Source of the DNA: Treponema sp.
GTDB lineage: Bacteria > Spirochaetota > Spirochaetia > Treponematales > Breznakiellaceae
Reading direction: 5' to 3'
Length of the DNA stretch: 62,930 bases
NCBI GenBank assembly: GCA_009777535.1
Contig: WRLP01000015.1
Coordinates: 1 to 62,930 of the forward strand
Shown: positions 1-62,930 of the stretch, one piece after another
Layout of the letters: every line of letters starts with the position of its first letter
How positions within the stretch are numbered: position 1 is the first letter of the stretch
The notes under the pieces: generated by a model
Seen by the model: only the letters and a program-made list of their open reading frames with translations
The model's database searches: none
What the model was told of the DNA's origin: nothing
Made by a program: the position numbers and the translations under genes

Positions 1-183
1 ATACTGCATATATTAACAGGCGGAATTATTGGCAGTCGATGGCTGACAATTCCGAGCCACCTTATAAGCCTGCCTGAAAAACGGCAAGTCCGGCTTAGGC
101 GCTACATAACCATCTTACTATAACGAATCTTTCTGTTTTCCTTTTTTTCTTTCATATTTCACTCCCTGCATTTTTACAAAAAA

Positions 184-223
184 TGTAGCCAAACCTACAC
201 ATCGAAATGTTTTGTAGCCTACA
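184..223. promoter_or_regulatory. Two TGTAG/CTACA palindromes upstream of the RND exporter
   Basis: Two inverted repeats sit close together: TGTAG-N6-CTACA at 184-199 and TGTAG-N1-CTACA at 213-223. They lie 70-110 bases before the exporter start, where a repressor of a TetR or MarR type could bind. The rest of 1-294 holds no gene I can support. The regulator itself is not in the window, so the operator role is inference. Confidence 0.35.
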
Positions 224-294
224 CGACATATTTAATAATACTGTGTGTTGTTTTGTATTTTAAAAGTAGGGTATTTAATGATAAAAGTCAAGTT

Positions 295-2916
295 ATGAAA
301 AAGTTATTTCATCGTCCACATTTAATCGTTGGCATTGTTATTGCAGTTACTGTATTTTTTTGTTTCCAGATTCCCAAACTGAAACTTGACAATAATAACA
401 TGCGTTATTTGCCTGAAGGAAACTATGCCCGGAATATCTCGAATCATATTGATGAAACTTTTGGCGGTCAGGTTATCATTCTTATCGGGCTTGAACGGCC
501 CTATCAATCAGTTTTCGAGAGAGACTTTCTTGAGCGAATTCGGGAATTTGGAAAAGCTGTAGAAACTGTCGAATTTGTTGATGATGTTAATTCGATAATG
601 TCTACGCAGTACATAACGGGCGATAGTGAAAGTATTATTGTTACCAATTTGGTGCCGGACAATTTTTCCGGAACTCGGGAAGATATCGCAGAATTACGCA
701 GGCGTATTGCATCATGGGATGTTTTTCAGGGCGCTCTTGTATCAGATGACCTTTGCGCAACACAGATAATTATCACTCTGGACGTTATGACCGAAGATTC
801 CAGCAAACCGGAAGTAACCAGGAGTCTCTTAAAAATACGTGAATTAGCCCATCAGATGTTTAGTGATGTTGCAGAAGTGTATATCACCGGCCAGCCAGTT
901 ATCAATATAACCATCAATGAAGCAATTCTTACCGATATTCCTATACTGATACCCCTTATAGCCATTGTGCTGTTAGTTGTCATGTTTTTCTCTTTCCGTC
1001 GCTTCGCCTATGTTATCCTGCCGCTTTTGACAGTTGTTATCGCGGTTGTATGGGCTGCCGGTATAGCGGGGCTGCTGGGAATACAACTTTCGATTGTTAC
1101 TATAATCCTGCCTGTAATTCTCCTTGCAGTGGGAAGCGCATACGGTATTCACGTAATTACCCATTATATAAAAGATACTTCGTTTGATACAACATTTACT
1201 GCAGAAGAACACAGTGCCATTATTTTTTCACTTATGAGAAAACTTATAAAACCGGTCTTTCTGGCAGCACTTACCACATTATCCGGTTTTATTTCTTTTT
1301 GTTTTACTCCCATTGTCCCTATTCAGGAATTTGGGTATTGCGGAAGCATTGGAGTGATTACAGCCTTTTCTGTGGCTGTAATTTTTATCCCGGCAATGCT
1401 TTTGATTCGGGTTCCCCGCAGATTTAACACACAAAAAGAAGAACAGGCAGGGGTAAGCAGATTCAGCAGTATTATTACCGGTTTCTTTCTTGGAATAACA
1501 GGGAAAAAAATTACTGTACTGGCGGTTACGATAGCGGTTGTAGGCGTTGCAATATACGGCGTTTCAAAAATTACTGTTGATAATGTATTGGTTGAATATT
1601 TTCGAAATGAAACCGATATAAGCCGCTCTGACCGTTTTGTCAGGGATTTTTTTGGGGGAACTAAAGAGTTAAATCTTGTAATTGAGGCCGATACCACTGA
1701 AGAACTTCTTCACCCTGATGTATTACAAGCGGTAGACAATCTTTCAGTATTCCTAAATACGATTCCGATGGTTGGTAAAGTTGCAGGTTTTACCGACATT
1801 GTCAAACGGATAAATCAAGTATTCAATGCAGGTGAATCTCCTGATGGTTTGCTGCCCAGAGAAAAGCCAACAGCATCGTCTCTACAAACAGACAATTTTG
1901 GATTCGGTACCATAGATGATTTTGGCTTTGATGATTTTAGTTTTAATAATTTTGATTTCAGTGAAGATTTTACTGCAGAATCGCCGGGAATCCAACACAA
2001 TATTTCCCAATACACCATAGAAAATTTAATAATGTTTCTTGATACTGCTGCCGGTATGTCCCCAAACTTGAGCGGTAATGATTTAGTACGTGAACTGCAG
2101 CGCCTGACAAACCATGAAGGCTTGTCTTATTATGAAATTCCGTCGGAGCCGCTCCGTTATGGAATGAATACACAGGAAGAACTTCAAATGTTGATTTCCA
2201 ACTATTTGGTTCTCCTTGCCGGCGGTGATAATTCAGGATATTCCAATGACCCATTGGAACCTACCGCAATCAGAACAATGATACAGCTCCGCACCACCGG
2301 ATATGTAGACACACAAGCTGTTATTGACAAGATTAATTCGTTCATTTATGTGAACTTTCCAGATAATGTAAGAACAATGATTGGCGGCGGTGCAACTTTA
2401 GAAGGAGCAGCAACCGAGCTGATTGTGAATTCTTCAGTAATATCAATTGCCATTTCTGTTCTAATTGTATTTTTGATTCTTGCAATTTCCAACAAATCTA
2501 TAGTTGCGGGAATCATCGGCGCAGTCCCCCTGGCTCTGGCCATCCTGTGCAATTTTGCAATAATGGGTTTTACAGGAATAAAGTTAAACGTAGGAACCGC
2601 TCTATTGGGAAGCCTGACTGTAGGAATCGGCATTGATTATACCATTCATTTTATAGAGTTTTTTAAGCTGGAATACAAGGTCAATAAACAGGATTTTCTT
2701 CGCAGAACATACTTTGGCTGTGGTAAAGCTATCATTACCAATGCCCTGTCTGTAGGCGCTGGTTTTTGGGTGCTCTTGTTTTCCCGTTTCAAAATCATTG
2801 CTGAACTCGGTCTGCTTGCCGGGTTTAGTATGCTTATAACCGCACTGATTAGTCTTACGGTAATACCGGTACTGCTTACCGTTATTAAACCAAAATTCAT
2901 TTACAGGGAGAACTAA
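295..2916 (+). CDS. RND superfamily (MMPL-type) exporter
   Basis: Predicted inner-membrane proton-driven exporter of 873 residues. A single N-terminal membrane segment (about residues 8-28) is followed by a periplasmic loop, a cluster of five membrane segments (about 215-370), a second periplasmic loop and a final cluster of five (about 700-860), the usual two-fold RND/MMPL plan. The motif GIGIDYTIHF opens the second half, with the counterpart VGSAYGIHV in the first. The second loop carries an odd Asp/Phe/Gly-rich stretch (FGFDDFSFNNFDF). The frame is open from a TTG at 253, but I prefer the ATG at 295 because the membrane segment then begins at a normal distance. It is followed after 2 bases by a LolA-like gene and then a barrel gene, suggesting export of lipids or lipoproteins across the periplasm. 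Substrate unknown. Confidence 0.88.
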   Translation: MKKLFHRPHLIVGIVIAVTVFFCFQIPKLKLDNNNMRYLPEGNYARNISNHIDETFGGQVIILIGLERPYQSVFERDFLERIREFGKAVETVEFVDDVNSIMSTQYITGDSESIIVTNLVPDNFSGTREDIAELRRRIASWDVFQGALVSDDLCATQIIITLDVMTEDSSKPEVTRSLLKIRELAHQMFSDVAEVYITGQPVINITINEAILTDIPILIPLIAIVLLVVMFFSFRRFAYVILPLLTVVIAVVWAAGIAGLLGIQLSIVTIILPVILLAVGSAYGIHVITHYIKDTSFDTTFTAEEHSAIIFSLMRKLIKPVFLAALTTLSGFISFCFTPIVPIQEFGYCGSIGVITAFSVAVIFIPAMLLIRVPRRFNTQKEEQAGVSRFSSIITGFFLGITGKKITVLAVTIAVVGVAIYGVSKITVDNVLVEYFRNETDISRSDRFVRDFFGGTKELNLVIEADTTEELLHPDVLQAVDNLSVFLNTIPMVGKVAGFTDIVKRINQVFNAGESPDGLLPREKPTASSLQTDNFGFGTIDDFGFDDFSFNNFDFSEDFTAESPGIQHNISQYTIENLIMFLDTAAGMSPNLSGNDLVRELQRLTNHEGLSYYEIPSEPLRYGMNTQEELQMLISNYLVLLAGGDNSGYSNDPLEPTAIRTMIQLRTTGYVDTQAVIDKINSFIYVNFPDNVRTMIGGGATLEGAATELIVNSSVISIAISVLIVFLILAISNKSIVAGIIGAVPLALAILCNFAIMGFTGIKLNVGTALLGSLTVGIGIDYTIHFIEFFKLEYKVNKQDFLRRTYFGCGKAIITNALSVGAGFWVLLFSRFKIIAELGLLAGFSMLITALISLTVIPVLLTVIKPKFIYREN

Positions 2917-2918
2917 CC

Positions 2919-3725
2919 ATGAAAAGAACAACTATATTGGCAGTATTTTTAATGAGCGCTGTTTTTATGAACACTGCTTTAGCTGGGCATGCTCAGGATG
3001 CCTCGTCTGCTAGCGCAGCCGCTTCCATCATTAATTCTGCAAGGAACCGTATACAGATGGAAACAATGTCTACCCGCTGCCGCATGGTGATTACCACCAG
3101 GAACGGAAATACAACAGAACGGCTTATCGACCAGTATTCAAAAGACGGTCCTGCCGGAGCGCGTACGGTTATTGTTTTTCAGCGTCCCGCCAATGTAGCC
3201 GGTACAAGGTTCCTGACTATGGATAATGCGGCAGGGAATACCGACCAATGGATTTTTTTACCAAGCCTTGGCAGAGTGCGGCGGATTTCCGCTTCGGAAA
3301 GCGGCGGCAGTTTTATGGGGACTGATTTTTCTTATGACGACATCTCGTACGCCGACAGAGATGTTTCTCTCGATACCCATACTCTGTTACGTGAAGAAAC
3401 ACTAAACGGAAGCCTTTGTTATGTCATCCAATCTATCCCGAAAGACAGTTCTTATCAGTATTCAAAAACACTGACATGGATCGATAAAAATAATTTTATA
3501 ATATACAAGGGAGAAATGTATAACCGCCGTGATGAATTGGTAAAAGTAATGGAAATGTCCGACCTCAGAGATATACAGGGACGTTTTACACCTATGCAAA
3601 CTACCATGTCCACAGTTGGAGCAGGAACTTTAACAACCATTTTTATGGAAATTGTTAAATACGATGATCCGATTCCCGAATCGGTTTTTACCACAGCATA
3701 TCTTGAAACAGGAAGAACAAGGTGA
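2919..3725 (+). CDS. LolA-like outer membrane lipoprotein-sorting protein
   Basis: Periplasmic carrier of 268 residues. It begins with a signal peptide (MKRTTILAVF, cleavage near ALAGHA), then a LolA/LolB-like fold of the family annotated 'outer membrane lipoprotein-sorting protein': a start region with MSTRCRMVITT, a central QWIFLPSLGRVRRI stretch and the conserved GTDFSYDDI segment. A good ribosome site (AGGGAG) precedes the ATG, and the gene starts 2 bases after the exporter stop. Known members of this family are often encoded beside MMPL exporters, so it probably carries the hydrophobic substrate from the exporter to the outer membrane. The last four bases overlap the next start (GTGA). 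Confidence 0.85.
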   Translation: MKRTTILAVFLMSAVFMNTALAGHAQDASSASAAASIINSARNRIQMETMSTRCRMVITTRNGNTTERLIDQYSKDGPAGARTVIVFQRPANVAGTRFLTMDNAAGNTDQWIFLPSLGRVRRISASESGGSFMGTDFSYDDISYADRDVSLDTHTLLREETLNGSLCYVIQSIPKDSSYQYSKTLTWIDKNNFIIYKGEMYNRRDELVKVMEMSDLRDIQGRFTPMQTTMSTVGAGTLTTIFMEIVKYDDPIPESVFTTAYLETGRTR

Positions 3726-5179
3726 TAATTAACAGTGCCCGGATTTTGACTTACAAATTTTTAACCACTAACCACACTAACCACCACGAACAAGAAGAAA
3801 AAAAAGAAAGCGTTGCATCAAGGGTTATCGTTGTTCGTGAGGTTCGTGGTAAATTCTTGTTTTTATTATTATTAATTGCAGTATCTTTGCCAGCACAGGA
3901 TTTTGGGTTTGGATTTGATGATGAAGAAACCGGCAATTCAGGCGGTACAGCCGGTTCCTTAAACGTTTCTGTTAGCGGAGAGGCTGCAGCATCAATAGTA
4001 GGTTACATCAATGATTTTTCCGATGGAATCGATCAGGTTCGGCTTGGTGATATATTCACCGGAAAGCTTAACTTTTCAGCACAAACATCCCTTGCAGAGG
4101 GCGTTATCAATTTGAACCTCAATCCCTCATCCTCGCCAATAGGCATTGATGAAGCGTATGTGCGTGTGTATCCTGGCAGTTTAGATATTACAGCCGGGCT
4201 GCGGAAGCTCACCTGGGGTAAAGCCGATAGTTTTGGTCCACTTGATGTAATCAATCCGTTGGATACTTCTGAAATATATACCGTAATGGCGGATCAAAGT
4301 AACCTAATGGGTGTAAAAATCGCCCGCCCCCTTGTCCATATTTCATTCCGGTTCGGGCAGTTCTCCAAGGTTGAAGGGGTGTTTGTGCCTTGGTTCCAAC
4401 CGCATCGCATTGCCGAAACCGGAAGATGGGCCGATTCCCAAATGGGACTACTGACGAATCCGCCAATGCCAGTAACGATAACAGAACCGGATACGACTAC
4501 GCTAAATTATGCGCAAGGGGGAATTAGGTTTACTACTACTATTGGATCATCGGACATCGGAGCACAGTATTACTATGGACGGCTGCCGCAGCCATCTGTA
4601 AGATTTGTTTTCAATCCACCTGATCCAACACCGCAGGTAGATATTTTATATAATCCCTATCACCAGATTGGATTTGATTACGCGCAAGTTTTGTTTGGGT
4701 TTAATACCCGGGCAGAGCTAGCTGCAAACATCACCGAAGATTTAAAAGGCGATGACGGGTCTATATATAATCCCTCTATAGCTTGGTCTTTAGGCTTTGA
4801 CCGGGATATTGTTTGGGGTATAAATCTAAATTTACAAATAAACGAAAGCATCCGTCTCTTTCATGGCAAAACCGGTAGTGATGACCCTATGAGTGTAATG
4901 AGCGGTGATTTTGACATTGAGGGCGGCTTGCCCTTAACCAATACCCGCCTTACCGCAACAGTTTCAAAAAAAATTTTCCGTGATGAACTTGAACTGCGAA
5001 CAGCTGTGGTTTGGGGAATGGAAGACTCCGATTGTGTTATTATGCCGGCACTTATCTGGACGAAAGACGAGATCTGCTTTGCCTTTTCCGGCGGTTTTTT
5101 CGCCGGAAATTCCGAAGGGCAGCTTGGGCAATACCGGGATAATCATTTTCTAAAAGTTTCTTGTACCTATACATTTTAA
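3722..5179 (+). CDS. Putative outer-membrane beta-barrel protein with a repeat-derived N-terminus
   Basis: A 485-residue protein with the look of an outer-membrane barrel: many alternating strands, a Gly/Asp-rich early region and a C-terminal aromatic strand ending KVSCTYTF. It resembles DUF1302-type proteins encoded with MMPL exporters. The GTG start overlaps the preceding stop (GTGA). The first ~40 residues are unusual: they are encoded by a copy of the dispersed palindromic repeat (3761-3852), giving low-complexity NHTNHHEQEEKKE. A proper signal peptide (KFLFLLLLIAVSLPAQ) begins only after it. The in-frame start codons before the hydrophobic core are GTG 3722 and TTG 3746; there is no ATG. 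Either the repeat is translated as a long pre-signal extension, or translation starts at a codon I cannot identify. Confidence 0.72.
   Translation: MIINSARILTYKFLTTNHTNHHEQEEKKESVASRVIVVREVRGKFLFLLLLIAVSLPAQDFGFGFDDEETGNSGGTAGSLNVSVSGEAAASIVGYINDFSDGIDQVRLGDIFTGKLNFSAQTSLAEGVINLNLNPSSSPIGIDEAYVRVYPGSLDITAGLRKLTWGKADSFGPLDVINPLDTSEIYTVMADQSNLMGVKIARPLVHISFRFGQFSKVEGVFVPWFQPHRIAETGRWADSQMGLLTNPPMPVTITEPDTTTLNYAQGGIRFTTTIGSSDIGAQYYYGRLPQPSVRFVFNPPDPTPQVDILYNPYHQIGFDYAQVLFGFNTRAELAANITEDLKGDDGSIYNPSIAWSLGFDRDIVWGINLNLQINESIRLFHGKTGSDDPMSVMSGDFDIEGGLPLTNTRLTATVSKKIFRDELELRTAVVWGMEDSDCVIMPALIWTKDEICFAFSGGFFAGNSEGQLGQYRDNHFLKVSCTYTF
3761..3852. repeat. Dispersed palindromic repeat family A, copy 1 (inside a gene)
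   Basis: The left arm reads ttaaccactaaccacac and the right arm gttcgtgaggttcgtgg; they are imperfectly complementary. The same arms recur at 11369-11512, 48229-48316 and 55605-55680. This copy lies within the open frame of the barrel protein, between its start codon and its signal peptide. The other three copies are intergenic. Confidence 0.8.
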
Positions 5180-5212
5180 AGACGCATGTAAAAACAGTAA
5201 TTTTCGCACGAT

Positions 5213-5249
5213 TTAACATTTCCTTAACAACTTCTTAACAGCGCATAAT
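5213..5249 (+). promoter_or_regulatory. Pho-box-like triple direct repeat with a -10 element
   Basis: TTAACA occurs three times exactly, at 5213-5218, 5224-5229 and 5235-5240, with 5-base spacers, so the period is 11 bases. A -10-like CATAAT follows at 5244-5249. Known PhoP boxes of Bacillus are TTAACA-type repeats with 5-base spacing. An OmpR/PhoB-family response regulator is therefore a plausible activator of the 11-mer repeat genes downstream. Which regulator binds is inference. Confidence 0.6.
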
Positions 5250-5319
5250 ATCAGATTCCTATATTTAGGGCATAACCTGTTGTATTTCAGGTTAACTAAT
5301 TTTTATGGAGGTTTTTATT

Positions 5320-5730
5320 ATGAAAACCAAAAAGGCGATTTTAATTGGACTAATCACAGTATTAGTCACCGGCGGTTCGGTGTTCTGCGTTGAATCTGAA
5401 CAGATTGTACAGGCCCCAATCAGAGAAAATGGCATTGTCAGGGTCTACAGAGCCATTGAAAATGGTGTCGTTTCCGGCTACAGGGCGATTGAGAACGGTG
5501 TTGTTTCCGGCTACAAAGCCATTGAAACTAAATTTGTCAATGCCTTTCTGACCCCAAAGCATAATTCGGCTATAGAAGATGGTGTTACTGTTAGCTACAA
5601 TGCAATTGAAAACGGGGTAGCTGCCGGCGTTAGAGCGGTAGAAGATGCTTTCACGTATGGTGAAAGAGCTGTTGCTGAAGTATTTATGGATACTTCCTTT
5701 GAAGCAACAACTGAATTGCCGGAAGAATAG
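5320..5730 (+). CDS. Exported protein made of 11-residue IENGVVSGY repeats
   Basis: I do not recognise a named function. The ATG at 5320 has a GGAGG ribosome site 8 bases upstream; an in-frame ATG at 5305 lies before that site and is less likely. The 136-residue product starts with a signal peptide (MKTKKAILIGLITVLVTGG). It then has about seven 11-residue units such as ENGVVSGYKAI, ETKFVNAFLTP and EDGVTVSYNAI, and an acidic tail. Eleven-residue repeats with this polarity pattern (charged Glu/Asn, hydrophobic pair, aromatic, Ile) usually form long amphipathic helices that lie on membranes or coil together. The next small gene encodes a non-exported version. Similar YKxIE-type proteins occur, to my memory, in gut Firmicutes. 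It is preceded by the TTAACA repeats. Confidence 0.75.
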   Translation: MKTKKAILIGLITVLVTGGSVFCVESEQIVQAPIRENGIVRVYRAIENGVVSGYRAIENGVVSGYKAIETKFVNAFLTPKHNSAIEDGVTVSYNAIENGVAAGVRAVEDAFTYGERAVAEVFMDTSFEATTELPEE

Positions 5731-5756
5731 GCAAAATATTTTATAGGAGTAAAGTC

Positions 5757-5930
5757 ATGAAGGGAAAAATTGGAACAGTATACAATGCAATTGAAAAAGG
5801 TGTTGTCACAGGCTACAAAGCCGTCGAAAATGGGGTTGTTTCAGCTTATAAATCAGTTGAAGATAAGTTTGTTGATACTTTTTTGGCGTCAAAAAGCGAC
5901 ACACCTGATGAAAAGGGTGAAGATAATTAA
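5757..5930 (+). CDS. Small 11-mer repeat protein, cytoplasmic paralogue
   Basis: A 57-residue protein with the same 11-residue repeat as its neighbour: EKGVVTGYKAV, ENGVVSAYKSV, EDKFVDTFLAS, then an acidic tail. It has a good ribosome site (AGGAG) 6 bases before the ATG and follows the exported paralogue by 26 bases, so the two are probably one transcript ending at the terminator at 5956. It has no signal peptide, so one member of the pair would stay inside the cell and the other be exported. The exact function is unknown. Confidence 0.72.
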   Translation: MKGKIGTVYNAIEKGVVTGYKAVENGVVSAYKSVEDKFVDTFLASKSDTPDEKGEDN

Positions 5931-5955
5931 TGTTTTATCTTAATTATTTGATGAA

Positions 5956-5986
5956 GGCTGTCCAAATAGAATGGGCAGCCTTTTTC
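5956..5986 (+). terminator. Rho-independent terminator after the 11-mer genes
   Basis: A 9-base stem (aggctgtcc with gggcagcct, one G-U pair) closes a 9-base loop and is followed by a T run at 5982-5986. It lies 25 bases after the small gene's stop. Confidence 0.85.
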
Positions 5987-6017
5987 TGCTAAATCCGATA
6001 TAAATAAGATAATTGTT

Positions 6018-8549
6018 ATGAACAGGATATTTATCATTGTCGCACTTCTTGCCATTTCATTTTTTACATTCTCCTGCGCCATATCCAAAGCCATCTATCT
6101 CGGCCGCAATGATCATTCATCAAGAACAGGCTCGCCGCTTTCCACAGAATTTACAAAAGCAGAAAATATTAACGGTATTTTTCCCGAGGCCGTACATATT
6201 AAAACAAGAACACAAACATTTAACACCTATCATTATTATATCCTCAATGACGGCCTTATCTGGTATAAGAGCATAGACTCGCAGCAAGAGCCAAAAGACT
6301 GGACTCTCTTTATGAAAACCGGACTTCCCCATGCCAGAAAACGGGGCTTTATAAAACCAACAGCAATTACAGAAATATCGGCGGATGCCGATGAACTGGC
6401 CGCGCTTTCTTCAGATGGATTTTTATACAGTTATTGTTTTGATAAGACACTTGCCCTTAGAAGTAATGGCTGGCTTGACAAGCAGGGCTGGCCCGAAGCC
6501 GGATATTTTTACTTCGACCGGCGAACCGCAGCTAACCGGTCTTGGGCTTTAGGCAAGCGCAACAGCCATGTGCTCTATTACGAAGATATATTCGGCAACC
6601 AGCACCACAATGGTTCAATGGAAATTGCCACATTTTATGTGCTTTTGGAAAACGGGCAGGAAATATGTTACGGTGATCCCGGCCTGCCCAGTGACTTTTC
6701 GCGTAACTTCATCGGGCCTGAGCGAGGGACATTCAAAGCCATTGCGTTATCGGCAAGCGCCTCGACCATGTTTTTGGTCAATGAAGCCGGTGAAATGTAC
6801 ACCCGCCTTGCCGACTTTGACACTATCGGCTGCGACCCCATGTTTTTCAAGTACACTTATATCCCCTATGCCTCTGATTTATCCGGAACGGATTATTTTT
6901 CCAACCTTAATGAATGGGGACTGCCTTCGGAAGACTGGCGTTCCCAGCCGCGCATACCCTTAGACGGAAAGGCCGCCGTTACCCGCCATATTACCATATT
7001 GCAAAACGGTCAAGGCAATGGCTCACGGGAATTGCGTGTTGCCGGCCTGGATGAAGATGGAAATACCGGTTACTGGTACAAGCCAATTTTTGATGATTCA
7101 TGGGAATTCAAAACAGCGCCCCTGTACATTGATGAGACGGTTTTGATAACGGCTGAAAACAGCGGCACTACAATACAGGGCGAACGGGGACTGTCTTTGG
7201 ATAAATACTATGCAGGTTTCCAGTGGAACGACAATGAAAAAGAAAACAATTGGGAATATCAAATTCCCAACTTCAATATACTTGAAGGCGATTGTGATCT
7301 TATCATTACCTGGCAGGGAGAAACATGCATATTTAAACTTCACCCGCTTGAAATGTGGACGTATCTAAAACGGGACTACCTGCCCGGCAGGACCGGATCA
7401 CCAAAAATGTTCAATGTTACATTGGAAATACCCGATGACGCATTCGATTCATTAAGCGATGCATTTATCCGTCTGCTGACAGAACGATACATGAAAAATA
7501 ACAAAAAATTATACCACTATACTATCGCAGCTACAGACTCCTACATCATAATGCGTGATACTGATAATATTAATTCACTATTATTTTTAACAGTTGAAAA
7601 TATTTCCAATCAGTATTCTGAATTACTTATTGGGCAATATATAGATAATTTTGAGGAAGTACAGCGCTTTTATTCACCGGAACTTACCCTGAAACGGGAT
7701 TCTGATATTACTTTAGATGAACTAAACAGGAAGCTTGCTCTTAACAGGCAATACATGGAAGAATTAAAATATAAAATCCGTGTTCTAAAATGGTCGCAGC
7801 TTACCGTATTCAAATTTAATGCCGGATATATACCCGCACACTATATTGTAAAGATTTCTCCCTTACGCTTTGTCGATGTGCCTAAAATCAGAACAGTGAC
7901 AAGTTATGGGAAAGAGCTGATATTGGCAAACAGCGCTTATATAAATTCAACGGCAAATAGCCGGATTTGGTTATATGAAAAAATTATTGAACTATTGGAA
8001 ACCCGCATTATCTGTTACAATGATTTGCTGGTAACACAAAATAATATAACATTGCCTGCATGGTACTCCGAAAGAATATCGGATTATTGGGACATTGCCG
8101 GTCTTCCCCGTACAATATCAGGGACGTTTTCTTATTTGGATATAACTTTTAAAAATATGGAGATTCCTGCCCATCTGTCCTTTGTTCCACTCCAAACAGA
8201 ACATGACATTTCCGGCTGGTTTCTTGCAATTTCTGACAGCACAGATTTCTCTGTTTTTTTTGCGCCCCGGAACATTTCAAAAATAATCTACTCCCGTAAA
8301 GGTAAAACTCCGCAAGAACGCAGGCTTTCGCTTAGAGGCACTCTGTATATCAATAATGCCGCCAATTCACCGGTCGAAGGTTATATTTTAGAGTCATTTT
8401 TAAGACCATATCAAAAATCATATATGAAGGCATACAGCAAAGAAAAAGGAGAAGGTATTGAAGTAAGAATTACATTCGATGGAAGAACGTTTGAAATAAG
8501 GGAATATCCAATAAGAAGAGACAGACCCCCCATTTTTACAGGTGCTTGA
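6018..8549 (+). CDS. Large lipoprotein of unknown function
   Basis: An 843-residue protein with an N-terminal hydrophobic segment ending in a spirochaete-style lipobox (TFSC, Cys20), so it is probably a lipid-anchored surface or periplasmic protein. I recognise no domain. The N-terminal half is rich in Trp, Tyr and Gly and alternates short strands, as in a propeller or beta-sandwich. The middle (about 470-640) is more helical, with a stretch around LNRKLALNRQYMEELKYKI that could be a short coiled coil. It stands alone between the terminator at 5956 and the dehydrogenase gene, with about 100 bases before the latter. The ribosome site before the ATG is weak. Confidence 0.7.
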   Translation: MNRIFIIVALLAISFFTFSCAISKAIYLGRNDHSSRTGSPLSTEFTKAENINGIFPEAVHIKTRTQTFNTYHYYILNDGLIWYKSIDSQQEPKDWTLFMKTGLPHARKRGFIKPTAITEISADADELAALSSDGFLYSYCFDKTLALRSNGWLDKQGWPEAGYFYFDRRTAANRSWALGKRNSHVLYYEDIFGNQHHNGSMEIATFYVLLENGQEICYGDPGLPSDFSRNFIGPERGTFKAIALSASASTMFLVNEAGEMYTRLADFDTIGCDPMFFKYTYIPYASDLSGTDYFSNLNEWGLPSEDWRSQPRIPLDGKAAVTRHITILQNGQGNGSRELRVAGLDEDGNTGYWYKPIFDDSWEFKTAPLYIDETVLITAENSGTTIQGERGLSLDKYYAGFQWNDNEKENNWEYQIPNFNILEGDCDLIITWQGETCIFKLHPLEMWTYLKRDYLPGRTGSPKMFNVTLEIPDDAFDSLSDAFIRLLTERYMKNNKKLYHYTIAATDSYIIMRDTDNINSLLFLTVENISNQYSELLIGQYIDNFEEVQRFYSPELTLKRDSDITLDELNRKLALNRQYMEELKYKIRVLKWSQLTVFKFNAGYIPAHYIVKISPLRFVDVPKIRTVTSYGKELILANSAYINSTANSRIWLYEKIIELLETRIICYNDLLVTQNNITLPAWYSERISDYWDIAGLPRTISGTFSYLDITFKNMEIPAHLSFVPLQTEHDISGWFLAISDSTDFSVFFAPRNISKIIYSRKGKTPQERRLSLRGTLYINNAANSPVEGYILESFLRPYQKSYMKAYSKEKGEGIEVRITFDGRTFEIREYPIRRDRPPIFTGA

Positions 8550-8655
8550 GGCAGCCTTCCCCCAATTTGACAAATTTAATTTACCATGAGAAAATGTATA
8601 TCTGCGGTGTACTCAATTTGATGCAACAAAACCTAATATCATTTTGGAGGAAAGA

Positions 8656-9609
8656 ATGAAAAACGTAACATGTTTTGGCACAGGTTTAATTGGCACTGGA
8701 TGGAGCGTCGTCTTCCTGCGAGGCGGCTGCAAGGTTAAACTTTACGATATCGATCAGGGCAAGATAGATGACGCAAAGAAAAATCTTGACACAATACTGG
8801 ATTTCCTGGCTTCCAAGGGGCTAATGAATGAAGATCAACGCAAGCAATACCTGGCAAATGTCTCTTTCACCATGGATGTTCCGGAAGCTGTTAAAGACGC
8901 TGATTTTATTCAGGAAAACGGCCCGGATAACCTGGAGCTTAAACAAAAGATTATTAAATCTATTGAAGACAACTGCCGGCCGGACACAATTATTGCTTCT
9001 AGTACATCCGGTCTGCTCATTGCAGATATAGCCGCAGGCGCAAAAAATCCGGAACGTATACTGGGAGGCCATCCCTATAACCCGCCTTATATGATGCCAT
9101 TGGTTGAGATTTCAAAAACTGATAAAACCTCACAGAAATGTGTTGAAGCAGCGCGGGCTTTTTACATTGAATTGGGAAAGGAACCGGTAATCCTTAATAA
9201 GGAAGTAAAAGGATTCCTGTGCAACCGCATTCAGGGTGTAGTCTGCCGCGAAGCCATGGATTTGGTTAACAAGGGTGTATGTACGGTTGAAGATATCGAC
9301 AAAGCCATAGTATTTGGTCTGGGGCTGCGCTGGGGAGTAATAGGTCCGCATCTTGTTAATACTTTGGGCGGCGGCGCCGGCGGGTTTAAACAATTCTGGC
9401 ATCACCTGTCAACCACGTTCACAAATATTCTTAAAGATATTGACAACTGGTCTGATATTCCGCCTGCCGGTTATGTTGAAAAAGCCGAACCGCAAATTGC
9501 CCAGGAAATGGCCAACCGTGCCAAAGGTACCGGTCAAACTGTTGATGAACTAAGGGCATATTTAAATAACGGTATGGTTGAGCTTCTTAAATTCCATAAG
9601 AAATTCTAG
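8656..9609 (+). CDS. 3-hydroxyacyl-CoA dehydrogenase family protein
   Basis: NAD-dependent dehydrogenase of 317 residues, of the single-domain-pair type seen in 3-hydroxybutyryl-CoA dehydrogenase and lambda-crystallin/gulonate dehydrogenase. The N-terminal Rossmann motif is GTGLIGTGW. The catalytic-region histidine motif is GGHPYNPP, and the C-terminal helical domain begins near [11 protein letters not shown]. The start at 8656 is set by a GGAGG site 5 bases upstream; the frame extends to a TTG at 8644 that lies on that site. It is followed after 17 bases by a Sir2 deacylase, so the two are likely cotranscribed. The substrate is not certain: short-chain hydroxyacyl-CoA or a sugar acid are both possible for the family. 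Confidence 0.87.
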
Positions 9610-9626
9610 CAGCTGAGGCAATAATA

Positions 9627-10379
9627 ATGAAAACCCAGGACATAGGCGCACTGTTCACACTGATAAAAGAAGCGAAACATCTGGTTGCGTTGACCGGAGC
9701 CGGAGTAAGCACGTTGTCGGGGATTCGTGATTTCCGCGGGAAGAACGGCCTTTACAATGAAATGGACGCACAAAAAATATTCGACATTGAATATTTTATT
9801 CAGGACCCTTCACTTTATTACGACAGGGCGGGATCGTTCATATACAACATTGATGAAAAAGAAGCGTCGATAGTGCACACAGTCCTGGGTGATCTTGAAA
9901 AGAGGGGATTTCTTAAAGCCCTGATCACTCAAAACATAGACCTTCTCCACCAAAAGGGCGGCAGTAAAAACGTGATAGAAATTCACGGTTCCCCGAGGAT
10001 TCACTACTGTATGCGCTGCGCCGGTGTGCGAATGGATTTTAAAGAAGCCACATCCATCGTCCGTTCCGGCGAATTGCCTAAGTGCCCCAAATGCTCCAGG
10101 GTATTAAAACCGGCAATCACTTTTTTCGGCGAAAGTCTGCCTGCCGATGCCCTGCGCGAGGCCGTAACCGAGTCCCAAAAAGCGGATTTGATGCTCGTAC
10201 TGGGAACCAGCCTTACTGTACACCCTGCCGCTTCCATGCCCGATTACACTTTGCGCAGCGGCGGCAGGATTGTCATTGTGAACAATATGCCGACTCCATT
10301 AGACGGACAGGCGGTAATGCGTTTTGATGATTTAGGTTTAGTTTTCGAAGAACTGAAACACTGCCTTGACGCATCATAG
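9627..10379 (+). CDS. cobB: Sir2-family NAD-dependent protein deacylase
   Basis: Sirtuin of 250 residues that removes acyl groups from protein lysines using NAD. Visible motifs are the NAD-binding [24 protein letters not shown], the catalytic histidine in EIHGSP, a zinc site with two CxxC pairs (CMRC and CPKC), ITFFGESLP, and [11 protein letters not shown] near the end. Length and order are standard for bacterial CobB. It follows the hydroxyacyl-CoA dehydrogenase closely, so the pair may link acyl-CoA metabolism and deacylation. The tail overlaps an open frame leading into the next gene, but that gene's true start lies later. Confidence 0.93.
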
Positions 10380-10452
10380 ACTGATTTACACCTTACAAAA
10401 AAGACCTTTACTATCGGATGAATATGGCTTAGTATTTTTAATGGGGTTATTA

Positions 10453-11322
10453 ATGAAAAAACCATTTGTTACCGTTTGCCTGTTTTTATCAGTATTGATT
10501 TTTATTCCCTGCGTGGCGGCGCAGGAAACATTAAAAGGGCAAAGCCTTAACGGTTCCACAGGGCTCTATTCAATTCCCACAGGACGCATCGGGTGGGAAA
10601 GAACCAGCGACCTTGGGCTGGATTTCGGCTACCGGGCAATTATTAACGACAGCGGCATTACTCACATACCATCGGTGGCACTTAGCCTGTTCAAATGGAT
10701 TGAGATTTCAACAGCACTGGATTTACAGCCGCGGATAGATGTTTTCGAAAGAGGGCAAAGAAGGGAACAGAGAAATGAAGATTTGTTGTTTGGACTTAAA
10801 ATAAGGCTGCCTACCAATGTGAACAACCCCAGAAACCCGGCGGTCGCTCTTGGGCTGAATGCTCAACTGATCAACTTTTTGAATAATAACTTTGAATACA
10901 AGGCCTTTCAGCCGTATATTGCGATAACCTATCTGGGCGCGTTTTTTGCAATGCCTGCCGAAACAACTGTTGTTATAGGTAAAACATTTTACCACGGATA
11001 CCCAACCAATAACACCGATGTTGATTTCGGTATGGGTTTTGATCTTGTTCTGTTTCCCGATGTTTTCGGTAATTTTGTACACTGGATCATTGACATTGCC
11101 AACTTCGATTACAGCGATAATTCATGGCCCAACAATATGTACAAGGGAACCGGACCGGCATGGTACCGCGGAATCGTGAACACAGGAATAAGAGTTGATC
11201 TGGCGTCGATCCCGGCCCTTAAAAATTTTAAATTTGTGCTTGATTTTGCGTTTAACGATCTTTTTGATCAGACCAGCAGATCATTTACGATAGGGGCTGT
11301 TTTCGGCTTTTCAATTAAGTAG
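10453..11322 (+). CDS. Putative outer-membrane protein (YjbH-like)
   Basis: A 289-residue exported protein. The start at 10453 is chosen because it has a GGGG site 6 bases upstream and gives a clean signal peptide (MKKPFVTVCLFL, cleavage after VAA). The mature part begins ETLKGQSLNGSTGLYSIPTG, reminiscent of the start of YjbH-type outer-membrane proteins. It then runs as alternating strands with aromatic residues and ends FTIGAVFGFSIK, typical of a barrel's last strand. It is probably a small outer-membrane barrel; a function cannot be given. It is followed by repeat family A copy 2. Confidence 0.68.
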   Translation: MKKPFVTVCLFLSVLIFIPCVAAQETLKGQSLNGSTGLYSIPTGRIGWERTSDLGLDFGYRAIINDSGITHIPSVALSLFKWIEISTALDLQPRIDVFERGQRREQRNEDLLFGLKIRLPTNVNNPRNPAVALGLNAQLINFLNNNFEYKAFQPYIAITYLGAFFAMPAETTVVIGKTFYHGYPTNNTDVDFGMGFDLVLFPDVFGNFVHWIIDIANFDYSDNSWPNNMYKGTGPAWYRGIVNTGIRVDLASIPALKNFKFVLDFAFNDLFDQTSRSFTIGAVFGFSIK

Positions 11323-11368
11323 AGAAAGCAAAACCGGTAGAATGTAAAAGCTAATTCCTTGTATTATT

Positions 11369-11512
11369 ACCACAAACCACACTAACCAACACGAACTTGT
11401 TGTTAGAAAACTCATTTTTACCTCCAGATCCCATGAAATAAAGAATAATCATAATGGTTTTCCAAAATTATCGAACTAGTGGTTAGTGTCTGTTCGTGAG
11501 GTTCGTGGTTAG
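11369..11512. repeat. Dispersed palindromic repeat family A, copy 2
   Basis: The arms at 11369-11397 (accacaaaccacactaac) and 11479-11512 (gttcgtgaggttcgtgg) are complementary at about 21 of 27 positions and enclose about 80 bases. It fills the gap between two convergent genes (the small outer-membrane protein and gltX), where it could act as a bidirectional transcription stop. Confidence 0.8.
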
Positions 11513-11525
11513 ATCTTGTTAGGCT

Positions 11526-13007
11526 TTAGCTACTACAGGCTAATATGGCTCTTTGCACGCGCCGCAGAGATTCTTCGGGTCCAAGAATACGCAGGGAACC
11601 AAACAGGGGCGGGCTGACTCTCGCGCCGGTAATGGCGACGCGCAGCGGCATCATTAAATCCCCCAGCTTAACACCCTTTTTTTCAGCCTCTGCCTTAATA
11701 AAAGCTTCCGCCTTTTCATCATCCGGCGCCTGCGCCAGGGAAACAACAAGGTCTTTGCCAAGCTTCAAAAGCTCCACCGCCTGTTCCAGGGTTGATTTTT
11801 TGGGAATGAATTCTTCGGCGCCGGGAATCGCCGGCTCGTTAAAAAGATAGGCGATCTTTTCCGCAGCTTCGTTCAGGAAGGTAAGCCGCTCCCTGATCAA
11901 TGGCATGGCGGCAGTAAAAATATCGCGCTGTTTCGGCGCCGGCTCCCTACCCTGTGCGCCAAAAAAACCGGCCTCTATTGCAAAGGGCAGGCACAGGGAA
12001 GCAAGTTCTTCATCACTTTTCATTCTTATGTACTGGCCGTTAAACCACTCCAGCTTTTTATAATCAAAAACCGCCGGCGCCTTGTTCAGCTTGTCCAGGC
12101 TGAAGCGCTGCTCCATTTCTTCCAGGGTATAGATTTCCTTTCCTTCCTCATAGGAAGCTCCCAAAAGGGCGACATAGTTCAGCAGCGCTTCGCTTAGATA
12201 ACCCTGGCGGCGGAACTCGTCAATGCTTGTCGCGCCATGCCGCTTGGAGAGTTTTTTTCCGTCCTGCCCCATCACCATTGGCAGATGGCAGAATTCAGGC
12301 GTCTTCCAGCCGAAACTATTGTACATGATCACATGCAGGGGCGCCGACGGAAGCCACTCCATGGCGCGCATTACATGGCTTATTTCCATAAGGTGATCGT
12401 CAACCACATTTGCCAGATGGTATGTGGGAAAGCCGTCCGATTTAAGCAGAACAGGATCGGGGTTTATATCATCATTTTTCCATTCGATATCGCCAAGCTG
12501 ATGATCAAAAAAAACAGTGGTTTCGTTCAATGGAATTTTCAGCCTGATGGTGCAAGGCTCGCCGGCCTCGGCCCTTTTGCCGGCTTCTTCGGCGGGTATA
12601 TTTCTGCAAAGACGGTCATAACCGGTTTCAGAGGAATGAGACGCTTCCCTCTCCTGCCGGATTTTGTCGAGCCTCTCGGACGAGCAAAAACAGTAATAGG
12701 CATTGCCCGATTTTAACAGTTCACCGGCGTATTTTTTGTAAAGAGCCGTACGCTCGGACTGGACGTAGGGGGCGAACGGCCCGCCGGCATCCGGCCCTTC
12801 GTCCCATTTTATTCCCAGCCAGGCAAAAGAGTCGTAAATGTTTTGCACATAACATTCGCCGAAACGGGTGCGGTCGGTATCTTCCAGCCTGAGTATGAAT
12901 TTGCCCCCCCTTGACCTGGCAAAAAGGCAGTTAAACAGGGCTGTTCTGATCCCGCCGACATGCTGAAGCCCTGTCGGAGAAGGCGCGTAGCGGTCTCGAA
13001 TAATCAT
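11526..13007 (-). CDS. gltX: Glutamyl-tRNA synthetase
   Basis: Class I aminoacyl-tRNA synthetase of 493 residues that charges tRNA-Glu. The N-terminus has the standard RYAPSPTGLQHVGG with the HIGH-type signature as HVGG. FILRLEDTDRTR follows, and the KMSKS-type loop is KLSKRHG. The C-terminal anticodon-binding part begins near the QRFSLDKLNKAPAVFDYKKL segment. The length is normal for bacterial GltX. It is transcribed divergently from the M18 aminopeptidase with 58 bases between the starts and ends next to repeat family A copy 2. Confidence 0.96.
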   Translation of the reverse strand: MIIRDRYAPSPTGLQHVGGIRTALFNCLFARSRGGKFILRLEDTDRTRFGECYVQNIYDSFAWLGIKWDEGPDAGGPFAPYVQSERTALYKKYAGELLKSGNAYYCFCSSERLDKIRQEREASHSSETGYDRLCRNIPAEEAGKRAEAGEPCTIRLKIPLNETTVFFDHQLGDIEWKNDDINPDPVLLKSDGFPTYHLANVVDDHLMEISHVMRAMEWLPSAPLHVIMYNSFGWKTPEFCHLPMVMGQDGKKLSKRHGATSIDEFRRQGYLSEALLNYVALLGASYEEGKEIYTLEEMEQRFSLDKLNKAPAVFDYKKLEWFNGQYIRMKSDEELASLCLPFAIEAGFFGAQGREPAPKQRDIFTAAMPLIRERLTFLNEAAEKIAYLFNEPAIPGAEEFIPKKSTLEQAVELLKLGKDLVVSLAQAPDDEKAEAFIKAEAEKKGVKLGDLMMPLRVAITGARVSPPLFGSLRILGPEESLRRVQRAILACSS

Positions 13008-13065
13008 GTGATTTACTATATCCTATACAGTAAGCGCCTTTCAAGGCGGGAAGAACGGAGGCATA

Positions 13066-14484
13066 ATGGCAAAGGAAACAAAAACCCAGGGTCAAAAACT
13101 TGCAGAAAAACTTTTTTTCAAACTTAAAGACTGCTGGGAAGAGCTGGATGAAAAAAACGAAAAAAAAGTGGAAGAATTCGCCCGGCTGTACAAGGAATTT
13201 ATGAACCAGGGGAAAACAGAGCGGGAATGTACCGGCATTGCGGTTAAGCTGCTGGAAAAACATGGTTTTGTAAATATCGAAACACTTGGGGGGAAACAGC
13301 CGAAAACCGGAATGAAGGTTTATTCAAACATCAAGGGCAAGGCTCTAACAGCCGCGGTGCTTGGGAAAAAACCGGCATCAGATGGCTGCAGCATTCTCGG
13401 CGCACATATCGATTCACCGAGGCTGGATCTAAAGCAAAGCCCCCTTTACGAAGCATCGGGACTGGCGCTGTTTGACACTCACTATTACGGGGGCATCAAA
13501 AAATACCAGTGGACAACCATTCCTCTTGCAATGCACGGAATTTTTGTAAAGGAAGACGGTACAGAGATAAAAATAAATATCGGCGAAAATCCTGATGACC
13601 CTGTTTTTACGATCACGGATTTACTTCCCCATCTTGCGCGGGAACAGATGCAGAAAAAAGCCTCGGAAGCGGTGGAAGGCGAAGACCTGGATATACTTGC
13701 AGGTTCACGTCCCTACAAAGACAAGGAAGTAAAGGAGAAGGTAAAATTAAATATCCTTTCCCTGTTACACGATAAGTACGGCATTACGGAAAAGGATTTT
13801 GCCAGCGCCGAAATTGAGTTTGTTCCGGCGTTTCCCGCAAGGGACATCGGTCTGGACAGAAGCATGATAGGTGCATACGGCCACGATGATCGCTGCTGCG
13901 CCTGGCCGGCTCTTATGGCCATGCTCTCATTTACAAAAACACCCGAAAAAACGATAGTCTGCTACCTGTCCGACAAGGAAGAAATAGGTTCCGAGGGGAA
14001 TACAGGCGCCTGTTCTTACGGGTTTAAACATTTTATTTGGGAATTATGCGGCGGTTCCGAAGCGAATCTGCGGCTCTGCCTTTCCCGTTCAAGCATGCTC
14101 TCCGCCGATGTAAGCGCCGCCTTCGATCCCACTTACGCAGATGTGTTCGATAAAAAAAACGCCTCGTATATGGGAAAGGGCATTGTCCTGACCAAGTACA
14201 CCGGCTCCGGCGGCAAGTACGGCGCAAGCGACGCTAACGCTGAATTCTGCGCCAAGGTGCAGGCGCTCCTGGACAGGAATAAAATACAATGGCAGTTCGG
14301 CGAACTGGGCAAGGTGGACAAGGGCGGCGGCGGAACCATCGCCCTGCATGCCGCCAATTTGGGAATAGAGGTACTGGACTGCGGAGTGCCGGTTCTGTCG
14401 ATGCACTCGCCGTTCGAAGTGATCAGCAAGATTGATCTTTACACAACTTACAGGGGATATATCGCCTTTTTGAACGATATTTAG
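13066..14484 (+). CDS. M18 family metalloaminopeptidase
   Basis: Cytoplasmic zinc aminopeptidase of 472 residues, of the aspartyl aminopeptidase (M18) family. The zinc and catalytic motifs are GAHIDSPRLD, YGHDDR, LSDKEEIGSEGNTG, VSAAFDPTYADVF and SMHSPFEV. The N-terminal ~60 residues are highly charged and helical (LKDCWEELDEKNEKKVEEF), as in the long bacterial members of the family. The likely role is release of acidic N-terminal residues during peptide use. It stands alone, divergent from gltX. Confidence 0.93.
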   Translation: MAKETKTQGQKLAEKLFFKLKDCWEELDEKNEKKVEEFARLYKEFMNQGKTERECTGIAVKLLEKHGFVNIETLGGKQPKTGMKVYSNIKGKALTAAVLGKKPASDGCSILGAHIDSPRLDLKQSPLYEASGLALFDTHYYGGIKKYQWTTIPLAMHGIFVKEDGTEIKINIGENPDDPVFTITDLLPHLAREQMQKKASEAVEGEDLDILAGSRPYKDKEVKEKVKLNILSLLHDKYGITEKDFASAEIEFVPAFPARDIGLDRSMIGAYGHDDRCCAWPALMAMLSFTKTPEKTIVCYLSDKEEIGSEGNTGACSYGFKHFIWELCGGSEANLRLCLSRSSMLSADVSAAFDPTYADVFDKKNASYMGKGIVLTKYTGSGGKYGASDANAEFCAKVQALLDRNKIQWQFGELGKVDKGGGGTIALHAANLGIEVLDCGVPVLSMHSPFEVISKIDLYTTYRGYIAFLNDI

Positions 14485-14544
14485 AAAACTGTTAGTTAAA
14501 TTTATACTGATTGAATGCCTATTCGTTAATTCAGGGGGAGAAAA

Positions 14545-15546
14545 ATGGTAGCCGTATTAAAACCAGGCGCTACAAAAGAACAAATTGAAAATCTAACCGC
14601 ATGGCTGGAAGGCCGCGGGCTTAAAGTCCATATCTCGAAAGGCGAGTTTCACACAATCATCGGCCTGATTGGAGACACAAGCAAAATTGACACGGAATTG
14701 CTGGGCAGTCTGGAAATGATCGAATCTGTCAAGCGGATATCCGAGCCGTTTAAGAGTTCCAACCGGAAATTTCACCCGGACGACACCATTATAGAAGTCG
14801 GCAGTCTGAAAATCGGCGGACCGCATTTTCAGATCATTGCAGGCCCGTGCTCGGTAGAGTCGCCCCAGCAGATACTTGCAGTCGCTCAGAGCGTTCTCGC
14901 CTCCGGCGCGTCCATTTTACGGGGTGGAGCATTCAAGCCGCGCACTTCACCTTACGATTTTCAGGGACTGCATGCGGACGGCATCGGACTGCTGGTCGAT
15001 GTAAAAAAGCAGACAGGAATGCCCATTATAACCGAGATCATGAACGCAAATCATCTTCCCATGTTTGAGAATGTTGATATCATCCAGGTCGGCGCGCGCA
15101 ATATGCAGAACTTTGAATTACTGAAGGCATTGGGTCAGACAAGCAAGCCAATTTTATTAAAGCGCGGGCTTGCCAATACGCTGCAGGAACTTCTTATGAG
15201 CGCAGAGTACATTATGGCGGGGGGCAATCACAATGTCATACTCTGTGAGCGCGGCATCCGCACATTTGAAACCTATACACGTAACACGCTGGATCTTTCG
15301 GCCGTGCCCATGCTGCGTGAATTATCGCATCTGCCTGTAGTCGTTGATCCCAGCCACGCATCTGGAATCGCCCGCATGGTAAAGCCAATGGCAATGGCGG
15401 CGGCGGCGGCAGGCGCTCACGGTCTTATGATCGAAGTACACAATGATCCTGTCAATGCGTTATGCGACGGCGCACAGTCCCTTACGCCGGAACAGTTTAC
15501 CGATGTGGCGGAAAGGGTGCGCAAAATACGCGAGGTAATTAAATGA
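14545..15546 (+). CDS. aroF: 3-deoxy-7-phosphoheptulonate synthase (DAHP synthase, type I-beta)
   Basis: The first enzyme of the shikimate pathway; it condenses phosphoenolpyruvate with erythrose 4-phosphate. It has 333 residues: an N-terminal regulatory domain (about 1-75, VAVLKPGATKEQIENL) joined to the barrel. Barrel motifs include IIAGPCSVES, RGGAFKPRTSPYDFQG, QVGARNMQNFELLK, ILLKRGLANT, LCERGIRTFE and VVDPSHASG. A strong ribosome site (GGGGGAG) precedes the ATG. It leads an operon in which the next gene, tyrA, overlaps its stop by four bases. Confidence 0.95.
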   Translation: MVAVLKPGATKEQIENLTAWLEGRGLKVHISKGEFHTIIGLIGDTSKIDTELLGSLEMIESVKRISEPFKSSNRKFHPDDTIIEVGSLKIGGPHFQIIAGPCSVESPQQILAVAQSVLASGASILRGGAFKPRTSPYDFQGLHADGIGLLVDVKKQTGMPIITEIMNANHLPMFENVDIIQVGARNMQNFELLKALGQTSKPILLKRGLANTLQELLMSAEYIMAGGNHNVILCERGIRTFETYTRNTLDLSAVPMLRELSHLPVVVDPSHASGIARMVKPMAMAAAAAGAHGLMIEVHNDPVNALCDGAQSLTPEQFTDVAERVRKIREVIK

Positions 15547-16376
15547 CCATAGGGGTTGTCGGCCTGGGTCTAATCGGCGGCTCTTTGGCCAAGGCTTACT
15601 CGGGAGAAGGACATACAGTCTACGGTTACGACAGGGACGAGGCCATATTGGGGTTTGCACAAGTTTCCGGCGCGGCAGCCGGCGTACTTGATGAACATTC
15701 CATTAAGCTATGCGACGCGCTTTTTATCGCTGTCAATCCCGGCGATGCCGCCGCGTATCTGGAAAAAGCAGCCCCCGGTATTGCAGAAAACACGATTGTA
15801 TTCGACTGCTGCGGTGTAAAGCGCAATGTGTGCGAACAATGTTTCCGGCTCGCCCGTGAACATGGTTTTACATTTGTCGGCGGACATCCCATGGCAGGCA
15901 GCCATAACGCAGGTTTCAAAAACAGCCGTGCGAATCTCTTTCGCGGCGTATACATGATCCTTGTGCCGCCGGTATACGACGACCCCGTGCTTTTGGGACG
16001 GATCGAAGAATTACTGAAGCCTGCCGGATTTGGCTGCCTGACCGTAACAACCGCTGAAAAACATGATGAGATGATCGCGTTCAGTTCTCAAATGGCGCAT
16101 ATTGTGTCGAATGCCTACATAAAAAGCCCCTCTGCCCGCGGACATAAGGGCTTTTCGGCCGGCAGCTATAAAGACCTGACAAGGGTTGCGTGGCTGAACG
16201 CCGAAATGTGGGCGGAACTTTGCATAGACAACAGCGATAATCTGATAAAAGAACTGGATCGCTTTATTGCCGCAGTCACCGGTTACAGAGACGCCCTTGC
16301 GGCTAAAGACGAAGACAAGCTAAAAAAATTACTGGAAGAAGGCAGCCGCCTGAAAGAAGAACTGGATCACCGATGA
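15543..16376 (+). CDS. tyrA: Prephenate dehydrogenase
   Basis: NAD(P)-dependent oxidative decarboxylase of the tyrosine branch, 277 residues. It starts with the Rossmann motif GVVGLGLIGGS and has GGHPMAGSHNAGF, the conserved prephenate-binding region, and the helical end (YKDLTRVAWLNAEMW). There is no chorismate mutase or ACT domain, so it is the simple form. Four-base ATGA overlaps with the genes before and after indicate translational coupling within the aromatic operon. Prephenate and arogenate specificity cannot be told apart from sequence alone. I saw no separate chorismate mutase gene in the window. Confidence 0.92.
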   Translation: MTIGVVGLGLIGGSLAKAYSGEGHTVYGYDRDEAILGFAQVSGAAAGVLDEHSIKLCDALFIAVNPGDAAAYLEKAAPGIAENTIVFDCCGVKRNVCEQCFRLAREHGFTFVGGHPMAGSHNAGFKNSRANLFRGVYMILVPPVYDDPVLLGRIEELLKPAGFGCLTVTTAEKHDEMIAFSSQMAHIVSNAYIKSPSARGHKGFSAGSYKDLTRVAWLNAEMWAELCIDNSDNLIKELDRFIAAVTGYRDALAAKDEDKLKKLLEEGSRLKEELDHR

Positions 16377-17437
16377 AAACCATTACCGTCGCCGCCTCCA
16401 AAACCTACGATGTACTTGTCGGGGACGGCCTTCTCGATAAAGCCGGCTCATTTTTACGAAAAACCATCGGCGGACAGACGGTGGTAATTGTTGCCGACGA
16501 CAATGTGACGGAACTCTACGGGAAGCGGCTGGAGGGCAGCCTCGTAAAAAGCGGCTACCGTGTTGCGCAATTTGTTTTCCCGCACGGCGAGTCTTCCAAG
16601 AACTGGGAAACATTCTTTTCGCTCCTTAATTTTTTAGCAGAAGAAAAATTCAGCCGCAGCGATGTTATTGCTGCCCTGGGCGGAGGCGTTACAGGCGATC
16701 TGGCAGGCTTTGCGGCAGCCAGTTATATGCGGGGGGTGCCGTTTGTGCAAATCCCCACCACCCTGCTCGCCGCAGTTGATTCTTCTGTCGGCGGAAAAAC
16801 TGCAATCAATCTGGCATCCGGAAAAAACCTGGCCGGCTCTTTTTACCAGCCGGATATTGTGTTATGCGATGTTTCAGCGTTTTCTACACTGCCGCCGGAT
16901 GTTTTTCGCGACGGCCTCGCCGAAGTAATAAAGTACGGCATGATTGCAGACTGCTCCATTTTTCAATCTCTTAAAACGCCCGTTAATACACAATTAGAAG
17001 ATATTATAACCCGCTGTGTAGAGATAAAACGTGATATCGTTACAGAAGACGAATTTGAAAAAGGCAGGCGAAAGCTGCTGAATTTCGGGCACACTGTCGG
17101 ACACGCTATTGAATTGTTAAGCGATTACAGTATATCCCACGGGCACGCCGTTGCTGCGGGCATGGCTGTTATTACACGCGCGGCGGTTCGCCTGGGTCTA
17201 TGCAAAGAGAACTGCCTGCCCGGGCTTATCAGCATGCTCGAAAGGTATGAATTGCCGGTGAATACATCATATAAAGCCGATGTACTTGCCCGCGCCTGCC
17301 TGTCCGACAAAAAACGTGACGGTGAGTCTTTAACGATGGTCTTTCCCCTGGAAATAGGCAGATGCATATTAAAAGAAATTCCTGTAGATGAATTGGAATC
17401 CGTGATACAGCTCGGGCTGGAGAGAAATGAAAAATGA
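16373..17437 (+). CDS. aroB: 3-dehydroquinate synthase
   Basis: The second shikimate-pathway enzyme, 354 residues; it uses NAD and a divalent metal. Motifs are IAALGGGVTGDLAGF, YMRGVPFVQIPTTLLA, DSSVGGKTAINL, GLAEVIKYG and the metal ligands in NFGHTVGHAIE and HGHAVAAGM. The stop falls inside a short 'gaaaaatgaaaaatgaaaa' repeat, which supplies the last residues (RNEK). The start overlaps tyrA by four bases. Confidence 0.95.
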   Translation: MKTITVAASKTYDVLVGDGLLDKAGSFLRKTIGGQTVVIVADDNVTELYGKRLEGSLVKSGYRVAQFVFPHGESSKNWETFFSLLNFLAEEKFSRSDVIAALGGGVTGDLAGFAAASYMRGVPFVQIPTTLLAAVDSSVGGKTAINLASGKNLAGSFYQPDIVLCDVSAFSTLPPDVFRDGLAEVIKYGMIADCSIFQSLKTPVNTQLEDIITRCVEIKRDIVTEDEFEKGRRKLLNFGHTVGHAIELLSDYSISHGHAVAAGMAVITRAAVRLGLCKENCLPGLISMLERYELPVNTSYKADVLARACLSDKKRDGESLTMVFPLEIGRCILKEIPVDELESVIQLGLERNEK

Positions 17438-17458
17438 AAAATGAAAAAGTAAAAATTA
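17422..17458 (+). repeat. Polypurine repeat (family F) at the aroB stop
   Basis: Tandem gaaaaat units followed by aaaaagtaaaaattaa cover the aroB stop and the gap to aroA. The same kind of polypurine string directly follows the stops of the two GLUG lipoproteins (23255-23290 on the plus strand, 59087-59115 on the minus strand). Confidence 0.5.
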
Positions 17459-17494
17459 AGAGCAATCATATAATTGATCCTATGCGAGAGTTTT

Positions 17495-18823
17495 ATGACG
17501 GTTTGCGTTAAAAAGCCGGTTCAAGGAGGTACAATCAAAGCGATTGCTTCCAAATCCGAAGCGCACCGGCTGTTGATTTGCGCCGCGCTTGCCGACAGTG
17601 AAACCTCCATAACATGCCCGCAGCGATCGGAGGATATTGACGCTACCGCTCGCTCCCTGCAGTCAATGGGGGCATCTCTGCGATATGAGGGCGATAGCTT
17701 TCTCGTAACACCCATTCCCCAATCTCCATTTCCTGCTCCCCAATCCCCAAACCCCATTGACTGCGGTGAAAGCGGCTCTACCCTTCGCTTTTTATTGCCT
17801 GTCTGCGGCGCACTGGGGCTTTCGGTATCTTTCAATATGAAAGGCCGCCTCGGCGAGCGCCCCATATCCGCTCTGCGCGATACAATGGCATCTCACGGCT
17901 GTACTCTGGAAACTTCGCCTGAACCACTTGCAGTGGTCAGGCTCGTTGAGGGTACCCTGTCCGGCGGATCGTCGCTGACCTGCGAGGGCAAACTGACCCA
18001 TGGAAAATATACCCTGCCGGGGAATGTTTCTTCCCAGTTTGTCAGCGGGCTGTTGTTTGCCCTCCCCTTACTGCGGGGGGAAAGTATAATTCGCGTAACA
18101 AATGATTTAGAATCCCGCCCATACATTGACATGACTCTGGATACACTCCGCCTGTTCGGCATTACTATTGCGGAGGAAGAAGCGCAGGTTTTTCGCATAC
18201 CGGGAGGGCAAACAATGCGCTCGCCGGGAAAGGCAGGAGCCTCGGGGGATTGGTCTAACGCTGCGTTCTGGTTGTCGGCAGGGGCTATCGGCAAAAGCGC
18301 CGTTACCTGCACCGGCCTTGACCAGGGTTCCCGGCAGGGAGACCGCGCCATTGTTGAGCTGCTGGAACGTTTTGGCGCAGTCGTTACACGCAAACATGAC
18401 GCAGTTACGGTGTCTCCCGGCGCTCTTTTAGGCACGGAAATCGACGCCGGCAATACGCCCGATCTGGTTCCGGTGCTGGCCGCTGTTGCCTCAGTCGCCG
18501 AAGGAAAAACTGTTATCCGCAACGCCGCCCGGCTGCGCATCAAGGAAAGCGACCGCCTGCACACGGTTGCCCTTACTTTGTCGGCCCTGGGCGCGGACAT
18601 TAGGGAAATAGAAGACGGCCTTGTTATTAACGGAAAAAAAACGCTGACAGGCGGAGAAATACAGTCCCATGGCGATCATCGTATCGCCATGACAGCAGCA
18701 ATTCTATCTGCCGCGTGTACCGCGCCGGTTATTATTCGCGATGCCGGGGCGGTTCGCAAATCTTATCCCGCTTTTTTTGAAGACTTTATCTCTCTGGGAG
18801 GTGTATGTGAATACTTACGGTAA
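17495..18823 (+). CDS. aroA: 3-phosphoshikimate 1-carboxyvinyltransferase (EPSP synthase)
   Basis: The sixth shikimate-pathway enzyme, 442 residues; it joins phosphoenolpyruvate to shikimate 3-phosphate. Motifs: GGTIKAIASKSEAHRLLI near the start, DCGESGSTLRFLLPV, GRLGERPI, SSQFVSGLLFALP, the GDWSNAAFWL segment, RLRIKESDRL and GDHRIAMTAAIL. I take ATG 17495 over a TTG at 17474. Between the first domain's end and DCGESG there is an unusual insertion, IPQSPFPAPQSPNP, encoded by a ccccaatccc-type repeat (17711-17757). Homologues normally have a short loop there, so it is probably tolerated on the surface. Confidence 0.94.
   Translation: MTVCVKKPVQGGTIKAIASKSEAHRLLICAALADSETSITCPQRSEDIDATARSLQSMGASLRYEGDSFLVTPIPQSPFPAPQSPNPIDCGESGSTLRFLLPVCGALGLSVSFNMKGRLGERPISALRDTMASHGCTLETSPEPLAVVRLVEGTLSGGSSLTCEGKLTHGKYTLPGNVSSQFVSGLLFALPLLRGESIIRVTNDLESRPYIDMTLDTLRLFGITIAEEEAQVFRIPGGQTMRSPGKAGASGDWSNAAFWLSAGAIGKSAVTCTGLDQGSRQGDRAIVELLERFGAVVTRKHDAVTVSPGALLGTEIDAGNTPDLVPVLAAVASVAEGKTVIRNAARLRIKESDRLHTVALTLSALGADIREIEDGLVINGKKTLTGGEIQSHGDHRIAMTAAILSAACTAPVIIRDAGAVRKSYPAFFEDFISLGGVCEYLR
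17711..17757 (+). repeat. ccccaatcccc-type repeat inserted in aroA
   Basis: A degenerate tandem of ccccaatctcc, ctccccaatcccc and accccatt units lies in frame within aroA and is translated as Pro/Gln/Ser-rich PQSPFPAPQSP. The flanking codons are typical EPSP synthase sequence. Tandems of this type occur between genes in various bacteria; here one lies inside an essential-pathway gene. Confidence 0.6.
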
Positions 18824-19775
18824 AACATTCAGGCTCTCCATTTTCGGAGAATCCCATGGCCCGGCCGTCGGCATTGTCATTGACGGCTTGCCGCCGGGGT
18901 TTGCACCGGATATGGGCGAAGCTGCACGGGAAATGTCCCGCCGCGCTCCGGGACAGTCGGCGTTGTCCACGCCCCGCGCCGAAGCGGACGCAGTGGAAGT
19001 TGTCAGCGGCTTGTTTGAGGGAAAAACAACCGGCGCTCCATTATGCGCCATGATTCGCAGCACAAACACGCAATCGGAAGATTATCAAAAGAACCTCCCC
19101 CGCCCCGGACACGTCGACTATACGGCTCACATAAAATACAAAGGGTTTTCCGACTACCGCGGCGGCGGGCATTTCTCCGGACGTCTGACCGCGCCGCTGG
19201 TTTTTGCCGGGGCATTGGCAAAACAGCTTATGCCAAATGTAAAGATAAAGGCACAGCCCATATTGATCGGCGGGAAACCGCCGTCAGAAGAAACAATTTT
19301 AAGCGCCAAGGCCGATGGCGACAGTGTCGGCGGTGTGATTGAATGTGCCGTCGACGGCCTTCCGGCAGGGTTGGGCGAACCATTCTTCGGTTCAGTCGAA
19401 AGCTGCCTGTCGGCGCTGCTCTTTTCCATTCCTGCCGTCAAAGCCGTGGAGTTTGACTACGGTTTTAAGTTAGCGGATATGCGCGGCTCACAGTCCAACA
19501 AGACGCCGTTCGGAATTTTGGGCGGCATCACAACAGGGCGGCCTCTCAAATTTACCGTTGCCATAAAACCAACGCCGTCGATTGCAATGGAGCAGGACAC
19601 AGTAGACCTTGCCACAAACCAGCCCGCAAAAATCACGGTAGCCGGCCGCCACGACCCATGCATAGTTCCGCGTGCCGTTCCGGTTGTAGAAGCAGCGGCG
19701 GCGATTGGTCTGCTTGATCTATGGCTCACCGGAGGCTTTTCCACGGCTATGGTAACTACAGAAATATATGCCTAA
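18807..19775 (+). CDS. aroC: Chorismate synthase
   Basis: The last enzyme of the common aromatic pathway, which needs reduced FMN; 322 residues. Motifs are TFGKSHG-like RLSIFGESHGPAVG, RRAPGQSALSTPRAE, GAPLCAMI, RPGHVDYTA, the GGGHFSGR stretch, and GRHDPCIVPRAVPVVEA near the end. The GTG at 18807 is the start: GGGAGG lies 5 bases before it and the protein then begins NTYGKTFRLS as in the family. It overlaps aroA by 17 bases. The final codons and stop lie inside the left arm of a long inverted repeat (19759-19934). Confidence 0.95.
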   Translation: MNTYGKTFRLSIFGESHGPAVGIVIDGLPPGFAPDMGEAAREMSRRAPGQSALSTPRAEADAVEVVSGLFEGKTTGAPLCAMIRSTNTQSEDYQKNLPRPGHVDYTAHIKYKGFSDYRGGGHFSGRLTAPLVFAGALAKQLMPNVKIKAQPILIGGKPPSEETILSAKADGDSVGGVIECAVDGLPAGLGEPFFGSVESCLSALLFSIPAVKAVEFDYGFKLADMRGSQSNKTPFGILGGITTGRPLKFTVAIKPTPSIAMEQDTVDLATNQPAKITVAGRHDPCIVPRAVPVVEAAAAIGLLDLWLTGGFSTAMVTTEIYA

Positions 19776-19934
19776 AACTATAAAATAGAGCGATACGCAC
19801 AAGCCCTACCGGAGGCTGACGGCTGTGGCCTTTGTCCACGGACGCTTTGGCGTCGCCTTTTTTGAATCCACACCGATGCCTCCGGTAGGGCTTTGCGTAC
19901 CGCTTACATTGAATTTTTTGGGCATATATTTCTG
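19759..19934. repeat. Long imperfect inverted repeat reaching into the aroC 3' end
   Basis: The left arm at 19759-19816 and right arm at 19878-19934 are each about 58 bases. The outer 14 bases (cagaaatatatgcc) match exactly and the inner ~24 (tacgca, aagccctaccggaggc) nearly so, with a looser middle. The 61-base interior contains a small hairpin (gacgctttggcgtc). The outer arm includes the last four codons and the stop of aroC. It could be a palindromic mobile remnant that replaced the gene's end, and as RNA it would form a very strong 3' hairpin. Confidence 0.8.
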
Positions 19935-19945
19935 CATTCGCCAAA

Positions 19946-20080
19946 GCAGTGAAACGTTGGCGAATAAGAAGCCACGCCATAATCGCGCGCGGGTAACGGC
20001 GCCGCCGGGTACCACTTCAATTACCTATTCTGGGTACACATTTTTGCAATAGCCGTAGCAGTGAAACGCTGGCGAATAAG
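19946..20080. repeat. Pair of 23-base direct repeats before the GLUG lipoprotein
   Basis: gcagtgaaacgttggcgaat(aag) at 19946-19968 recurs with one change at 20058-20080. The first copy is framed by attcgcc and ggcgaat, so it is itself palindromic. The stretch 19935-20188 has no gene I can support. Confidence 0.7.
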
Positions 20081-20188
20081 GAAAGGAAAAATTAAGAGAG
20101 AAAAGAAAACTTTCGGCTACAGTTTTTGGAGCAAACATAGTATAATCGACCCAGGAACCTGTCATAACGGGCGTTCAGGGGGTTGTTT

Positions 20189-23100
20189 ATGAAAAATCAC
20201 AAAAGCTGTCTATTCCTCTCTTTTATTTTTTACCTTCTAACTTTTCTCTTTTCTTGCGATCTATTCTCCGGCTCCACAGACAACGATCTGCTAAAAAAGA
20301 TTGATGAAGAAATCGCCTGGGCAAATGCGGCGAAACTGACTGTGCATATCAGCTATGACCCGTACTGGGGCACAAGCAGTCCGCCGATTGGGCAGATTAC
20401 ACAGGCACGTGATATACGACAGGGCTATGATTTTGCTTTAGAGTTTACCCCCGATGCCGCTTTTTCACTGGTAGAGTGGCGGGCTTTCAGCGGTGAGTTG
20501 GAATCAGGCTGGTGGGACGATCCGGTGCAATTTGAAATTGATATGCAGGGGCGGGAGCTTGAAATAGGCAGGGACTTTGCCCTAATGTCGTTGTTATCGC
20601 CGAGGGGCGGGAACAGCACATTAAAGATCAATGTGCCCGGTACCATTACCCTGGTCCCCTGGTGCCGGACAGAGCCCCGTATACTGCGGACAGAGCCGCG
20701 CATTCCCATTACTGCAGATCTGCCGGAGTTTTCAAAGGGAATGGTTCTAAATATATACTTTAACAGTCCGCTCAAAGAATCGTCGATGTACGATGCCATT
20801 ACAATTAGGGGTACAACAAATACAACTAATGTCAATGTCGATTATTTGCCCTGCTACACTGTCGAATACTTTGAAGTTGCCGGGCAGTTTGTCATTACAT
20901 TTACCCCAAAGCCGGATAACCTGCCTGCCATCGATACAGAAATAAGGCTGACAATAAAAACCGGAGAGGGTGGCATACAAAATGCCCAGGGTGAATGGAT
21001 GCCGGGCAGCGATATTGTGTATGTTTGGAAAACCCTGAATATAATCGCCGGAGATATCACAGAGTGGGGCGCCGATTACATCGAAAGCGATAATACCATT
21101 ATTGTTTCGCCCTGGCATATTGAAGGCGGCTACAGCAAGGTGGAAGTGTCGTATACGGTAAACCGGGGGCCAAGGATACCAATTATAGGCAGCGAATTAG
21201 AAGCCAGAACTATCACCGCCGTGGGCAAGATTAACGATACCAATATCCGGCAAGGCATTGGGGTAAGCAGCATAGAAGAGTACGAGATAATATTTGATAT
21301 TTATGTAGGCCATTTATTGGAGAACTCAAGGTCTTTTAAGATATGGAACATACCCGGTATGAGCGTAAGCCAGGCAGACCCTATGATAGAAGTTACCGGA
21401 CCTAACGGCGGATACGCCGTAACCAGCCGCGGTGAGAGCATAGGCCTTGGCAATATCCCTTCTGACGCAACAGGGCAATATGTATTAACCAACAGCTTTC
21501 CCGTTAGCGAATATAATCCCATCAGCAACTTTCAGGGCAAGTTTTACGGCAACGGGCAAACGGTTACGATAAAAAGTTTCGACCCTGCTTACACTGGCGA
21601 AGATTACGGCTTGTTTGGCGTAGTGGGCGATGGAGCGGTAATCCGCGACTTGACCGTGGGGTATGATGCGGTTGTAATTAATTCCAATGGAATAAAATAC
21701 ATGGAGCAAGTAAATACTGGTTCTACTACAAGTCCAAATTGGGTAGATGTGTACGCAACATTTTTCGGAGGTATTGCAGGAGCAGCGGAAGGCTCGTCAC
21801 CAAGTAACGGCGCGCAATTTATCAATGTACTGGTCAAAGGAGCGGCAACATTTAACGTAAGCGGCGACACAACCGCTTATGCTGGTGGACTGATCGCCCT
21901 AATGACAGGCACATCAACCATATACAACGCCTACGGCGGCCTGAATATCAACGTGAATAAAACTACAGGCATAACAAGCAGTGTCAATGTCGGCGGTATA
22001 ACAGGAAGTATGGGAATTTATAAAACAGGGGCATTTGTCAAACTTGAAGAGGCAAGCGCAGTTGGGAATATCACCGTGACAGCAAGCGTTGGTGCTAGTT
22101 ATACTCATGGTTGGTTTCTCAGTGTGGGAGGGCTTGCAGGTTTTATACACGGTATAGGCAATGATGCGCAATATGCCGTGCTTCGGGACTGTGATTATTC
22201 GCAGGGGACTATCGAAGTAATATGTAATGATGGCTTTTCCAATATAGGTGGAGCAGTGGGATATATCGAAAAATTCGCAAGCCTAAGCGAATGTGCAGCC
22301 ATGCCGCGACTCATTGATTTTACCTATAATGGTTCAAGATACATAAATGTTGGAGGATTCCTGGGTGGTAGTTTAAACGGTACAAGTATAATAACAAACT
22401 GTTACGCTACTGGAAATATTAAAGCAACCAGCAATGCGTCCATCGCAGTAGGAGGCTTTGCCGGAGAAGTAATGAGTGATTTTAGTAACTGTTACAGTAC
22501 AGGTGATGTAATAGCTGAATTAACTAGCGTAACTCGACAGAATATTTTTGCCGGAGGCTTTAGTGGTATTATGTATGGAGAATACACAATAAGCAACTGT
22601 TATGCCACCGGCAATGTAAATGCAAGAAGCGTGGGAATAATAGATCCCATCTATGCAGGTGGGTTAATAGGCTCATTTGCTGATCAAATATCCATGGTTA
22701 ATTGTTATGCAATGGGCAGTGTGAGTTCACATTCAGCTAGTACCAGAAGTTACGCCGGTGGGCTTGTAGGTATTAGTGATAATAGTAACATACAAGACAG
22801 CGCAGCACTTGGCGCAAGCGTAACGGCAACCGGCCCGTCACCTAATGCCGGCCGAATTTATGGCAATATCCATGATTATTATGGCAATCCCGGTACTGTC
22901 GGCACATTTACCAACAACCGTGCTTATAGCAGTATGAGGGTTTACGAAGGCGGCACGGCAAGCAGCCCAACGGAGATTACTGCTTCAATAAGCGGCAATG
23001 ACCACGGCAGCAAACACGGTTTGAATGCAACAGATGCCGATTTCCGCCGCCGCGACATCTGGCAAAATGACGCTCCTCCCGGTGAACCAAGTACATGGCT

Positions 23101-23212
23101 TACTGAGTGGCCAGGAACTTTCCACGGCATGGGTTTTGATCCAACTGTCTGGGATTTCAGCACGGTAGACTGGCGCGGCCGCCCAATCCTTAGAAATTTG
23201 GGGGGACAGTAG
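20189..23212 (+). CDS. Large GLUG-repeat surface lipoprotein
   Basis: A 1007-residue lipoprotein. The ATG at 20189 has a GGGGG site 6 bases upstream and a signal peptide ending LLTFLFSC (lipobox, Cys23). About residues 20-160 form a treponemal N-terminal domain with WANAAKLTV. Residues about 165-290 look like an SbsA-type Ig domain (FSKGMVLNIYFNSPL). From about 450 onward there are repeated GLUG-type units with NCYATGN and GGFAGE, which usually form a beta-solenoid on the cell surface. A short internal duplication (RTEPRI twice) lies near residue 165. A second, longer GLUG lipoprotein is at 59116. It is probably surface-exposed and involved in adhesion or recognition, but no ligand can be named. 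Confidence 0.82.
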   Translation: MKNHKSCLFLSFIFYLLTFLFSCDLFSGSTDNDLLKKIDEEIAWANAAKLTVHISYDPYWGTSSPPIGQITQARDIRQGYDFALEFTPDAAFSLVEWRAFSGELESGWWDDPVQFEIDMQGRELEIGRDFALMSLLSPRGGNSTLKINVPGTITLVPWCRTEPRILRTEPRIPITADLPEFSKGMVLNIYFNSPLKESSMYDAITIRGTTNTTNVNVDYLPCYTVEYFEVAGQFVITFTPKPDNLPAIDTEIRLTIKTGEGGIQNAQGEWMPGSDIVYVWKTLNIIAGDITEWGADYIESDNTIIVSPWHIEGGYSKVEVSYTVNRGPRIPIIGSELEARTITAVGKINDTNIRQGIGVSSIEEYEIIFDIYVGHLLENSRSFKIWNIPGMSVSQADPMIEVTGPNGGYAVTSRGESIGLGNIPSDATGQYVLTNSFPVSEYNPISNFQGKFYGNGQTVTIKSFDPAYTGEDYGLFGVVGDGAVIRDLTVGYDAVVINSNGIKYMEQVNTGSTTSPNWVDVYATFFGGIAGAAEGSSPSNGAQFINVLVKGAATFNVSGDTTAYAGGLIALMTGTSTIYNAYGGLNINVNKTTGITSSVNVGGITGSMGIYKTGAFVKLEEASAVGNITVTASVGASYTHGWFLSVGGLAGFIHGIGNDAQYAVLRDCDYSQGTIEVICNDGFSNIGGAVGYIEKFASLSECAAMPRLIDFTYNGSRYINVGGFLGGSLNGTSIITNCYATGNIKATSNASIAVGGFAGEVMSDFSNCYSTGDVIAELTSVTRQNIFAGGFSGIMYGEYTISNCYATGNVNARSVGIIDPIYAGGLIGSFADQISMVNCYAMGSVSSHSASTRSYAGGLVGISDNSNIQDSAALGASVTATGPSPNAGRIYGNIHDYYGNPGTVGTFTNNRAYSSMRVYEGGTASSPTEITASISGNDHGSKHGLNATDADFRRRDIWQNDAPPGEPSTWLTEWPGTFHGMGFDPTVWDFSTVDWRGRPILRNLGGQ

Positions 23213-23226
23213 AGGGAAAAGGGAAT

Positions 23227-23252
23227 GCCAAAAATCCGCATGGATTTTTGGC
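23227..23252. other. Perfect 11-base hairpin after the GLUG lipoprotein
   Basis: gccaaaaatcc and ggatttttggc are exactly complementary around the loop gcat, 14 bases after the stop. There is no T run, so it is not a classical terminator, though it may protect or end the transcript. Polypurine repeat sequence (aagtaaaagagaaaagg) follows up to about 23320. Confidence 0.6.
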
Positions 23253-23352
23253 AGGTAAGAAGTAAAAGAGAAAAGGTAGAAGAGCGAGGAGCGGGGTGTT
23301 AGGTGAAAGGTTGCGAAAGGAAAGTCAGCCGGATAACAACTCTGTGGTTTAA

Positions 23353-23589
23353 TCAATGTAAATCAGTATCAGTCATTACCATGTTATGGTTTTTGATATA
23401 TTCATCTATACTATCAATAACATAAAGATGTCCAGTCGTATGTAAGCTTTCACAACAGTCGATAATGTAATTGGTTGCTCCGGTACGATAAAGATAGTTA
23501 AAAGCGTCTTGACCGTTCATTTTCTTTTCCGCTTTGTAGATTTCCACACAAAATCCCAAGAAAAAAACCTCGTTGTTAATTCTATTCAT
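23353..23589 (-). CDS. DUF3791 family protein
   Basis: A 78-residue protein of the DUF3791 family, recognised from the arrangement FCVEIYKAEKKMNGQDAFNYL followed by TNYIIDCCESLHTTG and IDEYI. The family is small, helical and of unknown function, and is commonly encoded with DUF3990 proteins. A good GGAGG site precedes the ATG, and the upstream gene's stop lies one base before it, so the two are coupled. A DUF3990-like C-terminal fragment lies just upstream (23826-23918), so the trio appears once to have been complete. Confidence 0.8.
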   Translation of the reverse strand: MNRINNEVFFLGFCVEIYKAEKKMNGQDAFNYLYRTGATNYIIDCCESLHTTGHLYVIDSIDEYIKNHNMVMTDTDLH

Positions 23590-23590
23590 A

Positions 23591-23833
23591 TTATTGTTCC
23601 TCCGGAAAAGTTATATCTCCTGTGGTTAACTCTTCCTCGAGCATATCGTAAAGAATAGGATAACTTAGGTGCCACAGTTTTGTTTCTTCGTCTTCTAAAA
23701 GACTGTATAATCTTGAATTGTAAAGGAGTATTGAAGCAGCTTCCGCAGTAATTTTTCTATTATCCATAAGCTGCTGCAATATACCTGGTGTGATAAATGT
23801 AAGCACTCCATTAAGGTTTTCTTGATTAACCAT
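23591..23833 (-). CDS. Small protein linked to the DUF3791/DUF3990 module
   Basis: An 80-residue helical, acidic protein without a domain I can name (GVLTFITPGILQQLMDNRKI, then a tail rich in Glu). Its position between a DUF3990 remnant and DUF3791 matches the usual three-gene arrangement of that module as I know it. The ATG overlaps the stop of the DUF3990 fragment (ATGGTTAA), which preserves the ancestral coupling. The ribosome site is AGGAAG. Confidence 0.65.
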   Translation of the reverse strand: MVNQENLNGVLTFITPGILQQLMDNRKITAEAASILLYNSRLYSLLEDEETKLWHLSYPILYDMLEEELTTGDITFPEEQ

Positions 23834-23918
23834 TTTTTACTTCCTGTTGCGCTATAGTTTTAATAAATTTCAACATAGATAAAGCCTTCTCTGTCGCAAA
23901 GCAGTATTGATTAAATAA
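23826..23918 (-). pseudogene. C-terminal remnant of a DUF3990 protein
   Basis: Thirty codons with no proper start read NQYCFATEKALSMLKFIK and end at a TAA overlapping the next gene's ATG. DUF3990 proteins typically finish with a pattern like DQYxFxTEEALSYLKF, so this is very probably the tail of one whose body has been deleted. It lies directly after, and in frame with, the stop of the small antitoxin-like gene, which marks the deletion join. Confidence 0.6.
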
Positions 23919-24116
23919 TTAGGCAGGTGTGTATTCTTCCATTGCAAGACGGCTTAATTCTTTTACGGATATATCATTGAATAAGCCCTTCTGCCATTCA
24001 GTGTAATCAAATGGTTCTCGAATAATGAGACTAATAAACCGTTCCGCTTCTACACGTCCAAGGTTATCTAATAAAACTCTCATACCTTCGTTTCTTAAAG
24101 CCATTTCAGCGTGCAT
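23919..24116 (-). CDS. Antitoxin-like small protein
   Basis: A 65-residue helical protein: [32 protein letters not shown], and [14 protein letters not shown] at the end. I know this pattern from small antitoxin-type proteins in which DYTEW and a ten-residue SxxELxRxA tail are conserved. Function is inferred from similarity and setting. The ATG has a GGAGG site 8 bases before it. The reading frame of a truncated PIN toxin ends inside its first codons, so a toxin partner is missing. Confidence 0.6.
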
Positions 24117-24216
24117 GATTAATCCTCCAATTTGCTTCGGTTTCCAGTTTTATTTTCAACTGGTTTTGGTCGTCAAAGGGGCGGTTAAATGCACAATTAT
24201 CTAAATACAATCTCAT
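24106..24216 (-). pseudogene. N-terminal remnant of a PIN-domain toxin
   Basis: A 36-codon frame with its own ribosome site (AAGG) starts [17 protein letters not shown] and continues [11 protein letters not shown]. This is the characteristic start of a family of PIN-domain ribonuclease toxins, including the first catalytic Asp (LDN). After about 28 codons the match ends and the frame runs into the start of the antitoxin-like gene. The rest of the toxin, with its other acidic residues, is absent. Confidence 0.6.
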
Positions 24217-24370
24217 GTTTTTACCTTACTATTTTTTGGAGTAAAAAGCAAGTGAAGCAAGGTAGCAACCAAAAAGACGGCATCAATGCTGCGGTCATGC
24301 CAGGATGTCAGACACCATAGATCTACGCAACAATGTCAGGGACCATGCGCATTTACTTTAGCTTCAGAAA

Positions 24371-24460
24371 CCACGGATTCTCACTGATTATCACGGATTT
24401 ACACGATATCTGTAAATTAAAAATTCCGTGGAAATCCTTAAAATCCGTGCTAATCTGTGG
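24371..24460. repeat. Dispersed palindromic repeat family B ('acggatt'), copy 1
   Basis: The left arm ccacggattctcactg...cacggattt (24371-24400) and right arm aaatcc...aaatccgtg...ctgtgg (24432-24460) are imperfectly complementary. A related copy is at 56590-56651. The surrounding stretch 24217-24535 holds no gene; at 24304-24346 there is a short direct repeat of (g/a)atgtcaga/ggacca. Confidence 0.7.
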
Positions 24461-24535
24461 CTAATGTTATTAAGTTAACGCATATAGCGTCAAGTTCCTG
24501 AAGCGCGTAACGCTCGAGCCTCTGTGACTTTTACC

Positions 24536-25729
24536 TTACCAGGCTTTCATCGCTTCCATAAAGGCGGATTCCGAGGCACGGATTATCTTTTCGTCTACAC
24601 AATATGCAAAACGCAGCCAGAGGGGTTTACCAAAACTGGCGCCTGGCACTCCCAAAATCAGGTGTTTTTTAAGGTGATCAACAAATGTAAAATCATCTGC
24701 CTTCTCATGGTTTTTACCGGGCGGAACTTTGCAGAACAGGTAAAAAGCGCCTTCGGGGATCGAGTATTCGATGCCGGCCTTGTCGAGCACCTTCATAAAG
24801 GCATCGCGCCTGCGCGCGTAAACTGATACATCAACTTTTTCCAGTGTTAATTCAGCGACCGCCCTCTGCATAAGCGCGGGCGCATTTACATAACCCAGGG
24901 CCCTGGTTGAATAAATCAGCCCGTCAATCACATCATTTTTATCACTTATGCCGGGGCTCACCGCGATATAGCCAATTCTCTCACCCGGTAAAGATAAACT
25001 CTTTGAATAGGAGTAAACAACAATGGACTCGCTGTACGCGCCAAGGACGGACGGTACCTTAACGCCGTAGGCGATTTCCCGGTACGGCTCATCGGAAACA
25101 AGATACGGCAGGCGCCCCGTTTTTTTTCCTTGTGCTCGTAATATTCCCGCCATTTCCGCGAGGGTCTGCGCGGGATAAATCTTCCCCGTCGGGTTATTCG
25201 GCGAATTTATTAAAACAGCCTTGGTTTTATCCGACAGGACCGCCCCAATAGCGGCAATATCAGGATTAAAATCCGCAAGAGAATCCACTTCCACAAGTTT
25301 TACGCCATGATTAGCCGCATATGCACGGTATTCAACAAAAAAAGGTTTGCTGACAATAACCTCGTCGCCTGGATCGCATATAGTTTTTAATACGACATTC
25401 AAGCCGCCCGCGGCTCCGGCTGCCATTACTATATGGGAAGCGTCACTATTAACGCCCTGCTCTGCCGATACCTTTTTAGCCAGTTTTTCCCGTACCTCAG
25501 GAAAGCCGGCATTTGACATATAGCCGTGCGAACCTTTTACATTTTCCTGAATCAGTTTTAACAGTACATCGTGAAAAGCCGCCGGCGGATCAACATCGGG
25601 GTTTCCAAGGGAAAAATCGAATACTTTATCGGCCCCATGCTGTTTTTTAAGCTGACTTCCTTCCTCAAACATTTTGCGGATAAGGGAAGCCGAAGCAAAT
25701 GATTTTTTTATCGCCTCTGCAATAGGCAT
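24536..25729 (-). CDS. Pyridoxal-phosphate aminotransferase, class I (aspartate type)
   Basis: A fold-type I aminotransferase of 397 residues. Visible motifs are FSLGNPDVDPP near the start, AAGAAGGLN, INSPNNPTGKIY, YLVSDEPYREIAYG and the PLP-lysine region YSYSKSLSLPGERIGY. The end is a typical small domain with the substrate-carboxylate arginine in WLRFAYC. A strong AGGAGGT site lies 6 bases before the ATG. It follows the bifunctional aspartokinase/homoserine dehydrogenase after 44 bases, which fits a role with aspartate or a related amino acid. The exact amino-acid pair is not shown by the sequence. Confidence 0.87.
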   Translation of the reverse strand: MPIAEAIKKSFASASLIRKMFEEGSQLKKQHGADKVFDFSLGNPDVDPPAAFHDVLLKLIQENVKGSHGYMSNAGFPEVREKLAKKVSAEQGVNSDASHIVMAAGAAGGLNVVLKTICDPGDEVIVSKPFFVEYRAYAANHGVKLVEVDSLADFNPDIAAIGAVLSDKTKAVLINSPNNPTGKIYPAQTLAEMAGILRAQGKKTGRLPYLVSDEPYREIAYGVKVPSVLGAYSESIVVYSYSKSLSLPGERIGYIAVSPGISDKNDVIDGLIYSTRALGYVNAPALMQRAVAELTLEKVDVSVYARRRDAFMKVLDKAGIEYSIPEGAFYLFCKVPPGKNHEKADDFTFVDHLKKHLILGVPGASFGKPLWLRFAYCVDEKIIRASESAFMEAMKAW

Positions 25730-25773
25730 TGTAACCTCCTGTTTAATTTAACGGCATGGCGGGCAAACGCCGG

Positions 25774-28254
25774 CTACACCAGGGTGCGGGCAATGCGGGC
25801 AATGTCCGCGAAAATCCCCCCCGCAGTAACCTGGGCGCCCGCTCCCGGCCCCTTGATCACCATCGGTAATTTCGAATAACGTTCCGTGGTTAATACGACT
25901 ATATTGTCGCTGTCTGTCAAAAAGCGGAAGTGACTTGTTTCACTCTCACCGCGCAGGAAGAGTTTCGCCGATCCTTCTTCAATAATCGCCACATAACGCA
26001 ATACCAGTCCTTTGGCGGCGGCTTCGGCGCGGCGTTTTTCAAAATCCTTGTCGGATTTTTCCAGTTCACCAAAAAACGCCTCTGTGTCCTTTGCCTTGAA
26101 ACAGGCGGCCGGAAGTATCGGCTCTATATTTACATTTGCAAATTCAAGGTAAAGCCCGCACTCCCTGGCTAAAATAAGAGCTTTGCGCGCGGCATCCATG
26201 GCGTTCAGATCGTCTCTTGGATCCGGCTCTGTATAACCCTTTGCCTTCGCCTCCCTTACAAGGGCGGAGAATGTCTTTTTACCGTCGAAGTTATTGAAGA
26301 TATAGCTTAATGTCCCTGACAATACCGCCTCGATCCTTATAACCCTGTCCCCTGAAAGAAAGAGGTCGCGCAGGGTGGAAATTACCGGCAGGCCGGCGCA
26401 AACTGTTGTTTCGTAAAGATAGGGAATTCCCCTTTCCCGTGAAAAAGATGTCAGCCTTTGGTAGTATTCAAGAGAACCTGCGTTTGCACGCTTGTTTGGT
26501 GTCACAATCGGAATTGACTGCTGAATTATTTTGCCGTATACGGCGGAAACATCTTCGCTGGCAGTACAGTCGCAGAAGCATGTATTGGGAAGGTTAAAAG
26601 ATACCATTTTTTCTATGTAAGCTGAAATATTAAAAGTTTCGCAGATGCTGTCGCCTGTTTTTTCCTTATCGTTTAGCATGGTTTTAACTTTTTTTGAATC
26701 CAGCCCTTCCCTGCGAAACATCATCTTCCTGGAATTGGCGGCGCCTACAAGATTTATTTTTATTTTGTGCTTGGCTGCCAAAATTTCCCTTTGGCTTGAG
26801 AGCTGCTCCAGCAATGTCCCGCCAATAAGGCCCGTCCCAACAAGGAACAAATTAACTGAACGCTGGCCGGAAAGGAAGAAAGCCTCGTGAATTGCATTTA
26901 ACGCCTTGCCTTCATCCTGTCTTGAAATAACAGAAGAGATGTTAAGTTCCGAGGAACCCTGGGCAATCGCAATAACATTTATTCCGTTACGGCCAAGGGC
27001 GTGAAAAACCCTGCCGGAAATACCGGACGTTCTTTTCATTTTTGAACCTACAACGGCAATTATTGAAAGCTCCGCCTCCACAATCGGTTTATCAATAAAA
27101 AGCATACTGATTTCGCGGGCAAATTCTTCCTTAAGTGCGGTTTCCGCGTTACGGGCATCTTCCGGAAGAACGGCAAAACAGATTGAGTATTCGCTGGAAT
27201 TTTGAGTAATAAGGATTACACTAATCCCCCTGGCAGCCAGGGCTCCGAAAACACGGGCGGAAAAACCCGCAACCCCTATCATGCCCGACCCCTGTATTCG
27301 CAGCAGCGCAACATTGCTGATTGAACTTATTCCCCTTATCGGAAATTTTCCCGGAGCGGCGTTCTTTACAATTCTTGTTCCATGGCTGGACGGATTAAAA
27401 GTGTTGCGAATAATAATTGGAATGCCCTTTTCAAAAACAGGCATGATCGAAGGCAGAAACAGTACCTTGGCTCCGAAGTGCGAAATTTCCATTGCCTCAA
27501 TGTAAGATAATTCGTCAATCAGAAATGCGTTTTTTACAAGTTTTGGATCGGCGGTCATAATACCGTCAACATCAGTCCATATCTCCAGCTCGGCTGCGCT
27601 TAAAGCAGCGCTGAAAATAGCGGCGCTTAGATCCGACCCGCCCCGTCCAAGTGTGGTAGTATATCCGTCTTTTGTGGAGGCGATAAAGCCGGTTACCACC
27701 TGCAGCGGCCTTTTGGAAGAATCGAAAAAAGAGCGTATATTTGCATTGGATTCAGGTAATAGAAACTGAGCCTTGCCGAAACGATCATCGGTCTTTATTA
27801 AAGCTCTTGCATCAAGATATTCCGCCTCAATTCCATTTGCGCAAAAAATCCGGGCAATTATAGATGCAGAAAGCCGCTCGCCAAAACTCATAACCGAATC
27901 CATGGTTCGCGGTGAAAGTTCCCTTAATTGATCGACTCCATCAAGTATCCGGCACAGGTCGTCATTTACGCTTTTAATGTCGCTTTGGGCATTTTTCAAC
28001 GGGTTTCCTTTCAGAAACGCTGCCGCACAGCTCTTATGACGCTGATTCAGGGCTTTTACCTCTTCCCTATAGGAAATATCGCCGCGGGAAGCTTTACCGG
28101 CCATGGCTATCAGGCTGTCTGTAACCCCGTTGAAGGCCGAAACAACAACCGCCTGTACTTTGTCCTTGTGGTCTTTATCTTTTAATATACCAATTACCCG
28201 GTTTATTGCCTGTGGATTTCCTACGGATGTACCGCCAAATTTAAGAATTAGCAT
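25774..28254 (-). CDS. thrA: Bifunctional aspartokinase / homoserine dehydrogenase
   Basis: An 826-residue fusion enzyme of the threonine/methionine branch. Residues 1-290 are the aspartokinase (LILKFGGTSVG, TTLGRGGSDLSA, WTDVDGIMTADP). Two ACT domains lie at about 310-440 (RIQGSGMIGVAGFSARVF, AVVGSKMKRTSGISGRVF). From about 460 to the end is homoserine dehydrogenase, with LVGTGLIGGTL, the TPNKRANAG lysine loop, GLPVISTLRDL, GTLSYIFNNF and GYTEPDPRDDL. The order matches E. coli ThrA, so threonine feedback through the ACT domains is likely. The ATG follows a GGGAG site 10 bases away. It is divergent from the WecA-like gene. Confidence 0.95.
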   Translation of the reverse strand: MLILKFGGTSVGNPQAINRVIGILKDKDHKDKVQAVVVSAFNGVTDSLIAMAGKASRGDISYREEVKALNQRHKSCAAAFLKGNPLKNAQSDIKSVNDDLCRILDGVDQLRELSPRTMDSVMSFGERLSASIIARIFCANGIEAEYLDARALIKTDDRFGKAQFLLPESNANIRSFFDSSKRPLQVVTGFIASTKDGYTTTLGRGGSDLSAAIFSAALSAAELEIWTDVDGIMTADPKLVKNAFLIDELSYIEAMEISHFGAKVLFLPSIMPVFEKGIPIIIRNTFNPSSHGTRIVKNAAPGKFPIRGISSISNVALLRIQGSGMIGVAGFSARVFGALAARGISVILITQNSSEYSICFAVLPEDARNAETALKEEFAREISMLFIDKPIVEAELSIIAVVGSKMKRTSGISGRVFHALGRNGINVIAIAQGSSELNISSVISRQDEGKALNAIHEAFFLSGQRSVNLFLVGTGLIGGTLLEQLSSQREILAAKHKIKINLVGAANSRKMMFRREGLDSKKVKTMLNDKEKTGDSICETFNISAYIEKMVSFNLPNTCFCDCTASEDVSAVYGKIIQQSIPIVTPNKRANAGSLEYYQRLTSFSRERGIPYLYETTVCAGLPVISTLRDLFLSGDRVIRIEAVLSGTLSYIFNNFDGKKTFSALVREAKAKGYTEPDPRDDLNAMDAARKALILARECGLYLEFANVNIEPILPAACFKAKDTEAFFGELEKSDKDFEKRRAEAAAKGLVLRYVAIIEEGSAKLFLRGESETSHFRFLTDSDNIVVLTTERYSKLPMVIKGPGAGAQVTAGGIFADIARIARTLV

Positions 28255-28293
28255 TCATTTTTACTCCCTTTACCTTTAAATACCACTATATTC

Positions 28294-28307
28294 TTTTTTT
28301 TTTTTTT
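28294..28307. other. 14-base poly-T tract in a divergent promoter region
   Basis: An unbroken run of 14 T lies between the thrA start (28254, minus strand) and the WecA-like gene (28401, plus strand). Such tracts can slip during replication and alter promoter spacing. Confidence 0.6.
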
Positions 28308-28323
28308 AGTATACTGATGCGAT

Positions 28324-28367
28324 AAAGGGCTGCTGTAAAATCTAAATTACAGGGTCAGCCGCCCTTT
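28324..28367 (+). other. Leader hairpin before the WecA-like gene
   Basis: AAAGGGC (28324-28330) pairs with GCCCTTT (28361-28367), and inside it CTGTAA (28333-28338) pairs with TTACAG (28347-28352). It lies in the leader, 34 bases before the start codon and without a T run. It could be an attenuator or a binding site; nothing identifies its ligand. Confidence 0.5.
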
Positions 28368-28400
28368 GAGAAACATGGGGTTTTAAGGAGCACTTAATAG

Positions 28401-29477
28401 TTGACCGGCATCCTGATGGCTTTTTCATCATCATTTTTCCTTTCTCTTATTGCTGTTGCACTGGTACTCAGGCTTTCCAATAAAAGAGCCTGGTTTGATC
28501 ATGTAGACGAAAGAAAAATACACACAGGGGACATTCCCCGGCTTGGCGGCATCGGATTTGCTATTGCCTTCATTTTAGTCGCGGCAGTAATAAATTTTTC
28601 CATAACCGGCGGCGGCTATCTTTTTTTACCATGCCTGTTTGCCCTTCTTCTGACGCTTGTCTTCGGTGTTTGCGATGACTTTCGTCCAATCGCGCCCAAT
28701 TATAAGCTGATACTGCAAATACTTGCCGCCCTTTGCGTTATTATTCCCGGCTACACTTTTAAAAGAATTATATACATTGATGATGCCGGTTTTCTTTCGG
28801 ACCTGAAATGGCTGGGTATACCACTTACATTTCTCTGGTTTGTGGGACTGACAAACGCAATGAATTTAATTGACGGAATCGACGGCCTTGCCGCCGGATT
28901 GGCCATGATTATATCTGTTTTCTTCGGCCTTATCATTTATACAAGCGGGAAGAATTCTCAGTTGGTATTGTACTGTATAAGCATCTTTGGAGCAGTACTT
29001 GGGTTTTTTATTTTTAATGCGCCCTTCCCAAGGGCAAGGATATTTATGGGCGACGGCGGCAGCCAGTTCCTTGGATTTTCACTGGCCCTGCTGCCCCTGC
29101 TTGAGGATGCCGACAGCCGGGCTGCGCTGCCGGTTCTATACGCGGCGGCACTGCTTGCGATTCCGATTTTTGACACAACCGCAGCGGTCTGGCGCCGTGT
29201 CCGCGACGGAAAAAGAATCAACAGCCCTGATAAAGCTCATTTACACCACAAACTACTGCACCTCGGCCTAAGTGTGCGCGGCGTTAACGCGGTAATATAC
29301 AGCATGCAGATTCTTCTTGGAATATTAACCTTTATTTCAATTCGTACTGATGGGTGGCGCTCACTTATTATCCTTGGCGCCACTTATTTAGCCGCAATAT
29401 CATTTTTTGCTGTTGTTCACTTCATGAACCGCGCGGCTAATAAAAAAGAATCCCCCGATTCCCAGTTACTTAGATAA
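28401..29477 (+). CDS. Undecaprenyl-phosphate sugar-1-phosphate transferase (WecA/MraY family)
   Basis: A membrane enzyme of 358 residues with about ten hydrophobic segments; it starts a polyprenyl-linked glycan by moving a sugar-phosphate onto undecaprenyl phosphate. Motifs of the family are IHTGDIPRLGG, GVCDDFRPI, the catalytic NLIDGIDGLAAG, MGDGGSQFLG and DKAHLHHKLLHLG, the last being typical of WecA rather than MraY. The TTG start at 28401 has AGGAG 10 bases before it; ATG 28416 is an alternative without a site. Treponemes lack typical LPS, so the product may be a glycolipid or surface glycan. The desulfurase gene follows after 3 bases. Confidence 0.88.
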   Translation: MTGILMAFSSSFFLSLIAVALVLRLSNKRAWFDHVDERKIHTGDIPRLGGIGFAIAFILVAAVINFSITGGGYLFLPCLFALLLTLVFGVCDDFRPIAPNYKLILQILAALCVIIPGYTFKRIIYIDDAGFLSDLKWLGIPLTFLWFVGLTNAMNLIDGIDGLAAGLAMIISVFFGLIIYTSGKNSQLVLYCISIFGAVLGFFIFNAPFPRARIFMGDGGSQFLGFSLALLPLLEDADSRAALPVLYAAALLAIPIFDTTAAVWRRVRDGKRINSPDKAHLHHKLLHLGLSVRGVNAVIYSMQILLGILTFISIRTDGWRSLIILGATYLAAISFFAVVHFMNRAANKKESPDSQLLR

Positions 29478-29480
29478 AAT

Positions 29481-30614
29481 ATGCCTGCGGAAAACCGCCA
29501 TTACTTTGACTGGGCAGCTTCGGCGCCGCCGGATTATCCCCGGCTTGCACATTCGATATGTGGAAACCCATCGTCGCATCACACGGAAGGAAGGGCGGCA
29601 AAACAAGCTCTAGAGGATGCCCGCCGCCGCTGCGCGGCCGTTCTTAATGTTCCGGCCGAAAGCATTTACTTTACATCGGGGGGAACGGAGTCAAACTGCA
29701 TCGCTCTGTACTCGAATTTATTCCGCAGGGGACAGGGCAGGATAATATCCGCAGAAACAGAACATTCTTCTATACGCGAAAACATTAAAAATCTGGAAAA
29801 ACTGGGAAGGTCCACGGGCGGTATCGCCGTCGATTCATCCGGCAGGGTAAGCGCCGCGCTGCTTGAAAATGCTCTGGAAAAATACGGCGATGCAAGGTTT
29901 GCCGCAATTATGGCGGTTAACAATGAAACAGGCGCCATTACCGATATGCATTCCCTGCAGAACGTTATACGCAAATATTCAAAGCCGCCTGTGCATTTAC
30001 ACTGCGATCTTGTTCAGGCTGTCGGGAAAATTCCTGTGGACATTTCCCTTTGGAACATAGACTCAGGCTCCCTAAGCGCCCACAAAATCGGCGGCCCTTT
30101 GGGTATCGGGCTTTTGTATTCCCGCAAGCCAATGGAAGCGATCTATTCGGGCGGCGGGCAGGAAGGAAAAATAAGGCCGGGAACAGAAAATACCAAGGGT
30201 GCTCTTGCATTGGCTGCCTGCCTGGAAAGCCGGGCCGCAGGAGGGGTAAAAACCGAATACGCCCTTGCTGCCCGGCGGTGTAAAAAACTGACAGCCTGCC
30301 TTAAAACACTGGACAGGTGTACTCTAATTCCGGCGGACAGAAACGAAAATGATTTTTCTCCGTATATTTTGCAGGCTGCTTTCAGGGACATACCCGGTGA
30401 AGTTATGGTACGCTCCCTTGACGATCTGGGCTTTGCGGTGTCCGCCGGCTCTGCCTGCTCTTCCTCAACCGCAAAACGCCCCGTGCTTGCAGCCATGGGT
30501 GTCGATGAAAAAACAAGCCTGGAAAGCATACGCATCTCCCAGGGCTGGACAACCACAGAAGAAGAAATTGATCTTCTTTTTGCAGCCATTACCGAGGTCT
30601 TAAAATACCTGTGA
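29481..30614 (+). CDS. Cysteine desulfurase (NifS/IscS class), probable ThiI partner
   Basis: A PLP enzyme of 377 residues that frees sulfur from cysteine. Motifs: FDWAASAPP at the start, FTSGGTESNCIAL, HCDLVQAVGKIPVD, the PLP lysine in SLSAHKIGGPLG, GGGQEGKIRPGTEN, and the active-site cysteine loop SAGSACSS. It overlaps thiI by four bases (GTGA). In Bacillus subtilis the ThiI without a rhodanese domain receives sulfur from a desulfurase (NifZ) encoded next door, and this pair has the same layout. It probably serves 4-thiouridine formation in tRNA rather than general iron-sulfur assembly. Confidence 0.9.
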   Translation: MPAENRHYFDWAASAPPDYPRLAHSICGNPSSHHTEGRAAKQALEDARRRCAAVLNVPAESIYFTSGGTESNCIALYSNLFRRGQGRIISAETEHSSIRENIKNLEKLGRSTGGIAVDSSGRVSAALLENALEKYGDARFAAIMAVNNETGAITDMHSLQNVIRKYSKPPVHLHCDLVQAVGKIPVDISLWNIDSGSLSAHKIGGPLGIGLLYSRKPMEAIYSGGGQEGKIRPGTENTKGALALAACLESRAAGGVKTEYALAARRCKKLTACLKTLDRCTLIPADRNENDFSPYILQAAFRDIPGEVMVRSLDDLGFAVSAGSACSSSTAKRPVLAAMGVDEKTSLESIRISQGWTTTEEEIDLLFAAITEVLKYL

Positions 30615-31795
30615 GTACCTGGCTGCTTAAACCTGCTGAACTAACCCTTAAAGGAGAAAACCGAAAAAATTTCGAGAATGCGCTTATTCGCAACTTAAAG
30701 CGCATGTTAAACAGAGAAGCGGCTGCAGTACACGACCCCAAATCTTCGCCGGCATCCGTGACAATAAGGGGCGGCCGTTATTATGTTCACTGTGCCGAAA
30801 GTGAAAAATTCATCGTCGAAAAGGTTCTTTCCCGCCTAATCGGCATATCCGGCTGGGCACAGACGAATGTCTGTGAAAAAACCATCGATAGCGTACTGCA
30901 AGCATGCGTTAAAGAAGGAAAAAAAATATTTGATAACGGAATGCACACCTTCAAGATCGAAGCGAGAAGGACGGACAAAAGTTTCCCCCTGGATTCGTAT
31001 CAGCTGCGCTGCGAAGGAGGCAGGGTTGTCTGCGAATCGGTAGACGGCCTTAAAGTAGATATTCATAATCCACATGATATTATCCGGATAGAAATCCGGG
31101 ATAAGGCATACATTTACTCAGGCGGGAAAAAGGGATTGGGAGGGTTGCCGGTCGGTTCAGCCGGAAGAGGTCTTTTGCTTTTATCAGGGGGAATCGATTC
31201 GCCTGTCGCCGGTTTTCTTATGGCTTGCCGGGGAATGAGCATAGATGCGATACATTTCCACACCTACCCTTATACATCACTGGAAGCCAAAGAAAAAGTA
31301 ATAAAACTTGCAGGGATTCTTGGCTCCTACTGCATGGGGATACGGCTGTATATTATTTCTTTTACCGAAGTACAGGCGAGAATAAAAGAACGCTCTCCGC
31401 CGCCCTGGAGCACGGTACTGATGCGCATGGCCATGATGGAAGCCGGGGAAAAAACGGCTCTTAAAATAAAGAGTAAGTGCCTTATTTCCGGTGAAAGCCT
31501 GTCCCAGGTTGCGAGCCAGACCATAGAAAACTTAACCTGTATACAGAGCAGAATTAAAATTCCGGTATTACGCCCACTTATAGGCACCGATAAAATTAAC
31601 ATTATCAGAAATGCCCAAAGCATAGGCACCTACGACACTTCCATTCTGCCGTATGAAGACTGTTGTGTGCTTTTTACCCCGCACCACCCTATATTGCGCG
31701 GCAGCAACACACAGGCAAATGAGTTATACGAAACCCTTGAACTGGGCCCCTTAATTGAAAAAGCGCTGGAAAACCATGAATTGGCTGAATTTTAA
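30611..31795 (+). CDS. thiI: tRNA 4-thiouridine synthase ThiI (without rhodanese domain)
   Basis: 394 residues. It activates uridine 8 of tRNA with ATP and inserts sulfur. The order is ferredoxin-like plus THUMP domains (about 1-165, starting WLLKPAELTLKGENR), then a PP-loop ATPase with LLLSGGIDSPVAGFLM at about 190, HTYPYTSLEAKEKV, and GESLSQVASQTIENL. The E. coli C-terminal rhodanese domain is absent, so the persulfide must come from the desulfurase upstream, whose stop overlaps this GTG start. The stop overlaps the convergent hemerythrin gene by four bases. Confidence 0.94.
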   Translation: MSTWLLKPAELTLKGENRKNFENALIRNLKRMLNREAAAVHDPKSSPASVTIRGGRYYVHCAESEKFIVEKVLSRLIGISGWAQTNVCEKTIDSVLQACVKEGKKIFDNGMHTFKIEARRTDKSFPLDSYQLRCEGGRVVCESVDGLKVDIHNPHDIIRIEIRDKAYIYSGGKKGLGGLPVGSAGRGLLLLSGGIDSPVAGFLMACRGMSIDAIHFHTYPYTSLEAKEKVIKLAGILGSYCMGIRLYIISFTEVQARIKERSPPPWSTVLMRMAMMEAGEKTALKIKSKCLISGESLSQVASQTIENLTCIQSRIKIPVLRPLIGTDKINIIRNAQSIGTYDTSILPYEDCCVLFTPHHPILRGSNTQANELYETLELGPLIEKALENHELAEF

Positions 31796-32202
31796 TTCGC
31801 GTTCATTGATTTTACAAAAGCCGCCATACGGAAATCATCACCCTTAATGTGATTCAAAAGCCAGTTACCGATTGTAGTTGTAACAAGGCCGACCATTTCC
31901 TTTGTTGGACCTTCTTCTACCAGGCGTTTGGATAAATCGCCTACGGTTACCTTGAATTCATCATGGTAGCGTTTATGGATTAGATAGTCGGGATAATCGC
32001 AGTCCACCTGCAGCTTCTCTTCCGTGGAAAAATGCATGACGGTGTAGCCGGTCAGGAAGTCCAGGGTTTTGAATATTTCGTCCTTATCCTTTCCCTGGTG
32101 TGAAGCGTCAATCAAACTGTTTAATGATGCGATAAGCTGTTTGTGCTGATTATCAATTTTATCATGCCCTGTTTCGAGACTTGAGTCCCATTGATATGCC
32201 AT
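31792..32202 (-). CDS. Bacteriohemerythrin
   Basis: A single-domain di-iron oxygen-binding protein of 136 residues. All the ligands are visible: the first histidine in TGHDKID, the next in NQHKQL, HFSTEE (His and Glu), HKRYHDEF (two His) and HIKGDD (His and Asp). It may store, sense or scavenge oxygen in a microaerophilic or anaerobic cell. It is the last gene of the long minus-strand run and is convergent with thiI. Confidence 0.93.
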   Translation of the reverse strand: MAYQWDSSLETGHDKIDNQHKQLIASLNSLIDASHQGKDKDEIFKTLDFLTGYTVMHFSTEEKLQVDCDYPDYLIHKRYHDEFKVTVGDLSKRLVEEGPTKEMVGLVTTTIGNWLLNHIKGDDFRMAAFVKSMNAN

Positions 32203-32237
32203 TTTTCTTCTCTCCTTCTGTAGATTATTATAAACCG

Positions 32238-34319
32238 CTATTCAAGCGGCGGGAAATAGCCGACACTGTCGCGCCCCGAGCGCTCAATTAAATATACCTC
32301 GGCTTCCAGGGGAAGCCAGGCCCTTCCAAAATCGGTTGGAAGAGAGGATCTGAAACTAAAATTATACGAGCCTGAAGGAAGCCGGGCAATACTTTTAACC
32401 AGATCTCCAATGCCCTGCGGCCGGTATAAATACATGGCCATGCCTCCTGTTTCGCCGCATAAATACTGTATCTCCTGTGAAACCTGACCGGCTCCGGTAA
32501 TAACCGCGTTAAACACGATTCCATTGTTCGCGCAATAGGCCGTAAGTTCTGAAAGACTGTACTGTTCAAACGCAAGCTCTCCCGTACTGCCGCTGCCGAC
32601 ATAAATAACCGAACGTTTTGCGGAAGTATGCAGTAAATCAGTCGCGGCAAGACGCAGACCCATATCAAAACGCCAGCGCGGATCGTAAGAGGCGGCTGCG
32701 GCCCTGGCCGCTGTTTCCAGGGCGTTTTCATGGCGCTCCCGCTGCGGCTGAACCCCGGCCGATACAAGGGAAATGATTCTCGAATTACCCATTTCTCCCA
32801 AAGCGCGGTTAATGTCGCGAACAGCAGCGGCCAGGTCGTCGCGCATATTCAGCGTAAGGGCTGAACGCTCTATCAGAATCGAAATATCCGCCCCTGCATA
32901 ACGGTAACCCGGTTCAAGGAAATTTTGTTCACTGACTGCCCTGCCGCCTTCGCTAAGAAGAAAGTTGTTGTGATCCAGGCCGACAATCGGGCGGCGCAGC
33001 CTGTCTTCAACCGTCAGTTCCACATCTACCACAGGAAAGCGATCCGCTGATACACGCCGTATCTGCACAAAAAGCCCCGAAGCAAGATCATCAAAACGGG
33101 TCATAACCGATACTTCGCCGGCTGCAAAATTCGCCGCCAGGATATTCCCGTTCCTGTCCATATCGGCGCCAACAAGGCGCACTCGCTCATTGCCGGCGAG
33201 CCCCAGTTCCCGAACAATGGCAGTATTGGCATCTACAAGTAAAACACGGTTCGTATCCGCGAGTAATATCCGCCCGTCCGGCAGGAAGCGCATGCTTTCC
33301 GGCCCTCTAAGGCCTGCCGCGTCAAGAATACCAAGATAATTACCGTTCGGATCAAATACATAAATTTGTTTTGCAACAGAGTCGGCGGCGTAGATTCTGC
33401 CGTTCCCCGCCGCAATGCCGGTCGGAGAAAGAAAACCGGGAAAACCAGGATTTCTCGAGCCAAACGAAAGGATAAATGCGCCGTCGGGATCAAACTTTGA
33501 AATTCTCATGTTTCCGTAATCAACGACATACAGATAGCCTTCTTCGTCAACGGCAAGATTCTGGGGGCCCATGAACATGCCGTTTCTTATTCCCCTTGAG
33601 CCAATGTAAGACAACCAGTTTCCCTGGCTGTCAAGAACGCTTATTCTGCCTCCCCGGTACTCTGAAAGAAACATTTTTCCGTCAATGCCCCTTACAAGGT
33701 CGTACGGCCTGTCAAAACCCACAAAGGGCCCACGTTTGCGATCACGAATTACTCCGTTAACATCAATTTTTACAATTTCGTTACTTCCGTATGCGACCAC
33801 CCACGCGCTTCCGTCGTCATTTGGAAGAACAGCAGTCGGCTGGCGGTACAGTACGATATCTTCATAAAGGCCGGGATAACGGCCCGATTCCACATAACGT
33901 ACTTCATCATTTGCAACGGGTAGAAGGAAACGCCGGTTCGCTACGGTTTCCATGCGGCTGTTCACAAGCATTCCCGGCCCGGAGTTTCTGCCATAAGAGG
34001 CCAATGCCGCCCTCCATTGCCTAAGGGCGGTATCTTCAAAACCGGAGCGGTAGTAAGCCTTACCCAGCCAGTCAAGGATAACGGCTTCCCCGGGCCTGAA
34101 GGAAAGCGCACGCTCAAATGAAAGAATTGCTTCGTTATACGCAAAACGGTAATAGGCCTGAACTCCGACACGGAATTCCTCCGAGGCATTCAGGGCCGTA
34201 ATATCGGTTCCGCCGATAACCTGGGCGCCCTGAGCTGATATATCATCATTTACACTTTGAGAATCAACAGATAAAACAAGAATAAAAAATAAAAAAAACA
34301 AGGCACAATTATTTTTCAT
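32238..34319 (-). CDS. Exported TPR / NHL-repeat / VWA-like protein
   Basis: A 693-residue exported protein. It has a signal peptide (NCALFFLFFILVLSVDSQS), then TPR-like helices at about 45-115. NHL-type beta-propeller repeats follow at about 160-400 (for example NLAVDEEGYLYVVDYGN and GIAAGNGRIYAADS). The C-terminal half (about 430-690) has a VWFA-related pattern with ISILIERSALTLNMRDDL in place of a clear metal-binding DxSxS motif. It is probably periplasmic or outer-membrane attached and a scaffold for protein assembly. It overlaps the TPR gene upstream by four bases. Confidence 0.8.
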   Translation of the reverse strand: MKNNCALFFLFFILVLSVDSQSVNDDISAQGAQVIGGTDITALNASEEFRVGVQAYYRFAYNEAILSFERALSFRPGEAVILDWLGKAYYRSGFEDTALRQWRAALASYGRNSGPGMLVNSRMETVANRRFLLPVANDEVRYVESGRYPGLYEDIVLYRQPTAVLPNDDGSAWVVAYGSNEIVKIDVNGVIRDRKRGPFVGFDRPYDLVRGIDGKMFLSEYRGGRISVLDSQGNWLSYIGSRGIRNGMFMGPQNLAVDEEGYLYVVDYGNMRISKFDPDGAFILSFGSRNPGFPGFLSPTGIAAGNGRIYAADSVAKQIYVFDPNGNYLGILDAAGLRGPESMRFLPDGRILLADTNRVLLVDANTAIVRELGLAGNERVRLVGADMDRNGNILAANFAAGEVSVMTRFDDLASGLFVQIRRVSADRFPVVDVELTVEDRLRRPIVGLDHNNFLLSEGGRAVSEQNFLEPGYRYAGADISILIERSALTLNMRDDLAAAVRDINRALGEMGNSRIISLVSAGVQPQRERHENALETAARAAAASYDPRWRFDMGLRLAATDLLHTSAKRSVIYVGSGSTGELAFEQYSLSELTAYCANNGIVFNAVITGAGQVSQEIQYLCGETGGMAMYLYRPQGIGDLVKSIARLPSGSYNFSFRSSLPTDFGRAWLPLEAEVYLIERSGRDSVGYFPPLE

Positions 34320-35005
34320 TCTTCCTCCCCCGTTACAACCTTAAAGTGCTGCAGGATATCTTTTTCATCAGGTGCCAAATTCAGCGCACGTTTAATCCAT
34401 GTTCTGGCTTCAACCGTTTCTCCGTTTTTATAATAAGCCCAGCCAAGCGAATCCAGATAGGCGGCGTTATTGGGCTTGCGATCCACAGCCTTTCTGCAAA
34501 GCCTGAAACCCCGCAATATATCAATTTTGGCATCAACAAGAATATAGCCCATACCGTTCATGGCCGTGGTATTGTCTGCGTCTATTTCCAGGGCTTTTTC
34601 GTACAGGTCTACGGCGCTTTTGTTGTTCTTCCGGCTCCAGGCAGCATAAGCAAGTGTATTATAAAGCTGAGGAGATTCAAACCCGCTGTTTTGCAGTTTT
34701 TTAAGCTCATACTCCGCCATTTTTGCACGTTTTGTTATAATGTAGATGTAGGCGAGCGCAAGACGGCACTGATAAATGCGAAGTACATCACCTGCGGCTG
34801 TTACTACCTGTTCAAGATACAGCATAGCCTCATTATAACGCTCCAGTTTCGTGTAACAAAGACCAAGGTAGTAGGCAAGTTCATTTTTGTCTTCATCGGG
34901 GAATTTTTCGGCTTCAACCGATAACAGTTCCTTCAGGGCTTTATCCCAAAGTTTTAGGCGGAAAAGCCGTATTCCTTCCTGCAAATTTCCCTGTTTCTCA
35001 GTCAT
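34316..35005 (-). CDS. TPR-repeat protein
   Basis: A 229-residue protein with about five tetratricopeptide repeats (for example LAYYLGLCYTKLERYNEAML and YLDSLGWAYYKNGETVEA). No signal peptide is visible, so it is probably cytoplasmic, a helper for protein contacts. The gene ends on the start of the TPR/NHL/VWA gene (four-base overlap) and follows surE after 8 bases, so all are on one transcript. Confidence 0.85.
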   Translation of the reverse strand: MTEKQGNLQEGIRLFRLKLWDKALKELLSVEAEKFPDEDKNELAYYLGLCYTKLERYNEAMLYLEQVVTAAGDVLRIYQCRLALAYIYIITKRAKMAEYELKKLQNSGFESPQLYNTLAYAAWSRKNNKSAVDLYEKALEIDADNTTAMNGMGYILVDAKIDILRGFRLCRKAVDRKPNNAAYLDSLGWAYYKNGETVEARTWIKRALNLAPDEKDILQHFKVVTGEEE

Positions 35006-35013
35006 CTTTGCCC

Positions 35014-35754
35014 CTATTCCTCCCCCAAAGAGACCGGCTGCGATATTACCACACTTAATGCCGCGTTATTTTTCATAATTGCGTCCCAATCGGAGCTCGG
35101 CTGGCGGTTGTATACAGTTTCACCTATCCTGGCAAAACAATATAATTCCCCGTCAGGCGCGACAAAGGTTTCTATCCGATCATTATAATTCTTTTGTGAC
35201 GGGAAGGACCGGACAATATCCAGCGGTCCCTGCCCGGAATTGGGAAAATTCACATTGATAAATGTTCCTTTCTTCCAAAACCCTTTCATATCGTCTAACT
35301 TTTCAACAATAAAAGAAATAACAGGCTCCCAGTGCCAGTTCTCACCGGATTCAACCAAAGACAACGCTATCGAAGGAATGTTAAAAAAACTCCCCTGCCT
35401 GGCTGCGGCGGCGGTACCTGAATAAATAATGTCGGTGCCCAAATTCGCTCCGCAGTTAATTCCCGAAAGAATTAGATCGGGAGCATTTCCCTGTAAAATA
35501 CAAAGCTCCGGCAGCCCTCCGAGCAGGGCAAATATCACACAGTCGGCAGGCGTTCCGCCGCTCGACCATGTATCATCTTCTACTTTGGTTAATTTGCATG
35601 GCCCGCTTAAAAATGAAATTGAATGGGATGTTCCTGAACGATTGATATCCGGTGCAAGCGCAAACACACGGTGTCCGGCGTTTCTAAGGGCGGCGGCAAG
35701 AAGCCTGAGCCCCGGTGAATCAACACCGTCATCGTTGGTAAGCAAAATCCGCAC
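35014..35754 (-). CDS. surE: 5'/3'-nucleotidase SurE
   Basis: A metal-dependent phosphatase of 246 residues that acts on nucleoside monophosphates. Motifs: ILLTNDDGVDSPG at the very start (metal-binding Asp pair), RSGTSHSIS, GTPADCVIFAL and the SGINCGANLGTD stretch. I choose GTG 35754 because GGAGG lies 5 bases before it and the family begins at this motif; the frame runs back to 35778. Its start lies inside the end of the upstream GHMP kinase gene (26-base overlap). Confidence 0.94.
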   Translation of the reverse strand: MRILLTNDDGVDSPGLRLLAAALRNAGHRVFALAPDINRSGTSHSISFLSGPCKLTKVEDDTWSSGGTPADCVIFALLGGLPELCILQGNAPDLILSGINCGANLGTDIIYSGTAAAARQGSFFNIPSIALSLVESGENWHWEPVISFIVEKLDDMKGFWKKGTFINVNFPNSGQGPLDIVRSFPSQKNYNDRIETFVAPDGELYCFARIGETVYNRQPSSDWDAIMKNNAALSVVISQPVSLGEE

Positions 35755-36928
35755 GTACCCTCCCCTTCGCCGGAACAATCCGGCTTCCTGCGGCGAGCTT
35801 CACCTCGTAGACCGCTTGTCTAAACCCGAAGATGCGCTCGTAATCTTCCAGCCTCTTTTTATATTCCTCCGCCTTATCGCTGCGTATTATCGCATAGGTA
35901 CAGCCTCCGAAACCCTGCCCTGTCATTCTTGAACCGGCAACGCCTTCCAGCTCCTGCGAGCGCTTAACCAGCCAGTCAACTTCGGGACAGCTTACCTCAT
36001 AAAGATCCCTCAGGCTCTCATGAGAGTGGAAAATTATCTTTGTCAGGGCGGCAATATCTTTTCGCTCCATTGCATCGGCGGCATCATTAATACGGCGGAT
36101 TTCCTGTACTATATGCACACTCCGCCGCCTTATCTGCTCATGAAAATCCCCCATGGATTCTACAAGGTCGGCGGTTGCGATATCCCTGAAGCCGGCACCC
36201 TCCTGCTTTTGGGAAAGCATTGTAAGCCCCTTTTGTACATCGGCCATTCGGAGCGCCAGTTCGGTTTCCACACCCATTCTGGGAACCCTTGAATCCACAA
36301 GAAGAATCCGGTAACGGGAAAAAGGCGACTTTATCCTTTTCACTTCCTGGGAAATTTCGTCTACGACAAGAAATTGATCTTTGCGGGCCGAAAAGATGAT
36401 AAGATAATCCGCCGCTTCTACTTCCGAGCCGAACATGTTTATGTGGGCCAGCCTCAGCCTTTTAACCAAATCCATTTCGTTTATGGAAGCGTGAAAATAA
36501 CCGCGCAGGGCAATAGCGGCGGCCGCCTCGATTGCTGTTGAGGAAGCAAGTCCGATTTGCTGGGGAATATTCCCCATAACGGTAAAATTGAGTCCCTTTA
36601 CATGAAAACCCATATCCGCAAATACAAAAATCGCGGTTTTAAGGTAATTGGCCCACCGATCTTCCCTTTTGTACCTTAAATTAACAAGGGTGCTGCGCTT
36701 GTGTTCCCCCAAATCGGCGGCAAAAAACCGTATGGAATTATCCCTTCGTCCGCTTACCGCCACCCTGACATAACGATCTATTGCCGCTGACAGGAGCAGA
36801 CCTCCGAATTGCCCGCCGTGTTCACCCAAAAAATGAACCCTGCCCGGCGCCTCGGCGATGGAAATATGTTCTAATCGGCCGGAATCCGGCTCATATTCAT
36901 TTTGATGGATAAGACCGATATCCAGCAT
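35729..36928 (-). CDS. GHMP kinase, galactokinase-like with an altered sugar motif
   Basis: 399 residues in the galactokinase branch of GHMP kinases. The first motif is GRVHFLGEHGGQFGG where galactokinases have GRVNLIGEHTDYNxG: the sugar-contacting Thr-Asp-Tyr is replaced by Gly-Gly-Gln. The ATP loop (QIGLASSTAIEAAAAIA), the catalytic Asp (ARKDQF) and RMTGQGFGGCTYAI are kept. The enzyme is therefore likely an active sugar kinase, but galactose may not be the substrate. The start is ATG 36928, with GTG 36943 as an alternative. It lies downstream of a BMP-type ABC importer (75-90 bases) and overlaps surE. Confidence 0.8.
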   Translation of the reverse strand: MLDIGLIHQNEYEPDSGRLEHISIAEAPGRVHFLGEHGGQFGGLLLSAAIDRYVRVAVSGRRDNSIRFFAADLGEHKRSTLVNLRYKREDRWANYLKTAIFVFADMGFHVKGLNFTVMGNIPQQIGLASSTAIEAAAAIALRGYFHASINEMDLVKRLRLAHINMFGSEVEAADYLIIFSARKDQFLVVDEISQEVKRIKSPFSRYRILLVDSRVPRMGVETELALRMADVQKGLTMLSQKQEGAGFRDIATADLVESMGDFHEQIRRRSVHIVQEIRRINDAADAMERKDIAALTKIIFHSHESLRDLYEVSCPEVDWLVKRSQELEGVAGSRMTGQGFGGCTYAIIRSDKAEEYKKRLEDYERIFGFRQAVYEVKLAAGSRIVPAKGRVRADFAYQR

Positions 36929-37017
36929 CGAAGAAAACCTCACTATTCTTTAATGATGGCAATACAGCCGGAAGGCTATTCATTGACCATTAGCTAATAT
37001 TACATGATATTTATACA

Positions 37018-37857
37018 TTATTCAACAAATTTTGCCTTAATGGATACAAAAATCATAGCAACCAGGGTGCAAATAAAGGGAAAAGCCAGGATAAAATCGG
37101 CCGGAATCCTCCAAAAACCCTGAACATGGTTGGAAACGGCCTCTGCAAACGCAAATATGAAGGCGGCCGCCAAAACGCCTCTGGGCCTCCGGCTGCCAAG
37201 GAAAATGATAACCAGGGCAATCCAGCCCTTGCCGGCGGACATTCCGGGAACAAAGGCTCCAAGATAAAGGCTCAGGAAGGAGCCCCCAATGCCGCAATAC
37301 AGACCGCAAATCATAAACGCAGTGAACCTGTAAAAATCGGGTTTTATTCCAAGGGATACAAGGGCGATACTGTGTTTATCGCAGGCCCTTAGCCTGTATC
37401 CAAAAGGAGTTTTATAAATCAGTACCCAGCTTAATAAAAGCAGGACACAAGCCACATATAAATACCAGGGAAAAACTTCAGGCATATTAAAGCCGTTTCC
37501 GGGCGCGATTACTCCCTTTGTACCAAAGAGCCTTTCGGAAAAAATTACGCAAATGCCGCCGGAAAGAAGATTGGCCGCCAAACCAATAATAATTATATTT
37601 GAACGCAGGCTGAAAGAAAAATAAGCGATTAAACCTGATAATAAAAGAGAAGTAATGACAGCCGCAGTAATGGCGGCGGCAATGTTTCCGGTATAGTAAA
37701 ACGCGGCCAGGCCGGAAAAAGCCCCTGCCAGCAGCAGACCTTCCAGCGCTATGTTAAGCGTCCCCGCCAGAGCAGGAAACAAGCCGCCGATCGCTGCGAA
37801 CAGAAGCGGCGTCATTATTACAAGCGCGCTGCGCAGTATGGATAAAATTACTACCAT
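37018..37857 (-). CDS. ABC transporter permease, second subunit (BMP-linked)
   Basis: An inner-membrane permease of 279 residues with about eight hydrophobic segments, of the ribose/nucleoside type (BPD_transp_2). It has FPALAGTLNIALEGLLLAGAF near the start and SAGKGWIALVIIFLGSRRP, the conserved loop that meets the ATPase. It overlaps the first permease gene by 7 bases. In BMP-type importers this smaller permease pairs with a larger one, as here. Confidence 0.88.
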   Translation of the reverse strand: MVVILSILRSALVIMTPLLFAAIGGLFPALAGTLNIALEGLLLAGAFSGLAAFYYTGNIAAAITAAVITSLLLSGLIAYFSFSLRSNIIIIGLAANLLSGGICVIFSERLFGTKGVIAPGNGFNMPEVFPWYLYVACVLLLLSWVLIYKTPFGYRLRACDKHSIALVSLGIKPDFYRFTAFMICGLYCGIGGSFLSLYLGAFVPGMSAGKGWIALVIIFLGSRRPRGVLAAAFIFAFAEAVSNHVQGFWRIPADFILAFPFICTLVAMIFVSIKAKFVE

Positions 37858-38945
37858 GGCTTTTTCCCGGAAAATATGTTTCGTATAACGGCGCTTGTTG
37901 ATAAAAAGAAAATTACTGCCTGTACCAGTAAAGCTACTTCAAAAGTAATATCAGAGTTCTGCATTGCAGCGCGGGCTCCGGCGTTTATCCATGCAAAAAA
38001 AACTGCCGCCGGAATTACGCCGACAGGAGAAAAGCCGGCTATCAGCGCCGCCGCAAGGCCGTTCCAGCCCATACCAACGTAGAAATCCTTTACTGTCGCA
38101 AAATGGGTTCCAAAAACCGTAAAAACTCCGGCAAGACCGTAAAGGGCGCCGGAAAAAAACATTGCCAGAACTGTATTTAATTTTGTGTTAATTCCGCCAT
38201 AACGAGCGAATAATAAATTAATTCCCGCCATTCTCAATTCATAGCCTGTTTTTGTTCTGGCAAGAAATACATGCATGGCGGCTGCCGCAAAAACAGCGAT
38301 AAATACCGCGGCGCTTAAATTTGACGGCGCCAGGATCAATGGCAGCCTGAGGCCGGCGGCGATTTTTCCGGTTGATTGCAGGGAAGATTCCGGATCCTGA
38401 AAAGGGCCGCTTACCAGGTAATTAATTACATGGATTGCGGCGGAAGAAAATAAAAAAGTGGTGATAAGCTCGTTTGTATTCCATCTTGCCTTAAAAATGC
38501 CGCAGAGGGCCGACATTGCACCGGCGGCAAGGGCCCCCGCCAAACATGCGATTATTCCTGCGGCAATTCCCAGGGGCGAAAGCGCAATGGCGGCCGCGGT
38601 AGCGGTAAAGGCCCCCGAATATATCTGCCCTTCCCCTCCCAAATTCAGGCATCCGGCCTTCATTGCGATAGTAATTCCCAACGCACCGAAAATCAGCGGA
38701 ATGGAACTGTTCAGCATATTGCCAAAACTGTATAAATTTCTGAATGGTCCCAAGAAGAAAAAGAAAAGGGTTCTGGCGGGATTTTCGCTTAGTAAAAAAA
38801 TGAGCATGATCAATATCAATATTGAAACAAACGGTACAAGAAGGACTGCCGCAGAAAAGGAAGGCGGGCGCAAAATACCTGTCAGCCTGTCAATTTGATC
38901 AATGCCCGGCGGTTTACCCGTGGGCGCATCAGTTCTTTCTTTCAT
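37851..38945 (-). CDS. ABC transporter permease, first subunit (BMP-linked)
   Basis: 364 residues with about nine membrane segments (LLVPFVSILILIMLIFLL first). It carries KAGCLNLGGEGQIYSGAFTA and the ATPase-contact loop VGMGWNGLAAALIAGFSP. I place the start at ATG 38945, two bases after the ATPase stop; the frame extends to a GTG at 38978, which would overlap that gene. With the neighbours it forms a complete nucleoside- or sugar-type importer. Confidence 0.87.
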   Translation of the reverse strand: MKERTDAPTGKPPGIDQIDRLTGILRPPSFSAAVLLVPFVSILILIMLIFLLSENPARTLFFFFLGPFRNLYSFGNMLNSSIPLIFGALGITIAMKAGCLNLGGEGQIYSGAFTATAAAIALSPLGIAAGIIACLAGALAAGAMSALCGIFKARWNTNELITTFLFSSAAIHVINYLVSGPFQDPESSLQSTGKIAAGLRLPLILAPSNLSAAVFIAVFAAAAMHVFLARTKTGYELRMAGINLLFARYGGINTKLNTVLAMFFSGALYGLAGVFTVFGTHFATVKDFYVGMGWNGLAAALIAGFSPVGVIPAAVFFAWINAGARAAMQNSDITFEVALLVQAVIFFLSTSAVIRNIFSGKKPW

Positions 38946-38946
38946 T

Positions 38947-40509
38947 TCAGTCCCCGAACAGCCCCTGCATACACGCACCGATTTTTTCCTTTAGTGAGTC
39001 CGTTCCACTGTTAACAAACTCTCCGGCGATCCTTCCCCTGTACATTACCATGATCCTGTCTGCCAGCGACAGAATCTCGTCTAGATTGGTGGAAATCAGA
39101 ATCACAGCAGCGCCATTGTTTCTTAGACCGGTAATTTGACCATGAACATAATTTGCCGAAGCCAAATCCAAACCCCAGGTCGGTTCGGAAAAAACAATAT
39201 AGTCTTTTAACCAGTCAATTTCCCGGGCAAGAATTAATTTCTGTAAATTGCCGCCGGACAGGGAATGGGCGCTTTCTTTGGCGGCAGCGCTAATGCCGGT
39301 TATATTATATCTTTCTGTCAGTTTACTGACAAAAGTCCTGATTGCCTTTTTATCAAGAAAAAAACCATGTTTGAAAAGAAAGCGGCGGTTAACCATCATG
39401 TTTTCGAGAGTTGTCGCTTCAAGAGCGCTTCCGACACGCAGCCTGTCCGCCGGCACGTATGTCAATCCTGCCTTACGTAAACCGCGGATATTCATGTTGG
39501 AAATATCCCTGCCGCCGTGGGTTATCTTCCCCGAAGCGGGATGAAGGAATCCCCCCAGTACCGCCTCTAGTACGCCAAGCCCGTTTCCCCCGACGGCGGC
39601 AAAGCCGATTATCTCGCCGCTTTTAAGCGAAAACGATACCCCGTCCAGCAGGGGCTGTTTTTGCCCCCGTCTGAGCACCGTAACATTGTCAAAAACAATC
39701 ACAGGATTTGAATTAAAAGCAGTATTTGTTTCATTTGCCCTGGGTCGGGGATATTCCAGGGATTGTAAAACACCGCCGCCAATCATCAAAGAGGCAATTT
39801 CGTATTCTTCGATTTTATCCGCTTCCCGGATACAGACAAGTTCTCCGTTTCTAAGTACTGCGAGCCTGTCGCAGATTAGTTTTATTTCTTTTAGCTTGTG
39901 AGTGATCAGTATCAGCGATTTTCCGGCGGCGGCAAGTTTTTTTAATGTATTAAAAAGCGATAAAACTTCCTGTTCACCAAGAATCGAAGTTGGCTCATCG
40001 AGAATAATAATATCCGCATTACGGTGAAGAATACGGCAAATTGTTACCTGCTGCTTTTCGCCGGCGCTTAGATCTTTTATTTTTTGCTGCGCCCTAATGT
40101 TAAAATTATTGGATTTAATTACTTCTTTGGCGGCCTTCTCTGATGCGGCGGTATCAAACAGAAACCCCCATTTTATGGGCTCAATACCCATTGTAATATT
40201 TTCTGCGACAGTGTATTCATCGAATAGCAGCGAGTGTTGATGCACCATGCCGATTCCCAGGTTTTTCGCCGTTACAGGAGAATCGATTATAACCTTTTCC
40301 CCATTAACAAATATTTCTCCAGCATCCGGCGTTTCAAGACCGCACAGTATCTTCATTAGAGTCGTCTTGCCGGCGCCGTTCTCGCCGGCAATGCAGAGAA
40401 TCTCCCCAGCCTTCAGGACCAGGCTGATATTGTTATTCGCTTTTTTTGAGCCGCCGGGATACTGTTTACAGATACCCCGCATTTCAACTGCATACCCGTT
40501 ATTCGCCAT
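38947..40509 (-). CDS. ABC transporter ATPase with two nucleotide-binding domains
   Basis: 520 residues: two fused ATPase halves as in the ribose/nucleoside importer family. The first has GENGAGKTTLMKILCGLE, signature LSAGEKQQ and IIILDEPTS. The second has the degenerate loop GGNGLGVLEAVLGG, signature LSGGNLQK and the Walker B replacement VFSEPTWGLD, so the second site is probably weak or inactive. It sits between the binding lipoprotein and the permeases. The family is called simple-sugar (RbsA/YufO type); the nearby BMP lipoprotein points to nucleosides. Confidence 0.9.
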   Translation of the reverse strand: MANNGYAVEMRGICKQYPGGSKKANNNISLVLKAGEILCIAGENGAGKTTLMKILCGLETPDAGEIFVNGEKVIIDSPVTAKNLGIGMVHQHSLLFDEYTVAENITMGIEPIKWGFLFDTAASEKAAKEVIKSNNFNIRAQQKIKDLSAGEKQQVTICRILHRNADIIILDEPTSILGEQEVLSLFNTLKKLAAAGKSLILITHKLKEIKLICDRLAVLRNGELVCIREADKIEEYEIASLMIGGGVLQSLEYPRPRANETNTAFNSNPVIVFDNVTVLRRGQKQPLLDGVSFSLKSGEIIGFAAVGGNGLGVLEAVLGGFLHPASGKITHGGRDISNMNIRGLRKAGLTYVPADRLRVGSALEATTLENMMVNRRFLFKHGFFLDKKAIRTFVSKLTERYNITGISAAAKESAHSLSGGNLQKLILAREIDWLKDYIVFSEPTWGLDLASANYVHGQITGLRNNGAAVILISTNLDEILSLADRIMVMYRGRIAGEFVNSGTDSLKEKIGACMQGLFGD

Positions 40510-40515
40510 TGTTTC

Positions 40516-41541
40516 TCAAAGAGGCGGAATTGTGTAATTTACCCGCCCCGCGCGCATATCTTCGATGAATGCACCGAATTTTTCGCGTATTTCCGCGGGA
40601 AGAGCCATGTAACCCGGTTCATTATCAATAAAATCGAGGTATCCCTCTTTTATTCCGATTGTTTTTGAAACACCGTATTGTATTTCGCCCGCCAGCGCCT
40701 GTCCAAGAATTTCAAGTACAAGTTTTTTCTGCTCCATAAGGCCGCAGCCGACAATGGCTCCGGGCGCCAGGTCATACTCATCAACATTGTAGCTTACTAC
40801 ATAAGATCCCCTGTCCATGGCGGTCCTCAAAAGGCCCCTTGCCGCGCCGCCGGCAATCGAGGTAAAAACATCAACCCCAGAATCCATCATGCTGGAGGCA
40901 AGCTCCGCGGCCTTGTTGGCGTCAAACCAGTTCCCGATAATTCTGCGATCCAGTTCTATTTGCGGATCGGCGAGTTTTGCCCCCGCCAGAAAGCCAGGCA
41001 CCATGTGTCTTGTAAGCAGAGGATATTCCTGCGCGGCAATAAAACCGATTTTTTTCTGGCTGTTGGCAAGCGGCATATCACTGACTGTGATAAGGCCGGC
41101 GAGGTACCCAAGGTAAAGAGACTGTTCATACTGATTATAAAAATAGGCGCTTATCTGAGGGTTACCCTCGTAGAAAGCGTCGACAATGACAAATTTCTGA
41201 TTTGGAAATTTTCTGCCGGCATTTTCGCAAATTTCAGGCAGGGATGGATTGGAGCCAAGCACAAGATCGTAATCCCCGCTGGATACAAGGTCTGTTAGCT
41301 GCTCTTCCCATTCAGCCTGATTAAAACCCGCCTCGTACACTTTAACTGTTACATTGCTGTTTGCTTCGGCAAATTCAGCGGCTCCCTGCGCCATCAATTC
41401 ATAGGGCGGGCTTCCGGCCAACACACCGGTTACAAAAATCAGTACCGAAAAACTATCGCTTTCAGATGCCGGTTTTTTTTCCCTGCACCCAAATGTTAAA
41501 CAAAGACAAATTAACAGAAAAACAACAAGGACTTTTTTCAC
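40516..41541 (-). CDS. BMP-family substrate-binding lipoprotein (TmpC/PnrA-like)
   Basis: 341 residues. Signal peptide with lipobox TFGC (Cys19), then a periplasmic-binding fold: VLIFVTGVLAGSPPYELMAQG, the LVLGSNPSLPEI segment, GIKEGYLDF near the end. The family includes Treponema TmpC (PnrA), which binds purine nucleosides. The start is GTG with AGGAGA upstream. It is followed 6 bases later by the ATPase gene and then two permeases. The neighbouring FGGY kinase may phosphorylate the imported sugar or its derivative. Confidence 0.87.
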   Translation of the reverse strand: MKKVLVVFLLICLCLTFGCREKKPASESDSFSVLIFVTGVLAGSPPYELMAQGAAEFAEANSNVTVKVYEAGFNQAEWEEQLTDLVSSGDYDLVLGSNPSLPEICENAGRKFPNQKFVIVDAFYEGNPQISAYFYNQYEQSLYLGYLAGLITVSDMPLANSQKKIGFIAAQEYPLLTRHMVPGFLAGAKLADPQIELDRRIIGNWFDANKAAELASSMMDSGVDVFTSIAGGAARGLLRTAMDRGSYVVSYNVDEYDLAPGAIVGCGLMEQKKLVLEILGQALAGEIQYGVSKTIGIKEGYLDFIDNEPGYMALPAEIREKFGAFIEDMRAGRVNYTIPPL

Positions 41542-41583
41542 TTTTTTCTCCTGGTATAAGTCTAATGAATGAAGCGGTTTTTG

Positions 41584-43002
41584 TTAAGGAGTATAGAGTT
41601 TTTGATAACTTTCCCTGTATTTCTGAAAAAGTTCATTATAAAAAGCGGCTTTTTTTAAATCCGGCTCATAAGTTCGCTCTACGCGCACAAGGGCGCCGGC
41701 GGCCTGTGAATAAGATTCAAACCTGCCAAGGGCGCATGAGCCGATGATTGCAAGCCCCAGCAATTCGGCTTCTTTTTGCTCCAGGGACAAAACCGGTATG
41801 CCGGTGATATCGGCCTTTATCTGATTAAGGACGCTATTTCCGGCGGCGCCGCCTGTAAGACGCAGTTCTTTTACGTCCGCGCCGGCTTCTTTCATTACAC
41901 TAATAACGTCCCGGACAGCAAAACAGATTCCTTCGAGAACCGAACGGGCAAATTCAGCGCGTCCCGATGAAAGAGAGATTCCTCTCCACACGCTGCGCGC
42001 CGCCGGATCCCAAACAGGCGAGCGCTCTCCTTCAAGGTAGGGCAAAAAAGTTAGGCCGCCGGCGCCTGGCTCACTGTTATAAGCCAATGCGCTGAATTCA
42101 CCGAGGCTTTCAAGGCCGAATAACTTACAGCCCCATTCAACAGCCTTACCAGTTGTAGAGATGACCCCCGACAGATTCCAGTAGGGCTCAACCGGGTGGC
42201 CGCAGGAAAAAAGCCGCCTGTCGTTGATTTGGTTTTCGGTGCATACATTTATCCCCTCGGACGTGCCCGTGCGGTCACAGGCCTGTGACGGCTGCCTTAC
42301 GCCGGCGCCGACAATGGCGGCGAAGAAATCCGGCCCGCCGGAAATAACAGGGATTTTTTGCGGAAAGCCAAATTGTGAAGCGACAGCAGGGAGCAATTCG
42401 CCGAAAGTTTCGCCGGGCCTTATAAACGGGGGGAATTTTGCAGCGTCCAGTTTTAGTCTTTTTAGAATCTCTTCTGTCCAAAACCAGCCTTCAAATCCCT
42501 TCGATGGAAAAACAAATCTCGCCTGGCCGCACAGGGCAAAGGCAAGAAATTCAGGACAGCCCAGGAAATATTTTGTCCGGCCGTACAGTTCCGGCTCATT
42601 ATTTTTTATAAACAAGGCTTTTGGCAGAAAAAAACTCGCGTCCGCAAAGCTGCCTGCAACAGTAGAAACCTCGCCGGCCTCCCTTGCCGCCCTTCTGTCG
42701 AGCCACATTCTGGCCGGCGCCGCATTAAGGAGAAGATTATCACGCCGTAATTCAGGCTCGTCAAATACAGGTATTAGACTGGGACCGTTCCCGCTTAAAA
42801 CAATAGCCTGTACTTTGGACAGATTTCCAAGATTAGCGGCGCATATCTCAAAAGCGCGCAGCCACTGGGCGCTGTTTGCTTCATGCCTTGCCCCTCTCGA
42901 ATTGATTAAAAGAGGAACCTCGGCAGAGGAAAGACGGTTTCCGTGGAAATCCCACAGAGCTGACTTAAAAACGGATGTTCCAATGTCAATGGTGAGTAAC
43001 AA
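41584..43002 (-). CDS. FGGY-family carbohydrate kinase
   Basis: 472 residues in the xylulokinase/gluconokinase superfamily: MLLTIDIGTSVFKSALWDF at the start (phosphate 1), GTSEGINVCTE in the middle, and LTGGAAGNSVLNQIKADITG near the end. It starts with TTG 43002 with a CGGAGA-type site. It lies 42 bases before the BMP lipoprotein gene in the same direction, so its sugar is probably the importer's cargo or a breakdown product. Sequence alone does not name the sugar. Confidence 0.88.
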   Translation of the reverse strand: MLLTIDIGTSVFKSALWDFHGNRLSSAEVPLLINSRGARHEANSAQWLRAFEICAANLGNLSKVQAIVLSGNGPSLIPVFDEPELRRDNLLLNAAPARMWLDRRAAREAGEVSTVAGSFADASFFLPKALFIKNNEPELYGRTKYFLGCPEFLAFALCGQARFVFPSKGFEGWFWTEEILKRLKLDAAKFPPFIRPGETFGELLPAVASQFGFPQKIPVISGGPDFFAAIVGAGVRQPSQACDRTGTSEGINVCTENQINDRRLFSCGHPVEPYWNLSGVISTTGKAVEWGCKLFGLESLGEFSALAYNSEPGAGGLTFLPYLEGERSPVWDPAARSVWRGISLSSGRAEFARSVLEGICFAVRDVISVMKEAGADVKELRLTGGAAGNSVLNQIKADITGIPVLSLEQKEAELLGLAIIGSCALGRFESYSQAAGALVRVERTYEPDLKKAAFYNELFQKYRESYQKLYTP

Positions 43003-43013
43003 TTTTTTCTCCG

Positions 43014-43607
43014 TTAAAGAAAATTGGTTGAATCAATTTCGTGGGCTTCGGCTATTTTTTTCGGGAAATCTTCCAGATATCTCCGCCTGGAATCTACAAG
43101 GGATCCAAGCTCCGTCAGCATATTATTATCAACTTCCTTCGCAATCGGGAAAACATAATTTTCGGTTTCATCGGTATAACGCCTTACAAATTCGGGATTG
43201 TTTACAAATCCAAGCGAAATCATGTTGGAAATGCGGTCTGCTACTTTTAGAACCTTGGCATTATGCGAACCTGTACTTTTTATTCGCGTAAGGAATTCCA
43301 CCTTTGCTTCTCCCGGTATGCGAGTAACTTCCCGCACCAGATTATAGACATCATGGCCTTCATAATCGGCGTTCAGGATAAGATTGTGGTTAAAATTCAT
43401 GATGTCTTCCAGTACATCGTGAATAATCGCCGCCTTCAGAAGCACAGGCTCAATGTAACCGTAGTCAATAAGGACGGCCATTGTATCAAGCTGATGCCTG
43501 AACATATTGCCGCCGCCTTCCCGCGTTTTTCCTATCAGCAGGGTGGCAAGCTGCATATACGGCGCCAGATGAGAACCTTTCAGGATCAGCATTTCCGCTG
43601 TGGTCAT
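43014..43607 (-). CDS. RSH-like HD-domain hydrolase
   Basis: 197 residues with an HD phosphohydrolase domain resembling the hydrolase half of RelA/SpoT proteins: FRHQLDTMAVLIDYG, then KAAIIHDVLEDI (HD plus ED), and KVLKVADRISNMISLG (compare the RSH VKLADRLHNM). No synthetase domain follows. Small alarmone hydrolases such as MESH1 have this form, so (p)ppGpp breakdown is plausible but not proven. It starts a base or two after valS ends and precedes the FGGY kinase by 11 bases. Confidence 0.78.
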   Translation of the reverse strand: MTTAEMLILKGSHLAPYMQLATLLIGKTREGGGNMFRHQLDTMAVLIDYGYIEPVLLKAAIIHDVLEDIMNFNHNLILNADYEGHDVYNLVREVTRIPGEAKVEFLTRIKSTGSHNAKVLKVADRISNMISLGFVNNPEFVRRYTDETENYVFPIAKEVDNNMLTELGSLVDSRRRYLEDFPKKIAEAHEIDSTNFL

Positions 43608-43609
43608 CT

Positions 43610-46255
43610 CTACAAATCCCGCAAATAAGACTCTGTCTTTTCCGTCCGCTTCAGCGTTTCTTCCAGTTTTATTTTTTCGGCGGCTACCAATTCGGGCGGA
43701 GCGTTTTTGATAAACCGCTCGTCTTCCAGTTTAATACGAAGGGCGCTTACAAAGGCGAGGTCCCGCTCGAAGCTCTTGGCGAATCTTGTTTTTAACGCAA
43801 AAGTGTCGACAGCTTCGGTAACAAATACAAAAACCTCAAAACCCCTGCCCGCGATACCAATGCTTCCCTCTGGCTTTTTCCCAGCGGCTGTCTCGATTTC
43901 CAAATCTCCAATTCCGGCAAGGAGCTTTACAAGTTCAGTATTATCCCTTAATGTTTTTTCAGTTTCTGCATCCGGGCGTACCATTACGCGCAATTTTTTA
44001 TCGGCGGTAATTCCGCACTCGGCACGCAAAGTCCTGACCATGCCGACCATTTCCTGTAAAAGTGTGAAGTCTTTTTCTTCCGCTGGGAAAAACAGCTTTT
44101 TATCGTATTTTGGATAGGCTGCGGTGGTTAAAAGCCCTTTTACATTCGGCAGTTTTCCGTATATTTCCTCTGTAACAAAGGGCAAAAGCGGGTGAAGGAG
44201 CTTTAGGGACTGCACAAGTACATCGAGAAGCACGGCGGCGGCCCTGTCTTTTTCGGCGTTATCTGTGCCCTTCATCGACAGCTTGGTCGCTTCCACATAC
44301 CAGTCGCAGAAATCGTTCCAGAAAAACTCATAGACAGTTTGGGCGGCGTCATTAAAGCGGTAAGACAGAAACGCTTCTTCCATCGCTTTTGCCGTGTTAT
44401 TAAGACGGGAATAAATCCACTTGTCCGCAGGAAGCAGGGGCGGATTTTCAACGGGCTGCCGGTCTTCAAGATTCATCAAAATATATCGGCTGGCGTTCCA
44501 TATCTTATTCGCGAACTTAGAGCCAAGTTTGAAGGACTCCTTGTCCATCAGTATATCCTGACCCTGAGCGCACAGATAAGCGAGTGTAAACTTAAGGGCG
44601 TCGGCGCCGAACTCGTCAACAATTTCCAGCGGGTCGATGCCGTTCCCCAACGTCTTGCTCATCTTGCGGCCTTTTTTGTCCCTGATAAGCTGATGAATGT
44701 ATACATCGCGGAAAGGAGCTTTGCCTGTAAATTCCAGGCCGGCCATGATCATTCTTGCAACCCAGAAAAAGATGATATCGTATGCGGTAACAAGCGCAGT
44801 TGTCGGATAATACCGGCGAAAATCTTCGGTATCGCATTTATCATTTTCCCAGCCCATTACGCTGAACGGCCAGAGCCAGCTCGAAAACCACGTGTCCAGT
44901 ACATCGGGGTCCTGCTCGATATTTTTGGAGCCGCAGTGGGTGCATGCGGAAATATCCGTGCGGGAAACCGTTGTCTTGCCGCAGTCCTGGCAGTACCAGG
45001 CGGGGATACGGTGCCCCCACCAGAGCTGGCGGCTGACGCACCAGTCCCTGATATTTTCCAGCCAGTGCTCGTAGGTATTTTCCCATTTCTTGGGATAGAA
45101 AATGATCTCTCCCCGCCGCCAGGAAGCCAGGGCCTTTTCGGCAAGGGGTTTCATGCGGACAAACCATTGTTCGGAAAGATACGGTTCTATTATTGAATTG
45201 CAGCGATAGCAATGGCCGATCGCGTGTGTAATTTTTTCTTCTTTGATGAAAAAACCGCCCTCTATAAGATCGTCTAACACTTTTTGACGGGCTTCCATAA
45301 CTTTAAGCGAACGGTACTTTTCCGGCACAGCATCATTAAGCCGGCCATCGGGAGAAAGAATATTGATCTCCGGCAGGCCGTGGCGTTTTGCCAGTTCCCA
45401 GTCGTTGGGATCGTGAGCTGGCGTAATTTTTACGGCGCCTGTGCCAAATTCGCGGTCAACATAATTGTCCGCCACAAGGGGAATTTCCCTGCCGGCCAGA
45501 GGCAGAAGAATCTTTTTCCCGACAAGGCGGGCGTAACGTTCATCTTCGGGGTGAACTGCGACGGCGGTATCGCCAAGCATGGTCTCCGGCCTGGTGGTGG
45601 CAAGCTCCACAAAACCACTGCCGTCGGCAAATGGGTAGCGAAGATGGTACATTGCCCCCTGGGTGTCTTCATGCTCCACTTCATCGTCTGCGATTGCTGT
45701 ACCGCAGCTGCAGCACCAGTTCACAAGGTAATTGCCCTTGTACATCAGATTGCGTTCGTAAAGGGTAACAAAGACTTCCCGCACCGCCCTGCTTAAACCT
45801 TCGTCCATTGTAAAGCGTTCTCTTTCCCAATCCACGCTGGCGCCCATGCGGGACATCTGGCGGGAAATAATCCCGTGATGATCTTCCTTTACCTTCCAGG
45901 TTTCTTCAATAAATTTTTCCCGTCCCAGATCGTGCTTTTTTATACCCCTGGCAAGCAGCATCTTTTCTACCACATGCTGGGTGGCTATACCGGCGTGATC
46001 GGTTCCGGGCACCCAAAGGGTGGGCTCGCCCCTCATTCGGTGATAACGGATTACAATATCAATAATCGAGAGTACAAGACCGTGGCCGAGATGCAGCATT
46101 CCTGTTACATTCGGAGGAGGAATGACGTTGATGTATGGTTCCCCTCCGTTTTCCGGTGCAGCCGGCTTAAAGGCCCCACTATCCAGCCATAGGGCATATA
46201 TCCTGTCTTCGAAGGTTTTCGGGTCAAAGGCTTTCGTTAGTTCAATAGTTTTCAT
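43610..46255 (-). CDS. valS: Valyl-tRNA synthetase
   Basis: Class I synthetase of 881 residues. HIGH-type motif PPNVTGMLHLGHG, the KMSKS as RKMSKTLGNGID, editing domain with TTRPETMLGDTAVAVHP, the zinc-like CxxC parts (YCQDCGK, CTHCGSK) and a C-terminal coiled-coil helix (LKTRFAKSFERDL onward). It is the full standard form. It leads the long minus-strand run that continues into the HD hydrolase and the sugar/nucleoside genes. Confidence 0.96.
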   Translation of the reverse strand: MKTIELTKAFDPKTFEDRIYALWLDSGAFKPAAPENGGEPYINVIPPPNVTGMLHLGHGLVLSIIDIVIRYHRMRGEPTLWVPGTDHAGIATQHVVEKMLLARGIKKHDLGREKFIEETWKVKEDHHGIISRQMSRMGASVDWERERFTMDEGLSRAVREVFVTLYERNLMYKGNYLVNWCCSCGTAIADDEVEHEDTQGAMYHLRYPFADGSGFVELATTRPETMLGDTAVAVHPEDERYARLVGKKILLPLAGREIPLVADNYVDREFGTGAVKITPAHDPNDWELAKRHGLPEINILSPDGRLNDAVPEKYRSLKVMEARQKVLDDLIEGGFFIKEEKITHAIGHCYRCNSIIEPYLSEQWFVRMKPLAEKALASWRRGEIIFYPKKWENTYEHWLENIRDWCVSRQLWWGHRIPAWYCQDCGKTTVSRTDISACTHCGSKNIEQDPDVLDTWFSSWLWPFSVMGWENDKCDTEDFRRYYPTTALVTAYDIIFFWVARMIMAGLEFTGKAPFRDVYIHQLIRDKKGRKMSKTLGNGIDPLEIVDEFGADALKFTLAYLCAQGQDILMDKESFKLGSKFANKIWNASRYILMNLEDRQPVENPPLLPADKWIYSRLNNTAKAMEEAFLSYRFNDAAQTVYEFFWNDFCDWYVEATKLSMKGTDNAEKDRAAAVLLDVLVQSLKLLHPLLPFVTEEIYGKLPNVKGLLTTAAYPKYDKKLFFPAEEKDFTLLQEMVGMVRTLRAECGITADKKLRVMVRPDAETEKTLRDNTELVKLLAGIGDLEIETAAGKKPEGSIGIAGRGFEVFVFVTEAVDTFALKTRFAKSFERDLAFVSALRIKLEDERFIKNAPPELVAAEKIKLEETLKRTEKTESYLRDL

Positions 46256-46325
46256 TTACCAAACATATCTCCAGCTTCAATAATACTAAAAAAACAGCTT
46301 TCTCGGCTATAGCAGGCGGGCTTTC

Positions 46326-47450
46326 TTACATAAGCAGGACAAAAATGATCCAGATAAAAAAGAGATTAAGGGCAATTCCGAAAATCAACAGTACCCAGGC
46401 TAAAACCTCCAGCGTATAGGCACGGATCGCATAACGGCGGGTGAGGTCTTTGGGGTTACCGGGGAGTATGCCAAAACACACAAAGGGATCTGATGGATTT
46501 TCGGGCAGCGAACTGCTTTCCCGCATCGCACCGAATCCGTACCATTGTAAAGATTGCCCTTCTTTTGAAAGTTCCGGAATTAAAAGGGGGATTTGTCCTT
46601 CGCTGCCTTCCGCCGGCAGGGAATCGTATTTTACACAGCCGTATTTTTCACCATCTTTCAATAGACAGCTATCCAGCCCGGACGTTAGATGGCGCAAAGG
46701 AAGGGCGGCAATATCCGAATACACCCTCAACTTTCTGGCGCGCCAGGAAAGCTGGCGGTATAAAACCATAAAAATCAGGCCGGGCGGAATCATCGGCAGT
46801 ATTGGTATAAAAAGGGCTATTAAGGAACCAATCACGGTAAAACGGAATGCAGGCCGGTTAAGAAATGAATAAGCCATGTAGAGCAGGCTCAAAGCGCCAA
46901 TAATCAAAGAAAAGGGAGTGACGGGATTCCAGTATTCATTGCGATGGCGCCAGGCGCGCATTATTCTTTCCGGCAGGGTGTTGTCGGGGCAATCATAAAA
47001 AATCACCATCAGCGGCATTTCCTTCGCGGAAGTAAAACTCCACCGGTTGTTCAGGTTTTTCATGTAACCGCCGACAAAGACTCTGGCGCCCTCAGTTAAA
47101 GTCGAAACACGATCCCAGCGAATCCGCTCCGGCGCTTCCGCCCCGGGATCAAACATTTCGCCTACTCCCCCTTCTTCCTGCATGGGCAGCAGCCAGCACT
47201 TTACATTGTCAATGGAAACAGGAATGGTAAGATTTTCCCCCTGTATCCAGAGAGTATGTCCATCGGTTATGGATTCAAACCCTCCGATAAACCGGAAAAT
47301 TCCGCCTTCTTTTTCCAATTGCTGATATTTCCGGTAATCCAGAAGAGGGCTAAGCCTTAGTTCGTCAAAGCGCCGTCTGAACTGTCCCAATTTATTACGG
47401 CTGTACAAAGCGCCCAAAATGGGAACAAGGCCGTACCAAATAATAACCAT
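46326..47450 (-). CDS. Membrane protein of unknown function
   Basis: 374 residues with no domain I can name. Hydrophobic segments lie at the start (IIWYGLVPILGAL), at about 178-235 (LIIGALSLLYMAYSFL, LIALFIPILPMIPPGLIFMV) and at the very end (VLAWVLLIFGIALNLF). Between them is a soluble region with many aromatic residues and a Glu-rich stretch, probably exposed outside. It lies 70 bases upstream of valS in the same direction and is divergent from the metallo-hydrolase gene (about 45 bases between starts). Confidence 0.65.
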   Translation of the reverse strand: MVIIWYGLVPILGALYSRNKLGQFRRRFDELRLSPLLDYRKYQQLEKEGGIFRFIGGFESITDGHTLWIQGENLTIPVSIDNVKCWLLPMQEEGGVGEMFDPGAEAPERIRWDRVSTLTEGARVFVGGYMKNLNNRWSFTSAKEMPLMVIFYDCPDNTLPERIMRAWRHRNEYWNPVTPFSLIIGALSLLYMAYSFLNRPAFRFTVIGSLIALFIPILPMIPPGLIFMVLYRQLSWRARKLRVYSDIAALPLRHLTSGLDSCLLKDGEKYGCVKYDSLPAEGSEGQIPLLIPELSKEGQSLQWYGFGAMRESSSLPENPSDPFVCFGILPGNPKDLTRRYAIRAYTLEVLAWVLLIFGIALNLFFIWIIFVLLM

Positions 47451-47497
47451 GGCGGCAATAACTAGAAAATCTGCAACTCTCAGTGTATTATTCCTCC

Positions 47498-48187
47498 ATG
47501 CAGGAAAAAAACATTATTCATCTTATGGTAGGGCCTATCGCCACAAACTGCTGGATTTGCCCCATACCGGAAAGTAAAGACGACGGACATACGGCATGCG
47601 CAATAATCGATCCCGGCGCCGACCCTGATAAAATTATCAGTGTGTTAAATCAGCTTAAATACATTCCCCGTTATATTCTACTTACACACGGGCACTTTGA
47701 CCACATTGGAGCGCTGCCGTTTCTTTATTCTGAATACAGAAAAGAATCCAATGGCAAGGCCTGGCCGCAAATCGCCATTCATGGTCTGGATTCCCAATAC
47801 CTTGGTTCCGCTTCTTACAAAGAACACCGGATCAGTTTTGAGTTTGCAGCCGGAAGCGCAGATGTAATTGACGAATATTGGAATGATATGCCGGCCCATG
47901 ACTTTCTGCTGGAAGAAGGCGGTACGGTGGGTCAATTTACAGTTCTCCATCTGCCCGGGCACACAAAGGGAAGCATAGCGCTCTGGGACAAAGAAGGAAA
48001 AAACCTTTTTTCCGGAGATACGCTGTTTAAGAGCGGGCGCGGCAGGACCGATCTGCCCGGCGGAGACGAAGATGAAATTTTCGATAGTTTGAACCGGTTA
48101 TTCCAAATGGACGGAGATATCAGGGTATTTCCCGGCCACGGTCCGAGTACTACAATCGGCGCCGAAGCCAGACGGGGTATTTTTTAA
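47498..48187 (+). CDS. Metallo-beta-lactamase-fold hydrolase (glyoxalase II-like)
   Basis: 229 residues of the MBL fold. Metal-binding motifs are LTHGHFDHIGALPF, LPGHTKGSIALW, NLFSGDTLF and FPGHGPST, as in hydroxyacylglutathione hydrolase-like enzymes of anaerobes. I take ATG 47498; GTG 47483 is an alternative, and neither has a clear ribosome site. The likely role is hydrolysis of a thioester or similar small substrate. It ends before repeat family A copy 3. Confidence 0.88.
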   Translation: MQEKNIIHLMVGPIATNCWICPIPESKDDGHTACAIIDPGADPDKIISVLNQLKYIPRYILLTHGHFDHIGALPFLYSEYRKESNGKAWPQIAIHGLDSQYLGSASYKEHRISFEFAAGSADVIDEYWNDMPAHDFLLEEGGTVGQFTVLHLPGHTKGSIALWDKEGKNLFSGDTLFKSGRGRTDLPGGDEDEIFDSLNRLFQMDGDIRVFPGHGPSTTIGAEARRGIF

Positions 48188-48228
48188 CTTTGCCAGATAA
48201 GCAAGAGAACGTCTGAAAAATCTAATTT

Positions 48229-48316
48229 TACCACGAACCTCACGAACAGACACGAAAAAAGCTTAAAAGAGCCTTTCAACTGCGCGGGTTCGTGTTGGTT
48301 GGTGTGGTTTGTGGTA
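48229..48316. repeat. Dispersed palindromic repeat family A, copy 3
   Basis: The arms 48229-48257 (taccacgaacctcacgaac) and 48287-48316 (ggttggtgtggtttgtgg) are complementary at about 23 of 28 positions with a 30-base loop. Relative to copy 2, the arms are in the opposite order. It lies between the MBL gene and the biotin promoter. Confidence 0.82.
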
Positions 48317-48352
48317 AAAAATAAAAAAGCATGAGTGATTTGAATAATTATC

Positions 48353-48400
48353 TTGACATTCCATCTTATCTCTGTTAACCTGTTAAATATTGAGGTTAAC
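48353..48400 (+). promoter_or_regulatory. Biotin operon promoter with BirA-type operator
   Basis: TTGACA at 48353-48358 is spaced 17 bases from a weak -10 TAACCT at 48376-48381. Over the -10 lies the inverted repeat GTTAACC (48374-48380), 13-base spacer, GGTTAAC (48394-48400), ending at the bioY start codon. The BirA operator of other bacteria is two such half-sites (GTAAACC/GTTAACC) about 14-16 apart. The birA gene at 50403 has a DNA-binding domain and lies in the same operon, so feedback repression by biotinyl-BirA is likely. Confidence 0.72.
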
Positions 48401-48967
48401 GTGAACGTTCATCGGAACAGGTATGTATTTGCAGCTCTTTTCGCGGCCTTAATCGCGGTTTCCGGCTTTTTTATAATTCCCCTGCCGGGCGGTGTTCCCA
48501 TCGTTCTTAAAAATCTTTTTGTGGTTCTGGCAGGCACAGTACTGGGCAGCTTCTACGGGGGAATTGCCCTTCTGGTCTTTCTGGCGGCCGGAGTACTTGG
48601 CGTTCCTGTTTTTGTTATTCCCGGCGGGCCGGGAGTTTTTTTAACCAGTCTGGGCGGCTATCTGATAGGTTACTTTATCGGCAGCCTTTCGGCAGGATTA
48701 ATTTGCGGGCTTCCAAAAACCTGCGAAAAAAAAATAAAACCCGCTATTTTTATCCGGCTTTGCATCGCTTCCTTCGCCGGCTTTGCGCTGATTGTTCTGG
48801 CCGGGGCATTTTACATGTTTTTTTTAAACTCAATGTCATTAAAGGCCGCGATGATGGCGGGAGTGATTCCCTTCATTCCCGGCGATTTATTAAAATTCGC
48901 AATCAGCGTCCCATTGGCTCTTAAACTCAGATCCATTGCGGCGCGCTACCTGAACCCAAATGGCTGA
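48401..48967 (+). CDS. bioY: Biotin transporter S component BioY
   Basis: A membrane protein of 188 residues with about six segments, the substrate-capture unit of the biotin ECF transporter. Typical BioY stretches are LPGGVPIVLKNLFVVLAG, GVFLTSLGGYLIGYFIG and FIPGDLLKF. I start it at GTG 48401, with GAGG 5 bases before; the frame extends to a TTG at 48353 inside the promoter. The stop overlaps the next gene by 8 bases. It is regulated by the BirA-type operator at 48374-48400. Confidence 0.9.
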   Translation: MNVHRNRYVFAALFAALIAVSGFFIIPLPGGVPIVLKNLFVVLAGTVLGSFYGGIALLVFLAAGVLGVPVFVIPGGPGVFLTSLGGYLIGYFIGSLSAGLICGLPKTCEKKIKPAIFIRLCIASFAGFALIVLAGAFYMFFLNSMSLKAAMMAGVIPFIPGDLLKFAISVPLALKLRSIAARYLNPNG

Positions 48968-49727
48968 TACGCAAGCCGTCAGGCTGTTAAATATTACAAA
49001 AAAATTTTCTGTTTCAGAAGATGAATACACTGATAAAGAGCGGATAAAAGATGGTGCCTTTTTCGCGCTGGATGATATTTCCTTCACATTGGAAAAAGGC
49101 GGCTGCACAATGATCTGCGGGGCGAATGGCTCCGGAAAAAGTCTGCTGATGTCAATTATCGCGGGACTGGAGGAGCTAAGTTCAGGCAGCGTAAGCACCT
49201 CTTCCAGGGTTGGGCTGATATTTCAGGAGCCGGATAATCAAATATTAGGTGAAACTGCCAGAGAGGACATTGCCTTCGGGCCGGCGAACCTTGGCCTTGC
49301 CAAAGAAACAGTTCAGTCCCGCACAATAGCCGCCCTTGCCGAAACAGGTCTTACGGCAATAGCGGATTTTCCGGCGCGCTCCCTTTCTGGCGGTGAAAAG
49401 CGGCGGCTCGCCGTCGCCGGAGTTCTTGCAATGGACGCAGAAATAATCATTTTTGATGAACCTTATGCCAATATGGATTACCACGGCGTTGTGCAGATAA
49501 ACTCCCTGGTAAAAAAAATTCTGGCGGAAAATAAAACAATAATTATTCTAACCCATGAAGTTGAAAAATGTCTTGCTTTGGCAAATCGTTTTATTGTGCT
49601 TTTCAAGGGCAGGAAGGTCTATGACGGCAGCGCACAGGACGCCCTCCTGCTTGACCTTGAATCCTGGGGTATACACAATCCGCTGGGCAAACCCGTTAAT
49701 AAATATGAGGATATGTTATGGCAATGA
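48960..49727 (+). CDS. bioM: ECF transporter ATPase (BioM type)
   Basis: 255 residues. The energy-coupling ATPase of the biotin importer: Walker A GANGSGKS, Q-loop LIFQEPDNQ, signature LSGGEKRRLA, Walker B IIIFDEPYANMD and switch ILTHEVE. It is one polypeptide, so it presumably acts as a homodimer. An acidic N-terminal loop (about 15-30, EDEYTDKERIKDG) is unusual. It overlaps bioY by 8 bases and bioN by 10. Confidence 0.9.
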   Translation: MADTQAVRLLNITKKFSVSEDEYTDKERIKDGAFFALDDISFTLEKGGCTMICGANGSGKSLLMSIIAGLEELSSGSVSTSSRVGLIFQEPDNQILGETAREDIAFGPANLGLAKETVQSRTIAALAETGLTAIADFPARSLSGGEKRRLAVAGVLAMDAEIIIFDEPYANMDYHGVVQINSLVKKILAENKTIIILTHEVEKCLALANRFIVLFKGRKVYDGSAQDALLLDLESWGIHNPLGKPVNKYEDMLWQ

Positions 49728-50413
49728 AAAGCGCGGCGGTTTTCAGGTACAAGACGGAAAAGGGGCCGCTCCATAAGCTTCCTATTGTATTAAAACTTTT
49801 ACTTTTACTGCCGCTTTCGGTACTTTGCATGTCACTGCCCCTTTTCCTGCTTGCAGCAGGAATTATTTCCATTGCCGTCATCGCCTTCCTGTGCGGCTTT
49901 TCATACCGCGAGCAGTTGACCGATTTAAAACCTGCCCTTTTTTACGCGCTTCTCATGTATGCCCTGTCTGTGTTTTCGCTGATCGTCGAAAGGTTTCCTT
50001 CTTTCAGCGTTTCGGTGTTCCTTCCCATGGCCGGATTTATTCATATCGCCTTACGCCTTGTTTTGATCATACAGTTATCCGCTCTTTTGTTCCGCAGCAC
50101 AAGCTCCATCGAAATCCGCGGCGGCATAATTGCCATTGAGTGTTTTTTCAGGCGATGTATTTCCCGCCTGCCAGTTATCGGAAAGCATGTATCATCGGCT
50201 CCGCGTTTCGCGCAAAATATATCCCTGTTTTTAAGTTTTATTCCCGAAATCTTTGAAACATGGAGTATAATTAATTTTGCCTGGCGGGCGCGGGCAGGAA
50301 AAAACGGTATCATTAAAACAAAAACCCTTGTTTTTGTTTTAATATCGCTCAGCATGGAAAAAGCGATGCGCAAGACAAACGCCATCACCGCAAGGAGGGG
50401 GTATGATAAATGA
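49718..50413 (+). CDS. bioN: ECF transporter transmembrane protein (BioN type)
   Basis: A T component of 231 residues with about five membrane segments (LLLLPLSVLCMSLPLFLLA, then others). The cytoplasmic coupling motif reads FAWRARAGKNG near residue 190, matching the A-R-G motif that docks on the ATPases. It completes the BioYMN transporter. The stop overlaps birA by 11 bases. Confidence 0.9.
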   Translation: MAMKSAAVFRYKTEKGPLHKLPIVLKLLLLLPLSVLCMSLPLFLLAAGIISIAVIAFLCGFSYREQLTDLKPALFYALLMYALSVFSLIVERFPSFSVSVFLPMAGFIHIALRLVLIIQLSALLFRSTSSIEIRGGIIAIECFFRRCISRLPVIGKHVSSAPRFAQNISLFLSFIPEIFETWSIINFAWRARAGKNGIIKTKTLVFVLISLSMEKAMRKTNAITARRGYDK

Positions 50414-51404
50414 AAAAAAATTAAGCACCAAAGCGCTGGTACTCATTGAGCTGAGGGAAAAACAGAAGCCTGTTAACGGCAACGCCCTGGCCAGGACACT
50501 GGGTATTTCAAGGGTTGCAGTCTGGAAGGCCGTACAGGCCCTTACAGAGGCTGGCTACAAAATCGAAGTATCAAAAAACGGATACTTTCTCGATCCAAAA
50601 AAAGATAAAGATTTTCTTTACCCCTGGGAATTCGGCGAAAAAGAACCGCTGTTTCGCCACTTTGGAAACACCGGCAGCACCATGGACAGGGCAAGGGAAT
50701 TGGCAATAACGGGAGCGGCCGCCGGCACGGTAATAACTGCTGAAAAACAAAGCGCCGGAAGGGGGCGTAACGGCAGAACATGGATCTCCCGCCAGGGCGG
50801 ATTATTCTTTACCATAATCGATCGCCCCACCCTCCCTCTGGCGGATTATATCCTTCACTCGCTTGTTATTCAGATTGCCGTAGCGCGTACGGTTTCGTCT
50901 GTCTGCGGGAAACAGGCGCATATCCGCTGGCCCAATGACATATATATCAGCCGCAGAAAAATAGCGGGCGTTATTACGGAAATTTCGGGCGAAGGAGACA
51001 TGATAAACTGGCTTTCCACCGGCGTGGGTGTAAACATAAACAATTACGCAGTTTCGGGAAAATCTGCAAGCTGCGCGGAAATAACGGGGAAGCCTGTTTC
51101 CCGCAGGGAAGTATTAATCAGGATTCTTGATGAAATAGAAAAAGTAAAAAAGCGATTCAGTTCAGGCGCGGTATACGCCCAGGGCAACAGGTATCTGGCT
51201 GACGAATGGAATTCCATGACCGACTGCATCGGCGTAAAGGCGGCAATCCTTGATCAAGCCGCTTCCAACGACAAGCAGGGGCGTGTTCTGGCCAGGGGAG
51301 TATTCGACGGAATTGATCCGGCGGGCAGGTGCATTCTAAAAACCGAGGGCGGCAGGGGGAACCTGTACTTTAACCCCGGCCCCGTATCAATGATCTATAT
51401 GTAA
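50403..51404 (+). CDS. birA: Biotin-[acetyl-CoA-carboxylase] ligase and biotin repressor BirA
   Basis: 333 residues. An N-terminal winged helix-turn-helix (NALARTLGISRVAVWKAVQA) comes before the ligase domain with GRGRNGRTW, FFTIID, RWPNDIY and KIAGVITE. It is therefore the two-function form: it attaches biotin to carboxylases and represses biotin genes when biotin is ample. A strong AAGGAGGGG site lies just before the ATG. It is the last gene of the operon controlled by the operator at 48374-48400. Confidence 0.94.
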   Translation: MINEKKLSTKALVLIELREKQKPVNGNALARTLGISRVAVWKAVQALTEAGYKIEVSKNGYFLDPKKDKDFLYPWEFGEKEPLFRHFGNTGSTMDRARELAITGAAAGTVITAEKQSAGRGRNGRTWISRQGGLFFTIIDRPTLPLADYILHSLVIQIAVARTVSSVCGKQAHIRWPNDIYISRRKIAGVITEISGEGDMINWLSTGVGVNINNYAVSGKSASCAEITGKPVSRREVLIRILDEIEKVKKRFSSGAVYAQGNRYLADEWNSMTDCIGVKAAILDQAASNDKQGRVLARGVFDGIDPAGRCILKTEGGRGNLYFNPGPVSMIYM

Positions 51405-51409
51405 GGGCC

Positions 51410-52525
51410 CTAATTCGGCAGAATAATTGCGTGCACCTTGATGTTTCTTTCCTCGACCGCCTTATCAACAATTTCCCTGGTAATTCTTCCCCTCGGTCTT
51501 GGGTGGGGCGGCGCGTCGCCTATCAGAAACATCACCCTCGATTCGGCTGCCCACGGAAACTTGATCGCTCCCTCGTTTAGAGCCTCGTAGACCGCCTCTG
51601 GAATATCGCCGCCGCCGCCGACCCGAATCGCGTTCAGGTTGCGCTGGAAAAGGTTAAAATCACTTGTAAAGGGGACTACCCTGTTCATGTACTCATCATT
51701 GTAGTCCTTGTAAAGAACCATGCCAATTCTAAACGAGGAAAAATCGGCGAGCAGTTCATTCAGCATGGGAATAAGTTTCTGGCGTACCGGATCGATGTGG
51801 GGTCTCATGCTGCCTGTAGTATCAAGACAGATAACAAGGTCAAGTTCATTGCCCTTTTCCTTTTCCAGCGCGCCGCGAATCCTGTCTATTAAATCATCGC
51901 TGCCGGTTGAGTAAATCAGGTCCCCGCTGCCGGATACGGCGATTTCACCAAACGCCTCGACAGCTTCTTTCATGTAATTTCCGTCCGGCGGCCCTGGCGG
52001 CTCCTGTGTCGCCTCCATGATAAAGGGGTTGTCCCTGAATGCGCCCCGGTAATCGGCGTAGGGAAGGCTAAAAGCTCTTATGTTAAAATAGGTCCCGTCG
52101 GTAACATAGACCTCGCCATGCCGGCCGCCTTCATAGCCGTAATAGAGCATGTAGGGGATATACACATGAAAAGCCGGACCCATCACACTGTGATTTACAA
52201 CCGTGGAAGAAACAAGTGAATAAATGCGGCTTTCCCTGGTAATTGGCACGCCGTTAAGCAAACGTATCTCGTCGCCGTTTACCTCGTTCCATTCCCCGGC
52301 CCGGTATGCATAATTGTCCGCACTCTGGCCGGGATCCCTGGTGGACTCGGTCAATAACACCGAGCCTATCGCTGGTTTTTTTCTGATGAACAGGTGAAAG
52401 CCGCCCTCCGGCCGGTGCTCTATCAATACATCTTCCCTATTTATCGTTAAATCCTGGGAATAAATGGCAGGGTTATATATACACAAAAACAGCAAAAAGG
52501 TAACCACAACGGTCTTTTTGTTCAT
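51410..52525 (-). CDS. Exported VWA-domain protein
   Basis: 371 residues with a signal peptide (KTVVVTFLLFLCIYNPAIYS). The C-terminal half is a von Willebrand A domain with the metal-binding motif LDTTGSM (about residue 225) and later FLIGDAPPHPRP. The N-terminal half is a beta-rich domain of unknown type. It is probably outside the inner membrane, binding a protein ligand. It is convergent with birA (6 bases) and divergent from the HD hydrolase. Confidence 0.82.
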   Translation of the reverse strand: MNKKTVVVTFLLFLCIYNPAIYSQDLTINREDVLIEHRPEGGFHLFIRKKPAIGSVLLTESTRDPGQSADNYAYRAGEWNEVNGDEIRLLNGVPITRESRIYSLVSSTVVNHSVMGPAFHVYIPYMLYYGYEGGRHGEVYVTDGTYFNIRAFSLPYADYRGAFRDNPFIMEATQEPPGPPDGNYMKEAVEAFGEIAVSGSGDLIYSTGSDDLIDRIRGALEKEKGNELDLVICLDTTGSMRPHIDPVRQKLIPMLNELLADFSSFRIGMVLYKDYNDEYMNRVVPFTSDFNLFQRNLNAIRVGGGGDIPEAVYEALNEGAIKFPWAAESRVMFLIGDAPPHPRPRGRITREIVDKAVEERNIKVHAIILPN

Positions 52526-52563
52526 ATCTTTAATTATCGGGCTATATAGTGTATATTTTTATA

Positions 52564-53379
52564 ATGAGATCGCCCAAGGAACTCGGCCTTGACAATAAAC
52601 TGATCAAGGTAATTGATGCTTTCAAACTTTCGGGAAAAGCCCTGAAGGGTATAAAGCTGATGTTGTCGGATGAGGAAATTCAGGCCGCCCAGGAATACGC
52701 CAATACGGTATCGATTGTTAGGCTGGGCTTTAATGATCACGGGCCCGTTCACATGAGGACTGTTGCCCTGAACGCGGTAATCATGCTTGGCCTGTTAAAA
52801 AAAGCCGGTATTAGCACCACCATCGAAAACGAAAAGTGCGGCGACTTTGAGGACAGCCTTGTCGCGGTAATTTTCGCAGCCATGCTGCACGACATCGGCA
52901 TGAGCCTTGGACGTCAGGATCACGAAGTACACAGCACTACGCTCGCACGCACGATTTTGGAGAGGATACTCGCCCAGGTCTACCATGATGATATCCGCAA
53001 AAGCGTGATAATCCGTTCCATGACGATGGAAGGCATTGCCGGCCACATGGGCAACCGTTCTGTCAGTTCTCTGGAAGCGGGAATTGTCCAGGTAGCGGAC
53101 GGCTGCGATATGACCAAGGGCAGGGCGCGGATTCCCATGTTCCTAAACCAGACTCCAAAGGCCGGCCACATTCATCAGTATTCCGCGAATTCGATAGAAG
53201 AAGTAAAAATTGATGCCGGCAAAGACAAACCGATCCGTATTGTGGTGCGCATGTCCAGCGAGGTTGGCATCTTTCAGGTAGAAGAAGTACTGCTGAATAA
53301 AATCGCGAACAGCACCGCCAAGCCCTACATTGAGTTATACGCCCAGGTAAATGATGAGGCGCCCAGGCAGTACCTTTAA
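52564..53379 (+). CDS. HD-domain phosphohydrolase
   Basis: 271 residues. Metal-binding motifs: HGPVHMRT, AAMLHDIGMSLGRQDHEVHS (HD with following His) and VADGCDMTKG, which together form an HD phosphohydrolase. The domain resembles those acting on nucleotides. ATG 52564 is preferred to GTG 52549; neither has a strong site. The DinG-like helicase begins 6 bases after it, so the pair is cotranscribed. Confidence 0.83.
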   Translation: MRSPKELGLDNKLIKVIDAFKLSGKALKGIKLMLSDEEIQAAQEYANTVSIVRLGFNDHGPVHMRTVALNAVIMLGLLKKAGISTTIENEKCGDFEDSLVAVIFAAMLHDIGMSLGRQDHEVHSTTLARTILERILAQVYHDDIRKSVIIRSMTMEGIAGHMGNRSVSSLEAGIVQVADGCDMTKGRARIPMFLNQTPKAGHIHQYSANSIEEVKIDAGKDKPIRIVVRMSSEVGIFQVEEVLLNKIANSTAKPYIELYAQVNDEAPRQYL

Positions 53380-53385
53380 CATTAC

Positions 53386-55467
53386 ATGGCGCATAAATTA
53401 AATCCCGAATATATTATCTCAACAATGGAAGAAGGCGGGGCCGTAGCGGGCGGCCTCCCCTACTATGAAAAAAGGCAGGCGCAGCTCGATTTAACAGAAA
53501 TGGTTGTAACCGCCTTTAACGAGGAAAAAATTGCCGCCGCCGAAGCGGGCACAGGGGTTGGAAAATCATTTGCCTATCTTGTTCCGGCTGTGTGTTTTTC
53601 CCTGGAAAATAAAGAAAAGGTGATAATTTCGACGGCGACAATTAATTTGCAGCAGCAGCTCTTTGAGAAAGACATTCCAATGGTTGCCCAGGCTCTTGAT
53701 AAAAACATAAAGGCTGTATTGATGAAGGGCAGGGCTAATTATTTATGCCGCCGCAGACTTGATGATGCGCTTAAAGAACCTGAACTGGGGGAAGAAGTCG
53801 TAGAAATGAACCGCATCGCACAATGGGCGGAAAAATCCGGCACGGGAAGCAGGACAGAGCTTCCCTTTATGCCGCATGAAGGGGCATGGGCAAAAATATG
53901 TTCGGAATCCGATAGCTGCATGAACAATGCCTGCCCGTGGCGTGAACGCTGCTTCGTTACCGCCCTGCGCAAAGAGGCATCCGATGCAAACATAATCGTT
54001 GTAAACCACCATCTGCTGTTCGCGGATTTGGCTGCCCGTTTCCAGGGCGCAGGTTACGAAAGCGCAGTTGTACTGCCCCCCTACAGGCGCCTGATAATCG
54101 ACGAAGCGCATACAATCGAAAAGGCGGCTACTTCATTTTTTTCGCAGGAATTCAGCTCAACAGGAATTTTTGCCCTGCTTGGAAGGCTTTACCACAGAAG
54201 AAGACAGGGACGCCGCGGTCTTCTTGTAAAGCTGTTATCCGACGAGGCCGCCCTGGATCGACTGACAACTGGAATGGAAAAAATTCGCACATGCACAGAT
54301 GAACTGGAAAACGCCGCCTTCCAGTCCTGCGGAATTGAAGGGGTATTAAGGCTTTCACCTTATGGCAATGGAGGCGGCTATGAATCGGCACTGTTCCCCG
54401 GATTCAGGGCGCTGGCAAAGAGCATTCTCGCCTTTACATCGACAGTCCGGGAAACGACAGAAAATTTTGATGAGGAAGAAGGGGGTGATCCCCTTATGTG
54501 GGAATTAAAGATAATTCTACGCAGGCTCGATGCTGTCGCCGAAATTTGCGCGGCTTTTCCCGAATACCGCAGCAAGCAAAACGAGGTGCTTTGGCTGGAG
54601 AGGAAATTCCACAGGAGCGGCAGGCCGACTGTAACATTTACAATAACTCCGCTGGATTTGGCGCATATTCTTAAAAGCAGCTTGTTTTCACCTAACAAAA
54701 CAATAGTCTGCGTATCCGCCACCCTTGCCGTGAACGGAGACTTTGGCTACTGGGCGGCGCGCTGCGGCATCGGCGAAACCGAAAACCGTCAATTTGTTTC
54801 AGGCTGCTTCCCCTCCCCCTTCCCCTATTCAAGAGCCGTACTCCTCGCGGCGCCGGCGGACGCCCCGCTGCCCAACGAAGACGGCTGGCAGGACTTTATC
54901 GATCAGGCCGTCGCACAATTAATCTCCGTTGCCGGCGGATCGGCGCTTGTTCTGTTTACATCTTACCAGTCGCTTTCCAGCGCTTGGACGGCGGCGCAGA
55001 ATGTTTTGCAGCCCCTGGGCATTCGCTGTCTTAAACAGGGGGAGGACGACCGTTCACGGCTTTTACAATCTTTCCTCTCGGATAAAAGTTCGGTTCTATT
55101 CGCCACAGATTCGTTCTGGGAGGGAGTAGACGCCCCCGGCGACACCCTGAAGCTGGTAATACTGTGCCGCCTGCCATTCCGCACCCCCGGCGACCCCGTG
55201 TTCGAAGCCCGCCGCGAAGCGGTGGAAAAAAACGGCGGGAATCCCTTTATGGAACTTTCGCTGCCCGAAGCGGTAATGAAATTCAAGCAGGGCTTCGGCA
55301 GACTGATACGCCGCTCCAGCGACTCCGGAGTGGTCGCCGTCCTTGACTCCAGGCTGATCAAAAAACAGTACGGACAGTTATTTCTTAGGTCGCTTCCTGA
55401 AACAAGAACAAGTTTTACAGAGTTCGACAGCATACTAAGGGAAACGGAAAGATTTCTTTGGGGCTGA
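53386..55467 (+). CDS. DinG/Rad3-like ATP-dependent DNA helicase
   Basis: 693 residues of helicase superfamily 2, iron-sulfur type. Walker A is EAGTGVGKSFAYLVP, then ATINLQQQL; the DEAH box is LIIDEAHTIEK. A four-cysteine cluster loop (C in YLCRR, and KICSESDSC, NACPW, RERC) fits the iron-sulfur domain. Motifs V-VI: FWEGVDAPG and KQGFGRLIRRSSD. It probably unwinds DNA in repair. It follows the HD hydrolase gene in the same operon; the downstream 300 bases are repeat-rich. Confidence 0.92.
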   Translation: MAHKLNPEYIISTMEEGGAVAGGLPYYEKRQAQLDLTEMVVTAFNEEKIAAAEAGTGVGKSFAYLVPAVCFSLENKEKVIISTATINLQQQLFEKDIPMVAQALDKNIKAVLMKGRANYLCRRRLDDALKEPELGEEVVEMNRIAQWAEKSGTGSRTELPFMPHEGAWAKICSESDSCMNNACPWRERCFVTALRKEASDANIIVVNHHLLFADLAARFQGAGYESAVVLPPYRRLIIDEAHTIEKAATSFFSQEFSSTGIFALLGRLYHRRRQGRRGLLVKLLSDEAALDRLTTGMEKIRTCTDELENAAFQSCGIEGVLRLSPYGNGGGYESALFPGFRALAKSILAFTSTVRETTENFDEEEGGDPLMWELKIILRRLDAVAEICAAFPEYRSKQNEVLWLERKFHRSGRPTVTFTITPLDLAHILKSSLFSPNKTIVCVSATLAVNGDFGYWAARCGIGETENRQFVSGCFPSPFPYSRAVLLAAPADAPLPNEDGWQDFIDQAVAQLISVAGGSALVLFTSYQSLSSAWTAAQNVLQPLGIRCLKQGEDDRSRLLQSFLSDKSSVLFATDSFWEGVDAPGDTLKLVILCRLPFRTPGDPVFEARREAVEKNGGNPFMELSLPEAVMKFKQGFGRLIRRSSDSGVVAVLDSRLIKKQYGQLFLRSLPETRTSFTEFDSILRETERFLWG

Positions 55468-55474
55468 GAAAAAA

Positions 55475-55596
55475 GCAGATAACGAATAGCAAATAACAAG
55501 TAAGAATTGCTCATTGCTACCTGCTTATTGCCCCGTGCCTCCGCGTGAAATAACTCGAGATGCACCTCACGCAAAGACGCCAAGACGCAAAGAAGA
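55475..55596. repeat. Repeat cluster after the helicase (families D and C)
   Basis: agcaaataac...gctcattgctacctgctt (55475-55532) is a self-complementary short-repeat string, followed by a 'cctccgcgtgaaata' ... 'ctcacgcaaagacgccaag' unit (55534-55594). Similar D-type text recurs at 55683-55728, 56754-56862 and 58933-59045, and the C type at 56733-56755. Confidence 0.7.
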
Positions 55597-55604
55597 AGAA
55601 TAAA

Positions 55605-55680
55605 ACCACGAACCACACGAACAGACACGAACTTTTTCAATCGCTCCTTTGTTCGTGATTGTTGGTGTGGTTAGTGGTAA
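55605..55680. repeat. Dispersed palindromic repeat family A, copy 4
   Basis: The arms at 55605-55632 (accacgaaccacacgaac) and 55651-55680 (gttggtgtggttagtgg) match at about 24 of 28 positions with an 18-base loop. It is the shortest and cleanest copy. It lies 77 bases before the antitoxin gene. Confidence 0.85.
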
Positions 55681-55756
55681 AAATTCTTCATTCATTCTCT
55701 TTGCTCATTGCTCTTTGCTCTCGACAAACGGCTTTATTTGCCATATAATTAACATT

Positions 55757-56065
55757 ATGACCATTACACAAACCGTAGACATACCTAAAATCCGCCTCCT
55801 GACTATCGAAGTCCCCCGTGAAGTTACGTCGAAAAAAGCGTATGTAACAATACAGTTTCCGGTTCCGGTAGAAGTGCAGACGAAACCAAAAGCTGCAAAT
55901 AATAAAATCGGCATGACCAGAAAGGAGTTAGACGAATTCCTGAAAAATGTCCATACGCCACATTCTGATGCGCTTTCGGGGATACTTTCCAATGTTGGAG
56001 ACATTACTGCTGAACAAATCCGCGAAGAAAGACTTGCGAGAAAATATCCGGAATACTTTAAATGA
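55757..56065 (+). CDS. Antitoxin of a PIN-type toxin-antitoxin pair
   Basis: 102 residues. The N-terminal part is beta-rich (PKIRLLTIEVPREVTSKKAY), the C-terminal part helical and charged, ending in the pattern LSNVGDITAEQIREERLARKY that is common in VapB-like partners. The start is ATG 55757; the open frame reaches 55649 only through repeat sequence. It overlaps the toxin gene by four bases. It probably binds both the toxin and its own promoter. Confidence 0.78.
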   Translation: MTITQTVDIPKIRLLTIEVPREVTSKKAYVTIQFPVPVEVQTKPKAANNKIGMTRKELDEFLKNVHTPHSDALSGILSNVGDITAEQIREERLARKYPEYFK

Positions 56066-56505
56066 AAGTTCTGATAGACACTAATGTTGCTCTGAACATA
56101 TTGCTTAACCAACCCAATTTTTATTCTGGTTCGAAAAAAGTGTTTGACCTTGCTGAAACAGGTGTATTTGATGCTTTCATCTCTACTTCGGCTATTACCG
56201 ACATTTATTACATTGCCAGCAAAAGTCTGGGTAAGAAAGTTGCCCGTGAAAATATCAAACAACATCTTGTGCCCGTTTTCAAACCAGCGTCGGTAACTGA
56301 CAGTCACATTTATCAAGCGCTTGATTTGGATTGGAACGACTTTGAGGATTCAGTTCAATATGTTGTGGGAGAGAGTTTTTCCGCTGATTATATTGTTACC
56401 CGCAATACCACAGATTATAGATTCAGCACTATGCGCTCGAAACTTCGTTGCGAAATTCCTGTAGTTTCGCCAGAAGAATTTTTGAAGATTATAACCTTTA
56501 CATAA
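56062..56505 (+). CDS. PIN-domain toxin (VapC-like ribonuclease)
   Basis: 147 residues, a PIN-domain endoribonuclease: the first catalytic Asp in VLIDTNVALNILL, an acidic pair in DFEDSVQYVVGE and the later TRNTTDY motif with Asp. The C-terminus ends in a typical VVSPEEFLKII. Its start overlaps the antitoxin stop (ATGA). It is a complete pair, unlike the remnants at 24106-24216. Confidence 0.88.
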   Translation: MKVLIDTNVALNILLNQPNFYSGSKKVFDLAETGVFDAFISTSAITDIYYIASKSLGKKVARENIKQHLVPVFKPASVTDSHIYQALDLDWNDFEDSVQYVVGESFSADYIVTRNTTDYRFSTMRSKLRCEIPVVSPEEFLKIITFT

Positions 56506-56589
56506 AAATAATTTACTCATCTTCTTCCTTCTTCTCTTCCCTCTTTGCTCCTAACACTCTCATCTCTTAACAATAAATAATTAATAAGG

Positions 56590-56651
56590 TCCGCAGATTA
56601 CGCAGATTAACGCAGAAAAAATAATCCGTGAAAATCCGCGTAATCCGTGGA
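56590..56651. repeat. Dispersed palindromic repeat family B, copy 2
   Basis: tccgcagattacgcagatt (56590-56608) and the later right arm gtaatccgtgga (56640-56651) form an imperfect palindrome, with related text to the copy at 24371. It is part of a repeat-only stretch (56506-56862). Confidence 0.65.
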
Positions 56652-56732
56652 CACTCTTCCCTTCGCGTGCATTCATTCGATATTCCTCACGCAGAGCTCA
56701 CAGGAGTCTGTAGGAAAACCTTATTCGAAAAT

Positions 56733-56862
56733 ATATCACGCAAAGACGCCAAGGCAAATAGCAAATAACAACTAGCAAAGAGCAAGTAAGAATTGCTCAT
56801 TGCTATCTGCTAATTGCTATTTGCTCCCCGCTCATTGCTCATTGCTCTTTGTTAATTGCTCC
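56733..56862. repeat. Repeat cluster (families C and D) after the toxin gene
   Basis: A cacgcaaagacgccaagg unit (56737-56754) is followed by gcaaatagcaaataac and many gctcattgctatctgct units. The D-type text here has both strands of the unit, so it is palindromic. The stretch 56863-57134 beyond it is AT-rich and holds nothing I can support. Confidence 0.7.
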
Positions 56863-57134
56863 CTCTCCTTGATTTCTTAGCGGTTTCATATTATATTCTC
56901 CTTAGGGGATGATATGGACGACAATCCAAACAGAGAGTTATGGAACTGTTTGTGTCTGTTATCTCTTGTGTCTAACTATTACTAAGTTATTATATTATAA
57001 GGAATTAGTCAAGCCCTTTGTTAGTGGATGTTGCTATTTGTTACTATTTGTTACTCGATATTCCATAATATTGCTGCCATATCCGCTGTCAATTCTCTAT
57101 TTTTTAAAAACCACATAGTATAGTTTCCTGTATG

Positions 57135-57344
57135 TTATGTAGGCCCCTTAAAAGAGATTATTCCCTGTCCGTTTGAGATTCTGGTAATAGAATTGAAATC
57201 GGCATCAACTATTGATCTTTCTAAGGGAACAGATATCGAGACAAGGTCTTCCCTCACAATTTTTGGAGATGGAAAAACGATATTCGTAAATAAAGCAGGG
57301 GGTTTCTGTTTGTTGATAATAATACTAGTTGCTGCCTGTTCCAT
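57135..57344 (-). CDS. Small partner of the SDH-type protease
   Basis: 69 residues: MEQAATSIIINKQKPPALF, then FPSPKIVREDLVSISVPLERSI and a tail ending KGPT. The ATG at 57344 has a GGAGG site 5 bases upstream, better than the longer frame that begins at 57380 inside the protease gene. It follows the protease stop after 17 bases in the same direction, so the two are coupled and may act together. I do not recognise its family. Confidence 0.62.
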   Translation of the reverse strand: MEQAATSIIINKQKPPALFTNIVFPSPKIVREDLVSISVPLERSIVDADFNSITRISNGQGIISFKGPT

Positions 57345-57361
57345 ACCTGCCTCCAAAAAAA

Positions 57362-58372
57362 TCAAGGTAAATGCTTCCAAGAATTACCGTGCCATGTTAC
57401 TTGCACCTGCACTGAACCATCAGGCATCTTTGTTCCGATGAGTTGATACATAGCACTTAAATAATCGGTCATTTCCTTTGTTTCTATAAATGCTAATTTT
57501 GCTTCTTTTTCTTCGGTTATAGCAGATGTATTTGGAGAATGCAATAAAAACTCAGTAACCGGATCGAAAGGTTGTTCCAAAAGCATCTCCGATTCATAGT
57601 CTAAATATAATTCCCAAATAAGATTCTCAAATTCGTTATCTGGGTTTGTAATATTATTAAGCCCCACTTGGGTACGAGCTTCTTTTCTGTTAATTGGGTG
57701 CCCATGAAAATATAACTTGCTTGTCAAATTATCGACAATTTCTTCTATTTTGTGATTATCCTTATGTTCTGACATACTCTGCTGTAAGAGCTTCGCTGCC
57801 ATCATTCTGGACTGTGATAATGAACGTTTAACATTCCCAAGAGCCAAAGGGTGGACTTTATCTGCAAGATGGTTAAAGGCAAGAACTAATTCATCTTCGT
57901 GTCGAATACCAGCATCTTCTTTAATAAGGGCTAAATAAGCTGTAACGTCTTCTACACTAATTCCCAATGGCCTTCCTTGTGCATCAATAGGATTAAACGG
58001 ATTTCCAACTGTTGGGTCCGTTGGACCTAACATACCCATAGGGTGCATAACAATTTCATCTGCTCCAAGAGCCGTTAGTGTTGCTGCGCTAAAAGCTCGG
58101 TAAGGAATAATGACCGAGAATTTGTTTGTGTATTCCCGAATAAGGGTAACAAGACGCCATGGCACGGTACCATCACCCCCATTTGACATCAAATATAGAT
58201 CAATGTCTTTCTTATCAGAATTATTTTTGATATGATCATAGATCTTACGGATACAATCCATGGCCATTTGCACTTCTAAGTTGGGGCGTGTACTAGTGAT
58301 ATACGTGAGCACCAAGCTATTTCGCTTATTCTCAATATTGTTTATTAATACTTGCCTTTCAGATAATCCCAT
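57362..58372 (-). CDS. SDH-family Clp-fold serine proteinase
   Basis: 336 residues. The fold is that of SppA/ClpP relatives known as SDH proteases: LYLMSNGGDGTVPWRLVTLI, then the nucleophile serine in YRAFSAATLTALGADEI, and HPMGMLGPTDPTVGNPF. The C-terminal half is helical, with the segments HEDELVLAFNHLADKVHPLA and FHGHPINRKEA. No signal peptide is visible. It is probably a cytosolic self-assembling protease. A small protein gene follows on the same strand; repeats surround the pair, which suggests an accessory island. Confidence 0.85.
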   Translation of the reverse strand: MGLSERQVLINNIENKRNSLVLTYITSTRPNLEVQMAMDCIRKIYDHIKNNSDKKDIDLYLMSNGGDGTVPWRLVTLIREYTNKFSVIIPYRAFSAATLTALGADEIVMHPMGMLGPTDPTVGNPFNPIDAQGRPLGISVEDVTAYLALIKEDAGIRHEDELVLAFNHLADKVHPLALGNVKRSLSQSRMMAAKLLQQSMSEHKDNHKIEEIVDNLTSKLYFHGHPINRKEARTQVGLNNITNPDNEFENLIWELYLDYESEMLLEQPFDPVTEFLLHSPNTSAITEEKEAKLAFIETKEMTDYLSAMYQLIGTKMPDGSVQVQVTWHGNSWKHLP

Positions 58373-58581
58373 GACTCTCTTTGCATTTTAGCTGAACCAG
58401 CATTCTATTTGCTCCCGGTAAATAAAACCTCATTTAAACGCTATTTTCGAAAAAGAAACGGCAAGAAATTATCTTTTTTACAATTCTTCCGCTCTACCTA
58501 AAATATAGAGCTAAATTTCGATCTTGTAAAGTACAAAAATGAACCCTTGTAGACTTCTGACTTTGATAATAAAGTAAAAAG

Positions 58582-58610
58582 TTGACAGGCTGTGTATAAA
58601 AAACTATACA
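58582..58610 (+). promoter_or_regulatory. Near-consensus promoter with no protein gene downstream
   Basis: TTGACA (58582-58587), a 17-base spacer and TATACA (58605-58610) are close to the housekeeping consensus. On the plus strand the next several hundred bases hold no credible protein gene; they hold the structured element at 58652-58838. A small palindrome CTATACA-gtct-TGTATAG overlaps the -10. Confidence 0.55.
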
Positions 58611-58651
58611 GTCTTGTATAGTAAATTTACTAGAATTCCTGCTTTTTTCCT

Positions 58652-58838
58652 CTACGAAAAAAATCAACTCAACCACCCCGTGGGGAGCCCCTGCCACTAA
58701 CCCCACCCAGAGCCGCGCAACCCATAAGCCTCTCGTACTTCGCCCCACGGCAAGGCCAATGTGATACATCCCCGACAGACTCCATAGGCTAAACTTTTAA
58801 CCGATCGAGTAGGAGTTTTTTCGTAGAAAAAACTCCTA
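58652..58838 (+). other. Structured element with nested inverted repeats (candidate non-coding RNA)
   Basis: Outer arms CTACGAAAAAA (58652-58662) and TTTTTTCGTAG (58816-58826) are perfectly complementary, 11 bases. Inside, CCGTGGGG (58678-58685) pairs with CCCCACGG (58743-58750). The element ends with a perfect 13-base hairpin (58810-58838, TAGGAGTTTTTTC, loop GTA). A near-consensus promoter lies 42 bases upstream. It could be a transcribed structured RNA, or a palindromic mobile remnant. The frame on the other strand (58494-58769) is not convincing as a gene. Confidence 0.5.
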
Positions 58839-58839
58839 G

Positions 58840-58932
58840 CTCAAAATCGGCAAGGTCATTGCTGGGCGCGCTAGCGCCTATAAAATCCTTCATCTCAATG
58901 CGCGACCCGTAGGGGAGCCTGCCGATTTTGAG
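58840..58932. repeat. Inverted repeat CTCAAAATCGGCA
   Basis: The 13-base arms at 58840-58852 and 58920-58932 are exact complements, with an inner hairpin GGCGC-gcta-GCGCC at 58865-58878. It directly abuts the structured element at 58652-58838. Confidence 0.7.
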
Positions 58933-58967
58933 TATTGCTCATTGCCCTCTGCTCTTTGCTCCAGGGT

Positions 58968-59074
58968 GCCGCCCTCAAAGCCAGCGCCCCTGCTCTTTCC
59001 TCTTTGCTATTTGCTCCCTGCTATTTGCTACCTGCTCCAAAAGTAAGGGCGCCGCCCTCAAAGCCAGCGCCCCT
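58968..59074. repeat. Two exact 24-base direct repeats around D-type text
   Basis: gccgccctcaaagccagcgc followed by ccct occurs exactly at 58968-58991 and 59051-59074. Between them lies a run of gctatttgctccctgct units. The polypyrimidine string ttttactttttacctttt follows at 59087-59112, directly after the stop of the minus-strand lipoprotein. Confidence 0.75.
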
Positions 59075-59115
59075 ACCTTTGCTAATTTTTACTTTTTACC
59101 TTTTACTTTTTTTCC

Positions 59116-62100
59116 CTATTCCAAATGCCCCGGCAATGTCGGTGTTCCCGACTGCCAGTACAGTACCGGCAACGGATAGGAGCTGCCGCCCCAATCCCAG
59201 GGGCTTGCGTCGCTTGAACCGAAACTCCAGCCGGTAAAATTCTGCGCTGGCACGCTGGTGCTGTAGGTGGACTGCGTTGTGGCTGCCGTGGCGCTTATAT
59301 CCACGCCGTTGGGGTGGCTTTCGCCCCTGTCTGTGCCAAAATCCGTGCCGCCGTCTGTGCCCATGCCGCTATATGCGTAATTACCGCTGAGGGTACCTCC
59401 CTCAAAATATCCTAATATACGACCAACATCGCTGCTGCCTTTTACAGTGGGGTTAAGCGCAAAACAGTTTACCGTTGAGGAACCGGTTAGCATAACACCA
59501 GCTATGCCGCCAATGTTATTATTACCGCTTACTGCGCCTGTGGTGTAACAGTTGCTGATACTGACGTTATCAAAGACAGTTCCCGCAATGCCTCCGGCAT
59601 TACTAGAAGAGTTGGCACTAACTGAACCGGCGGCGTAACAATTGCTGACACTTCCGTAAACAGATCCGGCTATGCCGCCTACCCCACCATTGGTAGCGCT
59701 TACCGCACCGGTTGAATAGCAGCCGGTGATAGCGTTATAGCTGGTCCCCGCTATACCGCCAGCCATAGCATAGCCGCTTACCGAACCGGTGGTGTAGGAG
59801 CAGTTGGTAACCGTTCCTTCGTTGAAACCCACCACACCGCCGACAGCCTGATAGCCGCTGATCGTGCCGGTGGAGGAGCTGTTGGCAATGCTGCAACCAC
59901 TTGAAATATCACCTACTACTCCGCCTACACGGTTATTACCACTTACCGCGGCGGAGGAAGAACAGTCTGCAATACTGCTGTTTATTTGAAGATATCCGGC
60001 CACGCCGCCTACTCTAGTACCACCGTTGATGTTTCCGGAGACGGTACAGTTTATAATACTATTTCCGGAATAGACATGGCCCGCCACACCGCCGACATAA
60101 CTGTTACTTCCATTTTGAGCGGTAATATTGACGCTCGTCAGGGTAAGGTTTTTCACCACGCTGCCGTAGTTGATGTCGCTGAAAAGCCCCGCACTATAAC
60201 GCTCGTCGTCATTTATGAAAAGCCCGCTTATTGTTTTTCCGTCACCGTCAAAGACGCCCCGGAAATTACCGACAGGTATCCAGCCTTTGTCTGAATTGTA
60301 GGGGGCAACGTCAAGGTCAATAGGGGCGGTGAGTTTGTATACTTTGTTATAGTACGCGGAGTCTCCCGCCCTCATTAGCGCGCCCAAATTGACAAGCTGC
60401 GCCGCTGTGCCTATCAGGTAAGGTTGGTCTTCCGTGCCTTCTCCCTCAAAAGGCTTGGCCTCGATAATATTCAGGCTGAAGGCTCCGGATGTAACACCAT
60501 CAAGGGTCAGTGTCAGGTTAGTACTAAGGCCTGCCGTGGTGGTAGTGTCGCCTGTAAGGGTGAGGGTACCTGTACCCGCGCTGAGGGTTACATTGCCGCT
60601 GTCACCCACGGTTACACCTGTGGGGCGGTTTGCCACTGTCGCGGGATATGTTCCGTTGGCTATGCCGCTTGTATTTACCTTATACGTTACAGAGCCTGCC
60701 ACACCTTCGGTCATGGTGCCTGTTTGGGTTTCTACACCCACGGATTTTACCGCCACGCCAATGATGAGGGTTGCCACTGCCGATGTTGTGCTGTCAATGG
60801 TTACCTTGAAATAATAGGTTCCCGCCACTGTCGCTGTAGTCGCGGTCATGGTGATAGTAGAAGCATTATTGTTGGTGGGCGTTCCTGTTACGGTGATACC
60901 AGACGGCCTTGACTCTGCTGTAGTGCCCTCCGGATCGCTAAACCAGCTTACCTGTCCATCACCCACCGAGAATGAATTGCCGATACTCACAGTGGTTACG
61001 GCAAAGGTTACCGAACCTGCTGTGGCCGCAGTGAGTGGACCGCTCTGCTCGCCTACCGATACCGCCTTTGGCGCTGCCGCGATGGACAGCTCAAAGTTAC
61101 CCGATGTCGTGCCATCGATTGTCAGCGTGAGGTTCGATGTTGTTCCTGCCGCAGTGGAGGTATTTCCCGCAAGGGTCAATGTGCCGCTGTTGCTGTCTAT
61201 GGTTACCTGTCCCTGTACGGTTACGCCTTCGGGGAGGTTTGCCACCGTTGCGGTGTATGAGCCGTTGGCGATGTTGGCGGTGGTTACCGGAAAGGTCACC
61301 GTTCCTGCCACGCCCGCTGACAGCGTACCGCTTTGCATACCTACCGATACGGTCTTTGGCGTTAATACCGTAAACTCCGCATCAACCGATGTTTCAGCGT
61401 CGTTTGAGCCGGTAATGTTGATGGTTTCATTGTGATTTCCTTCCGCCAAACCCGCTTTCGGCTGTACGGTAAAGGTCGCCGTTTCACCTGCTGCAATGGC
61501 TGTCGCCGATAATGTACCAATATCATAATTTGTTGACGTTGGCTGATTCAGCATCACCGTTCCCGTGCCGGTATTGGTAATAATTACCGTTTGCGCTGTC
61601 GGCTGCGTGTATGGCGTCACAAGCGAGCCAAATGATGTCAAGGTTGAAGCGCTGATTTCGTAGGTTAGCGTTGCCGCCGTTGTCTCGCTTACCGCTGTAT
61701 ACGCCGCCCTGTTGCCCGCCTCATCTTCGACCACAACGATAAAGTAATATGATGTAACAGCGGAAAGACCTGTTACATTGTATGTTGCTATGTCGGCTGT
61801 ACCGCCTGCATTAAGCAGGTTGCCGTCCGTTGGCAAGCCAGCGCTCATGGTAAAGGCGCTGTCTTTTTGGTAGACGAAATACAATAGATTTGCAGGCGCC
61901 GTTATGTCGTCCGTTGCCTTTGCCCAATTGAGGGTCAGCGAATTTTGTGTTACATCCGCAGTTGTTATAGCCCCGCTATTGCCAGGCACAGGTGCTGCGG
62001 TGTCAGGTGTTGCAGTAGGCGTTCTGTTTGCCTGTCCAAAGCCGACAATGGTATTACCCGTTGTTTCTACCTTGTACACCTGCACGTAAATTGCAGTCTC

Positions 62101-62930
62101 GTTAGCTCCGGTGATGTCAGTTGCCGTAGTGTATGCCGTTGCTCCTATGATTGTCGTTATTGCATCTCCGTAAGCCGGTGCAGCAACAGAAGCGTCGCTC
62201 TTATTGTAATAGAAAGCAAACCCTGCCGCCGCCGTTTGCGGAGCAAGCGTTACCTTGCCGTCTCCGGCTGTCAGGCCGACTGTCAGGTTTTCAAGGTTCT
62301 GTACAGGCTCGCCATCTGTCGTTACGGTAACAACACATGTCGCTGTTAAGCCGCGGTCAATAGTGGTTACAGTTATGGTTACAGTGCCTTCCTCTGCATC
62401 TTCCGGTACATTGATAACACCATAGGCGTTCACGGCGGCAAGAGCGGGATTATCGCTCGTCCACCTTACACGCTTCTCTGTAGCGTCTTCCGGGTCAAAA
62501 ACCGCAGCAAGAGTTTCAGAGCCGCCGGCCTCTATTGTTACGGCGGTTTTGTTCAGGCTAACTCCCTCCACAGCGACAAAGTTATCGGCGGAGTAAACGT
62601 ACACCGTAAAAGTTATGCTTTTACCGCTACTGCCCCCGTAGCTTACAGTTATTTCCTGCTCACCCTCGACATCGGGATCAAAGCCGCTGATGGTACAATC
62701 GCCTATGCCCACAGTCGTACTCGTGCCATCAGAATAATTGATTGTTATTTCGAAGTCTTCGAGTTCCAGAAGCAGGGCATCTAAATCGAATTCGCCGTCG
62801 ATGACGAAGAAGTCTTCCTGTATCACTGGAATGACAATATCGTCGATGGTTTTACCACCCGAACTTCCGCCGCCGCCCTCAGTTGGACAGGCGATAAACA
62901 CCAGAGATAGGGCTAAAATAGCAAGAATTG
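59116..62930 (-). CDS. Large GLUG-repeat surface lipoprotein, 5' end beyond the window
   Basis: At least 1270 residues. The frame stays open to the right edge, and its last codons inside the window encode ILAILALSLVFIAC, a signal peptide with lipobox FIAC, so only the first few residues are outside. After a Gly/Ser linker come a treponemal beta domain, a BIG2-type Ig domain (about 100-180, GVSLNKTAVTIEAGG), fibronectin-III-like domains (about 185-400), and three related copies of a domain starting VSVGxQSGxLxAG. The last ~400 residues are GLUG-type solenoid repeats (NCYTTGAVSG, GGIAGT). An adhesin-like role is inferred. It is the counterpart of the lipoprotein at 20189. Confidence 0.82.
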   Translation of the reverse strand, partial: ILAILALSLVFIACPTEGGGGSSGGKTIDDIVIPVIQEDFFVIDGEFDLDALLLELEDFEITINYSDGTSTTVGIGDCTISGFDPDVEGEQEITVSYGGSSGKSITFTVYVYSADNFVAVEGVSLNKTAVTIEAGGSETLAAVFDPEDATEKRVRWTSDNPALAAVNAYGVINVPEDAEEGTVTITVTTIDRGLTATCVVTVTTDGEPVQNLENLTVGLTAGDGKVTLAPQTAAAGFAFYYNKSDASVAAPAYGDAITTIIGATAYTTATDITGANETAIYVQVYKVETTGNTIVGFGQANRTPTATPDTAAPVPGNSGAITTADVTQNSLTLNWAKATDDITAPANLLYFVYQKDSAFTMSAGLPTDGNLLNAGGTADIATYNVTGLSAVTSYYFIVVVEDEAGNRAAYTAVSETTAATLTYEISASTLTSFGSLVTPYTQPTAQTVIITNTGTGTVMLNQPTSTNYDIGTLSATAIAAGETATFTVQPKAGLAEGNHNETINITGSNDAETSVDAEFTVLTPKTVSVGMQSGTLSAGVAGTVTFPVTTANIANGSYTATVANLPEGVTVQGQVTIDSNSGTLTLAGNTSTAAGTTSNLTLTIDGTTSGNFELSIAAAPKAVSVGEQSGPLTAATAGSVTFAVTTVSIGNSFSVGDGQVSWFSDPEGTTAESRPSGITVTGTPTNNNASTITMTATTATVAGTYYFKVTIDSTTSAVATLIIGVAVKSVGVETQTGTMTEGVAGSVTYKVNTSGIANGTYPATVANRPTGVTVGDSGNVTLSAGTGTLTLTGDTTTTAGLSTNLTLTLDGVTSGAFSLNIIEAKPFEGEGTEDQPYLIGTAAQLVNLGALMRAGDSAYYNKVYKLTAPIDLDVAPYNSDKGWIPVGNFRGVFDGDGKTISGLFINDDERYSAGLFSDINYGSVVKNLTLTSVNITAQNGSNSYVGGVAGHVYSGNSIINCTVSGNINGGTRVGGVAGYLQINSSIADCSSSAAVSGNNRVGGVVGDISSGCSIANSSSTGTISGYQAVGGVVGFNEGTVTNCSYTTGSVSGYAMAGGIAGTSYNAITGCYSTGAVSATNGGVGGIAGSVYGSVSNCYAAGSVSANSSSNAGGIAGTVFDNVSISNCYTTGAVSGNNNIGGIAGVMLTGSSTVNCFALNPTVKGSSDVGRILGYFEGGTLSGNYAYSGMGTDGGTDFGTDRGESHPNGVDISATAATTQSTYSTSVPAQNFTGWSFGSSDASPWDWGGSSYPLPVLYWQSGTPTLPGHLE

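Follow-up and report, generated by a model that had tools for sequence, protein, structure and literature searches.

A dispersed palindromic repeat in a Treponema genome and its likely relation to genes of the GxxExxY nuclease family

The palindromic repeats described here are probably MITE-like elements without a gene of their own, with arms that a nuclease of the GxxExxY family reads and cuts, so that they are copied or moved; the probability of this reading is put at about 60%. Copies of the repeat (family A) are present or absent at orthologous sites. Full elements exist in which one GxxExxY gene is bracketed by the same kind of inverted ends, and a code that relates protein clade to arm sequence spans phyla. 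Binding, cleavage and mobilisation in trans would then be the work of the GxxExxY protein, and the copies in the stretch examined were presumably made by a C-class protein (classes are defined below) since lost from, or missed in, the assembly.

Four copies in the window

The window is the whole stretch of DNA that was analysed, 62,930 nucleotides from Treponema sp. The four copies that the initial annotation had placed there were recovered. A 17-nt arm pattern matches the window eight times where 0.84 would be expected; seven of the matches are within the four copies and one is a weak stray. Since none of 100 shuffles reaches eight, chance alignment of the arms, which the initial annotation had allowed for, does not account for them. 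The features are as follows.

3764..3850, + strand: copy 1, 87 bp; left-type arm at 3764-3791, right-type arm at about 3823-3850
11369..11509, + strand: copy 2, 141 bp; arms at 11369-11396 and 11482-11509; belongs to the 140-bp sub-family and has the interior common to it
48230..48315, - strand: copy 3, 86 bp; arms at 48230-48257 and 48288-48315; arm order opposite
55568..55593, + strand: G-class arm CACGCAAAGACGCCAAGACGCAAAG, immediately preceding copy 4; same arm syntax, other letter class
55605..55678, - strand: copy 4, 74 bp; arms at 55605-55632 and 55651-55678; arm order opposite

The 28-nt arms of copies 1 to 4 are identical at 20, 22, 22 and 24 positions, that is 71–86% pairing where roughly 75–85% had been claimed, and lie 31, 85, 30 and 18 nt apart (18 to about 80 in the earlier estimate). 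The opposite arm order reported for two copies is also real: the left arms of copies 1 and 2 match the right arms of copies 3 and 4, and vice versa. On single-strand folding, copies 3 and 4 clearly beat shuffled sequence (z −5.3 and −6.9) and copies 1 and 2 are no better than it (z −1.5 and −1.8). An Rfam search of the window matched no known RNA family. [The candidate function of intrinsic terminator was rejected, as the T-run is 5′ of the hairpin and the A-run is 3′.]

Copy 1 is between the end of an ORF (2919-3725) and a downstream gene that starts at GTG 3722 or TTG 3857. Copy 2 is in the gap of convergent genes, adjoining a 493-aa ORF (11526-13007), and copy 3 is directly 3′ of ORF 47483-48187. 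On C12 and C36 of the genome there are close relatives of copy 4 whose loop is the same, and copies on C36 and C4 are also adjoined by stretches resembling the G-class arm at 55568-55593. [The frame of the gene downstream of copy 1 is open across all of the copy (window 3722-5179), so that translation as an N-terminal extension is possible; in a Treponema locus (L197) and a congener (G106) an arm is likewise in frame with a GxxExxY start.]

The family across the genome

The genome of the window's organism (G000), a relative of termite-gut Treponema, is a 2.77 Mb assembly of 47 contigs that is 92.8% complete. With at most two mismatches allowed, it has 45+45 arm matches against 5+4 for a reversed control. 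Pairing of these gives 33 elements of 60–269 bp, with inverted terminal repeats and a short or non-coding interior, and about 20 single arms (the pair listing has 34, one of which was left out as a chance pairing with gene sequence). The family is thus dispersed, as had been supposed, and not confined to four copies. By simple ORF calls the 33 copies are intergenic, with 14 in convergent gaps and two in divergent ones. The initial annotation's description of the loops as unrelated fits the four window copies and fails genome-wide, where two sub-families (about 140 and 151 bp) have a common interior; the remaining copies are short and their loops are unlike.

The arm can be written AC-CACNAAC-CW-CACNAAC-NN(N)-CACNAAC, three CACNAAC units with a spacing of ~9–10 nt, and an A/T stretch, WWWTTTW, is 5′ of it. 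Its constant letters are nearly invariant across 66 arms. At three variable positions the two arms of a copy mismatch 83 times, against 59.7 by random pairing (0 of 20000 permutations); there is a G at the first variable position in exactly one arm in 27 of the 33 copies, and arm types within a copy differ beyond shuffled arms (p 0.0006), though these p-values are approximate as the copies are related to one another. The element therefore seems to have a distinct left and right end. The ends consistently differ, so that pairing is imperfect and two window copies fold no better than shuffles, and two distinct ends fit the mismatches above chance at the variable positions. This excess of mismatches and the poor folding of two window copies lend no support to the proposed role of the hairpin as the selected or mobilised unit; what is conserved looks like the arms as sequences. 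Maintenance of a hairpin through compensatory change was rejected on the same mismatches, and selection against pairing was dropped because two distinct ends explain them and because Caulobacteraceae have perfect arms.

Direct repeats flanking the 33 copies show no excess at any offset from 0 to 15; the flanks are A/T-rich and the copies possibly old. No autonomous copy was found in this genome, whose sole long arm pair (C5, 1.1 kb) is without a transposase. [That 1.1 kb (L020 1501-2619, equal to C5:152469-153587) is flanked by the arms of a copy of the 140-bp type; it encodes an aspartyl-protease-like product (PF13975, E 4e-7) and has a small antitoxin-like ORF. At C1:127525, C10:15850 and C43:8822 the same ~127-bp insert (CGATGCCGGGCGCACTACTCAGG...AACTTGGCGCCAA) is at the same arm position; the copies are of two different sub-families, and site-specific insertion or arm exchange may be the cause.]

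GxxExxY genes between the arms

The arms of family A in L197 span 444 bp, and the single ORF inside encodes a GxxExxY protein (TIGR04256, E 3.4e-41; PF13366, E 8.8e-41). C-class arms bracket a GxxExxY gene in L249, L254, L296, L299, L301, L302 and L309, and the CACNAAC arms of the window match those of L249, L254, L296, L299, L301 and L309. Many of the PF13366 genes drawn from 150 genomes of the bacterial family, irrespective of arms, have periodic inverted arms of several letter classes abutting the ORF. In Caulobacteraceae and Verrucomicrobiota genomes that bear family A, 15 of 18 have PF13366 genes, many of them bracketed likewise. The arms are at the extremities of the GxxExxY ORF and in many cases run into its initial codons or its stop. 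The congener G106 has a GxxExxY gene with tandem gene-less hairpins beside it, and in Sphingomonas an element is placed between fabD and fabG.

To score the association, the upstream flank was aligned locally, once, with the reverse complement of the downstream flank. At a cut-off of at least 30, 41 of 70 GxxExxY genes have inverted arms, against 2 of 272 control ORFs and 3% of mismatched flank pairs; the Caulobacteraceae and Verrucomicrobiota genes were picked for arms and are to be read separately from the set taken irrespective of them, where 21 of 43 reach the cut-off. A fresh sample of the phylum gave 29 of 69 genes, against 1.3% of mismatched pairs. GxxExxY proteins occur in 55 of the 150 family genomes and, in the phylum sample, in 55 of 198. 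Phages have one weak relative, in a haloarchaeal virus. [In L356 (a plasmid of Fusobacteria ZRK30) and L362 (Prevotella nigrescens), periodic repeats flank GxxExxY genes in direct orientation.]

The window's own genome has no GxxExxY gene or remnant detectable with PF13366 or a clade-specific profile (E<=5) in its 92.8% complete assembly, and for this reason the copies in the window are classed with the gene-less relatives and not as full elements. Draft assemblies are incomplete and break at repeats, and may hide such genes, yet that is no evidence for them. Across the 150 family genomes, the co-occurrence of family-A arms with any GxxExxY gene (20 genomes) is not significant (odds ratio 1.6, p 0.13), and in the arm-rich genomes G057, G100 and G137 the gene is absent or a scrap, which counts against the nuclease reading. 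A control gene family, the four-helix-bundle genes of PF05635, has inverted arms at 6 of 29 loci, five of those six among the nine strongest matches, but these arms are of a different type and built from other units. Each of several small genes may thus have a periodic palindrome class of its own, which broadens the finding and is also a caution against taking arms alone as proof of action by the protein between them.

The protein and its letter code

GxxExxY proteins (PF13366 PDDEXK_3, TIGR04256) have about 120 residues and belong to the PD-(D/E)XK family. In a 64-sequence alignment G18, G20, E23, Y26, D63, E73-x-K75, Q87 and Y91 are invariant. To judge from this alignment the active site appears intact, the catalytic D, the E-x-K and the Q-x3-Y all being invariant. 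The predicted structure is a confident nuclease fold (pLDDT 95.6). Its closest match is SSO0001 (4ic1, which we take to be a Cas4 protein; Foldseek E 3e-4, Z 10.0), followed by restriction enzymes, Holliday-junction resolvases and RecB-like nucleases, of which those under Z 8 indicate the PD-(D/E)XK fold and nothing finer. A sequence search of solved structures found no relative. We know of no precedent for transposition chemistry by a lone PD-(D/E)XK protein of this size, which, like the lack of a visible target-site duplication, counts against the nuclease reading.

The arm unit can be written C[AG]C-N-R-A-x, where x is the class letter; the window repeat, CACNAAC, is of the C class. Mapped onto a maximum-likelihood tree of 52 labelled proteins, x needs 6 changes, where shuffled labels need 25.6 (0 of 200 as low). 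Proteins of the GLLE type have G in all 43 scoreable cases (CACAGAG, CACAAAG, CGCGAAG), the GFLE-GAAM clade has T in 9 of 9 (CACGGAT, CACAGAT), and the GFLE-'FEVNR' clade has mostly C (CACGAAC, CACGGAC) or A, with T once. Spirochaete and proteobacterial members of one clade have the letter in common. The fresh phylum sample gave G in 24 of 24 scoreable GLLE genes; this label misses arms with AGGATT units (GFLE and GFQE clades of that sample), and those genes are unscored for class. Named finished records concur, with G-class arms at GLLE genes of Bacteroides finegoldii, Bernardetia, Gemmatirosa and Sphingomonas. How alike two arms are can be predicted from protein identity, also when the pairs are restricted to different phyla (rho 0.34, p 5e-4), by a first similarity score that is crude and often ranks the nearest arm unimpressively; the unit-letter label is clearer.

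Distribution in relatives

The family is patchy. Its strict arm pattern is in 45 of the 150 family genomes, at 0 to 56 copies, with the reversed control at zero in every genome listed; in six other members of the genus, strict matches number 0 to 14. Among the matches listed from a scan of one genome per species, most are from termite-gut Treponema and Caulobacteraceae (Phenylobacterium, Asticcacaulis), with a few others, and since some non-spirochaete matches derive from gut samples of this kind too, mis-binned contigs are possible. Seven matches are in viral contigs, and no family-A hairpin was found on a plasmid.

Empty sites in relatives, which the initial annotation had pointed to as a check, do occur. 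Orthologous gene pairs have the copy in one member and lack it in the other for Phenylobacterium L114 against L180 and for the congener G078 against G139 and G106. In the latter case the hairpin of G078 is 3′ of the homologue of the gene preceding window copy 3, and there is none in G139 or G106.

[In Treponema L131 (7777-7936), L185 (181-271), L191 (557-754) and L166 (466-597), small inner palindromes are inside or adjoining the arms; they have a ACCTNNGGT core (AACCTGCGGTT, AACCTTCGGTT, GACCTAAGGTC, TACCTTTGGTA) and their stems copy neighbouring bases. In Caulobacteraceae (L094 3428-3840, L111 998-1411, L089 2881-3102), palindromes of other classes are nested within the loops of CACGAAC palindromes, at times two deep.]

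How the elements may spread, and the alternatives

The nuclease would recognise the units of its own ends, with each protein clade reading its own unit letter, and cleavage at those ends would allow the element to be copied or to move. Short elements with the ends but without the gene would rely on the nuclease in trans, as REPINs rely on RAYTs (REP-associated tyrosine transposases).

The alternative that the repeats are MITEs of an ordinary DDE transposase, with the GxxExxY genes as cargo or later arrivals, is unlikely. It accords with inverted ends and varied interiors, with the absence of GxxExxY from many arm-rich genomes, and with the protease-like and antitoxin-like genes on C5, which indicate that other genes can be between arms. 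However, no target-site duplication was seen, no long arm pair among the loci examined has a transposase, and cargo would leave the tracking of GxxExxY clade by arm letter across phyla unexplained. The arms could serve the gene otherwise, for instance in regulation. Scattered copies would in that case be regulatory sites or decoys spread by ordinary duplication, and the arms operator or RNA-processing sites bound by GxxExxY; we consider this quite unlikely. The position of the arms at the very ends of the ORF and that of copies at gene 3′ ends suit it, but spread of the elements better fits a copy number that ranges so widely within one family, presence or absence between close species, nested and tandem copies, and the element between fabD and fabG.

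No protein would be needed if replication slippage had formed and paired simple 9-nt tandem repeats, with the conserved arms as a side effect. The unit is indeed short and periodic, and related letter classes are in the same genomes, but 66 arms with invariant letters and fixed variable positions, consistent left and right ends, and the protein-clade code make slippage very improbable. Least credible of all is the partner that the initial annotation had suggested, a RAYT (an IS200-type Y1 transposase) moving REP or REPIN elements. In its favour, the palindromes are dispersed and intergenic, and most are in gaps of the convergent or tandem type. PF01797 is, however, absent from the genome assembly, and in 16 relatives the number of Y1 genes is unrelated to that of arms: the arm-bearing G106 and G057 have none, and G010, with the most (nine), has no strict arm. 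Furthermore, there is no REP-type internal palindrome in the arms, and none of the 33 copies has a GTAG or CGTC tag.

Relation to known systems

Comparison of the proposed nuclease system with REPINs and RAYTs draws in part on general knowledge. As far as the excerpts of the sources go (PMC3116915, PMC2817692, PMC3733652), the two have in common dispersed, mainly intergenic palindromes, a small cognate enzyme with a sequence class that corresponds to that of the repeat, and gene-less copies that exceed the gene in number. They differ in the enzyme, a Y1 HUH transposase there and a PD-(D/E)XK protein here, and in the ends: REPs are GTAG- or CGTC-tagged, whereas here the ends are periodic units and the gene is inside the arms. 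That gene belongs to the GxxExxY family (PF13366, TIGR04256). MITEs and other non-autonomous inverted-repeat elements are similarly short and gene-less, with inverted ends, a variable interior and a patchy distribution; the differences are the lack of a visible target-site duplication and of a DDE transposase with matching ends among the loci examined. GxxExxY shares with Cas4/RecB-type nucleases and Holliday-junction resolvases the fold and the conserved D, E-x-K and Q-x3-Y, but has 116 residues and is without a helicase or a CRISPR setting.

More tentatively, and at somewhat below even odds, a GxxExxY gene with its arms may be among the smallest self-sufficient mobile elements: a ~120-codon PD-(D/E)XK gene, two periodic ends and a readable protein-to-DNA letter code, in many phyla, with gene-less swarms that include the window repeat. 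If so, there would be a further route, beside DDE and HUH enzymes, to dispersed bacterial palindromes. Periodic repeats such as CACAGATTACACAGATT, CACAAAGGACACAAAG and CACGAACCACACGAAC occur in numerous intergenic gaps, and the link would give them and GxxExxY a likely job. It would also make the protein–DNA code testable via arm swaps and provide a second system, independent of REPIN-RAYT, in which to study the persistence of palindromic DNA parasites in bacteria. The open-licence papers searched contain no match to the arm sequences and no link between GxxExxY and repeats, the word being used in passing.

The window also has palindromes of a 7-nt period (GCAAATAGCAAATAACAACTAGCAAAGAGCAA ... 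TTGCTCATTGCTATCTGCTAATTGCTATTTGC), at 56754-56862, 55472-55534 and 58931-59040. In relatives, some PF05635 four-helix-bundle genes (L328, L329, L331-L333) are bracketed by similar short-period inverted arms, and the window palindromes of this period may be a parallel class linked to another small protein.
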